Positions 1 through 64,000 of a stretch of 64,000 nt of DNA are shown piece by piece (positions within the stretch are counted from its first letter, which is position 1; every line of letters begins with the position of its first letter). The DNA comes from Trebouxia sp. TZW2008 (Eukaryota; Chlorophyta; Trebouxiophyceae; Trebouxiales; Trebouxiaceae), in assembly GCA_002118135.1 (NCBI GenBank), contig BDIU01000195.1:1-64000 (forward strand), given 5' to 3'. The notes under the pieces are model-generated. The model saw only the letters and a list, made by a program, of their open reading frames with translations, was not told the DNA's origin and did no database searches. The translations under genes were made by a program, and so were the position numbers.

Positions 1-4
1 AGGG

Positions 5-42
5 CGAAAGCTTTCGGCCCCTTTCGCTGCCGAAAGCTTTCG
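5..42. repeat. Twice-repeated 12-bp palindrome at the window edge
   Basis: The self-complementary 12-mer CGAAAGCTTTCG occurs at 5-16 and again at 31-42, with a partial third copy (CTTTCG) between them. It lies about 320 bases upstream of the first coding exon. It could be a promoter-proximal motif or the end of a larger repeat cut by the window edge. Nothing else can be supported in 1-361. Confidence 0.5.
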
Positions 43-361
43 GCTACCTGCCCGCTCACTGGATATCAGCCTTGCCTTTTGCAGGCCTGTGCGCACAGAG
101 GCTCATGCAGCACGCTTCGCACCCGTCAGGTCGTTCTGGAACTGTGCGCTTGTCCCGCTGGACCTCACGGAACCATTCTTGACCTGAAAATCAGCTCTTG
201 ACCTCACGCTTGACCCCAAACATGGCCTTGACGGAAACACTAAGCAGCTTCTGTTCACCGCTCGCAGACATGCGTCACGTTGCATACACCTGTTCCAGCT
301 TTTTTCGCGTTGAGTTTCCCGGTTCAGACCGCGGCTCAAGCATATACAGAGCTGCTGTCAG

Positions 362-3300
362 ATGCGAAGACTTGTGTCCACAGTCCGCAGGTAAGAGGTC
401 GCCTTGTCCGAGAGGTGTATGCATACTGCCAGATCACAGCAACAGCTGATCATCAGCCCGGCTGACCCTGCTTCCATCTGTAGTTGCAGGCGAATGGACA
501 CAGGAGGATTGGCAGAAGCAAGAGTGTATGGAGTTGTGCTGGATCAGACAGTGCTGGTGCCCCCAGCTCAGGGGTATCTTGGTGACTGTGGGAGTCTGCA
601 GCTGGTTGATCATGCGCTGGGTCCGCAAGTAAGCCTGTGCAATGTTGATGCAGCAGCCTCAAGTTGACAGAACTTGAACTGCCAAGCAGCTGGCATCACA
701 GATCACTTGTGCATGACTACTTGTATCAATGACGCCATCAAGCAAATCTGACTGACTGCTGACGAGTGCTCTACGAACAAGTTCACGCTGCATTGACAGG
801 TGAGGGTGTTGGGGGTCCAGCTTCTAGACGGAGAGACTGTTCATATTGTTGATACGCTACTGGTGGAGGGGCAGATGGTTCACGTCAGCCTTGATTGGAC
901 GCAGCGCTTTGACTTCCTGCAACAGCACACAGGTTCGTCTGCTGTCACTGGAAACAAGACCTAACTATTGAAGCGCTGTACAGCTTGTATGGTACACGGC
1001 GTCCCTGCTCTGTTTAATTTGCCGCTTGGTCTCATGCACGTCACAATTGGTGGAGAAACAGCTCCAGCTTGCGGTTGAATCCGGCACAAATCAGAATTTT
1101 GTTGTAAGCACGCATATATCTGCTGCAATTGCTGTTGCACATGGGCAGCCTTTAGCTATAGCCTATTGGTTCAGTCAAATCAGGGCCCGCTAAAACCGCT
1201 GAGGGACTAGTGCGCATGCAGTACTGCTTCTCATGGCATCTTGTCGATTGCCAGGGCTCAGCACTGCCACACTGCAGGCCAGGGAATGAGTGAGAATGAC
1301 TTCCACAGGACTTCAAGCTGCAACAGCAGGAGTCATGATCAATCTTGCTTTTGTCCTGGACAGCTTCACCAGCGTGTTTTTTGATGCTGCAGCCCAGCAT
1401 TTGCTCAATGGAGTGGCACTCAACCTCTTCAACAGCAGGACGACAAAATGGAGTTCTGTGCCAGGCCAACAGTTTGCTGCCTACATTGATGTCAAAGGAG
1501 CGAAGTTCACCGATGATGAGCTCAACAGACTGGAGAGAGGATGCAACGATGCTATCAATCTACATCTCCCAATCACACAGGCGCGTGTGAGGCAGCCAGG
1601 ACGACGCAATGGCTTGCAAGCAGATGACGCTGGCAGCAGCAATGAGGCTGAAGACCCTGCACCTCAGGTGAGATGTGTTGCATGTTGCTTTGATCAGGTA
1701 AGATGTATTGCATGATGCATTGGTGCTTTTGCTTTCCTCTATGTGTGATAGCAGGGGACTCTTGCGGCAGCAATGAGGCTGGAGACCCTGCACCTCAGGT
1801 GAGATGTGTTGCATGTTGCTTTGGTCAGGTGAGATGTATTGCATGATGCATCGGTGCTCTTGCTTTCCTCTGTGTGTGACAGCAGGGAACTCTTGCAGCA
1901 GCAATGAGGCTGAAGACCCTGCACCTCAGCTGGGAAGCGTTGCATGATACGCTTATGATGCTGCTTTCAAATGTGTAGGACAACAGGTGACGCCTGCAGC
2001 AGCAGTAAGGCTGAAGACTCTGCGCGTTAGGTGAGACATGTTGCATCTCAGACTAGTGCTCCTGCTTCCCTCTTCAGGATGCGGCATGCGACGCTTGCAA
2101 CAGCAAATGTGCTCGAGACATCGCGCTGTAACATGTTCATGTTGCGTTGGTAACCCAGCTTCACCAATATGAGATAAGGGCGGGTAGAAAACTTGCTGTC
2201 AATGCTCGTCTTCAACTTGTCTGCTTTCCTGGCACTTCTAAATTTTGTGCTTGCAGAAAATTTCCCCATCAACCTCAGTCAGAAAATCGCGTCAGTCAGT
2301 TCTGCTTGTGACAGCTGCTGCCATTTGCTGCAATTGTCTCTGCTGGAGCATTGCAAGAAAAATGTTTTAGCTAAATGCAGCACCATTTGCGCTGTTGACA
2401 TCATTGGTACATCATCATATTGTTGTAAGCACTTGCATATGACCCCAAGGACACTTTCCCTACGTCAAATTAGCCATCGTCAAAATTAAGACTGCAGACA
2501 GAAAGCTCTGACCTGTTTCCGATCATGGTGTCCTGACAGTAAAAACGTCTTTACAATGCTTACATGAAGAATGACCTTGTAAGAAGATATCAGCAGTAGC
2601 CTGTTCTGGTGTAGGCTACACCATGGATGACTGTTATTCAAGGTGTAGGAGCGGATCCCTGTGACAAGTTCCACCTTCAAAACACCAAGGAGCTCAGGGT
2701 GCTCAAGATTGTGGGCTGCAAGGAGCTATTCACTGTCAATGGGGATCGCACTGGTCAGAGCAGGTTGCACTTTCTGGCTGGGCAGCGATACTTGGGGTTG
2801 CTGGAATCTCTCCTGAACAAGCCAGAACTTCGCAGCAAGGTACTTGGAATGTTCATCTGGTTCTTCTGGCAAATTAGCAACCTGGTTGAGCATCACACCA
2901 GCGCCACAATTCACCATTGCTATTCCCAAACCCTGTTTGGTCGCTATGGGCAATACATCAGTCCTGAAGGATCCATGGCATGCGCTCATGATCCCGTGAT
3001 TGCATGCCGCACCTTGCAGCAGAGCTCATAAGTGTCACATATTGACAGTGAGCTGCATGCCTGCTGCTTGTGTCCAATGATGTTCTGCAAAGCTTTGTCA
3101 GGCTACAAGCTCATGCTGATCAAGCTTGTTGACAGTTGTGGACCCAGCTGATGGCAATGATGTTTTGTTGGGACTGCAGGCCTTCAGGTATGACACGAGC
3201 TTGCCGACCACTGCAGTTGAGCACGGCGTCGCCCTCGGCAAGCGTTCACTGCAAGGTGCCGTCTCATGCTGACTTGCTCTCGTTTTTCCTTTGCATATCA

Positions 3301-3671
3301 CGCATGGCATGGCAATCTCACCTTGAATCTTCCACCAATGTATCTTGAGATCGGATGACCACGCTTATGTTACCTCACATGCTCATGGGCATGACTTGCA
3401 CGACGGGCTCCTGCACATGCAATACCATGGCAATGCTACTGCTTGCTCTGTCATACACATTGATTGCGGCATCACATCATCAAGGCCTAAGCAAAGACTT
3501 TGTATGCATAGGCGGGGCAGACACATTCATTGGAAGGAACACAAATTTGCTTCATCTGTCTCGTGTGGCAAGTGTAGCAACACAGGTGGCTCCAGCCTCT
3601 GTGTTCTTGCTCTTTGCCACAAATGCTGGCTGCAACAAGGGCTGCTATGATTTCCTGATTGCATCGCCAGG
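362..3671 (+). CDS. Alanyl-tRNA editing protein, AARSD1/AlaX type (3' end unresolved)
   Basis: Free-standing editing domain that hydrolyses mischarged Ser- or Gly-tRNA(Ala) in the cytosol or an organelle. Exons 362-390, 490-628, 800-932, 1393-1667 and 2615-2839 join in phase to give 267 residues. Key matches are SLDWTQRFDFLQQHT running into AQHLLNG across an intron, which makes the zinc-binding HxxxH motif (HTAQH), and PCDKFH, the CxxxH motif that supplies the other two zinc ligands. LRVLKIVG and RLHFLAGQRYL also match the family. The start at 362 opens a 29-base exon and is the least certain point. An exon at 3136-3187 (DPADGNDVLLGLQAF) and another at about 3512-3671 (ASVFLLFATNAG) fit the family's C-terminal half, but their phases do not join the main model, so an exon is missing or misplaced. 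The usual Gly-rich GGGQP motif reads AQGYL here. Family assignment is firm; the 3' half is inferred. Confidence 0.8.
1641..2030 (+). repeat. Exon-end ladder after editing-protein exon 4
   Basis: The last 27 bases of exon 4 (ending 1667) recur almost unchanged with ends at 1798, 1929 and, more decayed, 2030. Spacing is 131, 131 and 101 bases. The intervening intron sequence is duplicated too: GATGTATTGCATGATGCAT appears in each unit. The first extra copy keeps its GT donor; the second has lost it (CAG followed by CT). Confidence 0.85.
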
Positions 3672-4031
3672 TATAGCTGCTGAACTTGCCATTGCATGCG
3701 ATGCCATTGCCTCTGCTTTGTCAAACCAAAGTGCTGCAAGTAGCAATGCTGCAAGATGCCACATTCCTGCTTTTGAAGATCATCAGCTGTAGGCTGAAAT
3801 GTTGCAAAACCTACTCTGCTGTTGAAAAGGGAAGCAGATTGCCTTCTGGATGAAGAAGCAAGGTTTGAAACGTGCTCTTTGCCTTGCTTTGGCTGTGATG
3901 TGTCAGACAGTAGCAATGCTTTTACTAGCCTGATCTGCTGCACAATCTACACAGCAGTCCTTAATCAATCACTTTCAAGCTCATTGATTTCATCAGTTCC
4001 ACGGTGTTAGTTGAGAAAAGCTTCATCAGTT

Positions 4032-4349
4032 TCACTCTGTTACAGTGTCAATCAAGAAAAGTCTTTGTGATGGAATGAAGCCCTCGCCATTGTGAATTGT
4101 GTGGGCACAGGAATCAGAGAAGAGTGCCACCAGCAGCTTCGGCGCATACTGGAAGTCCTGGGACCACGGCTGGAGCCTCACGGTGACTGGCTTTGCGGCC
4201 GTAGCATGGAACTTACTGCTGAGAAAGTGGATCAGGCATTTCATTGTATTGTAGACAGCCTTGGGTAGCTCAGGGGGCCGCTCAAAGCTGTCGGATAATC
4301 GCTTACTGGCAAGCTTGCTTTGGCCTCTAAGAAAACAGATGGCAGGCAT
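4032..4349 (-). other. Isolated minus-strand reading frame, possible exon or remnant
   Basis: An open frame of 105 codons whose middle (ELPKAVYNTMKCLIHFLSS, then AAKPVTVRLQPW) has the look of a folded protein rather than of a repeat shadow. I recognise no family. It lies opposite the unresolved 3' end of the editing gene, so it may be a fragment of another gene or a captured remnant. No convincing partner exons were found on the minus strand. Confidence 0.25.
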
Positions 4350-4608
4350 GCCAGCAATTGAGAGAAGAATTACTGTCAGCTTAGGTATGTATCACTAGTA
4401 CAAGTACCATGAGAATCAAGTCTGTTGAGTACAGCAGGTGTAGCAATACCGGTCTGTGGTATTTCATTGTAGCTCGTGATTGGTGCAAAGTCTGTAAGAC
4501 TGGCATCATAAAGCGCACTTATTTGGCCTGCATTTTACTCCTTTTTTTGATTTGGGAAAGGGCAGGATCTTGTTCGAAGTACTTGACTTGTGTTCCCTCA
4601 TGTAGCAG

Positions 4609-4687
4609 AGAGTGCGGCGGGGGCTATTTACAAGAAAAGGGTGAAAGCTTTCCAGCAGTGATCTTGGTCAACGGTAGTTTGGACTAG
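4609..4687 (+). other. Candidate last exon of the editing protein
   Basis: After a possible acceptor ending at 4608 there is a short open stretch to a stop at 4685-4687, containing ECGGGYLQEKG. The Gly-rich run loosely recalls the GGG..G element near the AARSD1 C-terminus, but two other frames also read through part of it. The connection to the exon at 3512-3671 is unproven. Confidence 0.25.
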
Positions 4688-5527
4688 CGGTTGGCCGATA
4701 TGACTACTTGAAGTTGAAGAAATTGTCTACATGATGTTGGGAAGCGGTCCTGCCTTACAATAGCTTATGATGTATATATAGTTCTGCGCAGCTGTTGATT
4801 GTTTCAGGTATGGAGGCCTCTTTTATGCCAATCTGGATTGAATATGATGTAAGCATGCTCTAGATCTATATTGGCACCAGTCTACAGCCTGCTGTGACAA
4901 TATACATATTTACAACATGCCAGCAGGTCGAGAACGAAAGCAGGTTGCAGCAAAACTGACAATTGTCTCGAGTCTAAGGCAAAGACAAGCAGCAATAGGA
5001 ACAACTGCATTGGCAGGAATCGGAATTGGTCATCCCTTGAATGCGATCTGCACCTGAGGCACATCTGTCCGCCATTCTGTCCCCCCGGTGCAAGCGCCGA
5101 TGCCATCGCACGCTCTGGCAGCTACCAGAAGTATTCGTCTGTGATGTGCATGCCGGAAGCTACCAACGCTTGTTGCTTGATTGCTTCTGGCGAGTCATCG
5201 CACGTTTGGATCCAGAGGTGAACGAGTCAGGTCGGGTGCGCAAAACGACTCTGCCGTGACCTGCTGCAGCTCACGCGTTGCTTGACTGCAACTGCGCTTT
5301 ATCGGACTGTTTCGACGTCATCAGCTCTTGGCGCCTCTTGTGCTACCTCTGTACAGAGATCAGTTCAGCCATACCATCCATGTGAGCTTGTTGAACCTCC
5401 TGCCCTAGACGTGGTTTGCCGCACGTCAACAGTGGAGGTGCATCACCTGACGCCCTGGCGCACACGAGACACGCAGCTACGCCGTTTCTCAGCAAAACAT
5501 TGTCCGCAGCCTCTGGTCAAAAGTTAC
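4688..5527. other. Intergenic region between editing gene and large gene
   Basis: No convincing exon. The part from about 5040 is richer in G+C and CpG than its surroundings and probably holds the promoter and 5' leader of the large gene. The reading frame of that gene is open back to 5282, so an earlier start at 5282 is possible. Confidence 0.4.
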
Positions 5528-8500
5528 ATGGCTCAGTCTGACCATCCGGATCCGAAGAGGCAATGCAAGGCGAAGTCTGGTAATGAGGCTCAAGTCGCGA
5601 TCAACTTACAAAAGTTGCCATGCTGCATTGCCAACGAGTCTTGTTTGCAAGCAGCCGGAGGCCCTGCAAGTAGTGCTCAAGCACCTGCACAAGTAGCCCC
5701 CAGCCTGGTTCGTGAAGACCGCACCATAGCAGGTCTGTTAAGGCCGCAACAGTCAACTGACACACTCTTGCTATACACATTTCATAATTGTCTAGCAATA
5801 CTGATTGGGCTCACCACACAGTGCACATGGCACGCATGAGAACGCATATCACATGAATACCTGCCAAGCCACTTTTGCACAATTTGTCGTGCATCAAATC
5901 TTCATGCATATCAAGAAGGTCTCCTGTTCATAGCTACACATCATGAGACTGCAAGCCCCTGTGTTCCCGTTCTGCAGACCCATGTGCTGCTAGCTTGACA
6001 GCTCACCTCGCCTCACAAGTTGTGCTGCCATTTGCTTTGTTCAGACTGTCAAGTGTGCTGCAATGACAAGGCAGAACACAGGAATCTGTAGTCTTGGAGT
6101 CACAGCTAATTCAGAATGTACACATTGCTGCAGGTGGCATGCTGATGACTGCAGAGCTTGAAAAAGCATTAGCAGGTATCCTCACGCTATGTGACTGCCT
6201 CCATTTGGCTTTCCCAAAAGTCTTGTCAACCTTTATTTAGTTGCTCTTCAAGCAGCAATTGTGAAACTCACACAGTCAGATGGCATGCCGGCATATTTCA
6301 GCATCACATGGTCATGTGGCTTGACACACCAGCTGAGAAAACAGCATCAATTGCTTTTCAAAATACCGTCAGCTTCACGACGCAAATGTCACACCTTTGC
6401 ATACACAGCCGTTGCACAAGAAAGTCAATGGGGCTTGCTTGCCAGACAGATCGTATTTAGAGCTTGCATCAAACTGTCATCCTGAAAAACCGTCAGGCAA
6501 TGCAAGACGATTTTGCTGTCCCACGATCAGATGTCTAGGCACCTGCTGTGTCTCTCACAGCATGCATTGGCTGACCAGTTTGGTAATTGTGTCCCACCTT
6601 GCACATCTCTTAAGATCCCAATCCGACAGTGCTGTATTGCATATGGCAATTGCTTCTGCTTAAGTGTCATCTAAACATGGTTGTTGAACCTCAACAAATT
6701 GATGCTGCAAGTTGCCTTGATAACTTGACCGGGATGTAGTGCCGACGCATCTGTTTGCACCGTTGCAGAACAGCCAAGCAGAAATGGGTACCATCCAGAG
6801 CAAGACACCCACTTTTTAGGTCAGCTGCATTCTTGTGACTGCACATGATGCTGCTGCTGCTGCTGCTGCTGCGCAGCTGTTGTCAAACAAACGATGTCTG
6901 GCTGAGCAGCTGCACAGGATTTCACGTGGTGTCTGTGTCTCACTGTATTGCACTGTACTATATTGTGCTGTGCAATGCTGTGCTGTGCTGAGCTGTGCTG
7001 TGCTGTGCTGTGCTGTGCTGTGCTGTGCTGTGCTGTGCTGTGCTGTGCTGTGCTGTGCTGTGCTGCACCCTACCTAAGAGTACCTTACTATGCAGTGCCA
7101 TTGCGTGCTTCATTACGCCATGCTGTACTGTGCCTCACCAGACTATACTCCTGCACTGTACCGGGCTCAGAAAGAAGCAAGCATGTTGGCATGCCCAGGA
7201 TCCACTCTGTCATTGGCATGATGCAACTGCCCAGTCAAAACCAGCTATATACCAAACTTGCCAGCAGATGTTTGCCTGGTCATCCTGGACGCACTTCACC
7301 AATTTTGTCTTGATGTTGCATCTGAACCTGCTGATGATGTCAATGCAGGCCTGATGCGTCAAGCGCTAGGCCAACATTCTTGCTGCACCAATTTTGGCGT
7401 TGTCAATAGAGAGCACCCTGAGTGCTCCACAGCGTCAGGCGCCCCTAAGAATGGCTTTTCAAGCCCGGTGCCTTGCCATGTTCTGCATGCAGCACAACCC
7501 GACGACTGTGCTGATGGGCACAAAAGAGCCTCAAGTTTCTTGCCGCCCGACACTCCGTTTCAACGTAGACCCTTGAATCCCAAACGGGGCATGTCACCCA
7601 GTCCAGTGGGTGTTACCACCCTTCAGTCCCACTCTGGGTTCCCCCCTGCTGCTGCCTCCCGAGAGGCCCCCTTGCCAAGCTTCCCCGGTAAGAGTACAGT
7701 AATTTCTGTCGATAACAATGGCATTGGGTCACCAATGATCTGCCCTCACGACAACTTGTTCTCACTGCAGTGTCTTTTTGAGGAGGTGTCCTGACAGTGA
7801 GTGTCCTTATGTTGAATGCTTGATCCCATCTGATAGCTGCTACATACCTGGCATCCCATACATGATGCAGCAGCAGACATGTCCTCCTTAATAGGCATAA
7901 GCTTTGGTGATTATTGTGAGAATGCCATGGCTGTGTTGTTGAAAATGATCAAAGCAGCATGGTTCATGGCTCTGGCATGACTGATGCATGTGTCTGGCAA
8001 TGCATGTGTCTTTGAAAACAACAGCTGTACCTGCCATCATGCAGTTTTGGCTGCATCTTTCACCAACAGCAAATGTGGTCAGATTTCATGACGGCATTTG
8101 CAGTGAAGCGCCAGGCTTTCATGCACACCAGCTTTACATAGCAAAGCTGTACTCACCACGAATCTCATGGGTTCCAGTTTGGTCATTAGTCAAGCCATTG
8201 TCTACTTGATCAGATGTTGCAAACTTGTTGTGATATGAACCCAAATCAAGCTATGGTATTCATGCAGAAGAGGTAGCACCAGCGGCGGTCTCAGAGGTCA
8301 TGCAAGCATCAGCAGCAATGGACATGGAGATCAACCATAGCCTGTTGGACAAGGAGTTCTGCAGCGGTATTTTGGGATTTGTAACTGGTCTAGATGCAGA
8401 TCGTGTTCAGCTCAGGAACACTCCACCCAGCACCTACTTCCGTTTGCCAATGTCAGAATCGTATGGCTCTAAGAATAAGATTGAATGGCACTTCAGATTT

Positions 8501-11500
8501 GAGAGCAAGAGCGTAAGCTGCTGCCTCTGCATGCACACATCATGGTCACATTGCTTTCTGGCAAGACATGACTTGTGCCACACACACCTAGCATCTTTGC
8601 TAGAAATTGTCTCCTGTTGCTTCCATGATCACTTCTCAATTCCACTTGGTGGCCAGTGGTCATCTGCCTTGCAGTTTGTTCTGGGTCACAAAGAATTGTC
8701 TGTTCATGCAATTGCTTGCATAGCGTTGAACTATGCTGCCTCATGTGCAAATGCTGTTGATCTTTTTGACCCACAGTACCCTGGCTGATTATGGTACAAT
8801 TGCAGATTGCATATGGAAACACCTTTGTTACACATTGCGCCACTTTGCACCGCACTAAGTATTGGTGCCAAGGTGGCGTCCTTTGTGCAATTTGAATAGC
8901 ATCTCAGCGATTTGAAATCTCAAACATAACGCATTATATATTGTGCGCTGGGTGTTTTGTCTGGTGATTCACTGGTGTCATGCAGAAACAGAGTGACACG
9001 CATGCTGAGTGTCACACCCTGGTGCTCAGCTGATTGGTGTGACACTAAGCATGCTGCACAAAGCAGGATGTGTGCAAGGCTGTGCCATGCAGCAACGGGA
9101 TGGTACTCACCCCCATGACACTGAGCATGCTGCACAAAGCAGGATGTGTGAAAGGCTGTGCCATGCACAAATAGGATGGTGCTCAGCCCCATGACACTGA
9201 GCATGCTGCGCAAGGCAGGGCCAACAGCAGACAGTCTTGCTTGCTCCAATAGCAGGCCCTTATGCAGGGACCCCAGCTAACCTTTGCAAGGGTGCCATGC
9301 AGAAAAAGGGCGATGCTCAGGTTTTGGGTGTGACACTGAGCATGTGGCACAAGCCAGGTAGGAAAGGATACAAGAAGATCCGAGAAGGCCTTATCGTTTC
9401 CTCTCTGGCCCTCATACTTGAACAGGTAATCAGTATTGTGCCATATTCATTTTGTCTCATTTTGTTCACTTCATCTCGTTTCATATCATTTCGTTGTATA
9501 TAATGTTGCATCTTACAACATTGGTTTTGTGTCATGTCTATGTGTCATTAGATTGCAGTATTCCAGTAGTTCTCAAGCTGCCTCTCTAGACAGAGGCCCC
9601 CCCCCAGCGGCGTGGACTTTTTATGTTTCTCAAGTAGTTCTCTCACCAACCCCTTGCGTTGTTGTCTGCTATGAGTCAAGCGGGCTTCTGCAACTAGCAA
9701 CAACAAAAGAAGTGGCAATGCATTGCTAAAAACAAGACAAGAGTCCTCCTAAAGTGTTTGATTGTTTACTCAACATATCCCATGCTTGCATCGCTGTCTG
9801 TATGCCTGTGCATATCCAGCAGTATTCAGGAACGCCTCACACATGTGTGCTTTTGCACATCCAGCAGTATAAGGACGGCTTCATGCGTTTGTGACTGAGA
9901 TGAAGCACATGGCTGCTGCTCACAACCTTAGCTGTGACACAATCACAACATGCAATCCTGTCAAGCTCACATCAAAGCAATAGAGGTGAATTCTGACATG
10001 ACGGAAGGCTCAATACAACAGATGCGGTAAATTGTTGTTCTCTGTATAAACAACCTCAACGATTTCACCAAAACTGCAGAGCAGTTATTGGAGTTCATGA
10101 TGTGTTGTGTGTAACGCAACAGATGGTGGGGCCTGAGAATCCGCGAATATCAGAACAGATGCAGATCTGGGTGGCCAAAATGGTTGACCTCAGTCAGTTC
10201 CTGGATGAAATGCGCAGTCCTGGGAAGAAGACAAAAAGCTTACCCGAGGCTTGCAACCTGTTCTTAAGCGAGTGTGGCAAACTGCACTCTGATCTGCCAG
10301 CCAGAATAAGATTGTGGGCTCAGAAATGGAGCAAAATATACTCCAGGGTATATCAATCTCGCAATCTTGAGACACACCTTGGCGGCGATCAACACTGTGC
10401 TGACATGTTTGACACTTTGGCAGCAGAAGCAGCAGAAACATCACAGGCGGCAGCAGCAGCAGCAGCGGCAGCAGCATCAGCAGCGGCAGCAGCAGCAGCA
10501 GCAGCAGCAGAATTGACACAGGCAAGTACCTCGTTGAGAAGATCTACAAGTGCAGTTGCTGTATGTATACTGTTGCCAGCAGCGCACACATGCTTTGGCC
10601 TGTTGCAGCTATCTCGATTTGACTTAATCAGAAAGCCAGCATGCCATGCAATTGTCTGTACCTGCTCTGCCTGATGACTGATGAGCCTGCTGTACAGCCG
10701 CAATTGCAGCATTGACTGCCATTTCCTGTGATCACTTTGAGATGCATCCCATTGCACACTTTTTTGCACGTGGACATGTGCAAAGATGCTTGCCTGCAAA
10801 ACAGGCTTGCAATTCTCCTGTCAACAGTGCTAACAGCAATGATTGACAACGTCTGACGTGATCATTGGAAACGCTTGCAGGACCTTGGAGGTGAGCCCTT
10901 ACCAATAGATATGGATCTGGATGATGGCCTAGCTGGTCAGCCTTCAGCTTCAGGCAAGCATGGCTGCTCTTCTTGCTTGCAGCTTTGTGACCTTGTAATC
11001 ATATATGATACTTAGCCTGCTGCTGTCTGCGCGATGTGAGCATGCTATGCAGGTCTGCAGATTTGTAACAGTGCCAAGCATGCTGCATACATACAACCCC
11101 CGCATGGCACTGTCAGCTGAGATTCATCCTTCTCATGCTAAGCTCGGTGCTTTGTTTTAGCCTCAGCATAACATGTGCATCTAGGATGCAGCAAATGACA
11201 GCATTGGAGTGATGATGATGCAATCACAGTGTGCAGCTCCTGTGGCGACAGAGTTGCTGAAAACAACATCTCTGTGTCTTAATGCAAGCTCACACCTTTC
11301 ATTGCTTAAGAGCTTTCCATCTGATAGCTTGGGTGTGGCTGCAGGCACTGCTGATTGGGAAGAGTTTGGTGGTCCAGGAGGCCAGCAGTTCACGGCAGGC
11401 ATCAGGTGTGCTGCTTGCTCTTTTGAGCTGACAATTACTATATCAACATACTGTGAAGTTCACCTACCAATGCTCTGAAACATTTGCGCACTGGGTGGTG

Positions 11501-14500
11501 CGTACTGTCACCAATGTATTGCATGCCGCAAAATTTGCTCTGCAATCCAGTCACTAATGCTCTCAGATGTTACATGTCGTGTGCTATGTATTGCATTATG
11601 TGTGGTGCGTTACTGTGCTGATCCATACTCGGCACATTCGCAAAGAGCTATAGGAGTGATGCTGTGCCGTGCCACATACTGCATGTAAAAATAAGTCAAG
11701 TGCAGCGGGCTCCTGATGTCTCTGCACCCACTTCCTTGGCTGCATAGCTTTGATTGTCTGCCCATCTGATGCAAATTTGGGTACCTTGTAAGATCCTGGG
11801 TTTTGTGCAATCACAATAACAAACTTAGTACATGTTATGGTCACCAGAATTCTTCCAGAGCCCTGTGCGCTGATTGTCACATGTCCTACAGAGCATGTTG
11901 CTCCCACAGAAGACGGTCTCACACGGGCGGCAATGCAGGCAAGACCCAGAGTTGTCAGAGGTAGACATGATGACACTCCTCGTGCGCTTACGCATCGAGA
12001 AAAGCATGCCAGAAAAAGAGAAGCTCAAGTTGGCAGCTCGTGAAAGAGGCAAGGTTGCTAAGCTCTTCAATCTCAAATCAGGCGAAATTGAAACTCGCTT
12101 ATCCAGCATCCTGATGTACATCAACGTACGTGTCCCAGACTCGCAAGTTCAAGCTCTCCTCAGCAGCATGAGCGAAGATTTGCCGCCTGAGTGCAACTCA
12201 GTTGAGCTACAGATTGGGAACATAGTGTACTGGTTGAATGATGACGGGGTTCAGTCAAAGCAGTGCCAGACCAAACTGCAAGTTCTGGCTGCTTGGATGG
12301 AACAGAGCATCACTGCAAGCACTGCTTCAGAGTCATACAGCGGCAGCAGGCGCATGGCAAGCACTGCGTCAGGTGCAAACAGTGACAGCAGCACCATTGC
12401 AAGCACTGCGTCAGATGCAAACAGTGACAGGACACCCAATGCAAGTGCTGTGCCACAGGCAGACAGAGACAGCAGGCCAGTGAGAAGCGCTGCGTCAGGT
12501 GCAAACAGTGACAGCAGGCTCATGGCCAGCACTGCGTCAGGTGCAAATAGAGATAGTAGGCCAGTGCCAAGCACTGCCTCAGATGCAAACAGCAACAGTA
12601 GGCACATGGCAAGCACGGCGTCAGATGCAAACAGTGACAGCGGACCCACTGCAAGCGCTGCGGCACGTGCAAACAGTGACAGCAGGCCCACTCTGGTGCT
12701 GGAGTTAGCAAATGTTATTGAGGGGGATGAGCTGAGAATGCACATCACAGGGCAGAAGGAGACAAAGACGGTGGGTTTGGCGCATTCTCCTGGGCATGAC
12801 GGTCCTGCAACTGTGCGTCTGAAGCTGCCACGCTATGCACAGCTGGACGCAGTGGAGCAGCTGCGTGACCAATTTGCCTCACAGCGGGTGAAGGTGCAAT
12901 CAACACCACCCAGGTGAGCCATCACCATCATCTGTTTGCATACTAGTAAGGTTACATAACTGCAGTCAGCACAGCTGTAAATGACACAACATCACTAGCA
13001 TCTGCATGCTGCTCTAGCAAGGTTCAATGACAATGCAATCAGCAAAATCCAGGTGATGTGTCATCATCATCATCATTTGCCTGCTTGTCAGTAAGGTTCC
13101 ATGAAGGTGCAATCAGCAAAGCCTTGGTGAGCTGGCATAGCCGTCACCGTCATTGTCACCGTCACCATCACCTGGCACATGTGCAGGGATCAGCACTTGT
13201 TGACATGATTGTTACTGTCAAACTGATGCTGAGCTATGCCGCATACAAATTGTGCAGCAGATTGTCGAGTTTGAGAGCAATGACTTCTGCACTTTTATGG
13301 CTGGCATGAGCTGCTAGTTGTGTTTTGTTGTGCGCAGTGCACCAACAGCAGCTAGCACTGGAGGTTAGCAAAAGTCCATTGAAATTACTTGAGCGACTAC
13401 ATTAGAGGCATCAATTCCACAACTTGTGCAATTTGCGCAGGGCAACAGCAGCCACCACTGAAGGGTTAGCAATGGTTCAAAGGAACTGTTTGTGCAATTA
13501 TACGAATGGCATCAGCTTCCGACTTCAGCGTTGTGTGTGGGGCGCCAATGGCAGCCACACCTCAGGGTCAACACACCCATCGCAGAACTGTGTGTGCAAC
13601 TGTATGGCTGGTATAGCTTGCCAAAACGTTGTGCATGGTGCGCAGGGCATCAACAGCAGTCACCAATGAAAGCCAGCAAACCGCTCTTGGAACACTTTGG
13701 GCAACTATATGACTGGTCTAAGCTTGCAAAACAATAGTCTTGTGTGCAGGCCACCATCAGCAGCTAGCACTGAGGGTCAGGAAACCTCTATGGGCAGCCC
13801 TGCGCCACCAACTGCGTCACAGAAGAGCCCAAGTGAGCCCGAAGAGAGCAGCAGTCAGATGTCAGATGAAGAGGAGCAGTCTGGTGGCAGCTCTGATGGA
13901 TCTGATTCACAAGGCTCAGTGGACCAAGCGATATCTGAGTCTTCGCTTCAAGATGCACAGGTACTGCAATCACTTGTCTGTAGCAAGAAAACCGTTTTTG
14001 ATTTGATGCTAAGCATGGGTCAATCAAAAGGTATCTGCAGCAAGCACAACCCAGTTGCAGATGATGATGCACACACGCATCTCTAATGGCTGCCCAGCAG
14101 AACAATTTCTCTGGCTGTTTGCATGCCTTGTAGCAGTACATGACAGCTGCTTTCTTGATCTTGCGTTTTTCAACAATATACCGCATGACGCTCTTTTGCT
14201 GCTGCTTCTCTCAAGGCTGTTCAGCATTGTAGTATCTCGCTGCTGCACGCTTCAAAGCTGTGTCACACATTTGTCTCTTGAGCTGGCATCTCTCACAGTC
14301 AACCAGCGGAACAGTCTGTTGCTGCTGCATGCCTTAAAGCTACACTGTATGATGGTCTCTTAGCGATGCATTCTTAAAGCTGTCCATTGTAATGTTGTAT
14401 TTGTCTCTCTGCATGCCTCAAAGCTGATCTGCACGATAGGCTCTTGGCAGTAGCCTTGCGTGCGACAGACCGCACAGCGTAATGGTCTCTCTGTCTGCTG

Positions 14501-17500
14501 GCAGGGACTGGTTGAAGGGCATGGCGGCTCACATTTGCGTGAACAAACTACCACCCAGATGCCTAACCGTCTAAGCTCCATATCACTGCTAAGTGATGAT
14601 CAGAAGGCCTTGTTTGCCATTTTAGCTGAAGCGTCCAGACCCTCATCCAAGCTGTCCACTGATGAGCCACAAGGCGGGTATGGCACCTGGTCTGAAACCC
14701 CTACAGCCCCAGCTAAGCCGAGGTGGATTGAGCCACAGGGCGGGTATGGTACCTGGCCTGAGACCCCTACACCCTCAGCAGAGTTGTCCAGCGACAAGCT
14801 TGAGGGGTCATCCAGCAAACCAGCTGAATCCTCAATGCCCTCAGCAAAGCTGCACGGTGAGGAGTCACAGGGCGGGTATGGCACGTGGCCTGCAAGCCCT
14901 ACAACCTCAGCAAAGTCGCCCAGCGACAATCTAGAGGGGTTGTTTGGCGAACCAGCTGAAGCCTCAACACCCTCAGCAGAGCTGCGCAGTGGTGAGCAGG
15001 AGGGCCTGGACAAGAAGTCAGCTGAAGCTTTGTCAGCCTCAAACAAGCTGTCCAGTGACAAGCCACAAGGCTTTCACCGCAAGCCCGCTGGAGTCTCAAA
15101 ACCCTCACCGTTGCGCCCTGAACAGCTAGAGGGCCTGCGTCGCTCTTTCCCTACAGCCATGACGCTAGGAGCAGGGCTGTTCAGTAACGAGCAAGCTAGC
15201 TTTTGGGAACATACAGCTGAAGACTCAGCACCCTCAGCACAGCTGCACGATGATGAGCCAAAGGGCGTGTCTAGCAAAGCCATCCCCAATGCATCCAAGC
15301 TGTCTCGTGATGAGCTCGAAAAATGGTTTGACAACTTGGGCAGGACTCAAAGACAAGAGCAGGGATTGTTCAGGCTCCAGATGCCTAGGGGCACTCACCC
15401 CTGGACTCTCTCAGCACAGTCACTCCTTGAGGACTTCAAGGGCGGCTATAGCACATCGGCTGAAGCACTTGCACTCGCAACAAAGCCGCTCAGTAGTGCT
15501 CCCCAGACCAGGTTTGGCAATTGGACACAGACCTACTCGTCCCCACTTCAGCTGCAGCCTGAGTCAGAGAGAAATATCAACAGGCTGAATCGGTTCCATC
15601 CATCCTGGTCAGAAGCCCCTACAGCCCCACTCAAGCTACAACGTGATGAGTCAGGCAGGCTGACCTCTTCTGTAGGACTCTCAGCAAAGCCGCACAGCAA
15701 TGAGCCGCAAGGCGGTCATGGCTCTCGGTCTGAAACCCCTACACCCTCAGCAAAGCCTCTCAGCAATGAGCCATCGGAGGAGTGTGGGGATTTGACAGGA
15801 CCCTACTTGACGTTACCTCAGTGTGATGAGCTAGAGAGAATGTATGGCGGGATGATCTTCTCTCCTGAACGTTCAGCAAAGCCGCTAATCAATGAGCCAC
15901 AAGGCGGGTGTGGCACTAGGCCTCAAACCCCTCCACCCTCAGCAAAGTTGCTCAGCGATGAGCCCCTAGGCATGCATGGCAATTTGTCAGAAGGGGTCAC
16001 ACCCTCAGTAAAGGTGTCCTTTGATGAGCCACAAGTCTATGGCAGTGTGGCAGAAGCCACCACAGCAAAGCTACTTCACCCTGACCAGCCAGATAGCGTG
16101 TACGACACTCTGCCTGAACCCCTTACACCCTCAGCACAGCCACACCATCATGAGTCACAGGTCGACGGCAGTTTGGCAGAAGCAACCACAGCACAGCTGC
16201 ACAGTGATGCACCAGAAAGCGTGTATGACATTCTGCCTGAACTCCTTACACCCTCAGCAAAGCCACACCATGATGAGCCACAGGACTACGGCAGTTTGGC
16301 AGAACCAACCACAGCAAAGGTACACTTTGATGAGCCAGACAGCGTGGGTGACACTATGCCAGAACCCCTTACACCCTTGGCAAAGCTGTCATTTGACGAG
16401 CTGGAGGGCTTGTTTGGCAAGGCTAGTGCAGAGTGGGGTCTTCACCGGTTGCACTCAGCCAGTGCGGTCTCTCCTGACGCTCACAGGGCTCCAGAACCAC
16501 CCATCAGGAACAAGTCACTGCCGCACAGACGCTCCGGCTCGAGACTCAGTGAGAGCGAGTCTGAGGATGAGGCTCAACGTAGTCAACTGCTGCAAACTCT
16601 GGTTGTAAGAAGGAAGAGTCGTCAGCAGGCTGAATCTGTGGGTGATCCCATGTATGGGACGAGGTATAAGCTCGACAGCAGAGAGGATGAAGGACAGTCT
16701 TTCCTGATGTCATTGAATAAGGTCAAGACTCCTGAAAACATGGTGAGCGTTCCTACCAATTGTCACAGTTCTTGAGCTTGTGTGAGCGGTTTTACCAAGT
16801 GTGACAGGTTTTGAGCTTACATGTAGTCTCTCACCTTGCAGCGCTACGTTTCACAGGCAACATTGAGTCAGCTGGCGCACTCTCTCTTCCGTCGTATGTT
16901 GTGCGTGAGCTTGCATGTGACTTTTACTCATGTGCTCTTGTAGCATGTGAGTCCATAGATGTCAGTAGATCAGCTGGTGAGCACTTTGATCAATTGTGAC
17001 AGTGCTTGCGCTTGCGTGTGACTCTGACCATGGGTCCTTACAGCACACTCACTCACAGACATCAAAGATCAGCTGTTCTGGTGCCTTTTCTGTGCTTCTT
17101 TGTGCCTGGCTTGTGCCTCAAGTTTGACTTGTATTTAAGCCACGTGGCTTGCAGACATGCAGAGATCAGCTGTTGTGACTCTGCTTCTGTAGGTCAGTGC
17201 TTGCGCTTGCATGTCACTTAAACACAGGTGCTTGTGCACGATGTCGGTTCCACAGTACCAGATGAGCTGTTGTGATTCCTCAGTTGTGCTTCTGTGTGAC
17301 TGTGCTTCAGGATGCTACTTTTCATGGGCCCGTGTAAAGCAGCACTGTTGGTATCTCAGACTGCAATACATTAGCTGTTGAATCTGATTCCCATGTGACA
17401 TTATGTGGGATTGTATGTTGGCCAGTGCAGCCCAATGACTTCTATATATGTTGTTTACAATCAGCTCAATGGCTTCTGCTTTGCATTGGTGCAACCTGAA

Positions 17501-20500
17501 GATGTGACTGCATGTGCTGTCTTCCGGTAAGTTGCCCTTGACTCTTGAACACAATGCAGTGTGTGTTGGTGGCACAATCCTCATCAATTGCAAACAGCTA
17601 CATGGCATCTGTCATCATCACAGCCTGACAGGTGCAATACATGTGATACATGCGATTTGTTACCCGCTTGATGGCTTCTGCCCTGCACCCATGCAACCTG
17701 CTGACGTAATTGCATGTGCTGTCTTCTGGTAAGTTGCCCTTGACTCTTGAACACACTGCAATATGCATTGGCGGCGCACTTTACACAATCATCCTCATCA
17801 ATTGCAGACAGCTTCACGGCTTCTGTCTTTTATCAATGCAGCCTGACGCCTTTCTGACATGCGTTCTCCCTTTCTGACATGTTATTAGCCATCAGCACAA
17901 TCACACAGCATCAGTGCAACTTTATGACGTCACTGCATGAGGTCAAGTATAGGAGCCTCCCACTAGACAAGCCGGCCTGTCATCTCACAGTCTGAATGAA
18001 GACCCTGATGCACATGCAGTGTGGCCGTCAACACCAACTGCTTGGCGTCATCAACTGGAAATGCTCGGAAACTTGTAGCCTTCAACTGTCCTGATGATGT
18101 CACCACATGTGGTTGTTTACAGGAGCGTGCCACCAGACAAGCCAGCGTGTGCTCTTGGGTTGAAGAGGATGAAACGTGGATTTCAGTGTCACAGGAATTT
18201 GCCAAGCCAAGCAGAGGTGCGCTGCTTTTGGCTTTGCCGCTGCCTGACAAGCCTCTAGTTTCCATTGATGCATTTTTCATTTCACCATGTTTTCACCATG
18301 TTTCACTGCTTCTTACCACTTGCCACCAGTTTCCTCAGTTCTCCACAATTGTCAGCAAATTTGCTAGGCAAAGAGGAGGTGCACTGCTGGCCCCTGCTCA
18401 AATACCCTGATAAGCTCCTGGTTCCCATTGATGCACTTCTGCACCAGGTTTCTTTTTTTTTCACAGGTTACAACTTCTCACTGCTTTGTACTGCTTTCTC
18501 CCGTTTTTCGTCGCCAGTCTCAAACTTGCCAGGCAAACAGGTGCCTCCGTTTGCCATTGATGCAATTTTGTCTTCACCAGTTTTTGCCAGGTTGCACTGT
18601 TTCACCATTTGCAACAAATGTTGCCCATGTCTCACCAGTGTCCAACAAGCCTCTATCTGCCATTGGCACAGGTTTTGTTCACCAGTTTTGGTCAGGTTTC
18701 AAATCTCAGAAGTGTTGACCATTTGCTCACGTAACCTACACACAGTGTGTATTACAGATGATGTCGGCAGCTTTAGTCAAATTGACAATCAGGTTGTCAG
18801 CCAAGCATCACCTCTTGCGAAGAGCACAACAGCATTTGTGACGCAACAGCTGAGGCACCCAACATTGACAGACTCTTTGCTGCCATAACTCTTGCAATTT
18901 GCTCCACGCACGTGACAGATGATATTTTGGCCTGAAGTCCACTTGAGGATCAGAGGTTGGGCCAGGCATCAGCTTTAGCAAAGAGCGCAACAGCATTCAT
19001 GTCAAAGCGGCTGGGACAACCTCAGCACGCAAAGCTTCTGCTGCAACAACTCCTGCAATTTGCTCAATGCGTGTTACAGGTGTTATCAGCCGCTCCACTC
19101 AGCTTGACAATCAGGAGCGAGGCCAGGAGTCACCTCTTGCAGGAATGGCAACAGCATTTGTGACGCAACAGCTGAGGCAGCCAAACCAGGCAGAGTTTTT
19201 GCTGCAACAACTTCAGGGCCTGGCATATGGCCTGTACCAATCCCCTTTGCCAGGAGAAAGTGGCGAGCGTCAGAGGCAGTACTTCATACAGTTGTCTTCC
19301 CAGAACATGGTAAGCAACTATTGGGTTGACAGTAGAGGCTCGTGTCTCAAGGCTATGGCTCATGACTCATGACTCATAGCTAACGGTCTGTTCCAGCTGC
19401 ATTTGCCAGGAGAAAGTGGCGAGCGTCAGAGGCAGTGCCAGAGACAGTATTCTTCTCAGATCATGGTAAGCTGCTCTCAAGTTCTTAGAGAGAAATCTCG
19501 TAAATGTAGATGAAGAATGTGTTGATGACCAAGAAAATATCCTCACTCTGAAATACCACTGCAGTTCGAATGTACTGATTAGCTCCCCACTTGAATTGTG
19601 CCTGCAATGAGAATTGCCTTCCAGTGACTGTCCCTTACAAGAAGGAATACTGTGTATGAGGTAGCTAGACTTGGACTGTAGCTGCCAAATCTGGACAAGC
19701 TGTACAGACAATACAGGTGATCAGTTCTCAGCTGCATTATCTTTACATGAAGTGGGTCCTCATTTCAAGTGTCCTTACAGAAAGAATTTGTTGCACAGGA
19801 CGCAGCTGGACTTGGACTGATGCTGCCATCAATTGGAGGAACGTCGCAAGGCGGCACCCGGCAAGACACTGTCAAAATGCAGTGGTCGGGTCTCAATTGC
19901 AGTGTCCTTCCACCCAGAATGTCCTCATATTGAGTGTGTCCCTTAGAAATGACTGTACAGGAGGCCGCTAGACTTGGGCTGTGGCTGCCAGATCTGGAGC
20001 AGTGTCAGAGATTGGCAGCCAGCAATGGATGTCAAAAGTGCAGTGATTGGTACTCACTGCATTGTCCTCAGATCGAGAGTGCCCCCATACCCAATGTCCT
20101 TATAGGAAGAAATTGATGTGCAGGAGGAAGCTAGAGTTGCATCCTGGCTGCCATCAAGTGCAAAAGCATCAGAAAGTGGCAGCCAGCAAGGGCCTGTGCT
20201 AGAGTCTCTGCTCATGCTCACTGATCAGGCAAGCCGATCTTCTTTTCCTGTCACACAGCTGTCTGACGCGGTGACAGCCAGAGATTTGTTCTCTCCTCTG
20301 TCACACACTTTCTTGAGTTTCTGTCAAGCTCTAGAGCTTTATTAGACTTGGAGTTCCAGCAGAGCTGCTCATGCCAAACTTCTTTAAAGCCATCTCAATT
20401 GTTTGCAGAGTCTCTGCATTTGCTTGGAAGAAAGCATTGTCAGCATTTCCACCAATCTTTGCAACATTTGTGCACATACTGTAAATGTTCTGGGGTGCTG

Positions 20501-23500
20501 TGCTTGTTCGTAATGGGCGGAGGTCGCTGATTGTACTTGGATATGAAAGCTACGCTGACAAGAAAATCTCTGGCTCTTACTGACAGCTCTGTGCCTGGAG
20601 GTCAACAATTGACACAATGCAGCAAGCCTGCTGGCAATTTATGGAGAGATGGCTTCTGAGCTCAACTTCTTGCCTGCTTCATCTCTCTGTGAATGTGTGT
20701 ACAGCAATGGTGTGTCAGCCTTCTGGCGTTAATGATGATGCAGCAATGCTCTTCCGCATCCATGTCCTTGGAAGAGTCAGCTACGCAGGTTATATACGAG
20801 ATGCACTCAATATTGCTTGTCTTGCACTGCTGCACATTCTGGTGCTGGACAAGAGCGTCTCAGCACAGTCCAAGATCTGGTCTGCAATCACAGACCGCAT
20901 GGCAAGCAAGCTACACTGCCTGTGTCATCCCCACAGCAACTCTTGCCTGCTGTCTTGTTGCCAGGAAAGTGAGCTGTGCAGATCATACCAAAGGTGTGCT
21001 CATTGTCGCTTGATTTGCACTGCTGCAGATGCTGGTGCTGGACAAGAGCGTCCCAGCACAATCCAAGATCTGGTCCGCGATCACAGACCGCATGGCCAAC
21101 GAGCTACATTGCCTGTATCAAGCCCACAGAAAATGCTACCCGATAAGAGGCAACTGCCAGGACTTCCTGAAGCTATGTCAAGAGCTGCATCCTCAGCTGC
21201 CCACAGTTGTCGGGCTGTGGTCTTGGTGGTGGAGCACCCTTCATAGCACTCTCGGAAAACACGCCAAAGCCCGTGTCCGCTCACAGCAGTCAGAAGTCCA
21301 AGAATCAGTTCAGCCACAGCAGGGTGATGCAAGCAGTCTCGACTTGCAGCGGTCAGAGGCCCAAGCATCAGCTCAGCCTCAAAAGGATTACTCAAGCCAA
21401 GCTGAATTGCAACAGTCAGGATCCTCACTATCAATTGAGCAGCGTGATGCAAGCAGCATTGGCTTGAAACAGTCAGAGTTGCTGGCAGCCGTTATGTTGC
21501 AACAGGGGCTATCAAGCAAAGTTGATCTGCAACAGTCAGAACAGCCAGCACCAGTACAGCCATCATCGCTTGATGCAAGCAAGGTTGACTTGCCACAGTC
21601 CGTGTTGCCAGCACCACTTCAGCCACAGCAGAGTGATGCAAGCAAGGTTGACTTGCCACAGTCCATGCTGCCAGCAACAGTTCAGTCACAGCAGGGTGCT
21701 GCAGGCAAGTTTGACTTGCCACAGTCTGAGTTGCTGGCATCAGCTAAGCCACAGCAGGGCGATGCAAGCAAGGTTGACTTGCGACCAGCAGAGCGAAAGG
21801 CAGAGCTCAGGCAGTTTGAGCTTCTTCACGCCACAGGCTTTCCAATGGCCTTTGCCACACTGGCCTACCGGGGGCAGTACATCGACTTATTTGATGCGCT
21901 GGCTACAGAGAGCCTGAGAGTACAGCAGGCAAGTACTACTGTGCCTGAGCTATGCCTTTTGCAATGACAACCTGCATGAGATACAATGCTATGAAGTCTG
22001 GCCACTGACATCAGCAAGGGGTGCTGTGCATCAGCAATACTGCACTGGGTTTTCAGCAGTACATTGAGAGCTCCAAGCAATTGGCAACAGAGAGCCTAAG
22101 GGCACAGCAGGCAAGTACCACTGTACCTGATCTACCTGATCAGCTGTGTATCTGCAAAGCTGCACTGGGTCGCTGGCAGTGCATTGAGATCTTCAACCAA
22201 TTGACACCAGAGAGCCTAAGGGTACGGCAGGCAAGTACTACTGCACCTGAGCTATGCCATGTGAGGCGACAACCTGCGTGTGCTACTGCTCCTGTAAGTC
22301 TGCCAACTGACATCAGTGAGGGTTGCGCATCAGCTGTGAATCAGCAAGACTGCACTGGGTCACCAGCAGTACAATAAGATCTCTGATCAGCTGGCAACAG
22401 AGAGCCTGAGATTACACGTACTGCTGTGCCTGTGCTGCTGTGCATTGTCATCATTGATCATCAAGCTGATGTGCTGTGACCCTGCTAGGCGCATGCAGAG
22501 ACGTCAAGCTGTGTCAAGTTTTACTTCCAAAGCTATTTTGTGTCACTGAAACCTCCACTTCGCTCAAATCTCTGTACGCTACTAACCTCCAGCAACTCAC
22601 AGCACCAGGCCCAATGCTGAATTGCTTCAGAGGCAGCGATTAGCAACACCTCTACAGAACCTTGACACCAAGTATATGTGCTTTAGTTCAACATTCAGTG
22701 CGCTGATGGCATTCCAAAAGTAGTATGAACTCTGGTACCAATTTTCTGACCATTTCGCAACACTATATTGCTTCAAGCCAACCATGCAGTAAATTCAAGT
22801 GTGCAATTGCAGGAGGCAGCAAACACTGCAGCGCTCAAGCCAGCTACGTTGATGACATCCATGCAAGGCATTCTACAACAATTGTCAGGATCACACTACT
22901 TGTCTCTCTAGAAACATCTACGCAGGACAGTATGCAAGCTACATCATGTGGCTTCAAAGCCAGATTTTGACCCTACAACAACAACAAGAGTGCGCTTGCA
23001 GGAGGCTGCAGGTACCACAGCGCTTGAGGCAACACCATTGAGCGCATCCATGCAAGGCAGTCTGCAACAGTCATCAGGCTCCTATTACCCGTCTTCTCAG
23101 AGCACTCTACATAGCCCATTACGCAACCTACATCCTGTGGCTTTGGGATTAGATTTTGAACCCCCAAGTCCAAACAAGCTGAAGCAACTGTACACACGAT
23201 TTTTCCCTGGTGAGGTTGGACAATTTGAGCAGCCTTGACAACAGCAATGCACAACACTGTTGACTGGCACAATGGCCAGTCTGTTGTTTGGTACATTTGC
23301 ATGCTGTGACTTGGTGTAAATTTCTGCTCTTCAAAAATACATCCCCCCCTGGCCTGTCTGAGGCCTCCAATCACCCCTGTGAACATCGACATTTCTCCCT
23401 GGTCATCATCATCAGCATTTTGTGCATGCGTTTTGGTGAGGTTGCACCACCAGGCAAGCTCCATTTTGCTGGTGTCGTTGCAGCAGCTTTGAGCTGCAGT

Positions 23501-24871
23501 AATCCCTTGATATAAGGAAACTTGATATGAGGACATTCTCACTGTGAGGACAATGCAACTGGGAACCAAGCACTGCATTCTGTCTACAGTGATACTTCTG
23601 AGTAAGGACAATTTGATGCAAGGTCAATTTCTTGGCAACCAGTGCAGTCAATATATCGACAGATTATTGTGTATGATGTACAAAGGAATTGAGTAAAGCA
23701 TTTCTGTGCTGTGCTCTACTAGATCTGCTGCCTTATACGCATTCCAGTGCTGTCGGTGGTGCTCCATCAGGTGTACTAATCAGTAAGGACTCACATGCTT
23801 GTACAGATGATCTGTACAGCGCTGAGGAAGAGGAGGAAGGGGATGGGTACGATGAAGACGAAGAAGATGAAGGGGATCTCGAGGAAGCAGGCAGAAGGGC
23901 TGCAGGGCGAAGAAGAGTGCAGAGTGAGTCAAGCAGGAGGAAAGTGACTCGCCAGAAGGGGAAGAAGAAGCAGGGCGCCAAGGCAACCCAGCAGGGTGAA
24001 GAAGAAGAGCTCGAGCAAGAAGAAGAAGCAGCAGGAGAGCCAAAAGCTGTGGAAGCAGAACCTGAGTCTGTCGAGCACATCTCTGACACCGGGCTTGCGA
24101 AAGGTGATACAAACGACGCTGTGCATTTCCACATGTGTGCAACTTTGACAAACAGACTATCAATCAACCAATAGAAGTTGCAGTCCGGGTTAGGTGGCCA
24201 GATGTCGCTCATCAGACTTCCTGTTTTGAAAGCACAGGTGAATGTGTCTGGTAATTCAAGGCAGCTGATCACTGTCGTCCTCAAAGATTAGGCAAATGTC
24301 TCGCTGATGAAAGGCTGAACCAAACAAGCAAAAGTATTGACCTCTTGTAAAGTTGTATGCTCCTGCACTTTGTGCTGTATTGAGGGCTTCCCCTGTGCAA
24401 TGAGCATCCTGGCTGCTGTCAGCAGATTGCGCAATGAGAGTCAGGATACAGTCTTGTGCCAAGACATCCTCAATGACGTTGGCGGCAAGTCCAGATGAAT
24501 AGTGTAGCTTGGAACAGTCGACCTGTTTTGACATTGAGGAATGCAAGACTCAAAGTGTCCTGCAAGTCAAACAAAGCCCTGCAGATATATGCACGCCTGT
24601 CAAGTGATGAACAGCACTGACAGTCTCCTGTTCTAGACATTCCAGCTGCGATCTCAAGACATCAATTCATGTGCCAGTGCACTTGCAGACTGAAATACTC
24701 TGAATGCTGCAGTCAACAATGCCTGTGGTGGTCCAAGAAGTAGAAAGTGTAGAATCCCACAGTCACCAAGCAAAGTGAGTGACGCTAAGGCTTGCGCCTG
24801 TGCTGCATATGAGGTGGATTGGGCTAGACACAGTGACCCTCAGAGGAAAGCATCTCACCCTATACGCCAAC

Positions 24872-24902
<31 letters not shown>

Positions 24903-26011
24903 GCACAGGACCACTTCAATTATGAACAGCGCTGTAGCTTCAGTACACTAAAGACATCTTTATTTGCTTTGTAGGTGAGGCTGATTGTACTGAGCACAGT
25001 GACCCTCAGAGAGAAGCATCGCACCCCAGTGCGCCAAAGGCATAAAAGCAGTACAAGTACATTTTCATTATTCATGAGATTTGAGCATTGGGGGTGGTTG
25101 CTGCACTAGTGATAACACATATGTCACTGTGAAGCAGTCGACCATGTTGTTGCACTGTAGGTGGGGCTGATTGGGCTGAACACAGTGACTTTCATAACAC
25201 AGCAACTCAGCCAGGGTGCCAAAGGCATAAGCAGCAGCAGCAGCAGCAGCAGCGGCATAGAACCATTGCAAGCCTGGACAGCGCTGTAGACTTGGTATAC
25301 TGGTCAATCGCGTGCTTGCATTGTAGGTGAGGCTGATTGGGCTGAACACAGTGACCCTCAGAGAGAAGCATCTCACCCTGATGCGCCAAAGACGTCGGCA
25401 GCGACGGCAGCACAAGCGCATTGCAACATTTTGTGAGGGCTAAGCATCTTCTGTAGACGCTGCTGCCAGTTGTATTCATGATGTCAAAACATAGCAGTCA
25501 GGATGTGAAAGTTTGTTCTGGCACTGTAGGTGAGGCTGATTGAACTGAACACAGTGACCCTCAGAGAGAAGCATCTCAGCCAGTGCACCAAAGACGCAGG
25601 CAGCAGCAACAGCAGCGCAGAGCCTCTTCAGCCATTGCATAGCGAATGGCAACATCAAGGCATGCACTGTGAATGCTGCGGGTAGTAGCAACAACTATGC
25701 CAAATGGCGCAAGTCATCCTGTCCCTTCTGCTGTAGGTGAGGCAGATTGGGCTGAGCACAGTGATCTTGAGACTACAGCATCTCAGCCTGTACGCCAAAG
25801 ACGTCGGCAGCAGCATCAGCAGCGCAGAGCCTCCTCAGCAATTGCACGGCGTGCAGCGAGGTCAAGGCAGCGACAACCACAGACAGTTGTGGGCCCACCG
25901 CCCATATCACATGGCTACAGATCGGCACCCCAGATGCAGGCTTTAGCATCTGGCTTTACTGCACGGAGGCGCCTGTCCTGGCAGAGCGATTGTTCTGCTC
26001 GCTCAGAGTAG
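5528..26011 (+). CDS. Very large low-complexity protein of unknown function (about 2342 aa, 17 exons)
   Basis: Exons: 5528-5732, 7265-7687, 8295-8512, 9303-9425, 10123-10521, 10881-10953, 11345-11405, 11939-12913, 13750-13960, 14505-16742, 16842-16893, 19080-19309, 20124-20228, 21029-21928, 23002-23209, 23771-24103, 25737-26011. All phases agree and the sum is a multiple of three. The first quarter looks globular (ILGFVTGLDADRVQLRN, then LWAQKWSKIYSRVYQ). It is followed by an Ala run, nine 14-residue Ala/Ser repeats, an acidic Ser patch (SDEEEQSGGSSDGSDSQGS), a 746-residue exon of Pro/Ser/Glu repeats containing QGGYGTW, a helical segment (SKIWSAITDRMANELHCLY), Gln/Ser repeats of about 20 residues, a Glu-rich and Lys-rich stretch (SSRRKVTRQKGKKKQ) and an Arg/Gln-rich tail. 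No domain recognised. The acidic and basic patches suggest a nuclear scaffold, as inference only. Exon 2's acceptor and the start codon are the weakest points; a split into two genes cannot be excluded. Confidence 0.6.
6848..6872. repeat. (GCT)n microsatellite in intron 1
   Basis: About eight uninterrupted trinucleotide units in the first intron of the large gene, followed by the TGCTG pentamer array. Confidence 0.8.
6976..7065. repeat. (TGCTG)n pentanucleotide microsatellite
   Basis: About 18 units of TGCTG with one interruption near its start, in intron 1 of the large gene. The open frames rich in Cys-Ala-Val-Leu across it are artefacts of the repeat. The same pentamer forms an array at 47304-47391. 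Confidence 0.95.
8976..9355 (+). repeat. Exon-start ladder before exon 4 of the large gene
   Basis: The true exon start at 9303 (preceded by GCCATGCAG and containing GTGACACTGAGCATG) has three decayed copies upstream, with the GTGACACT/CATGACACT block near 9037, 9115 and 9190. Units share both intron tail and exon head. Stops and lost acceptors mark them as non-coding. Confidence 0.8.
10447..10510 (+). repeat. Coding (GCA)n poly-alanine tract
   Basis: Imperfect GCA repeat near the end of exon 5 of the large gene, encoding a run of Ala broken by one Ser. It ends just before a GC-type donor (CAG then GCAAGT at 10522). Confidence 0.85.
12315..12692 (+). repeat. Coding minisatellite, nine 42-bp units
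   Basis: Exon 8 of the large gene holds nine tandem 42-base units, each encoding 14 residues close to ASTASGANSDSRPM. The frame is kept throughout. Antisense open frames over it, rich in Leu, are shadows. Confidence 0.9.
13333..13795 (+). repeat. Exon-start ladder before exon 9 of the large gene
   Basis: The exon head at 13750 (acceptor TGTGCAG, then CCACCATCAGCAGC) is preceded by four decayed units with heads near 13340, 13441, 13545 and 13640. Each also carries a copy of the intron motif TGTGCAA..TATG..TGG, so the unit spans intron plus exon edge and is about 100 bases long. Confidence 0.8.
14600..16420 (+). repeat. Degenerate Pro/Ser/Glu coding repeats in exon 10
   Basis: Most of the 2.2-kb exon 10 consists of diverged units built around PSAKLSSDEPQGGYGTW and ETPTPSAK. 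Unit length varies from about 20 to 40 residues. The frame remains open for 746 codons, which argues for selection on the protein. Minus-strand frames here are shadows. Confidence 0.8.
18737..19465 (+). repeat. Exon ladder around exon 12 of the large gene
   Basis: Exon 12 (19080-19309) has two decayed upstream copies of its first half, at about 18737-18895 (in-frame stop after DSLLP) and 18910-19078, and one downstream copy of its last half at 19396-19465 that still ends in a GTAAGC donor after ATG. Confidence 0.85.
19660..20228 (+). repeat. Exon-start ladder before exon 13 of the large gene
   Basis: The head of exon 13 at 20124 (GAGGAAGCTAGAGTTG..TGGCTGCCA) recurs near 19663, 19801 and 19961, each followed by a CTGCCA block. 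The intron stretch with GTCCTTA between the copies is repeated as well. The upstream copies have lost their donors or frame. Confidence 0.75.
20827..20940 (+). repeat. Decayed copy of the start of exon 14
   Basis: A copy of the first 110 or so bases of exon 14 (true start 21029), encoding a near match to LVLDKSVPAQSKIWSAITDR, lies about 200 bases upstream and then diverges. Confidence 0.85.
21290..21790 (+). repeat. Coding repeats of about 20 residues in exon 14
   Basis: Tandem units resembling QPQQGDASKVDLPQSELLAS, with the most similar copies at the 3' end. Frame maintained; the last unit runs into a globular-looking segment ending AYRGQYIDLFDALATESL. Confidence 0.85.
21890..22415 (+). repeat. 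Exon-end ladder after exon 14, with GC donors
   Basis: The last 40 or so bases of exon 14 (ending CAG, donor GCAAGT at 21929) recur with ends near 22110 and 22230, both still followed by GCAAGTAC, and a third decayed copy near 22375-22415. The copies show that the GC donor predates the duplications. Confidence 0.85.
22811..22890 (+). repeat. Decayed copy of the start of exon 15
   Basis: TTGCAGGAGGCAGCAAACAC and the following 60 bases mirror the acceptor and first codons of exon 15 (23002). The true copy stays open for 69 codons; this one soon meets stops. Confidence 0.8.
24809..25736 (+). repeat. Five-copy exon-start ladder before exon 17
   Basis: The head of the last exon (true start 25737, GTGAGGCAGATTGGGCTGAG) is preceded by copies starting at 24809, 24975, 25161, 25327 and 25530, at spacings of 166, 186, 166, 203 and 207 bases. 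All except the first keep a TAG acceptor, and each continues through the CAG-rich stretch before diverging. Frame breaks and stops exclude coding use of most copies. Confidence 0.9.
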
Positions 26012-26033
26012 TTGAAGTCTGTGCAAATCAGAA

Positions 26034-26185
26034 CAGCAGAGCAACAGCAGCCACAGACAGTTGCTGGTCTGCCGTCAATGTCTTGTGGCTACACTTCTGG
26101 GCCCCAGATGCAGGCGCTAGTTTCTAGCTTCATTGCACCAAGGCGCTTGTCCTGACAGAGCAATTGTTCTGCTTGTTCTGAGTAA
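26034..26185 (+). repeat. Decayed copy of the 3' end of the large gene's last exon
   Basis: Starts near CAGCAGCCACAGACAGTTG and runs through CCCCAGATGCAGGCG to CAGAGCAATTGTTCTGC, matching the exon up to its stop codon at 26009. It lies just downstream of the stop, so exon-edge duplication also affects terminal exon ends. Confidence 0.85.
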
Positions 26186-26199
26186 GAAGGCTTGGCAAG

Positions 26200-26866
26200 G
26201 TGCAGAGGTCAACGCGGCCCTTTGGGCCTTTGGATCCATTGGCAGGCGCAGCTTTTACACTACTTGAGGCAAAGTAGAGTTTCCTTTAGCAGCAAGCCAT
26301 ATGCATGAGCATAAATTGTGTACTGTAGGTCATAAAACAGCCGTTGGACATCTCTGTGTACATGAAGCATGTTGTTTATCTGATTGAGTGGTCGCAGTTG
26401 TTCGTCAAGACATGTGAATTTGCTGAGAGCTGCAATTGCAGGCAGTACTATTTACAACACTGCAACATGCGTGGCCACCATATACAGTAGAGGAAGATTT
26501 AGCATTAAGCACTTGGCATTTGTTGCGTTAGAACTTGTTGCTATTTTCTAATGATGACTGCTTGACATTGATGCCCATTGATGCAGTCACTGTGATGACC
26601 GGCCGAGGGTCCAAGCTGCGGAGGAGCTCAGCGGCAGTCACAGCTGGCTAGCGCTCTCAGGTTGCGTGCTGCTGTCAGACATGAAATTCGATTTTGCAGC
26701 AATCCAAAATAAATTACTAAATGACTTGTTCTGAGTTGATCAAGTTTGACTGTCAACGCTGCAGTTGCACTGAACCGACCACTGTCTGCTCGATCAGCGA
26801 GCGAAGAGTCAAATCGAATCGGGCACCTGCAGCTTACTCGCCGTTGCTACCCCTGCTGCGTGCGGC
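26200..26866. other. Intergenic region, probable promoter of the Cys-rich gene
   Basis: No exon or repeat recognised. It separates the stop of the large gene from the start codon of the secreted protein at 26867. Confidence 0.4.
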
Positions 26867-29800
26867 ATGCAGGTCAATAGGGCGCTGAAGACCTGCCTCA
26901 GTCTATTGATTGTAAGTTGCCACTGCTCACCATCTTCGACAGCATCCTGCCGCCCATCTGGTCCGATGTGTCTCGTCAAGTGCATGAGAAAATGTGCAGC
27001 TGCCAGCAAAGAGTGGGCACAGAGCGTTGTTGCCCAGTTACCATACACTTTCGCAACACCAAAAGCCTTTAGCACCCTTTGAGCGCCCAAAACGTTATTA
27101 AGCCGGTGCTGTATTTGCAGGTGGCGCAGACCCACTTTGTCGTTGCGGCAGGTATGTTCGCGCACACTAGATCATTTGCCGTGGCGTTGCATTGCTTGAC
27201 GTGAAGCTAGCGGAAGTTACGGTACCTGTGCACGCCTGGTCACACCTCAACTTGGCGTTGGGACAGCGCCGGATAACTCCTGCTGAGGCCTATTGCTGTG
27301 TTGCAGGCTCGTGGAAGGATGTGCACACACGGTCGCTCCTGCAAGCTGCAGCTGCAGACTGCTCAGCAACAGGTAGGTTGGTAGCGCACGCCCCTGCCCG
27401 TCTAAGCCCATCGATAACTCTCTTGCGTGCTGGCAAAAAGGGCTTGCCAGCATGGCATGTCTCCCTGGGCCTGCAGCATCACTTTGCATTGATGTCCAGC
27501 TGAAACAGACCTACACAACACAGTGCCACATTCTCATTTTCACCAGCTGCAGCTGTGACTTTAAACTGCTGCAAGCTTAAGTCATTGTATGCTTCGCAGG
27601 CGCTTGCAACAATGGACTCAGTTGTACAGACATAGTTGACTTGGGCACAATCTGCACTGCTGTAGCCGGTACATCAGGACGATGTGCATGCACAGCAGGT
27701 CCTCTTCCGCCAAACACACCCTGCATCAATTCTTCAACAAGTAAGCCTGCTGTTTCCTCTGAAGCAAGGTGACGCTGGTTCCATCGTGGGCTCTGCAAAC
27801 AACTTGCTCACATTGGCCAGACCATTGTGTTACATGCATGGCAGCGTTTCCTATGCTTCCTTGTGCTCGTGATGCACCATATAACCTCATGCCTTCCACA
27901 CGTGGCCTGCCGTACATAGTTGTTTTTCCGCAAGACAACACTCCTTGCGTTTTGTGGCCGCTTGTTCTGCTTGCAATGCAATTGCTCATCACCTGCCGGT
28001 CTCGCATATGTTTTCATACCTTTACATACATCTTGTACGTCCACAGCAGGACCCAAAAGCAGGCATTAGTGCTGCTACAGCAGGGCTTAGTGCTGCTTTT
28101 GGCACGACTACTCCGCACCTGTGCCTCTTGTGATCTCTCATACGCTTATTGGCCCATGCGGATCAATTGCAGCTGCCTATCGCCTTGTAAATAGACTTTC
28201 TGTGTGTATGGTTCTGCAGTGTCCAGCGCAAGGTGTGACACAGGCCTGAGCTGTAACACTGGCACAAACGGCGTCGAAGGTTACTGTTTGCCAAATGGTG
28301 TTTTGAGCGATTCACAGGATTGCTCAGCATCAGGTACGCCAGCTTATCAAAAGCATGTGGCTTCTGTAAACAGCCAGCAAGGTCATGGAAGCTCAAAAGC
28401 AGGCATGTAATGATGGCAATGATGCATGCAGCAGCTTCAGCAATTTGAGCATGAAAGCATTGCCTGGAGACTGCTTGTGTGATCTTCGCTGTCTTCACAG
28501 TGCGACAGGCCCTTTGCAATTGCGGCATAGCTGATGCTCTGCACTGAAGCTGTTCACAGATTTGCAGATGCATTGAGATGCAATTTGGAGTGATGCATTG
28601 CTACACATAAATTGCCAAGCTTTGAGTGTGAAAGTCTTGCAGGGACTTCATGTCGACGGGGCCTGTCATGTGTCGAGGCTTCTGCTGGTGGCGTTTCCAA
28701 CTACGCCAGCTGTGCTCAAACAGCAGGAGGGTCTGGAGCATGTCAATGTCTAGCTGGCCCTATTCCTGTCGATGGATACTGCTTCATCTATGGTAAGGCT
28801 GATTGTCATGAACAGCTCACACTTGATGACAACAATATTCATTGCTGCTTGCTGGCTTCCAGTGCTATGTGTGCTTGGTTCATAAGGTTTCTCAAGTCAT
28901 GCAAATACCACTTCTGGCCCAAATTGTTATCAACAGATACTGGATCATCTGCAATAAAGCTGGTGGTCATGAATGGCCTGCGCCTTTGATTGACAACAGT
29001 AATAAAAACAATGAACAACATTGATGATAGTATCAACATGCAAGATCAATGTGGCACAGGTGCTATAGCTCATAGTAAGCTGTAAAGGCGTACAAGATTT
29101 ACTGCCAAAGGTGCATGTCTGTAAAGCCAACATTTAAGAACAACCATATTGAGCCTCACACACCTAGCCTCTATGCCTGAATGTGTAATGACATTTGATG
29201 GAAGTATTGTAATCACATTTGATGATGCCCAAGGATAAATTTGACACAATAGCACAAATCAACAGCTTGTGTGCACAATTGCAGGAGCTGCATGTGATTT
29301 GGACAGTGCTTGCTTCACTGACCTTGCATGCATCTTCACAAGTGTGAACAATAGTGATTGTGAATCCTAACGAGGGTGCTTGATTGCAGGAGCTGCATGC
29401 GTTGCTGGCAGCACTTGCTTCACAGGCAGGGCTGATGCAACTGGAGGCTATTGCCAGGCAACTGGTGTGGCATCCACAGGCGCTACATGCTCTTCTAACG
29501 GTGAGTTTGCACATGCTTGCTTGATGATGACGATGATGATGGTCATGGACACTGCATAAGCATGAGCACACTGCATTTTGTCGCCCAAACCTGGTGTTGA
29601 CAAAGCATCTGATACCATCTGCAGCATTCTTGCATTGGCAGGGCTAACACAAGCGGAGGCTACTGTCAAGCAACTGGTGTGGCCTCCACAGGCGCCACAT
29701 GCAGTTCCAATGGTAAGACAGAACACAGGAGTCCTTACACGTGCGTACACGTGTGTGACGCCCGTCTTGTCTTGCCAGGCCGGCGAGGACATGTTATATC

Positions 29801-32800
29801 TAGTCCTTGAAGTTACACAGAGCTTTTGCTAATACCCCTAGCAACTTTCCACACCAGATTTCACTGTGCAAGGCTTTGTGCCACTGTCACCCATCATTTG
29901 TGCTTGGATGTATCAGCTATTGTTGTTACGGTTGACAGAAACACTGAAACTGCTTGACTTTCAGATTTTATGGTGTAAACAAGGATTTGGCTACATGCTG
30001 CATCTTGCATTTTGCATCAGCACCATTCATAGCTCTGCTATGGCGCCTATCATGAAGATGATGATGTACCAGCATGTACACACTGGTGCTGATGCTGCGG
30101 TGGTTTGCAGGGGAAGTGTGCGGCAGCGAAGACACCTGCACTGAGACACAGCTCAACACAGGAGAAGTGTGCGGCACCAGCAGCACAACAGGCTGCAATA
30201 AGTTGCATAACAGCATGTTGTGGTGTTGTGCAGGGGAAATGTGCGGCACCAGCAGCACAACAGGCTGCAATAAGTTGCATAACAGCATGTTGTGGTGTTG
30301 TGCAGGGGAGGTTTGCGGCAGTGAGGACACTTGCACTGACACTCAGCTCAACACTGGAGAAGTGTGCGGCACCAGCAGCAAATCAGGGTGCAGTTGTGCC
30401 CCTGATCAGCTCCCTGAAGGCAGCCGCTGCGATTTGTATGGTACTGCTTCTCGTCGCTCCATGCTGAATCAGCCAAACTGCCTGTGGGCTTGACATGCTT
30501 TTGCATTCTTCACCAATGTTGTGCACATGCTTGCTGGTGAAACTGACCCTGCTAGGTGCGTACAGATGCCTCTTTCTGCTGCTGTAAACCCTGCTGCCAA
30601 ATTTTCCCAATTCAGGCAACCAAGCATCCTGAATCTCTTTCTCAAAAGTGGCTGCTTGATGCTGTGTTGCCCAGCTCCTGCTGGCATGGCATGCTTCTTC
30701 TTTAGCCTTGATCTGGTCAAAGCTGGTGATGCATTAGCATCCCTCAACATGCATCTGCCCTCTTTGTGTCTTGCACCATCTATGCTGACTGGCAAATTGT
30801 GCAACCGCCTCAGACAGTCAAGATGTCTTGCTGCAGGCTATGACTCACTGTTCCTCAGCCGTCACGTCTCAGACTGTGTTTTGTTGCATGTGTAGTGATT
30901 CTCAGCAAGCACTGCCACTTGAGTGGCTGTTATGTAGTCAAGCACAGATGCCAGGGGTGAAATGGAAGATGTTTTTGTCTGTGCTTGCTGCTGTCTTATT
31001 GGATCCCCGGCATGCTGTTCTACAGCATTGAATGAGCATTCATTGACAGCATGCTGTGGGCTGTTCAGGTGCACCATGTGCGAATGGAACCATATGCCTT
31101 ACGCCACGTGCAGACACCACTGTCGGCATTTGCTCTGACAATGCTGGATCACTGCTACCCAGTGGCAGCGACTGCACTGCAATAGGTGCGCTGCCTGGTG
31201 TCCCAGCCAGCTTTATTTCCCATCAGTTTTGTTGAGTTGCTGTAGAGCACCAAATCCTTGACAATGCTAGATCACTGCTACCCAGTGGTAGCAACACACT
31301 GCAACACATAGCTGCGCTGCTTTGTCTCCTGTCTGAAGAATTATATTTCACATGCCTTCTGCCAAATTACAGCAAAGCACCGCAATCCTTGACAATGCTG
31401 GATCTCTGCTTCCCAAGTGCGGCGATAGGTGCGCTGCTTGGTCTCTGAGTGTTTGGACAGTCATACTCGACACAATGTCAGCCAATGCGTGCCAAACACA
31501 CACAATCGACGGTGCTGGATCTCTGCTGTCTCTCAGCAGTCAGACATGCTGCACGCTTTGTACCCCACAATGTCATGCCATAATACACTGAACTGCACAT
31601 GTCCTCAGCTAATTCTCTGCAGAGCATTTCAGCTCATCAAGGCCCACGTTGTTGGGGTGATGGCCCTGTGCCATCAGTCATGCCGCTCAGTCACGCTTCT
31701 TGCCTGTTGAGCAGCACCCTGCTCATCTTGTCTTGCTTCTTGCCTTGTCAAAGCATAAATACGATTTGCACGTTCTATTCTTCTGCATTTACAGTGTGCT
31801 TGTCACCATGCCAATCAAGCCTGCGTCACAGCTTGAGAGCAGTTGAGACCACCAGTACAACATCATATGTATCAAACATGTGCATTTGTTCTTGGCACAG
31901 TTGTCCTTGAGCAGAAGCACCACTGCAGTCATCATGCAGTAAGTGTTTCTCGACGGCGTGATCCTTATCATGGATACCATGGATGATCTGCTATGAAGAC
32001 TTCTCATTTCAGAAAGGGGCGTAAAGGTACAATGATTTGTCCTGATAAGGACACCAGCACCATCACATTGTAAGGACAATCTGAATGTAAGGACAATGCA
32101 ATTGCGAGCCGTCCGCTGGAACCTGACTGCACCGCTAATTCTGAGTAAGGACGTTTCCACACATAGAATACTATCTTGGTAAGAAAAGCTTCAACTTGAA
32201 ATTGGAACCTGCAGGGACATACTGTATGCCTGGCGCCAGCTGCATCACAACGAGCGGGCAAGCAGCACTCTGCACTCAGAGTGTTGGCGGGCAGCGAGGC
32301 TGCGCTTGTGCTGATGCAACCACCATTCCTGAGAACCTGCCCTGTGACCCATGGGGCAAGCAAACCTACAGCTGTCTCTCATATGCCTGGCATGCACGCT
32401 GCAACCACCATTCCTGTGTACTAACCTTGTGACTCATGAGGCAAGCATTGTGTGTACTCATGCTTTACCTTTGCATTGTTTGCAATTAGTCACGCTTTTG
32501 CTTGCACTGCACTTTACCAGCACTGCATCCATGCCGTGAATCCACACTCCTTACACTGAGTCGCACTTAGACCAGTTACAATAACACTGTTTACACTTAC
32601 TGACACTTACAACCACATCACTTACACTAACACTGCTTACACTTACTGAAACTTACATTTGCACTGCTCAAGAAAACACTGCTCGAAGTTCTGTTGATAC
32701 TCATACTGCAGCAGAGGTGTCACATCAGTTTGTGCCGCAAATTACTACAGTTTGCTGCTGGTACAGGTGCACCATGTGACCCGAAGTCCAGATGCCAAAA

Positions 32801-35800
32801 CAATCCCAACGGGCCAGGCGCATCATGCTACACAACAGCCACAGCAGCAGATGTGGGTGCAACATGCAGTGCTGGTAAGCTCCACAATTGTATCAACAGC
32901 CGTTGTTTGGGGTGTAGGAGCTATTCAGGAGGAGCTGCTCATCATGCACATGTAATTGAAACACATGTGTGGTGAACAGCTCTCATCAGATAACAGTGCA
33001 TCAAAGCTTGTTGCCTTTATGCCATGTGTTCTTCATTGTTTGGCGCATGAATTACGCAACAGCAACAGCAATTGATGTGGCTTCCACATGCAGCTTTGGT
33101 AAGCTCCCATTGTATCAACAGCTTTTATTTGGGGTGGAGGAGCTATTCATCATACACCTGTCATCGAAACATATGTGTAGTGAACAGCTCTCATTGCAAC
33201 ACATTGCATCAACAGCTTGTTGCCTTTGAGTCATGTATTCGTCATAGCTTTGCCCATCATGATACTCAACAGCAACAGCAGCAGATGTGGGTGCAACATG
33301 CTGCCCTGGTAAGCTCCACTGTTGCATCAACAGCTTGTCGCCTTTTGGTCACATTCGTCAATGACTGGCCCACCATGCTGACGTCTACAGTCATACCAAC
33401 AGCTTGTGTCTTTGTCACATGGTCTGCATCACGCAAACTTTGTGCTGCACAACAGCAGCAGACGCTGGCGCATTATGCAGCCCCGGAAAGCTGTACCATG
33501 GCATGGACAGCTTTTGTTTCAGCTTAAATGTATTTAGTATACACAAAAGTTATTGGAGGCAGTTGCAATTGCTTCTGTATGCACCTAGCTGGGTATAGAA
33601 GCTCAATTGAGCGCATGTGAATGATGCTAATGACAATTTTGGTGCATTCAGGAGTTCCATGCGGTACTGGCAAGAGCTGCCTTGCTAGCGACGGCTCCTT
33701 CTGCAATCCATTGTCCCAGGCTTGCACTTGCTCGAATGCAACAGTGACCGCCAACGCTGCCTGTCAGCTGTACGGTAAGCCACGTCTCATCCCAAACAAA
33801 ATCAGACTGTTTTGTGCCGTTGTCATGCTCNNATGCTCACAGGACTTCCATGTGGTGCTGGCAAGAGCTGCCTTGCTAGCGACGGCTCCTGATATCTCTT
33901 GTCCCAGGCTTGCACTTACTCCAATGCAACAGTGACCGCCAACGCTGCCTGTCAACTGTATGGTAAGCCAAATCTCATCCCAACAGAAATCCAACTGTTT
34001 TGTGCCGTTTTGACGGGCACAGGCGTCCCATTCGGCACTGCCAAAAACTGTCTTGCTAGTGATGGCTCATTATGCAATCTGTTATCCCAGGCTTGCACTT
34101 GCTCCAATGCAACAGTGACCGCCAATGCTGCCTGCCAACTGTACAGTAAGCTAGATCAGCACAGCACACACTCCACGATATAGATGCAGTCATGTTGCAA
34201 TCATGCATGCATGTGTAAGCGCCTGCAACAACTTTCCTGACAGCAGGCAGGAAAGTTGTTGCAGGCGCTTATCTCCGCAGGTGCACCATGTGCAAGTGGC
34301 ACAGCATGCATCTGTCCCCTGAGATCATTATTCATCGGTTTTTGGGTGGTAGGCTTTCCAAACCTTAAGAAAACTACTTTTTTTTGGGGGCGGGAAATGA
34401 CTAGGTTGTAGGGTTTTAAGGTGTTTTTGCGCTTTCTATGGTAGGAATCAAACCCCGATGAATTAGAATGCAGGGTGCATCTGTCACACGCGTGCTTGTC
34501 TGTGCCTGTGTGAGTCTGTTCTGTGAGCCTGACAATACACTGCCACTGCAGGGGCACAAGGTGCAGCTGAGACGGCACAAAATCTATCAAATGCGCGCGT
34601 GTGTGAGCACATGCAATCACGTGCCTGTTTGCCTGACATTGCACTGCCCTTGCAGGTGCACCATGTGAAAGTGGCACAGCATGCTTCCGTCACATGCATG
34701 CTTGTCAGAGCCTACGTGAGTCTGTTCTGTGTGCTTGACAATACACTGCCTTTGCAGGCGCAGCTGAGACGGCGTGCAAGTCGTCAAATGCGTGCGTGTG
34801 TGAGCACACACAATCGTGCGCCTGTTTGCCTGACAATGCATTCATGTTGCAGGTGCCCCATGTGCTAGTGGTACGACATGCAACCCGTCACGTGCAGACA
34901 GCACAGCTGGTTTCTGTCTGCCGCAAATCTGGTACAATGCGGTCAACAAGGCCGGTGCAGGCAGCTCATACGGAGGAGTTACAGGCACGCTTACAATAAT
35001 GCCTGGCCTAGAGAAAGCCAGACTGTTGGTATTGCGTCTTGCAAGATAACAGAGCAGTCTGTTGGAACATCAATGCCAGCAAGACCAGTGCATGCAGTTT
35101 GTATGGAGGAGTTACAGGCAAGCTTGCTTTCATTTCTTTTAGACCTGTGTTGAGGCAGACTGTTGTCATCGTGTGTTGCGGTTGCTTGAGAGAACTTGCT
35201 TTTGTGGCACCGCAGTCACCAAGGCCAGTGCATGCAGCTCATACAAAGGAGTTACAGGCAACCTGCTACACTTGTCTGCCTGCCTTTGGTGACAATGCAA
35301 TACGTTTGACTGTCGCACAGCTATCAGAATGATGTCATCATGTGCTCCGAGTCATTGAGAGCCTCATGCGTCTGCGCTGCATTCATGTGTCTGTCTGTGA
35401 TACACATGGCAATGTTCAGATATCACAGGCTCAATGCCAGTGCTGTTGCCTGCATCACTTTGCATTCAAATAGATGTAGTCTTGCATGGTGCATCAAGCA
35501 AAGCCTGTGCATCTTGCCTAATGACCTGTGCGTGCTGTCATTTCTGACTGATTCTTACGAGCAGCATGCCATTGAATATGGAAGGACAGACAAGCAGCCA
35601 CAGCATCTCCCTGATCTCATTGTCCATGCAGTTGACACTGGTGTGGTTGCATTGTCGTCGCTAGTAGTCAGGGGCTCATGTTGTGCAAAAGTGTATTGCA
35701 ACATTCATGTGTGGGTTTACTGCAACAAGTGTACAGCAAATCATCAACAAGAACGCACTTGTGGTGACAGGGCCCTGGTCAGGTGGTTTCCAAGGGCCAA

Positions 35801-38013
35801 ACGGTGCAGGCCTGACCCCACCCTCATTCTCCCAGGGCAATGCCCCCTCACCCCCACCCCCCGCAGCTACTCCTGCTGCAACTCTACGCCCGGTATGACT
35901 CTGAGCACGCTGCTCAAACGACTGATTTTGAACTTTGCCTGAGCTGTCAAGGCTCTGGCTGAAAGCTTGAGTTGTAAGAATGCCCCTGATACAATGCTGT
36001 CACAGCACTGCATTGCTTCTGCAAACTTAACGGCATGCAGAGTGTCATTCATGAGTTCTTGTAAAGAGCTTGTAGACTTGTTTTCTGTACTGGCAATCAT
36101 CGGCTTTGGAGACAATCATGTGTGTGTTGATGCCCACATACTGTGATCCTTGTTTCACTGCTGATTGCTGCAGGCGTCCAAGAGTACCAACAAGCTGTCC
36201 TCTATGAAAACCTTCATCACTAAAGCTGATGCTAGCGATTGAAAATGAGCTCGATGGCATGACTTTGCCTTATAGGTGTCTAAGAGCACCAAGAAGCTGT
36301 ACGCAGTGAAGGCGACCACCACGCTGAATGATGTTGCCTTCACAGACTTCAAACAGCCTGCATACCAACAGATGGTATGGCAAAATCCTTCTGCCTTTCA
36401 CTTAGCCATCACAGTCTGGCTCAGTACAAGCGTGTCATCAACGCCATCTATCAGCGCCCACAAAGCCAATCATCACCACATTCACAGTGAGCCTATTGGC
36501 CATCGCTTGCAAGGCATTTTGCCAGACCTCCAGTCTAAAGCTCATGCATTTGATGCTGTGATCTCTCATCTTTGCACAGTGCAGTCGTCATACATGCTTA
36601 GCGAAGCGCCTGGGGTGGTAGCAAGCATGCAGCATGTGACACTCACCTGTGCAAGGAATGTTGTGAGCGTCAGTGACTGCAGCTGTTGCAGCAGCGTTGA
36701 AAAGTTGTTTGCAGATTGTGCTCTGCTTCAAGTCAAACACCACTGTTATTGAAGTGTCCCTCATGCTGTAAACGCCTGTCTTGCTTGCGGTTTGTGGTGA
36801 GTTTGACCAAGCAGGATGCTTGATAGACAGAGCGTTCCTCACACTGCTGATTTCGAGGCAACACAAGCCTGTGTTGCATGCAGTTTGTGAGCACCTTGAC
36901 TGCTAATATTGAGACCTTGACAGGCAGCCCATGCACTGTGGCTATCACCAACTTCACCAGTGGCTCCGCTGTTGTTCAAGATGTAGTCACCTTTACTGAT
37001 GGCAGCGACACCGGCGCTACCATCTACTCAAACGTGATGAAGAGCAATGACCCCTCAAGTGTCTATGGCAGCAGCTTTGGCAGTGTGTCTGTGGACAAGA
37101 GCTCTGTGACCACAGTCCAGACAAACAACCCTGCACGTAAGCTTCCTTCCCTGTTTGCATGTGATCTTGTGACAGCATGAGTGGGCTGCAATCATGAGCG
37201 TCAGAAACTGCAGAGTCATACCGACCAAAGTGCTGGGTGTTGATATGGCTGGGTTTTCTGTGATTCAGTCATACATGCGCCTTAGGGCAGAGCCATGTGC
37301 AGCTGTGCATAAACGTGACTTGATTAGATGCACATACAGCGTGCTTTGGCATTACATGATTGTAACACCAACAGCAGCTGTGCACATCAACAGTCACAAG
37401 TACAGCCCTGTCTTGCCAGAGCCATGTGCAGCTGTGCATATGCATGACTCAATCAGTGGCACACACAGTATGCTTTGGCAATGCATGACTGCTGCAGTGA
37501 AAAAAAGATAAGGGCTGATGTGTGCAGTTGCGCATAAGCATGACTTGATCAGTGGCACATACGGTATGATTTGGCATTGCATGATAGGTGTGGTGCCTCA
37601 CTCCTCAACCGTCGCAGTCATGTGTGCTGCTTCAATGCATGATGACAAGGGCCCATGGCAGGACTCAAAAGCGGACCTTGGTCCTGCTACAGCAGGGCTC
37701 AGTGCTGCTTGTTGGCAGGACAATTCAGTATATTGTTTTGTCTGACTTTCACAGCTTGAACATCAATCGTGCTTATCGTGACGCCCAGAACAAGCCAGCC
37801 CTGCGGGATAGGACTTGGGCCACACACACCTAGCACATGTGCTGGAATGTGCAACCATTTAAACTTATTATTATCCTTACTCAGTACCTGTGCCTCTTGT
37901 GGTTGATATGTGCTATGTATGCTGCAGACACAGGTGGTGCCATGAGGCCAACCCTGTCTTTTGCGGTTGCTACAGTTTTGGCTGTGGCTGTGGCATCACT
38001 GCTAATGGGTTGA
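26867..38013 (+). CDS. Secreted, GPI-anchor-like Cys-rich repeat surface protein (about 690 aa)
   Basis: Exons: 26867-26911, 27121-27151, 27307-27372, 27600-27740, 28220-28333, 28643-28792, 29390-29500, 30306-30440, 31069-31185, 32215-32355, 32767-32874, 33652-33774, 34853-34984, 35672-35892, 36276-36374, 36884-37136, 37928-38013; the sum closes to 691 codons. The first two exons make a signal peptide (residues 1-26), and exon 3 gives RSLLQ, common after the signal of green-algal secreted proteins. Exons 4-13 each encode one Cys-rich module of 35-50 residues (for example CSNATVTANAACQLYG). Exons 5-13 are all phase 1-1. A Pro-rich hinge (APSPPPPAAT) follows, then a globular part (TGSPCTVAITNFTSGSAVV) and a hydrophobic tail (LSFAVATVLAVAVASLLMG) after small residues, as in GPI signals. 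Likely in the wall or on the plasma membrane. Donors of exons 10 and 13 are GC. The acceptor of exon 14 is uncertain. Copies of exon 12 at 34023-34145 and of exon 13's end near 35040 may also be used. Confidence 0.75.
29281..29376 (+). pseudogene. Decayed upstream copy of Cys-rich exon 7
   Basis: Begins TTGCAGGAGCTGCATG like the true exon at 29390 and keeps the first Cys codons, then runs into a stop (TAA near 29369) and lacks a donor. Confidence 0.75.
29638..29713 (+). pseudogene. Partial downstream copy of Cys-rich exon 7
   Basis: Encodes GGYCQATGVASTGATCSSNG in the right frame and ends in a good GTAAGA donor, but its 5' part is missing. The apparent CAG acceptor is internal exon sequence and gives the wrong phase. 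Confidence 0.8.
30111..30311 (+). repeat. Tandem repeats at the acceptor of Cys-rich exon 8
   Basis: Three successive acceptor-like heads (exon starts 30111, 30234 and 30306) precede or begin exon 8. A 72-base block containing the intron tail (GTTGTGGTGTTGTGCAG) is repeated nearly perfectly at 30168-30239 and 30240-30311. Because 72 is a multiple of three, the frame is open from 30111 to 30440, so use of any of the acceptors would be translatable. Confidence 0.85.
31256..31540 (+). repeat. Exon-end ladder after Cys-rich exon 9
   Basis: The end of exon 9 (GACAATGCTGGATCACTGCT..) recurs near 31259, 31389 and 31510 with growing divergence. The copy near 31389 keeps a GATAGGTGCGCTGC donor context. 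Confidence 0.8.
33055..33490 (+). repeat. Exon-end ladder after Cys-rich exon 11
   Basis: Copies of the exon 11 end (true end 32874, CAGCAGATGTGGGTGCAACA then GTAAGC) end at 33098, 33308 and about 33486. The first two keep GTAAGC. Intron text (TCATCAACAGCTTGT-like) is repeated between them. Confidence 0.85.
33831..33832. other. Two-base assembly ambiguity (NN)
   Basis: The only undetermined bases in the window. They sit inside the duplicated region around Cys-rich exon 12, ten bases before the acceptor of its second copy, where read alignment among near-identical units would be difficult. Confidence 0.95.
33843..34145 (+). pseudogene. Two extra copies of Cys-rich exon 12
   Basis: Copy two (33843 to about 33961) is broken: after GACGGCTCC about 15 bases are altered and an in-frame TGA appears. 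Copy three (34023-34145) has an open frame, the same 123-base length, the same 1-1 phase and a GTAAGC donor. However, its first conserved Cys codon is Phe (GVPFGTAKNC) and its last residue changes from Gly to Ser. Copy three may be a used exon or a recent pseudoexon. Confidence 0.8.
34216..34271. repeat. Perfect 24-bp inverted repeat with 8-base loop
   Basis: Arms 34216-34239 (TAAGCGCCTGCAACAACTTT, then CCTG) and 34248-34271 are exact reverse complements, separated by 8 bases. The hairpin ends about ten bases before the acceptor (CCGCAG) of a decayed copy of exon 13. It resembles a fold-back formed by inverted duplication of an intron tail. Confidence 0.9.
34282..34700 (+). repeat. Decayed copies of the start of Cys-rich exon 13
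   Basis: GTGCACCATGTGCAAGTGG at 34280 (interrupted by the MITE) and GTGCACCATGTGAAAGTGG at about 34656 copy the head of exon 13 at 34853. Between and after them, two shorter GGCGCAGCTGAGACGG-type blocks (34560, 34758) and a repeated GTGAGTCTGTTCTGTG intron block show further rounds of duplication. Confidence 0.75.
34331..34462. mobile_element. 132-bp MITE with TTA target duplication (PIF/Harbinger-like)
   Basis: Terminal inverted repeats TTCATCGGTTTTTG (34331-34344) and CAAACCCCGATGAA (34449-34462) match at 12 of 14 positions. They are flanked on both sides by TTA (34328-34330 and 34463-34465), the TWA target site typical of PIF/Harbinger elements. The interior has no coding capacity and contains a T8G5 run unlike its surroundings. 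It interrupts a decayed copy of the start of Cys-rich exon 13. Superfamily is inferred from target size only. Confidence 0.7.
35036..35258 (+). repeat. Copies of the end of Cys-rich exon 13
   Basis: GGAGGAGTTACAG followed by GCAAGC (end 35109) and AAGGAGTTACAG followed by GCAACC (end about 35253) repeat the exon end at 34984, including its GC donor. The first copy encodes an intact-looking TSACSLYGGVTG, which fits the module consensus better than the modelled exon, so it may be the real or an alternative exon. Confidence 0.7.
36172..36242 (+). pseudogene. Decayed copy of exon 15 of the Cys-rich gene
   Basis: TGCAG then GCGTCCAAGAGTACCAACAA mirrors the start of exon 15 at 36276, then runs to a TGA at about 36240 without a donor. 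Confidence 0.8.
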
Positions 38014-39597
38014 AATCCTTTGGCTTGGCTTGTCGCTGCATGTGACTTTGAGGCATTGGGCGATTCTGACAGATGACTATAGGCACATTTCTCTGGTTCA
38101 GATGACTATATTGTATGGACACAACTATGTATTCCAGAATATATCATTGACCTGGTTCTTGAACGCTGTACACTTGCCCTAAAGGCCTTTTGGAGATCCT
38201 GTATGCTATTACTATCTGTTCTGTCACCAATGATTTTTTGAACTACTGCTACTCTGAAGGTATAGGCAACACTTTCTGTCTGTCAATGTGCACAGCTGCT
38301 TTTGGTATTACAACAGCAAATGTTGCTATGGAGAGCATTTCTGCTTTGAAGCGCCAGAATTGATGTTAGATCATGTATCAAGCGCAAGCTGGGTTGACCA
38401 CATGTACATTTCTCTGCCACGATCACACAAAGCCATCTTGAAGAGCATGCAAGATCGCTTCATGCTACAAGCAGCTGCACGGCCAAATGCTAGCATGCTG
38501 AACATCAGGATTCATGTTTGCACTGCTGAGACACCAAGTTTCTCTTTACAAAGGCGTTTGTGGCTGAGGTCTCTAGACACAGACACAGATCTGCACGCTG
38601 CTATTTGCTCTGCATGATTGCTGCGCAAACGCCATTGACATGATGTGCTGCAGCTGTGGATCTTGACAAGCGCAGAAGCCGCACTTGCCATGCTGACATC
38701 ATCAGCGCTCGAGCTGTGTCGCTTCGCAGCAAGGTTCAGGCGCTTCAACTGGAGCATCGGATGTACATGTATCAGCTGATGCTCTCTTGGCTTTGGCATG
38801 TCCTGTCCACTGCCATCTGTCAACGCAGCTGCCAGTGATGATCAGTCATCTTGTGAAGATCTTGACACTTGGGTGCAGATTGGACTGGATCATCCTTTTA
38901 TTATTGATCGGACCATGGGAATCTGGATCGGACGGAAGCGACTTTTGCACACGTGAACACTGCAGCTTGTTGCTGTCTACTAGGCAAAATTTTCGCCGTT
39001 GCACTGCTTTGCAAGCGCAGAGCAAGAATTGAGACTTGGAAAGACCCAGGCGCAGCGAGACTCTAAAGGGCACGTCGATTCGTCGCTTGCTGAAGTGAAA
39101 ACTTTAGCAAGGGGTCATTCAAGACGTTGTTAGGTTACAGCTGTGCTCAAGGCCCCCTGTTGGAGAAGGTTCGACGCACATACTGTCGCAGCAGGTCAGC
39201 TCAAGTCGGACGTGTATCACCGAGCAAGCACTAAAATCAGCCGGATGGACCAGAACCCACTTCCGCCATCCCAGATCACACGCTTGTGGTGCACTGTTAG
39301 TTGCAACACGCGTGAGGAGTCGCTGTCAATCTCATCTTTGCATCGATACTCACTCTTGCATCGGCGATGGTATGCGCAGGCCATCGCGCGGCAACGGAGT
39401 AGGTCAAGGCCAAACCCTCAGCTCCTATTGGCTTCTTGGGCTGGGCTTCCTATCTGGCTTCCGCACGGTCGAAGCATAAAGCTAACAGCTCACCAGGTGC
39501 ATCGGTTGACTCAGCAGCAGCATAGGTGCCCAGCACCTAGTGTCACCTAGTGTCAGGTATTGCCGCTAGGCTGGACGTCTTGCTCTAGTCCCCAGCC
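38014..39597. other. Intergenic region before the GT2 gene
   Basis: Probably the 3' end of the Cys-rich gene, then a G+C-richer stretch from about 39050 that likely contains the promoter and 5' leader of the GT2 gene. A short open stretch at 38656-38838 (LDKRRSRTCHADIISARAV) has some coding flavour, but no partner exons were found. Confidence 0.4.
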
Positions 39598-42500
39598 ATG
39601 CAGAACGGTGCCTATCCGAACGGCTATGGCAGCCCGAGGTCACCGCACATCGCTGTGGACGTGCCGCCCGACGAGCAGACTTCAGACAGGGACGCCCACA
39701 CGTGGAACGGCGGTCTTGCATCTCAAGATGTCAACGCTCAGTACTACGATCCTGGAGCACAGGGGGATGCAGACTTGACCTACAGTGAAGGGCAGTCCTA
39801 TCAAGGGCGCAGTTACCAGCACTCAGATAGCTTTGCTGACCATGCCCCTCACACACTGGTAGGCTGATCTCAGCACCACTGTTTCTGCTGTGCATTGACT
39901 CATTGGCAAGCATGGAGTCAAAGAGCTTCTGTCTGCCATCTCTTTGCTCTTGTATGCAATTTACCTGTGCCATTGTTCTGTGCAGCATTTGCATGCACCA
40001 GCTCTTCCTTTTTCAACACCTGCATACTTTTGCAATCTCTTGATTTGCAGGCTTATATGCAGTCATGGACTCAGCAGCAGCAGCATCCATGTATGCCCAA
40101 CAACAGTCAAAATCTCATCAAGACCTTTAGTGTCTGTTTATGTGCTGTCGCACCCAGCATCAGCGGCAGCAGCAGCAACAGTGTCGGCCTCAGGAGCACA
40201 GACAACCCTCAAACTGCATAAGCCCATCATATGTCATGATCATCACACGCCCATAGATATCATTGACATCTCCTGTGTCTGCTGCAGCCGCACCCAGTAA
40301 CAGCGGCAGCAGCAGCATCACTGCTGGGGCCAGAACAAGGCAATGCCGTGTCATTTCTATGCCCTAGGCCCTGACAAATCACACTGACATACATGCAAAA
40401 CCCTCATTGTGTTTATGTGTGTGTGCAGCCACACCCAGCATCAGAGGCAGCAGCAGCAACAGTGTTGGGGTCAGGAGCACAGACAACAATCAAAGTACCC
40501 AGAGCGCTCACAGACGATGACTTGCAAGATGGCGCTGCTACGTATGCCGACAGCTGGCAGGATGAGCCGATATCACCTGTGACCACAGTGTATGGTGAAG
40601 CGCCACAGCCTGTTCTCACTCAGCAGCGCAGCTTTGGCAGGGTAAGCTTTGCCACCCTAGTCACTGTACATGTCCATGCATGTTGGGTCCCTGTGCAGCC
40701 ATGAGTCTCATTGCTTTCTGCTGCGATGCTGCAGGTACATATTGGTGCATAGCTATAGCACTTTGGTTTGCAAATCTTTGGCGGGTGCACTTGCTTGCAG
40801 TTGCACTTATGCAACTGTTCTTTGCTTTCTGCCCTTCAGAGGGCTTTGCAAAGAAGCCCTATGGGCAGGCAACATTGGGGCCACAATCAGAATGACTGGT
40901 GCTTGACTAAACCTATTTTGGGTGCAGGTGAATGGTCCGCATCATGTGTCAGCAACAGAAGCTTTCCCGGCAGCTGCTGGAGTGGCTGACAGGTCAGCAG
41001 GGCCTGATGGGGGGCGCAATGTGGGCCCCCAGCCGGGTTATGGGGGTACCCCTGTGCCCGCCCCTGCCTTCAGCCCCCTCAATCTGGCTGGGCCTGGGAA
41101 GCGCAGGCTGCCATGGGCAGGTCAGTCCAAATCTGAACTCTCACCAATGCAACAAAATTGAATCTCTGACAAGATCCTGCACCAAAGCACAAAAATATTG
41201 TGGGCCCCCAGCCGGGGTATTGGAGTACCCCTGTGCTCGCCCCCCTGCCTTCAGCCCTCACCCCTCAATCTGACTAGCCCAGGCAAGCGGAGACTGCCAT
41301 GGGCAGGTGAGCAGATCTTGCATGGCATGTTAGCCCTAGTGAAAGCTATTGGGCATGCACATCATTGCGCAGTTGCAGCTCACTGACAGTGTTAGCTCAG
41401 CTTGTTCAGCACAGCAGTCAGCAACGGCAATAGCTTGTTTTGTCTCTTTGTTGACTTTTCTACATTTCTGCTGGGGACTCATTGCATACTGCTGGTGACT
41501 GTCACATCTGCTTTGCTTGTTTACATTCCTCGTAGTCAGTAGAGGTGAGTAGGCAGGTGGGAATGGGGGACTGGGCAGCATCCATCATGCTTGCATCAGC
41601 AGCTGCAGGCTGCCCATCTTGCACACAAGTTCCTGAAAAAAGCTTGCATTGAGAGAGAGTGATGTGATATGCTTTAGCAGCCAACAAAGCTTACTGCATG
41701 TGCCAGACAGTGGCAATGACTCTGTGTCTATTAAGTCAAGGCATTCTACAGCATAGTGAAACCCTCTCAAATAATCATGTCGAAGCAGGGCAATTCTTCC
41801 AGAACCCTCTGCTTGCTGCAGGGACTCACTGAGTATAAGAACTCGCATGCTTTGTGTTTTGTCTATCCAAACAGCAGCAGTATAAAGCGCCAAAGCAATG
41901 TTGTTGAGTAATGACTTGTTTGCTGCAGGCCAGTTTTTCCAGAATACTAATTGGTTCATGACTGGCTTGGTGTTGGCATGGGTAGCTGTCACTGTGGGCT
42001 ATGTCATAGTGAGAGCCACACAGTCGCTTGACCCAAGGTTTCTGCCAATAGGTCTCCGCATCTATGGCATCTGGGTTCTGGTGATTGAGGTTTGTCACCT
42101 AGCTTCAGTATTTTGCATATGGCAAGTGCACATGACATTTGCTCATGACTGGCTCGGTCTTGGCTTGGGTTGCTGTTACAGTGGGCTATGTCATAGTGAG
42201 AGCCACACAGTCGCTTGACCCAAGGTTCCTGCCAATTGGTCTCCGTATCTATGGCATCTGGGTTCTGGTGGTTGAGGTCAGTTGCTTTTTTCCAGCAGCC
42301 CATATCTTGGAGTGCTTGCTGGCAGAAATCCACAGAACCTGTGTTCACAATTACTGAGCATCACAGGCATCTGGGTTCCTGTGGTTGAGGTTGGTCACCT
42401 GTCTTCAGTGTCTGGTATGCGTCGTTTGCATGTGACCTTTGCATGTGACTTCTGCATCACAGTGGCCTCTGTCATAGTGAGAGCCACACCGTCGCTTGAC

Positions 42501-45500
42501 CCGAGGCTCCTGCCAATAGGTCTCCGAATTTACGGCATCTGGCTTCTGGTGGTAGAGGCCTGTCTTTGGTGTCTGATATGCGGCAATTTCATGTGAAGCT
42601 TTGCCTGTTACATGTGTGTTACAGTGGGCTATGTCATAGCAAGAGCCATAGAGTCGCTTGACCTGAGGCTCCTGCACATTGGGTCTCTGTATCTACGGCA
42701 TCCGGGTTCTGGTCGTTGAGATTTGTAGCCTAGCTTCAGTGCTTTGAAAATGGCAATTGCATGTGACATCATTTTCAGGTACTGGGAGCGACAACTTTGA
42801 TGATCTATGCTGTGCACCTCATGATCAGCTAATTTGAGTCAGTCTCAAACAGGTCATGACACCATTTCAAAACTGCTTTGACAGCATCTAAGGCAAATTC
42901 TGCTGGCTGCAGTTAGTGGACTCAGATTGATTGTCATTGCTGTTTCAGGTGCTGGGAGCCTCAACTCTGCTGATCTATGCTGTGCATCTCATGGTCAGTC
43001 ACCGCAAGTTTGAGCCTCCCTTTGTGCGCAAACCCTTCAGTGTGCGTGTGGTGGTGCCCTGCTACAAGGAGGACATTGAAACCTTGGAAGAGACGGTGGA
43101 ATGCGCTATCAAGGCTGCCAAGATTGCTATGGACCGCGGCCAGGCAAATGCAGGTAAGCGCTAAATCGGCTGTGTTGTGACGCTGGTGTGCATGCATGTT
43201 TTATGCATGCTGAACAACTTGGTACATGAGCTGTCAACTGCTTTGAGACCCTGGAGCAGACAATAGAGTGTGCTGTCATGGCTGCCAAGATTGCTATGGA
43301 TTGCAGTCAGGCAAATGCAAGTGCATACTGACTCATCTCTGCTGCTGCTGCTGCTGCTGTCAGTAAGCTTTGCTGAGATGCAAATGATGACTTGCGCAAA
43401 TGTGGCTTGCCATCAGTCCTCCCAAGCCAGCAGCTCAACTGGTGAAAGCATTGACAGCAGGGTTTCTTGACATGGCGATTGTGTTGTTTTGAACTTGTCA
43501 TGTTGGGCTGCCTCTGAGCAATAGACCATTGCAAGGGCGTCTTTGTGTTGACAGGCCTTCACTTGACCCTGTCTGTATTGACGTTCAAGGCATGTATGTG
43601 TCTGCTGATCTGCAGTGCACATCTATGTGATGATGGGCCAAAGGACCATAAGGTAGAGTGCAAGGGCGAGAGCTTCCCATCCATCTCTCTTGTTCAACAG
43701 CTCATAGATCAACTATACAAGATCTCACGGCATATCAGTGATCAGATTGACTAAGACGAAAGACCAAAGGCAGGTGGTAGTTGCTGCTCACCTGCTGTAT
43801 GTGGTAATCTGCAGTGCGCATTTATCTGTGTGATGACGGCCCCGAGGACTGTAAGGAAGAGTACAAGGGTGAAAGTTTCCTAGCCATCACATTACGGCAA
43901 CAGCTCATAGATCAGGTCTACAAGATTCACAGCATCCCAGTGATCAAATCACCAGGGACAGAGGCAGGTCACGGTCTCCTCTGATCTCTGTTGTGTGATG
44001 CTCTGCAGTTCACATCTATCTGTGTGATGACGGCCCCAAAGATCACAAAGAAGAGTACAAGGGCGAGAGCTTCCTGGCCATCACGCTGCGGCAACAGCTC
44101 ATAGATCAGCTGTACAAGATTCACGGAATTCCAGTGATCAGAGTCACCAGAGACAAAGGCAAGGGGGAGCCAAACCCCAAGTCAGCAAATCTGAACAGCT
44201 GCCTTAGAAGGATCTATGGTGATGGAGCTGCTCCTCCTGAAGAAGAAGTAGTCGCGGTGTTTGATGCTGACCAGGCCGCACACAGCCACTTCTTCACATC
44301 CACCCTTCCTTGGATGGACGCCGGTGATGATGTCGCTGTGGTTCAATCTCCTCAGGTAAGCACTCAAAATCCCTTCCTTTTTGAAGTAGTCCTTCATTGC
44401 AAATCACCTGGAAAACACAGCCTGTGCATATTTGCTCATGAGTGTCAACAGCAGTGGACAGAACACACCAAAATAATTCCAGATTTGCTCAACTCAGCAG
44501 CTGAGGCGCACCATCGCTTACAGTGTATCTCACAGGACATGAACAAACTGGGCCTGGCTTGTTACCCAGCCTTACTCTGATGCAAATTCTAACGACAAGG
44601 TGCAATGTGCTGCAATCATTAGCATATCCCACTTTGCTGGCTGTGTATGAGCTTGGCAAAAGCCCACAGATGGACAGAAAAGTCCATTGAAGGCATCAAC
44701 TTCTGCAGCAACAGCCGAGCCATGTGACTGTGTGATAATAACATACCCAGAAGAACATGATTAGGATGAGTTGTGGTTGTATAGGTGTTCAGAGACGTGC
44801 ACTGGTCAAATGATGTATTCAACCATGAGAATGTGGGATTCTGGCACTATCTGCAGCCCGCCCACAACCTCCTGGGTGTCATCAACTGTGCAGCAATGGT
44901 TGTACTGCACACATGAAGCAGTGCTCAACAAAGGCCTGCATGTGTGTAGGTGTCTAGAGGCGTGCACTGGTCAGATGATGTGTTCCACCCTAAGAATGTG
45001 GGATTCTGGCACTGCCTGCAGCCTGCCTACAGCAGTCATTGTCTTGTGACTGTTTGAGAAGGGTCGTCCAATCCCCAAAAAGCTCTGAAACCACCAGATT
45101 CCAAAACCTTTTGCATCTGTGTAGGTGTTCAGAGGCGTGCACTGGTCAGATGATGTGTTCAATCATGAGAATGTGGGATTCTGGCACTACCTGCAGCCCG
45201 CCTACAACATCTTGGGGTTCATCAGTTGCGCTGGAACCAACTTTGTCATCCGCTCAAGCGCCTTTGCAGAAGCAGGTGCTGCTCTTCTTCTGCTTCTGTT
45301 CTTCTTCTGCTGATGATGATGCTGCTCTTCTTCACCACCTGCTGTTCTTCTCCTTTGTTCAGAGCTTGCCTACAACATCTTGGGGTTCATCAGTTGCGCT
45401 GGAACCAACTTTGTCATCCGCTCAAGTGCCTTTGCAGAAGCAGGTGCTGCTCTTCTTCTCTTGTCACTTTGCTGCTTCTCTTCTTCTGCCTTGCCTGCCC

Positions 45501-48500
45501 CTGATCTTCTTCACTAAAAGCTTGCCTACAACATTCTGAGTTTCATCAGATGTGCTGAAGCCAACTTTGTCATCAGCTAAGGCGCCTTTGCAGAAGCTGG
45601 CAATGCTCTTCTTCTCCCTGCTGCCCTCATTGTCCTGCCTTTCTTGCTGTGTTCCTTCTTCTGCTGCTGCCCTGCCTGTTTGGCTGCTGTTACTCCTCCC
45701 ATCTTGCTGGTTGACAGATCTGTTTGTCAAGGTGTTGCTTTCTGTACACTGCACATGTCAGTTCCTGAGAGCAATTGCATGCATCCATCCGTCCGTCCAT
45801 CCGTCCGTCCATCCATCCGTCCATCCATCCATCCATCCATTGTAAACATGGGGTGAATGAATGAATGAATGAATGAATGAATGAATGAATGAATGAATGA
45901 ATGAATGAATGAATCAATCACTGCAGCAATCAGCAGTTGTTACGCCAATAGCAGCTGCAGAGCCAAGGGCAGGGCTGTTCTCTAGCTGTCCCCAGGTGCA
46001 GTTTGGTCTGTCTACATGATTCTGCTAGTAGCCAGGTAATTGCGTCTGCAAGCAGCTAGCCCCAGCTTGCTCTTGGGTAGTGAATTCAGCTTTTGGCTGC
46101 CAGTCACCTCTGAATCAGCGTCCAGCAGATCGCCAGCTGTTCTTATCTAGACCAATTTGCATGCAAGCGCACCACCTCTGTCATTCATCCAATCAACCAC
46201 CAGAGCAAGCAGCATACCGACGTATCACTCCTGTCATTCATGCAATCATTCTAGACCACAGCAAGCAGCATACCGACGTACCTTTCCTGTCATTCATTCA
46301 GCCATTCCAGACCAGACCAAGTTGCATGACAGCGTACCACCTGTGTCGATCATCCAGCCGTTCCAGACCAGAGCAAGTTGCATGACAACATACCATCCCT
46401 GTCAATCATGCAGCCGTTCTAGACCAGAACAAGTTGCATGACAACGTATCAAACCTGTCATTCATCCAGCCATTCCAGACCAGAGCAAGTTGCATGACAA
46501 AGCACCACCCCTGTCAACCAGTCCAAACTGGTTGGAGACAGCTGACTGCTCCAGTATGTACCTAGCTAGGCCTGCTGAGCCTGTCTAGCACACAATCAGA
46601 ATGATTTGAATAAAGTCGTCCCGTCTGGGCCTCTTTGCTTCTGCTTGCAATGAAATTCAATGTACTAGATTTTACTGAAATTGAGCAACAGCTGCAAATG
46701 CCAGATCGAGGCTCAAGTTGCAGCATCAAAAGCACCAGTCAGAGGGTGCGACGCTGTGTATGCATATCATGAGCACGCGAATGGTGACACTAATGATGAT
46801 GATGATGATGATAATGTCTGTGCAGGCTATTTCCCCACTCACACGCTGACTGAGGATTATGCGCTGGGCACGGAGATGCGGCGCAAGGGCTGGAGAGTCA
46901 TGCATGTGAATGACTAGCGTTGCATGACAGCACTGCTAACGTGGCTGTGTGTTGTACAGGCTACCTGCGCACCTGCACTTTGACTGATGGCAGCAACAGT
47001 AACATGCCTGTGCTGTTGTACAGGCTACTTCCCTACCCACACGCTGACTGAGGACTATGCCCTTGGCATGGAAATGAGGCGTAAGGGATGGAGGGGCATG
47101 TATGTTGAGGACGAGCTGGTGCGTGGTTCAGCTCCTGACAAAGTGCGGGCTGCCTTCGGTCAAAGGTCTCGCTGGTGTAAGGTATGCTGCTACGGTCACC
47201 TCACTTGCAGTTTGAAATGGTGTTGAGTCTGTGACAGCTTCCCTGCCTCTGAGAAAGTGCGCGCTGCCTAAGGTTCAAGGTCACGCTGGTGCAAGGCATG
47301 GTGCGGTGCTGTGCTGTGCTGTGCTGTGCTGTGCTGTGCTGTGCTGTGCTGTGCTGTGCTGTGCTGTGCTGGGCTGTGCTGTGCTGTGCTGCGCTTGGGC
47401 CAAGGGCGCCGTCTCTGCAGGGTCCGCATCAGATGCTGTCCAGTCTGAATTGCTCATCAGTCTTCACAAATAAAGTACATCTGCAGCTCTTGTTTGAAGT
47501 GTGATGCTGTGCCTGCAGGGTCCATATCAGATGCTGTTCAGCCGCAAATCGCCTCTCTTTGCCCCAGGCCTCAATATCTTCTACAGAATCCTATACATGT
47601 CCCCCTGCTACATCTACATAGTCAGTGCGCTGGCGTCACCTACCTTCATGGTCATTCCGGTCATCTACATCTGGGTTGGCGCTTTTCCAGCGTACCTGAC
47701 TAGAACTGTTCTGGGCTGGCTGATTGCCTACACTGTGCTCTCCAGCCTGGTCAAGTTCTACGTCAGGCCAGGCAGAAACGTCTTGCATGATCTCAGGTAA
47801 GAGTTTGGTATGAGAGAGAGCGGGGGTACTTTTACATTCTTGAGCCAGCCAACAAGGCTGAGCGCGTGTGCCACACAGCGGCAATGACTATATGTTCATG
47901 AGGTTCAGGCAGTCTATGACATAGTGAAACACCCCCAAATAATCATGTCGTGCAAACAAAGCATGCATTTGTTGCTCTCTAGATTCATGTAGTCAATATG
48001 CTGGCAGTCTCTTGCTGCATCAACAGCTGCTGTGAGCTTTTGTCGTGGCAGCAAATATCAACATGGCAGAACATATTGCTTGCATGAAGGTGTTGTGTGC
48101 ATGCAAAGTCATTATCGTGGTGCTGTCTTGACTGCCAGCATGTCATGTTGTAAATGAACAATGTATTGCTGATACCGAGCAGGGCAGCAAAGGTCGGCTT
48201 TGTATGCAGGGCGAAGAGAAGTGCATAGCTTAGCATTGAAATTCTTTTGGGGATCTGTTATCTTTCTGTTTTGTCATGCACAAGCTGATGTTTGACATGA
48301 AACGGCTGGGTTGGTGTGCAGGGCGCATTGGAATGCAGAGGTTAGCACCAAGAACTTCTGGTGGATGTATGCCAAGGCAGCCATCAGAGGCACCATGGCT
48401 GCGTGTGGCTGCAGCAACCTTGGGTGAGTAATGCACAGTGCATGCAGCATCACACAGACAGACAGAGAGGTGCGTGGTTCACATCATGTCTGCAAGTGCC

Positions 48501-50343
48501 AATTGACTGCAAAGTCAGTTCATAGGTGCCATGTTCTTGCTTGGTTGGAATGCAATGTGGCTGCGGCAACTCCACAGTGTTGTATAGGGCATGCAGCATC
48601 ACACAGACAGACAGAGGGATGCAGAATTCACATTATGCCTTACTGACTGCTTTGTGGGTTGGTGCATGCTTGCGCATTCTTGCTTGCAATGCATTGATTG
48701 GGTGCAGCACTGTGTGGGTAGCTTACACATGTACAGCAAAAAGGGAACTACAAGCAACGGATACGCAGGCAAGGGATTTGCAAGGCTGTAACCAACACCT
48801 CTGTCAAGCGCTGAAATGTTTTTGACACTTCGTCTTGCACTGCAGGTGGACCCCTGGGGCTGGAGGGGGCAAGAAGGGGGGTTGCTGGTTCAAGGTGCGC
48901 CAAGCCAGCCAAGACCTCCTCTTCATCCTCCTCTTCGCCATCATCCTCACAGGTCAGTCACACACTGCTTCTGCTACCAAAGAATTTGAAATGTGCCGCT
49001 CTGCAGCAGGAATTAGCTGTGTTGCAACAATGACAATGATCTGTGTCACCACATTTCAGGCACAGCATGAGGCCCATTTGTGATGCATCAGCTGCAGAGC
49101 AGTTGCATTGCGTACACTCTTTCGATGGCTTGACAGTATGCATCCATGGCATGTCAGCAGTTTCAGAAAGCAGAATGAGTGCAGTGACAATTGCCTACGG
49201 ATACCTCATGGTTCAGGTGATTTGTTGGGCCACTGGGCTTGTTCATCATTTAGCAAACATTCCTAGTGTCAAGAATTGTTACATTATGCGCTTAGTGTTA
49301 TAGATTCCGGTTTTCTGCTGGTCCTTTCTTGGGGCAGATTTGAGATCCACTGAAGTTGTCCATTTTGTGCTAGACTTAAATGAATACATTGCATGTTGGC
49401 AAGCTCTGGAACCAGAATCTGTGTCTGTGCAGTGACCATGGTGCTTACGGTTTTCTGGGGGTCATTTGGTGGGTCCCTTGGGCTTGTCTATCATGCAGTG
49501 CATCTACAAAGCATTGGTGCCCTGCGTTTTGTGTATGCAGTGACAATTGCATATGGGTTCCTGATGGTGATTGCTGGGGTCAAAGTTGTGGGTCCCTTGG
49601 GGTTGTTTATCACTTGAAGCATCTATCATCTATCATGCAATGGTGCCCTAAGTTCGTGTTGTGCGTATATGCAGTGATCATTGCGTATATGTTCCTGATG
49701 GTCTTCGCTGGGGTCGTGTTTGTGGGTCCCTTGGGGTTGTCCATCATGTGGTGCGTTTACCATGCCTTGACATCCTGACCTCATGTTGTGTATGTTTGCA
49801 GTGCCAATTGCTTATAGGTTCCTGATGGCGATTGTTTGGGGCATCCTGACCTCATAGTGTGTGTGTATGAGTGCCAATTGCTCATGGGTCCCTGATGGCG
49901 ATTGCTTGGGGCAAATTTGTGGGTCCCTTGGGTTTGCTTATCACGTCAAGCATCGATCATCTATCGTGCAATGGTGCCCTTAGTCCATGTTGTGTGTGTA
50001 TGCAGTGACAATTGCGTATGGGTTCCTGATGGTCATTGCTGGGGGCGTATTTGTGGGTCCCTTGGGGTTGTCCATCATGTGGTGCATTTACCATGCCTTG
50101 GCGCCTTGGCTACTCCTCTTCTACTCCATTCTGCCATTTGAGTTTGAGCCCATCTCCAAGAAGTGGGTGTACAAGACAGGGAGAGCGCTGTTCACTATTC
50201 TCTGTAATGTCGGCTTTTGCTGTTCCTTTGGGGTGTTTATAGCAGCTGTGGTGTTGGCCTTCATTGCTGGCGAGCACAGTTTTCTCCAGGATAGTATCAA
50301 CAATACACATCTCTCGCCCAAGCAAGTTTTCACAAACCTCTAA
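39598..50343 (+). CDS. Membrane glycosyltransferase family 2, cellulose-synthase-like (837 aa)
   Basis: Exons: 39598-39858, 40429-40641, 40928-41120, 41929-42089, 42949-43153, 44009-44355, 45125-45275, 47024-47181, 47519-47796, 48322-48423, 48846-48952, 50006-50343; all donors are GT and all phases close. Processive GT2 enzymes polymerise sugars from UDP-sugar at the cytosolic face and export the chain. The order is: a disordered Gly/Pro-rich N-terminus (residues 1-220); two membrane helices (about 230-300); the catalytic core with [14 protein letters not shown] (about 351), FDADQ (about 430), CAGTNF, TEDYAL (about 520) and QRSRW (about 557-561); and then at least five helices to the C-terminus (for example AIAYGFLM-like and [13 protein letters not shown]). 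All four catalytic motifs (D, DxD, TED, QxxRW) are intact, so it should be active. The product (glucan, mannan or other) cannot be told from sequence. It may build wall polysaccharide near the surface protein upstream, but no operon-like link is implied. Confidence 0.9.
40146..40335 (+). repeat. Decayed copies of the start of GT2 exon 2
   Basis: GCACCCAGCATCAGCGGCAG at about 40150 and GCACCCAGTAACAGCGGCAG at about 40291 repeat the head of exon 2 at 40429 with its CAG-rich run. Neither continues in frame to a donor. Confidence 0.8.
41198..41306 (+). repeat. Copy of the end of GT2 exon 3
   Basis: TGTGGGCCCCCAGCCGGGGT through GACTGCCATGGGCAG repeats the last 110 bases of exon 3 (ending 41120) and keeps a consensus GTGAGC donor. 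A frameshifting C insertion and a TGA (TCTGACTAG region) make it non-coding in the exon 3 frame. Confidence 0.85.
42145..42722 (+). repeat. Three decayed copies of GT2 transmembrane exon 4
   Basis: Exon 4 (41929-42089, encoding [17 protein letters not shown]) is followed by copies at about 42145-42274, 42366-42562 and 42620-42722. The first is still open through [16 protein letters not shown] and followed by GTCAGT. The last two carry frame changes. The first is long enough to mimic an extra membrane helix if spliced in, but no matching acceptor phase was found. Confidence 0.85.
42776..42832 (+). repeat. Decayed copy of the start of GT2 exon 5
   Basis: TTCAGGTACTGGGAGCGACA mirrors the acceptor and head of exon 5 at 42949, ending at a TAA where the true exon continues. 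Confidence 0.85.
43240..43745 (+). repeat. Exon-edge copies between GT2 exons 5 and 6
   Basis: At 43245-43322 lies a copy of the end of exon 5 (GCTGCCAAGATTGCTATGGA, then CAGGCAAATGCA). At 43616 lies a copy of the start of exon 6 (GTGCACATCTATGTGATGAT..), first of the exon 6 ladder. The CTG run at about 43338-43360 separates them. Confidence 0.85.
43815..43970 (+). repeat. Second decayed copy of the start of GT2 exon 6
   Basis: Copy heads at 43616, 43815 and the true exon at 44009 are 199 and 194 bases apart. The 43815 copy retains most of TGTGATGACGGCCC and AACAGCTCATAGATCAG, but has lost bases in frame. Confidence 0.85.
44785..45040 (+). repeat. Exon-start ladder before GT2 exon 7
   Basis: TAG-acceptor copies start at 44785 and 44950, 165 and 175 bases apart, ahead of the true exon at 45125. 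Both contain TCTGGCACT and GCAGCC blocks but carry stops. Confidence 0.85.
45362..45600 (+). repeat. Exon-end ladder after GT2 exon 7
   Basis: The exon 7 end (GCTGGAACCAACTTTGTCAT, then GCAGAAGCAG and GTGCTG, true end 45275) is repeated with ends near 45445 and 45600. The first copy is almost identical. CTTCTTCT-rich intron text is carried in each unit. Confidence 0.9.
45780..45914. repeat. Tetranucleotide microsatellites (CATC/CGTC)n and (GAAT)n
   Basis: 45780-45840 is a CATC/CGTC tetranucleotide array; 45855-45914 is about 15 perfect GAAT units. Both lie in the intron between GT2 exons 7 and 8. Confidence 0.95.
46158..46520. repeat. Minisatellite of about six 60-bp units
   Basis: Units contain CTGTCATTCATCCAGCC, TTCCAGACCAGAGCAAGTTG and CATGACAACGTACCACC with moderate divergence. 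Same intron as the GAAT array. Not related to an adjoining exon edge, unlike the ladders. Confidence 0.85.
46793..46812. repeat. Short (GAT)n microsatellite
   Basis: About six GAT units just upstream of the first copy of GT2 exon 8. Confidence 0.8.
46827..46920 (+). pseudogene. Decayed upstream copy of GT2 exon 8 (TED motif exon)
   Basis: Encodes [20 protein letters not shown] after a good acceptor, nearly identical to the true exon at 47024, then reaches a TAG after HVND. A further fragment near 46961 (GGCTACCTGCGCACC..) is more decayed. Confidence 0.9.
47241..47455 (+). repeat. Edge copies around GT2 exons 8 and 9, with (TGCTG)n array
   Basis: 47241-47300 repeats the end of exon 8 (AAAGTGCGCGCTGCCT..TCACGCTGGTGCAAG). 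47304-47391 is a (GTGCT)n array of about 17 units. 47418-47450 repeats the start of exon 9 (CTGCAGGGTCCGCATCAGAT). The array seems to have grown from the GGTGCAAGG context. Confidence 0.85.
48206..48270 (+). repeat. Decayed copy of the start of GT2 exon 10
   Basis: TGCAGGGCGAAGAGAAGTGC follows the pattern of the true exon head at 48322 (GGCGCATTGGAATGCAGAGG) with about 70 percent identity. Confidence 0.6.
49185..50005 (+). repeat. Six-copy exon-start ladder before the last GT2 exon
   Basis: Heads resembling TGACAATTGCGTATGGGTTC start at 49185, 49433, 49541, 49675, 49802 and 49872, before the true exon at 50006. Most also carry GGGTCCCTTGGG and a CATCATG block. Spacings are 248, 108, 134, 127, 70 and 134 bases. 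The copy at 49675 is the closest to the true exon. None extends into the 3' part of the exon. Confidence 0.9.
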
Positions 50344-51295
50344 GTTATCAGAGGCAGGGATCCAAGACGAGTGGTCTAGATTAGGGTTGAGCTTTAGTAT
50401 TGCTGACGACACAAGTGAGAGCAGCAGCAATTTCAGAGATTTATTTGGCTGAGATACATGTGCACTGCTGTACGTGGTTTGCTAGCTAGTATAGCGCAGC
50501 CTTGCAGGTATTGTAGACTTTTGGTATTGACAGTCATGAATGTGATGATGCGAAGACAGCATATATTTAGAGGACAGAAAGGTTGGGTTCTGTTGATGCT
50601 CAACAAGTCCTCGTAAACACGTGATCTGATCTGGGTTGATGTATGCTATTTGTCAGCTGGAAGGACGTCAGGCTTGACCGTGAAGAAACTGATTTTGAAT
50701 TTGCCAAGTTGGCCAAAGACTCCTGAGCTTGATCAAAATGTAGCAAACAGCATGTGCGCGTCTTATGAGAACTATTTGATCATGCAGCTTGATGCAGTCT
50801 TAGATTCTGCTTTTTGCATAGTGGATTATTTGCAATTGTCCAGTTGAGCCATATGCACATGTAGCAGCTTTCGCCTTTAGAGTCTTTGACATCAGGTGTT
50901 GCCTTAACTTGCGGAACTAGTATTGCAAACTTTGCTGGGCAAGGGTCCTTGCACGTCAGCACATTGTGAAACAGCAACGTCAGCTCTTGCCGTGTGCTTA
51001 TGTGTTGCAGCATTACTACATCACGATATTGTGCTGCCTGATGCAACACTCCAGGAGTGCCAGCTGTTGTTGCCTGAATTTTGTCATTTTTCTACAGGTG
51101 GACTCTCAAAGTCTTGCATGTGATATTCCGTACAGACGTGTCATCAATGCAAGATCATGGCGTGCGCATGCCTAGAAAGATCAGAGCATCGAAAAGGCAT
51201 TGCAATTCCATCTGCAGCAACGGCAACATCCATAATCAGGTCTAAGGCTGGCGCAATGTATTGGACAAACTAGCTAGAAACCAAACTATCAGTGG
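50344..51295. other. Convergent 3' region between GT2 and LRR genes
   Basis: No exon supported. It should hold the 3' ends of both convergently transcribed genes. I see no clear TGTAA polyadenylation signal. Confidence 0.4.
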
Positions 51296-52777
51296 TTAGT
51301 ACTCTTGAGACCCGTTTTGAAATTCAACACACTTCAGACAAGGCCATGCAGCTTGTAATACTGCAGGAACAGGCGCCTTTAAGCCCCCACCTAAGTTGTC
51401 ACACGGGAATAAATGACAATGGCGATTGCTGGCAAGATAATCTGACAAATGCCCTTGTTCAGCTGTGTTGTTCATGCTCACAAGCCAGGTGACTAGTTTG
51501 CTATCATCAAGATCCGCTGTCAAGCTAATGAACCTTAGTTGAGGCCAGTCACCTTGTGTCAGCTGCTTGAGAGCCGCAAGAGAGAGAGGTTTACCATGTA
51601 CTGCCAAGAAGTCCAAGACAGGCCATTTGCCTTGAATTAGGTGTGTCACATCTGCTTGACCCAACCCTGTGTTACTTAAATCTAAGTCTAATAGCTTAGG
51701 CCAATCGGCCTCAAGCACCTGTGAAATGGCTCCTGCTTCCAACTTGCAATGCGCCAATGACAGGAACTGCAAGTTGGTCCAGCTTACTTGTGTGAGCAGC
51801 GCCATTGCTGCCACATCAAGACGACACCAGCTAAGCGAGACATCAAAGTTTCTCATTTCCGGCCAGTCAGCTTGCAAGAGTGCTGTCAAGCTCTTTGTAC
51901 AGATCTCAGCGCTTGACAGAGACAGCGTATGCAAGCCAGGCCATTTGCCACGGCTCAAGAACTCAATTGCTTTGGTGTCCAAAAAGTTGTCTGAAAGGTC
52001 CAGGTGACCTAGCTTCGGCCAGGAAATTGATGTTAAGATTTCGATTGCTTTGGCATCCAGATTGTTGTGGCTGAGGACCAACAATGTGAGTTGAGACCAT
52101 TGCACAACGCTGAGAGCTTGCAAGCTGGCATGGCTGAGATCAACATTCGCTATGATGGCTGACTGCAACTTCGGCCAACTTGCTTTACTCAACTCCTCAA
52201 TCAATGAAGTGGTTCCTTTGCCTTCAAGAAGTGAGAGGAGCTCTGGCAGATCCCCTTTGCTCATTGTGGCAATTGCAGTTGAGTCCATCTCAGGGTATGT
52301 AAGTTGCAGACTTTGGCAAAGTTCATTGCTTACTATGCGCCATGATTGCAAGGCTGGCCACCAGCCGCATATCAGTTGCATCACATTGGACATAACGGCG
52401 CATTGAACCATGTTTTTCTCTGTGATGACGATAGAGATTTGGGTGACGCACTCATGCATTTGGCGGCGGAGCACAGAACTTGTTGCCATCAATGTTGTGA
52501 TTGCGTCAGAAGGGAGAAGTTGGAACAATCTTGGCACTGCATGAATGAGCTCTGACAAGGGAAGTGGATGACCCTGCTGAGGTTGAGAATCTGACTTGAG
52601 CCGTGTAGCGCTTTGGTTGTAGGGGTCCAGAGCTGACAGCACTGTGGTCGAGGCTGATGCAACTGACTGGGCAACAGTTCTGTCCTTATGCAGAGTGGAC
52701 ATCAAGGAGGCTTTTGTGTCCCAATTCTGATGATATGCTTGCCTGTGCGCAGATATAAGTCTGTCAATATGAAGCAA
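51296..52777 (-). CDS. F-box-like leucine-rich-repeat protein, uninterrupted (493 aa)
   Basis: A single uninterrupted frame. Residues about 73-118 (LFQLLPSDAITTLMATSSVL) resemble the F-box-like head seen in many trebouxiophyte LRR proteins. Residues about 190-430 hold nine repeats of 25-27 residues on the pattern WPxLxxLxLSxNxLDxxAIxxL (for example WPKLGHLDLSDNFLD). Such proteins are thought to be substrate adaptors or protein-binding scaffolds; no partner can be named. Translation may start at Met1 (52777) or Met26 (52702). It is the only long gene here without introns, and it has no exon-edge copies around it. An intronless retrocopy origin is possible. Confidence 0.8.
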   Translation of the reverse strand: MLHIDRLISAHRQAYHQNWDTKASLMSTLHKDRTVAQSVASASTTVLSALDPYNQSATRLKSDSQPQQGHPLPLSELIHAVPRLFQLLPSDAITTLMATSSVLRRQMHECVTQISIVITEKNMVQCAVMSNVMQLICGWWPALQSWRIVSNELCQSLQLTYPEMDSTAIATMSKGDLPELLSLLEGKGTTSLIEELSKASWPKLQSAIIANVDLSHASLQALSVVQWSQLTLLVLSHNNLDAKAIEILTSISWPKLGHLDLSDNFLDTKAIEFLSRGKWPGLHTLSLSSAEICTKSLTALLQADWPEMRNFDVSLSWCRLDVAAMALLTQVSWTNLQFLSLAHCKLEAGAISQVLEADWPKLLDLDLSNTGLGQADVTHLIQGKWPVLDFLAVHGKPLSLAALKQLTQGDWPQLRFISLTADLDDSKLVTWLVSMNNTAEQGHLSDYLASNRHCHLFPCDNLGGGLKAPVPAVLQAAWPCLKCVEFQNGSQEY

Positions 52778-53980
52778 TGACGTGATGGTGACTTTGCTGT
52801 CAGAGCCAGCAGGGTCAAGTTGCTGAAAAGCAGCTCACTGCAAGTTGCAGCACAATCTAGGCAGTCTGTCTCTTGCCGTCGCTGTGTGTTCAACCTACAA
52901 GCACGACTGACTGCTCACTTGCCTGCAGCTGGTGGTACTGCATAACAAGTTGCTTATGTACCTGAACGCTTTTGAACTGAAACGAATTTCAAGCCTCCTT
53001 CACCTCCAGCGAGTGCAAAGTGAGATGTGACGCAGTCGCGGCGTCGAAGTGTAATGCTGCAGGCCAACCAGGGCAACTTGTGCAGGGTGAGACTTCAGTG
53101 TGCTCTACTTCCGCGAGGTTGATCGAGGTCGGTTGTGACCGATTTCTGAGCCAACATCAGCTGGCGATGGACCGACGCTTGCAACTCACTCGGCAGATCT
53201 GTTAGTCGACCGGAATCCATTGCCCTGCTTGCTGAAGTCCAAGAAAGTGAGTTTGTCAGCGACGCGTCGGTCTCATGAGTCACTGGCATCAGCTGATAAG
53301 ACACAAACTCCACTCGAGTTGTAAAGCCAAAACTAATGTTGAGCCTTCAGCTGGATGCAGCATTATGCACTGTATGCATGTACATGTTGTTTTGCATGCA
53401 CTGCTTGTGCAGCCAAACATGATTACATGGCTCATCGTTGTCATGCATGCTTTCAGTCCACACATCATTCTGCATGCATTCAATTATTGTCCAAAGTATC
53501 TGTTTCTCAGATGCATTTGCCAGGACATTGGGGGAGAGGGCTTACGGAAGCTGATAGAATTCTTCGAAGACCTTTTGCGCTTTTGCTTTGCCTCACAAAC
53601 TCTTTTTGCCTAGCTGCGTAGAAATTTCTAAAGTCGCTAGGTCGTAACCGGTAAAGGCCTTAGGCATGTCCGCTGCTGCTACAGGCATCACGCACTTAGT
53701 ATCGACGCTGTCAAAATTGTAGTGATTGCACGCTCAAGCTTCCAAGTTCTAGGCAATCACAATCATGATGCACCACATATGCAGCCACGTGCAATATGCT
53801 GAAGATGAAACGGCACAATCGTTCACAGTCTGAGTGCTTGGCTGTGGCTACGCCAGGGAAGTGCGAACTTTTTGGGACACTTGCAAGACTGATTGCGCTC
53901 CATCGCGTCACGCTGAAGTAGTTTGAGTGCAGTTTCGCACTCCTCGCGCTTGCCTGACGCTCTGATCAACGACCAGCCCT
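52778..53980. other. Divergent intergenic region, LRR and aldo/keto reductase promoters
   Basis: Both flanking genes are transcribed away from this stretch. No exon or repeat recognised. The last 150 bases before 53981 are CpG-rich and are probably the 5' leader of the reductase. Confidence 0.4.
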
Positions 53981-56900
53981 ATGATCTCGAACTTGACGCA
54001 CAGCCCGGCGCAGCCTTTGAATCTCGGCACGGCTGCACGCCGTGGTGCGCAACCGCGCAGTGTCAGCACCTGCCGGTATTGCAGGTGTCAAGCCTCAAAA
54101 ACTGGGTCAACCGTATCAAACACCACCAAGCTTGGCCGACCAGGTGTGCATAGCTCACACTTCGTGAGCTTGCTCATCATTGCATACTCGTCCAAATCAA
54201 GGACGATGTGCTCGGCCGCATGCACTCCCAGGGTCGATCTTGTCACACATCACACTTGTTTGGCTGTGATCAGGTGTAGAAGTCAGCAACGTTGGCATTG
54301 GCACCTGGAGCTGGGCAGACAGGTGCCCCAAATGTCTCTTCTGGACAGCCCACAATCGGATTGCCATGTGCAGTGCAGTGTTGTTCCAACCTCAATGCTG
54401 CATTTGTTCTTGACGATTGTCCTTACACCCATTTGCCCTTACTCAGAAGCACCAATGCAGTCAAGACCAGAATCAAGTGATTGATTTGCAGTTGCCTTGG
54501 TCTTACAAAGAATCTTCTTGCGCTTTTTGTCCTTACATCAAGAGAACACTGTGCATGACTTGACATGCTTGATGTCCTTTTTTCGAGAGGATACTGTGCA
54601 TAGTTCATTATTGAATGCTTGATGCAAACATTGCTGCATCGCAGGTGGGGCTACTGGGGCTATGGGGATACATATGGCAGGCCTGAGAATGAGTCAGCAT
54701 ACGCAGCAACACTTGACTCTGACATGACTTTCTGGGACACAGGTCCGATGTTGCCCTTTCTTCTCCTTCAAAATGATCACACAGCCATATCAGCCAGCTT
54801 GACACATGTTGACAACATACAAAGACTGCTTGTCTGACCAAATGATGATCAAGAGAAGCATGCCTTCTTGCACTTCAAGCCTGAATGTTGGCATCGAGCA
54901 ATGCTGGTGCTCATCTGAAGACAGCGCAGCTGGCAATAGGGGCATCACAACGACAATGAGAAAGAGACACATCAGCTTTCGTACAACTTCCTATTGATGG
55001 GCATGTGGCAAATCCTTTTGCCAGCAGTAATGGATGCTCAAAACCCGCCTAAGCAAGACATCTCTCCGAGGCTGTCTGCTGGATCTGCAGCTGAGATGCA
55101 TGGCTTTGGATTCAAGCTTGCTTGCTGACTGTGTTGCTGACCTATGGCTTTGAATTTATTCCAGCTTGCTGCGCCTAAGTTTATGGCAAGTCAGTGGAGG
55201 TCCTTGGGATTATTTTCAAGTTTGTCTGATGACTGTGCAGCTGAGGTCTATGGCTTTGTCAAGTGTCTTGGGGATCACCTCAAGATTGTCTGCCAACTGT
55301 GCAGCTGGCAAAACACAACATGGGTCAAACACACCTGGCACCTGTGCTAGAACATGTCAGCTGTCGTTTGCATGACTCTCACTGTGTGCAGCAGAATCTA
55401 TGGTTCTGGCAAGTCCAAGGAGTTTCTGGGGGACTTCATCAGGCAGTCAGGCCAAAGTCAAGTCATGACTAAGTACATGTGTCTCATCTCTGTGTCAATA
55501 AGCAATGCTCAATGAAACTCTTCAAATGTGCAGCTGAGATCTATGGCTTTGGCAAGTCTGAGGAGTTCCTGGGGGAGTTCATTAGGCATACAGGCAGCCA
55601 GGACAAAGCTAAGGTGGCCACCAAATTTGCGCCGCTGCCCTGGCGCTTCACCTCACAGACTGTTGTGGACGCCTGCAAGGTACTTCCGCCTGCTCTTCTG
55701 CATCTTTTTCTGCTCTTCGTCTTCTGGTATTCTTCTTCATCTGTTCTTCTTCTTCTTCATCTGCTGATTGTGTGTATCTTAAGACTGCCTTGGCGCTTCA
55801 CCTCTCAGACTGTTCTGGACGCCTGCAAGGCACTACCTTTTGGCCTCATTCAGTCTGTCAGGACACAACTGCTGTGAGGTTGTTCAACATCTGTTCACCC
55901 TGCCCTTCTGCTCTTCGTGTTCTGCTTGCGTAATCTAATTGTTGATTAGGGGCTTCACCTCCCGGATTGTTGTGGACGCCTGCAAAGTGCCTTCTGCTGC
56001 TCTTCTTCAGTCTGTCAGAACGCCTTTGTATGATGCCCTGGCGGCAATTGTATGCATACTTCTTACACCCTGTTGGCCCAGTGTGCGACTTGCAAGATGT
56101 CAGCACAGTCCAGAAACCGTATCACAGTTGGTTTTCCAACCAGCTCGCCTTGATCATCTTTGAGGACGCTTTGCTATTTGGCAAATCTGTCTATGAGTAC
56201 ACCCACAGGTGCATGCATGCAATTGATCTCTGTTCACTTCGTGTGCTGTTGCTTTTGGTGATGATGCACACAGTCTCTTTGGTCAGTAGTCAATTCACAT
56301 GATACAAGGGAGGCTTGCCTGTAAGCATCAGCCAAGCTTTGACTCGGGCTTGTTTGGATTTGACACGTCATGGTCCTGATACTACTGCAACCCCAACCAG
56401 ATTCCATCTTGCCTCCAGGATTAATCTCAATCCGCAGTCCTCATGCCCTTGCAACATGCATATAAATTGATCCGGGAGTGTACATGTAATGCAGGGTAGC
56501 TTGCAGCGGCTGCAAATCCCAAAGCTAGCTCTATACCAAATTCACTTCCCAGCCACTTTCCCAAACCTGTTTGCCAATACGGCGTTTGTGAGGGGCTTGG
56601 CAACCTGTCAGCAGAATGGCTTGACTGAGGCTGTGGGTGTGTCAAATTTCAACGCAAAGCGTCTCAGAGATGCTCATCAGACACTTCAGGTATTGCACAT
56701 GCCTGACCACAATTGTAATGCCTAATTGGATCTGCACGAGCTAGTTCTGTATCAGATCCACTTCCCAGCCACTTGGCCCAAACTCATTTGCTGACACAAG
56801 TTTTGCAAAGGGTCTGGCCACTTGTCAGCAGAATGGCCTGACTGAGGCTGTGGGCGTGTCAAACTTCAACGCAAAGCGCCGTCAAGAAGCTCAGCAGACA

Positions 56901-59900
56901 CTTCGGGTATTGCCCATGCCTGACATTGAGCATTGCAGTGCATGATTGGATCTGAACAGCAAGCTCTAATCACATCCACTTTCTCAAACCTTCATGCCAA
57001 TTTGGCGTGTGTGAGGACTCTGGCAACCTGTCAGCAAAATGGCTTGACTGAGGCTGTGGGTGTGTCAAAATTCAATGCAAAGCGTCTTGAACAAGCTCAT
57101 CAGATGTCGCATGAGTGAGCGTGCCTGACATTGAGCATTGCAACGCATGATTGCATCTACACAACTTATCATCTGCATAGATAGGCAGGTCTCCATGCAG
57201 CGAACGACACATGGAGTGCTGACACGTCGCTCAGTCGCAATCTGTCCACTCAGCAACACTGACAACGATGATAAATGACAATGGCAATGTAAGATAAAGA
57301 TGCAGTACAGTCACAGATAGCCCGGCGATTGTGTGCTGCCTCACGACACCAGCTGTCTCTACAGTCAGCCTGGCTTTGGACTATGTATAACAGTGCTTGA
57401 ATGAAGGGACGCCAACTTTTGTGCGCTGTTTGTGACCTTGACCTCAGGGCATCCAACCAGCACAGCAGTGTCAATCAATGGTTCATTCATTGTCATCTGT
57501 ACTGGGCAGCAAATGAGTGGTTGAGTGCTGGCCTGGTACAGTGTGCTGCTGTGAGTTATTCCATCCACTTACTTGAGTACAGCAAAGATATCCATGTGAC
57601 CAGTATCATGTGACATTGACAGTGAGCACATGTTGTGCGAGCATTGATAGATCGAGTAAGTCTCACATGGGCTGCTTCAAGCTTTCATTGCTGCATCGCA
57701 ACGTTTGCTCACTGAATCATGATTCTTAAAAGCTTTGTTTTGGCCGTTGATGAGCCGGAAAGCAGCGCTTTAGACAGCAACAACAAACATCTGCGCCACT
57801 TTTGGCCCAGAATAAGTGAACAGCTTGTTTGAAGGATGGCACTTCGTTTCTTGATAGGCAAATCAGAACAGAGTTACCCCTAGGGTAATCACAAGCCTGA
57901 CCATGGCAAGAGCAAAAGCCTAGGAACAGCGAATCACCATAGTCTAACTTTCACTTGTCAATACTTCAAAATACTTGCACGATGTGTATTACATAATGGC
58001 ATCAGCATGTTGTGTATTACGTATCGGCGTCAGCATATTGTGTATTTCGCAGTTTGCGCTATATCTCAGTGAACCACTTTCTCAAGTTGCATGTGTTGTG
58101 TATTATGTATTGAGTATTGCGCACGGTGATCCCTGCCTTGGAACTTGAGTAATAGCTGAGCAGCGTTGTTGATTTTCAGCTGCTCCCAAGGGGGCACTAG
58201 CCTCAGCAGAGCTCCCTGCTCATGATTACAAAGAGCTGTGTAGCTTGACATACTCGTTCGTACTCATAAGCTATGAGCCTTACACCTGTTGCATTACATC
58301 TTTGATTTCAATGTGCTGATCTGCATCAAGGTCTGCCTTTCAGGCTTAGCTCCCAGCAAAGCACTGGGCCTCATGAATTTGCAAGGAGTCAATTTGGCCT
58401 CAAAACAGATCAAGTACATTTTGCTGCATCAAACCGGATCAATTGGGCTTGCATGATTAAGGGGTGGGTTGGGCGTCAAATCAGGTGTGGTACAGCTGAC
58501 TGTGTCGAGTCCCTGGCGAGAACGGGGAGCTGAAAGATTGTGATGATCAAGAAGCAAGCTGACCCTGAAATCATGAGCAGAGCAACCCACTTCGTAAAAG
58601 AGGCTGCTTGGCTTCGCAAGATCAAGGAGTGGACTTGGCGTCAAATTAGGTGCAGTACAGCTTGCTGTACAGAACCCCTGAGAGGACTGGGCTTGCATCA
58701 AAGTCTCCTGTCACCCAGAATGTCAGTCAGACTGAAAACGCAGCACTGCAATAGACCAGACCGACTGACTGTGCAGGATCAAGGGGTGGACTTGGCGTCA
58801 AATCAAGTACAGTACAGCTTATTGTACAGAGCTCCTGAGAGGAATGGGGTGCTGAAGGTCTGCCAGGAGTTGGGAATCACCCTCATTGCCTACTCTCCCC
58901 TCTGCCAGGGCTTGCTCACAGGTCAGCAGAAAGCCCTGTAGTAATTGCAATTCAATGTCTCATGTCCGGATTTCAGAATGTGTGGAGCAGTGTTTCCTCT
59001 ATCTCCTGAGAGGAACAGGTTGTTGAAAGCTTGTCAGGAGTTGGGGATGACCCTCGTTGCCTACTCAACCCTCTGCCAGGGCTTGCTCACAGGTTAGCAG
59101 AAGGGCATACTGCGCCTGTTAATCAGTGCTTTGGTTTCTAAATGCCAGATATTGCTGACAGTTCAGCAAGGGTGCTGAAGGCATGCCAGGAGTTGAGAAT
59201 CACCCTCATAGCCTACTGTCCCCTCTGCCAGGGGCTTGCTCACAGGTGAGCCCAAGCCTTGTACCAATCGCAACTCAATGTCTCATTTTTGGAACTCAGA
59301 ATGTACAAAGCAGTGTTTTCCTTGTTCCCTGGGAGAGATGGGTCGCTGAAGGTGTGCCAGGAGTTGGGAATCACCCTCATTGCAGACTCCCCATTGAGCC
59401 AGGGCTTGCTCACAGGTCAGTCAAAGCTCTGTAGTGATTGCAATTCAACATATCTTGTGGGGAACTCAAAATGTGTGGAGCAGTGTTAACGCTATCTCCT
59501 GAGAGGAACTGGTTGTTGAAAGCTTGTCAGGAGTTGGGGATGACCCTCGTTGCCTACTCACCCCTCTGCCAGGGCTTGCTCACAGGTTAGCAAAAGCGCT
59601 TGTCGCTGCTGGTAGTCAGCGCTTTGCTTTTTGTATTGTTTACAGTTCAGCAAGGGTGATGAAGGTCTGCCAGGAGTTGGGAATCACTCTCATTTCCTAC
59701 TCTCCCCTGTATCAAGGCTTGCTTACTGGTCAGCATGTCGTGTCAATGCGTCAGCAATCACTGCTGATGTTGATGAACGGGATCATGTAGCTTTTACTGC
59801 CTAATTGCCTGCCCTCACCTGTGCCAGGGTCTGCTCACAGGTCAGCATTGCATGCAGACCAGACGCTGCTCATGTTGCTTTTGCCTGCAAACAAGCTTGT

Positions 59901-61080
59901 CAGCCTCAGCCCAAAACTCTTGAAGCTGCAGATAGCAAGCTGGGTTGGTTTGCTCACAACAATAACAAGAAATTTAGACAGAACCAATTGACATATGGAG
60001 CACGCAGATTTTGATCTGCAGGCAAATCTGATGGCATTAACAGCCCCAAAGGGGCTGGGGGGGTACTTTTTGCCAAACATAAATCATCACCAAAATTGAA
60101 TGTACATGCATGACAATTGTCTGTCTTGCAGGCAAGTATGATGGTAACAACAATCCTAAAGGGGCGAGGGGGGCGTTGTTCACCAAGAGTAAGGCCCAAG
60201 CCGTGCAGCCCCTTATACAGCTGATGAGGGAGATTGGGCAGAAGCAGGGCGGCAAAACCCCTGCCCAGGTTGCCATCAACTGGTGCCTCTGCAAGGGTAC
60301 CTTGCCCATTCCAGGTTAGCTGCTTGCTGTGTGTGTCTTGAAATGTTTCTGCACATTGCTTGGTGTGTGTGTTGGAGTACGAGCGCAGAAGCAAGGCAGC
60401 AAAACTCCTGCTCAGGTTGCTATCAATTGAGGTGTCTGCAAGGGAAACCTACCCCATCCCAGGTCAGCTGCTTGCTGTGTGTGCTTTGAAGCGTTTCTAC
60501 CACTTGCTTGCTGTGTGTGTATTGGGGTACAAGGGCAGAAGCAGGGCAGCAAAACCTGTGAACAGCAAAATCCCTGTCCAGGTTGCCATGGTGCCTGTGG
60601 TCCTGTACCCATACCAGTCAAGCTGATGCTACACCGTGACAAATTGCATGTGCATAGCTTTGATGTTTGGGACTGCAGACCTTCTGAAGCTCAAGACATC
60701 ATACAATATCAGCTGATGCCTCCAGCTTTCTGTTGGCTGATTGTTGTGTGTGCCTTGTATGGGTTCTATTGGCTGCTTGAGGTGTATATTTGATGGCTAT
60801 TGGTGGCTGCTTGCCGTGTGTGTAACTGCAGCTGGGTTCATCTGCCAGGTGCTGGGAAGTTGCGTCAGAGAAATTGTCATCATTCACTCGTCATTATCGT
60901 ATAGCACGAAAATGGACATTCAACTTTGTCACAGGTGCCAAGGATGCGAAGCAGGCTAAAGAAGCAGTAGGAGCCTTGGGCTGGCGCCTCACACCACAGC
61001 AGTGCCGTGCTCTGGAAGCCACTGCAGACAGCATTTCACGAAATGACATTGCGTTCAGCGCTCCCTTTGAAAAGTGGTAG
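53981..61080 (+). CDS. Aldo/keto reductase, plastid-targeted type (374 aa)
   Basis: Exons: 53981-54143, 54274-54322, 54645-54742, 55534-55679, 56495-56689, 58777-58921, 60132-60314, 60935-61080; phases close exactly. NADPH-dependent reduction of carbonyl substrates on a TIM barrel. Residues 1 to about 48 are Ser/Thr/Arg-rich like a chloroplast transit peptide. The barrel follows: [18 protein letters not shown], then FWDTAEIYG with the catalytic Asp (about 101) and Tyr (107), VATKFAP (Lys about 134), LYQIHFP (His about 169), [33 protein letters not shown], and [10 protein letters not shown] for the NADP phosphate. All four catalytic residues are present. Closest in kind to plant plastid reductases related to At1g06690 and to pyridoxal-reductase-like proteins; the substrate is unknown. 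The 2.1-kb intron before exon 6 and all shorter ones from exon 3 on carry decayed exon-edge copies. Confidence 0.93.
55091..55470 (+). repeat. Exon-start ladder before reductase exon 4
   Basis: Copies of GCAGCTGAGATCTATGGCTT start at 55091, 55241 and 55392, before the true exon at 55534. Spacing is remarkably regular at 150, 151 and 142 bases. The last copy extends to about 55450 (GGAGTTTCTGGGGGACTTCA); the first is the shortest. Confidence 0.9.
55785..55990 (+). repeat. Exon-end ladder after reductase exon 4
   Basis: The exon end (TGGCGCTTCACCTCACAGAC..GCCTGCAAG, true end 55679) recurs with ends at 55829 and 55986, 150 and 157 bases apart. Donors are degraded to GC and GT-like GTGCC. Confidence 0.9.
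56738..57115 (+). repeat. Two copies of reductase exon 5
   Basis: Large copies of exon 5 (56495-56689) end near 56905 and 57115. Both retain GAGGCTGTGGGTGTGTCAAA or a one-base variant, but have frameshifts in the first half. Confidence 0.9.
57116..58375. other. Intron 5 of the reductase, unique sequence
   Basis: No exon, RNA gene or exon copy recognised. A GTGTATTACGTAT-like motif is repeated loosely at 57985-58120. Confidence 0.4.
58380..58700 (+). repeat. Exon-start ladder before reductase exon 6
   Basis: Copies of the head (AAGGGGTGGACTTGGCGTCA) start near 58380, 58459 and 58622, upstream of 58777. The nearest continues through GTACAGCTTGCTGTACAGAA and CCTGAGAGGA before diverging. Confidence 0.85.
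59004..59840 (+). repeat. Six-copy exon-end ladder after reductase exon 6
   Basis: The exon end (CAGGAGTTGGGAATCACCCT..CAGGGCTTGCTCACAG, donor at 58922) is repeated with ends at 59092, 59245, 59415, 59585, 59728 and 59840, at spacings of 171, 153, 170, 170, 143 and 112 bases. All keep GT after the exon end (GTTAGC, GTGAGC, GTCAGT, GTTAGC, GTCAGC, GTCAGC). Several still encode [10 protein letters not shown]. Confidence 0.92.
60013..60075 (+). repeat. Decayed copy of the start of reductase exon 7
   Basis: TGCAGGCAAATCTGATGGCA, then CCCCAAAGGGGCTGGGGGGG, mirrors the exon head at 60132. Confidence 0.85.
60385..60618 (+). repeat. Two copies of the end of reductase exon 7
   Basis: The exon end (true end 60314) recurs with ends near 60463 and 60616, both starting GCAGAAGCA(A/G)GGCAGCAAAA. 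The first has an in-frame TGA (CAATTGAGG) and keeps GTCAGC; the second has an insertion and a later break. Confidence 0.9.
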
Positions 61081-61084
61081 ATTA

Positions 61085-61170
61085 TGCAGCAAGGATCTAG
61101 AAGCTACTGTTGACAGCATTCAAGAAATGACTTTGCATCCAGCGCTGTTCTGGGGCAATGGCAGATCTTG
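61085..61170 (+). repeat. Decayed copy of the last reductase exon's 3' end
   Basis: GATCTAGAAGCTACTGTTGA, then CAGCATTCAAGAAATGACTT, repeats the exon end just upstream of the stop at 61078-61080, placing a copy directly after the stop codon. Confidence 0.85.
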
Positions 61171-62126
61171 TTGCACCTGTGTTTACATATTTGTGTCCGT
61201 GTACTGAATGTTCCTGGGGTTTGTATTCCGCTGTGGGCTGTTGCTTGCATTGTATCAGGGTCTAGAGTTTCCTGTGTGCTGTTGCTTGTGGTTTATGCCT
61301 AAAATACTATTCTTCCATCTGCATTCTTGGGAGGCAATCATGCGATTCAGTAAAGTTTGCTGCACATTGCGCTTATGGCATTGTTAATGACAGTCATGCC
61401 AGCCTCGTGGTTGCTGTACGACATACATTACCTGTACGCTATACATACCATTGGTCTGCTATGCACACGTGGGCAGAACGACACTGCGCCAACCATCGTT
61501 GAGTGCATATTGATGTTGCCTGCATATGCTTGATGTCGTTTCTGGAAATTCGCACACAATGGAAGTCCCAAAGTGCTATATCGCAGACATTACCACATCA
61601 AGGAGAACCTTTGTGTTGAAGTCTGAAAGTGCCTGCTGACGTCTTGCACATACGGACGCAACTTTACATTCTGGAAACATAAGATTAAGTTACAAGATTT
61701 AAAGTTCAGCTATACAGGAGAGTCTACTTCACAGGGGAAAAGATCAGGACAGTGCTCTGAGAGCATACCTGAAAGAGGTACACCTAAAAGACGGATCAAA
61801 ACCATAAACCCACTCATGAATAAAATACAGAAAATAAACACGATGGTATGCCCTTCAAACACCGAATGCATGCAACTAAAGCCTCAACAAGGTGGGCGCT
61901 ATGTTAACATTAAGCATAAGTCCTGGCTCAAAGCTCAAACTGAATCAAGACCAAAAAACTTAGCGAGCTTGCAAATTAGCATACCAACACTATCAAAAAA
62001 GTTTCTGTAATCGCTGCTGTCCAAGCTGAGAAGCTGCAACCTGACCACAAGCCGCAACTAGGGCTGTACCTTCCCTGCTGTACAACACCAAAGACTAATG
62101 TGCTGCTGAAGGAACAATACATGCAG
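61171..62126. other. Convergent 3' region between reductase and WSS1-like gene
   Basis: No coding exon supported. The stretch 61680-62010 is richer in A than the surroundings and contains a chance A-rich open frame. Confidence 0.4.
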
Positions 62127-63896
62127 CTAGATGGTAGGCCTGCTTAAATTGGGCACACCATAGCTGTACTTCCAACGAAGACACATAGCACAGTGTGTCA
62201 ATGCTGATGCATTGACAACAGAGCAAAATTTGCAGACCCAGCTGTCCGACTGAAAATCAAAAGGTCTGACTTGACCGCATGCAGCACACTGCAAGCAAGA
62301 ACTTTTATTCAACAAAGTGCAGGTGCTGCATTCCCATTCATCAACCGGCATGCTTCTTTCATCTGCCTGTGGAGGTTCTTCACTGTACATTGTTGGGGCT
62401 AGAAATATCCTGTTGCTGAGGTCATCATGATTGTCAAGCCGTGTGCGCTTTGTATCTGGCTGATGAAGTGGTGAGGGTCCTGGGTCATCTGTCACGTCGA
62501 CAACATCCTCAAAAATTTGTTCTGCAGTACTCTTGACACCAGATGCGTGCAGTATCTGCTCCTGCTGCTGCAGCTGCTGCTGTTTCTGCTCATGCTGCTG
62601 CAGCTGCTGCTGCTGCTGTTGCTGCTTATGCTGATGCTGCTGGTGCTGCTGCCGCTGCTGCGCATGTGACTGCAAGTTTTCCCTTGCAGCTTGGGTTTTG
62701 CTGCTAGAGCAATCTTGATCATTGGCAATCTGGGCCTGTTGTGTTGAGGGCGTCTGTCCGGGGTGGTGTGAAGGGTCTACCACAATGACGTCATCATCAT
62801 TGTTGTACTGGATGTCAGTGCCGTGGTCACATGGGCACCACACGTTGTCTCTGGCCCGCCTCTCAGCTGCCCTAGCAGCCGCCTGCAATCAACAATGATT
62901 ATCAATGGCATGCAGCCAGTTTCGCTTGGGTCTCAAGATTTGACAGGCTGTATCAAGCAATGATCAGATTTGCAATGAGCTCATTGCTTTGCTTGCAGTG
63001 AACAATGATAACGTGAGGCATCAAGTCGCTTGCTTGGCAGTCATGTCGCACCAATACACAGACTGCGCCAGATACTGGTCAGGTTTGCTGTGGGCTCATT
63101 GCTTTGCTTGCAGGGACCAATCATGACATGAGGCACTCAGCCACTTGCTTGGCAGTCATGTCACACCAATGCACACACTGTGCAGGCAATGATCATATTC
63201 GCACTGAGCTGACTGGCTTGCATGCAGTGAACAATGATAACTTGAACAAAGTTCCTCATACACCTCAAAGCATGCCTATGGAATCTGCTGTACTGCACCA
63301 AGATGGGAACCTGTACCTGAGGTGATTGGCTTGGTTGCAGTGAACCATGATGGTTTGAGTACAGTGCCTCATACACCTCAAAACACGCCTATGTAATCTG
63401 CTCTGCTGCACAAACATGTGAATGTGTACCTGAGCTGGTGTCAAGCCTTTGAGCAAGGTGACATCTCCTCCAAGCTTTCTGGGTCCAGATGGCATCACGG
63501 CTTGCTGTTTCATGCGGGCCTCAGCAGCCTGCAAACTCCGAGAAGATGCCATAGTTTATTGAAAACAGTGCACAACTAGCAAGACCTTTTTCACGTGGGC
63601 CTCTGCAGCCTGCACAGCCCCAGGAAATGCGACAGTTGAGCAAAATCAGAAGCCCTTTGAGAAGTTGTGGCATGCAGGCCTCTACAGCCTGCACATGGTC
63701 AGGAAATGCAATGAACAATGATTGGACAGACAGTGAGAGCTTGAGCACGACTGACCTTTAGGGCTAAGCTCTTCGCCTGGTGTGAGGGAGGGTTGTGAAT
63801 TGGGACAGGGCCTCTACCACCCAGCCTTCCCACAGAGGCGGCATCAAAGCCAACACCACTGCCTGAAATGCCCTTTGACATGAACCCCTCACATTC
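62127..63896 (-). CDS. WSS1-like DNA-protein-crosslink protease, C-terminal part (N-terminus beyond window)
   Basis: Minus-strand exons 63756-63896, 63430-63528 and 62127-62882, all phase 0, give the last 331 residues. The WLM metalloprotease domain itself (HExxH) lies past the right edge; what remains is its tail (ECEGFMSKGISGSG, then GRLGGR, then MPSGPRKLGGD, then AAARAAERRARDNVWC), which is diagnostic of WLM/WSS1 proteins. The last exon adds a SUMO-interacting motif (DDDVIVVDPS), a Gln/His-rich run and two RanBP2-type zinc fingers (WECSTCTLLNKSSCLQCAAC and WVCKFCSVVNASALTHCAMC). Known family role: proteolysis of proteins crosslinked to DNA with help from SUMO and Cdc48/p97, in the nucleus. 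The last intron and the one before it contain duplicated exon-edge units as in the other genes. Confidence 0.85.
62560..62662 (-). repeat. Coding (CAG)n poly-glutamine tract
   Basis: Imperfect CTG/CAG array within the last exon of the WSS1-like gene, read on the minus strand as Gln with His and Glu interruptions. Confidence 0.85.
62990..63440 (-). repeat. Tandem intron/exon-edge units in the WSS1-like gene
   Basis: GCTTGGCAGTCATGTCGCAC and CTTGCAGTGAACAATGATAA blocks repeat at about 62995-63180. Units with CTCATACACCTCAAAGCATG and GTGTACCTGAG repeat at 63236-63440. On the minus strand the last contains the CAG/GTAC donor edge of exon 63430-63528, so these are copies of that exon's end plus intron, about 110 bases apart. 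Confidence 0.7.
63590..63710 (-). repeat. Exon-start copies upstream of the 63430-63528 exon
   Basis: GGCCTCTGCAGCCTGCACA (about 63599) and GGCCTCTACAGCCTGCACA (about 63683) repeat the acceptor edge of the exon (GGCCTCAGCAGCCTGCAAA near 63520), read on the minus strand as intron tail plus first codons. Spacing is about 80 bases. Confidence 0.75.
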
Positions 63897-64000
63897 CTGC
63901 ATCAAAAGCTCTTGTGCAGCAGCTTCCATGCATAGTCAGCGCATGTCAAACACTAAGCAAAAGGGGAGGCGGTGTAGATGGCGCAGAGTTTGCTGCAGAC

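What the first reader, a model, noticed from the sequence alone, without database searches (positions are those of the whole stretch)
1641..63710. Window-wide ladders of duplicated exon edges inside introns
Seen: more than 30 introns, in six different genes on both strands, contain one to six tandem, decayed copies of the exon edge they adjoin. A copy always includes the splice site plus 25-170 bases of exon, together with neighbouring intron. Copies of an exon start lie only upstream, copies of an exon end only downstream, and the coding copy stays intact. Spacing is mostly 100-220 bases, often near 150-170, close to a nucleosome repeat (a coincidence or a clue). Known: tandem duplication containing AGGT is one proposed route to new introns, and exon duplication is common, but a genome where almost every exon edge carries a ladder is something I do not recognise as described. 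Inference: a recurrent local duplication process targets or tolerates exon-intron junctions and inflates introns. It may also provide decoy splice sites or a pool for new exons.
Basis: partly seen in the sequence, partly recalled or inferred. Interest (0 to 1): 0.92.

Follow-up and report, generated by a model that had tools for sequence, protein, structure and literature searches.

The report
Exon-edge copies piled inside introns
In this lichen-type green alga, short stretches of DNA have been copied next to themselves again and again, and where such a copy crossed the border of a gene's coding piece the spare copy ended up, apparently harmless and decaying, inside the neighbouring intron, so that introns grow out of scraps of their own gene.

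Summary
In two genes whose exons I fixed with homologous proteins (a GT2-type glycosyltransferase and an aldo-keto reductase), 15 of 17 introns carry copies of an adjoining exon edge; exon-derived sequence fills 24% of their intron bases (control 0.1%). Polarity holds with few exceptions. Elsewhere it is common, not universal: 77 of 222 predicted introns in 250 kb of the same genome.

A junction-targeting process is not needed. Local direct repeats, mostly 60-220 bp apart, cover exons, introns and sequence outside gene models alike (14.6, 11.7, 11.1%). Copy frequency falls with distance into the exon much as random units predict. Repeats within a single exon keep frame (49 of 51, but only six exons); edge copies do not. 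Best explanation: random short tandem duplication filtered by selection on the mRNA; polarity is the geometry of a tolerated tandem duplication.

Unsettled: the intron-derived part of the copies is far more decayed than the exon-derived part (38% recognisable, about 85% expected under my neutral model). Introns may decay about threefold faster, or some copies are exon-bounded. The organism is a Trebouxia-like green alga. The duplicating machinery is unproven.

The parts
39604..50343 (+). Glycosyltransferase family 2 / cellulose-synthase-like gene, 12 exons modelled (5' end not settled): 39604-39858, 40429-40641, 40928-41120, 41929-42089, 42949-43153, 44009-44355, 45125-45275, 47024-47181, 47519-47796, 48322-48423, 48846-48952, 50006-50343
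   Evidence: tblastn of P0001/P0003, splice sites read, homologs 84-85% and 76% identical
54270..61080 (+). Aldo-keto reductase gene, 7 exons modelled (first exon incomplete): 54270-54322, 54645-54742, 55534-55679, 56495-56689, 58777-58921, 60132-60314, 60935-61080
   Evidence: tblastn of P0009/P0010; PDB relatives; best named homolog Trebouxia sp. C0009, 75%
1393..2046 (+). Predicted AlaX-like gene (PF07973, below the curated cut-off): exon 1393-1667 and copies of its end downstream at about 1750, 1881 and 1984 (131-bp period)
40134..40494 (+). Two upstream copies (40134, 40273) of the start of exon 40429
   Evidence: 83-86% identity to the exon copy
41020..41311 (+). Downstream copy (41199-41311) of the end of exon 40928-41120
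   Evidence: 83% identity
41950..42769 (+). End of exon 41929-42089 and four downstream copies (42137, 42366, 42457, 42617)
   Evidence: first copy 92% identical over 142 bp
42773..42998 (+). Upstream copy (42773-42828) of the start of exon 42949
   Evidence: 88% identity
43076..43322 (+). Downstream copy (43243-43322) of the end of exon 42949-43153
   Evidence: 80% identity
43597..44161 (+). Two upstream copies (43597, 43796) of the start of exon 44009
   Evidence: 76-78% identity
44778..45224 (+). Two upstream copies (44778, 44943) of the start of exon 45125
   Evidence: 75-91% identity
45200..45616 (+). Two downstream copies (45368, 45524) of the end of exon 45125-45275; the first differs at 1 of 76 exon bases and also shares about 16 intron bases
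46819..47116 (+). Upstream copy (46819-46918) of the start of exon 47024
   Evidence: 81% identity
49180..50108 (+). Ladder of upstream copies of the start of the last exon (50006), from 49180 on
55083..55595 (+). Upstream copies (55083, 55234, 55385) of the start of AKR exon 55534
   Evidence: 84-94% identity
55635..56021 (+). Downstream copies (55785, 55949) of the end of AKR exon 55534-55679
   Evidence: 70-82% identity
56523..57158 (+). Downstream copies (56739, 56970) of the end of AKR exon 56495-56689
   Evidence: 76-84% identity
58446..58856 (+). Upstream copies (58446, 58610) of the start of AKR exon 58777
   Evidence: 74-87% identity
58832..59847 (+). Six downstream copies of the end of AKR exon 58777-58921 (59003, 59170, 59328, 59496, 59654, 59800)
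60238..60589 (+). Downstream copy (60385-60555) of the end of AKR exon 60132-60314, intron part also homologous, and a further decayed one near 60533-60589
   Evidence: 82% identity over a 171-bp alignment
14615..16418 (+). Repeats inside one large predicted exon (14505-16742); all 27 pairs counted are spaced by multiples of 3

Best explanation
The genome of this Trebouxia-like alga accumulates short direct head-to-tail duplications of about 60-220 bp, roughly anywhere. A duplication inside an exon survives mostly if it keeps the frame. One that crosses an exon-intron border is nearly neutral as long as the copy still joined to the rest of the exon is the one spliced, so the spare copy of an exon start must lie upstream and the spare copy of an exon end downstream, inside the intron. 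Repeats of the event build ladders. Spare copies then decay as non-coding DNA while the working exon stays put, so exon-derived parts remain recognisable longest and make junctions look targeted. Each event adds about one unit to the intron. Shown here: direct, local, size-limited repeats throughout the sampled genome; polarity; frame kept within six single exons but ignored at edges; frameshifts, stops and lost splice dinucleotides in the copies. Inferred: that the events are random in position, that they are repair or replication errors, and which errors. The likeliest machinery is fill-in of staggered nicks or breaks (patch-mediated repair), with mis-processed Okazaki flaps as the alternative.
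For: Direct repeats cover 30.1% of the window and about 12% of 25 sampled loci, 0% of one shuffle each (12% is my arithmetic). 209 of 247 independent nearest pairs lie within 250 bp. 450 direct versus 14 inverted local matches, 12 of the 14 self-palindromes. Repeat cover in the 25 loci: exon 14.6, intron 11.7, outside gene models 11.1%. Spacing divisible by 3: 49 of 51 pairs with both copies inside one predicted exon (44 of 45 in 3 window exons, 5 of 6 in 3 exons of the loci), against 36 of 103 edge and 39 of 108 non-exon pairs. Right versus wrong side 30 versus 6 of 142 and 29 versus 5 of 172. Copy frequency by 40-bp tile into the exon falls 1.81.38.21.17 (ends) and 1.79.31.27.05 (starts) against 1.65.34.14.04 expected. 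Exon-versus-copy divergence by codon position .116/.096/.221 in 79 pairs, 49 of 52 gaps frameshifting, stops in 10 of 52 gap-free copies. GT kept in 26 of 38 and AG in 30 of 42 copies, near the .72 that .85 identity per site gives. Fourteen clean tandem pairs (copies abut within 9 bp) exist.
Against: Identity falls sharply at the splice site: about .85 in the exon part, about .62 in the intron part, about .55 in controls (45 pairs). Under a neutral model with equal rates 85-86% of intron parts should be recognisable; 35 of 91 are. Matching that needs introns to decay about 3 times faster. Between two spare copies, both intronic, the exon-derived part is also better kept (.785 versus .603, control .507, 41 pairs). 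Inside gene models of the sampled loci edge pairs outnumber intron-only pairs 61 to 16 although eligible positions are about equal for a 150-bp unit. Third-position excess is stronger than simulated (.106 to .221 observed, about .09 to .14 simulated), position 2 is only .057 in the anchored genes, and private changes in copies lean to third positions (107/70/123 in 24 ladders). The wider class of pairs in which both copies merely touch predicted exons shows no frame bias in the 25 loci (10 of 27) nor when arrays are counted once (11 of 27); it is probably contaminated by spare copies called as exons, but that is my reading. One copy (45368) is 99% identical in its exon part but stops matching well 16 bp into the intron.
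Confidence: 0.66

Rival explanations
1. Exon-biased copying: short patches of an exon edge plus its splice site are made, or refreshed by gene conversion from the working exon, preferentially over intron sequence, so copies are exon-bounded and separated by unrelated spacer.
For: Sharp identity step at the splice site; 38% of intron parts recognisable where about 85% is expected; copy at 45368 with a 93-bp near-identical tract followed by strongly diverged spacer; edge pairs 61 versus intron-only 16.
Against: No mosaic of converted tracts within exon parts: 3 of 94 alignments with p<0.05. Many copies do share intron bases beyond the consensus and some have well-kept intron parts (L028, L011, window 60314). 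Repeats are as dense outside gene models. Free patch insertion should put many copies on the wrong side of short exons; 5 versus 29 were seen.
Confidence: 0.2
2. The copies are functional: alternative or poison exons, decoy splice sites, or a kept pool for new exons.
For: Some copies keep an open frame over 22-47 codons and changes lean to third positions.
Against: 49 of 52 gaps shift the frame, stops occur in 10 of 52 gap-free copies, GT/AG are kept only in 26 of 38 and 30 of 42, edge spacings ignore frame, and by eye the homologous proteins fetched lack the extra segments.
Confidence: 0.05
3. Introner-like or other mobile elements fill the introns.
For: Introns are enlarged and repeat-bearing.
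Against: Only 1.6% of locally duplicated bases resemble any other sampled locus, and cross-locus similarity covers 1.8% of 314 kb.
Confidence: 0.02
4. Assembly artefact.
For: Only 3 of 239 nearest pairs within 50-500 bp reach 95% identity, so near-identical tandem copies may have been collapsed; there are 2 N at 33831-33832.
Against: Copies mostly differ by 5-35% and carry frameshifts; mis-joined reads would give identical copies. Local repeats recur in 23 of the 25 sampled loci.
Confidence: 0.03

Closest known systems
Natural short tandem duplications in rice ascribed to patch-mediated break repair (Vaughn and Bennetzen 2014, not held; seen only as summarised in PMC7407515, section 21)
   Same: Tandem or partly tandem insertions of 10-1000 bp, templates within 200 bp of the break; here direct copies mostly within about 220 bp.
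   Different: Here decayed copies that make up 6.7% of sampled intron bases as exon-derived sequence. Breakpoint chemistry not shown here.
[quoted passage not shown] potato RdRp, PMC4974935, start of abstract seen; AGGT model recalled)
   Same: Tandem duplication of exon sequence with splice signals, one copy becoming intronic.
   Different: There a new intron arises within an exon; here existing introns are enlarged from either end.
FEN1/Rad27-linked small inverted triplications at Okazaki-fragment scale (PMC13334657, passages read)
   Same: Unit size about 150 bp.
   Different: Those contain an inverted copy; here 450 direct versus 2 non-palindromic inverted local matches.
Tandem exon duplication / mutually exclusive exons (recalled)
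   Same: Exon copies beside the exon.
   Different: Copies seen here are mostly partial and decay as non-coding.
Introner elements (recalled)
   Same: Repeat-derived intron sequence in an alga.
   Different: Little sequence shared between sampled loci.

Membership tests
Short local tandem duplication (replication or repair error) | Copies direct, head to tail, close by | tested here: met
   450 direct, 14 inverted; 209 of 247 within 250 bp; 14 abutting pairs
Short local tandem duplication (replication or repair error) | Whole unit homologous, exon and intron part alike | tested here: inconclusive
   Intron part recognisable in 35 of 91, fewer than the neutral simulation predicts
Patch-mediated duplication as described in rice | Copied sequence comes from within about 200 bp | tested here: met
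   Spacing falls off above about 200 bp; the breaks themselves are not seen
Patch-mediated duplication as described in rice | Formed by nicks, fill-in and end joining | not testable with these tools
   Needs fresh events or repair mutants
Intron gain by proto-splice-site duplication | New intron at a position intron-less in relatives, bounded by a duplicated AGGT | not tested
Small inverted triplication | Direct-inverted-direct structure | tested here: not met
Introner elements | Similar sequence in many unlinked introns | tested here: not met
   1.6% overlap with cross-locus similarity in 314 kb
Alternative or mutually exclusive exons | Copy keeps frame and splice sites | tested here: not met
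   49 of 52 gaps frameshifting; GT 26 of 38, AG 30 of 42

The most novel reading that the evidence does not exclude
A local copying process in this alga acts preferentially on exon edges: it pastes an exon end or start plus its splice site into the adjoining intron, or keeps refreshing such copies from the working exon, so that introns are built largely from exon-bounded copies of their own gene.
Probability: 0.17. Interest if true: 0.85.

Novelty: new variant of a known kind. Interest (0 to 1): 0.62.

Why it matters
It makes intron growth directly readable: each ladder records size-limited duplication events next to a constrained reference copy, so unit size, rate, decay and selection can be measured in one genome. 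It also offers natural tests of how splicing picks the working site among similar decoys 100-200 bp away, and of whether short tandem duplications follow nucleosome or Okazaki spacing. If copying proves exon-biased, it would be a new kind of intron-building process. A gene predictor working from sequence alone, such as mine, takes some spare copies for exons.

Tried and rejected
Pfam scan of two frames of the first 15 kb with stops read as X found nothing. A first gene finder collapsed into spurious micro-exons and was replaced. That one still took some spare copies for exons, so the two anchored genes were re-modelled by hand from protein alignments. No relative of the glycosyltransferase in viral contigs. 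One control was faulty for exon starts (it could match itself); searches replaced it. One search was a script error. Gene conversion was tested by permutation and not seen. Simple neutral decay was simulated and does not fit the intron parts. Microhomology at breakpoints: the 14 clean pairs overlap by -6 to +9 bp, too few to judge. Literature: nine searches of an open-licence library; in the titles and abstract openings listed I saw none that describes exon-edge ladders in algal introns. I read passages or single sections of four papers only, and subscription papers were not searchable, so absence from print is not shown.

Rows dropped before counts: introns under 120 bp (150-200 in some tests); exons under 30 bp; genes scoring under 25 (edge counts) or 15 (coverage); low-complexity matches; codon-position counts of genes whose start is cut off. 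The 25 sampled loci lie on 16 contigs, 11 of which had come up in a splice-motif search, so they are not a random sample.
Full report
What was checked. The window is C187:1-64000 of a 68.5-Mb, 527-contig genome. A glycosyltransferase encoded at 39.6-50.3 kb is 84-85% identical to two unnamed proteins on short contigs (3.3 and 3.7 kb, probably transcripts, my inference) and 76% to a protein of Trebouxia sp. C0009 with locus tag ABBQ38_001719; the aldo-keto reductase at 54.3-61.1 kb has its best named match in the same organism, tag ABBQ38_001718, 75%. Consecutive tags suggest that the two genes are neighbours there too, and the organism is a Trebouxia-like green alga. Ribosomal RNA could not be searched.

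Local repeats. Self-comparison found direct repeats over 30.1% of the window and 0-34.8% of 25 other 10-kb stretches, 16.0% of 314 kb in all, against none in one shuffle of each. Nearest-copy spacing is broad between 60 and 210 bp and falls off above about 200; 209 of 247 pairs lie within 250 bp. Larger units should be easier to detect, so I take the upper limit as real. Matches are direct: 450 against 14 inverted, of which 12 are self-palindromes. Only 1.6% of the locally repeated bases resemble another sampled locus, so they do not look like a mobile family.

Exon edges. With exons placed from homologous proteins, the glycosyltransferase (12 exons) and the reductase (7 exons) show the ladders vividly: at the stricter cut 42 copies at 18 of 34 edges, and exon-derived sequence in 14 of 17 introns, 24.0% of intron bases, control 0.1%. 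The edge search, which includes 30 intron bases, gives 15 of 17. The clearest case is the reductase exon ending at 58921, followed by six copies of its end. For the sampled loci I used a self-trained gene finder; its translations include recognisable conserved proteins (names such as SufB and complex I 75-kDa subunit are my reading, not a search), but it misses genes and sometimes takes copies for exons. There, 77 of 222 introns have an edge copy and 6.7% of 89,496 intron bases are exon-derived, control 0.1%. Loci differ (p=0.0007): L017 has none in 10 introns, L027 4 of 5.

Polarity and geometry. Copies lie on the predicted side: 30 of 142 tests against 6 of 142 on the other side for exons of 180 bp or more (wrong-side control 1 of 142), 29 against 5 of 172 for exons of 80-160 bp. 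This follows from geometry: in a tandem duplication across a border only one copy remains joined to the rest of the exon. How often a stretch of exon has a copy falls with its distance from the border much as expected for randomly placed units of the observed sizes; beyond 200 bp the rate is 0-5% in small samples of 12-52 tiles, where the model expects next to none.

Targeted or tolerated? Unmasked, sampled loci: 44 of 215 donor and 48 of 210 acceptor edges (20 and 23%) against 19% of 683 intron segments; anchored genes 59 and 71% of 17 each against 52% of 132; other window genes 30 and 26% of 23 each against 45% of 134. After masking exon-derived copies: 71 of 368 exon-edge tiles (19%) against 81 of 708 intron tiles (11.4%); anchored genes 20 of 33 against 16 of 71; other window genes 9 of 32 against 41 of 126. 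Repeat cover in the loci is 14.6% in exons, 11.7% in introns, 11.1% outside gene models. Edge pairs exceed intron-only pairs 61 to 16 within gene models, where eligible positions would give about equal numbers. Slower decay of exon-derived sequence, because only one of the two copies is free to drift, could give an excess of this order (my inference); so targeting is not required, but it is not excluded.

Selection filter and fate. Where both copies lie within one predicted exon, 49 of 51 spacings are divisible by three, but these come from only six exons, three of them in the window. At edges 36 of 103 and outside exons 39 of 108 are. A wider class, both copies merely touching predicted exons, gives 28 of 47, yet 10 of 27 in the loci and 11 of 27 when each array is counted once; copies touching different predicted exons give 11 of 42, as if many were spare copies mistaken for exons. 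Exon-versus-copy divergence by codon position is .116.096.221 in 79 pairs; 49 of 52 gaps shift the frame and 10 of 52 gap-free copies contain a stop. A third-position excess is what a drifting copy plus a silently evolving exon would give, though my simulation gave a weaker one (about .09.09.14) and position 2 is only .057 in the anchored genes. Splice dinucleotides decay with the rest: GT 26 of 38, AG 30 of 42. So the copies do not look kept as exons or splice sites. Their lean to third positions (107/70/123 in 24 ladders) may come from successive copying of an exon that itself changed silently; this is not settled.

What does not fit. Identity steps down at the splice site, from about .85 to about .62 (control about .55; 45 pairs). 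Under neutral decay with equal rates 85-86% of the intron parts should be recognisable; 35 of 91 are, which would need intron sequence to decay about three times faster. An earlier version of this test with a stricter measure gave 14% of 65 observed against 62-71% simulated. Between two spare copies the exon-derived part is also better kept (.785 versus .603, control .507). Gene conversion leaves no mosaic (3 of 94), although one copy (45368) looks recently re-copied. Copies with a well-kept intron part exist. I read this as faster and more indel-rich intron decay plus later rearrangement of spacers, with exon-biased copying as the live rival.

Mechanism and literature. Direct, short, near-tandem copies from within about 200 bp match the description of patch-mediated repair in rice, which I saw only as summarised in PMC7407515 section 21. 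Inverted triplications of similar size tied to FEN1 and Okazaki fragments (PMC13334657, passages) show that errors of this size exist, but the inverted arm is missing here. Intron gain by tandem duplication is known in Drosophila (PMC2891723, passages) and potato (PMC4974935, start of abstract). The Asterochloris genome paper, on a lichen alga of the same order (recalled), reports an average of 9 introns per gene; the passages I saw mention no such ladders (PMC6652019, passages). The processes are known in kind; a genome in which about a third of sampled introns carry scraps of their own exon edges I did not find described in these searches.

Verdict. Observation confirmed, with the corrections given. 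Interpretation partly supported: recurrent duplication inflating introns, yes; aimed at junctions, not shown. New variant of a known kind.

Noticed in passing
window 39604-61080: Glycosyltransferase and aldo-keto reductase genes are neighbours here and have consecutive locus tags (ABBQ38_001719, 001718) in Trebouxia sp. C0009: probably conserved gene order.
   Followed up: partly
window 14615-16418 and 21284-21785: Repeats inside predicted exons, all counted pairs spaced by multiples of 3 (27 of 27 and 6 of 6): the same duplication process may be lengthening proteins in frame.
   Followed up: partly
25 loci L009-L033: Very uneven repeat load: L017 and L018 0%, L015 and L023 over 30% of bases, without an obvious cause.
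   Followed up: no
all loci, nearest pairs: Identities pile up at 75-90%; only 3 of 239 nearest pairs reach 95%. Either the process slowed, or the assembly collapsed young copies.
   Followed up: no
window 42080-42290: The first spare copy has a donor (GTCAGT) nearer the consensus than the presumed working donor (GTTTGT at 42090): a test case for how the splice site is chosen.
   Followed up: no
window 33649-34896: Stretch of about 188-206-bp tandem units in a region without a usable gene model; the window's only two N (33831-33832) lie there.
   Followed up: no
window 6964-7065, 47301-47395, 45778-45918: Microsatellites (5-bp and 4-bp units) besides the ladders.
   Followed up: no
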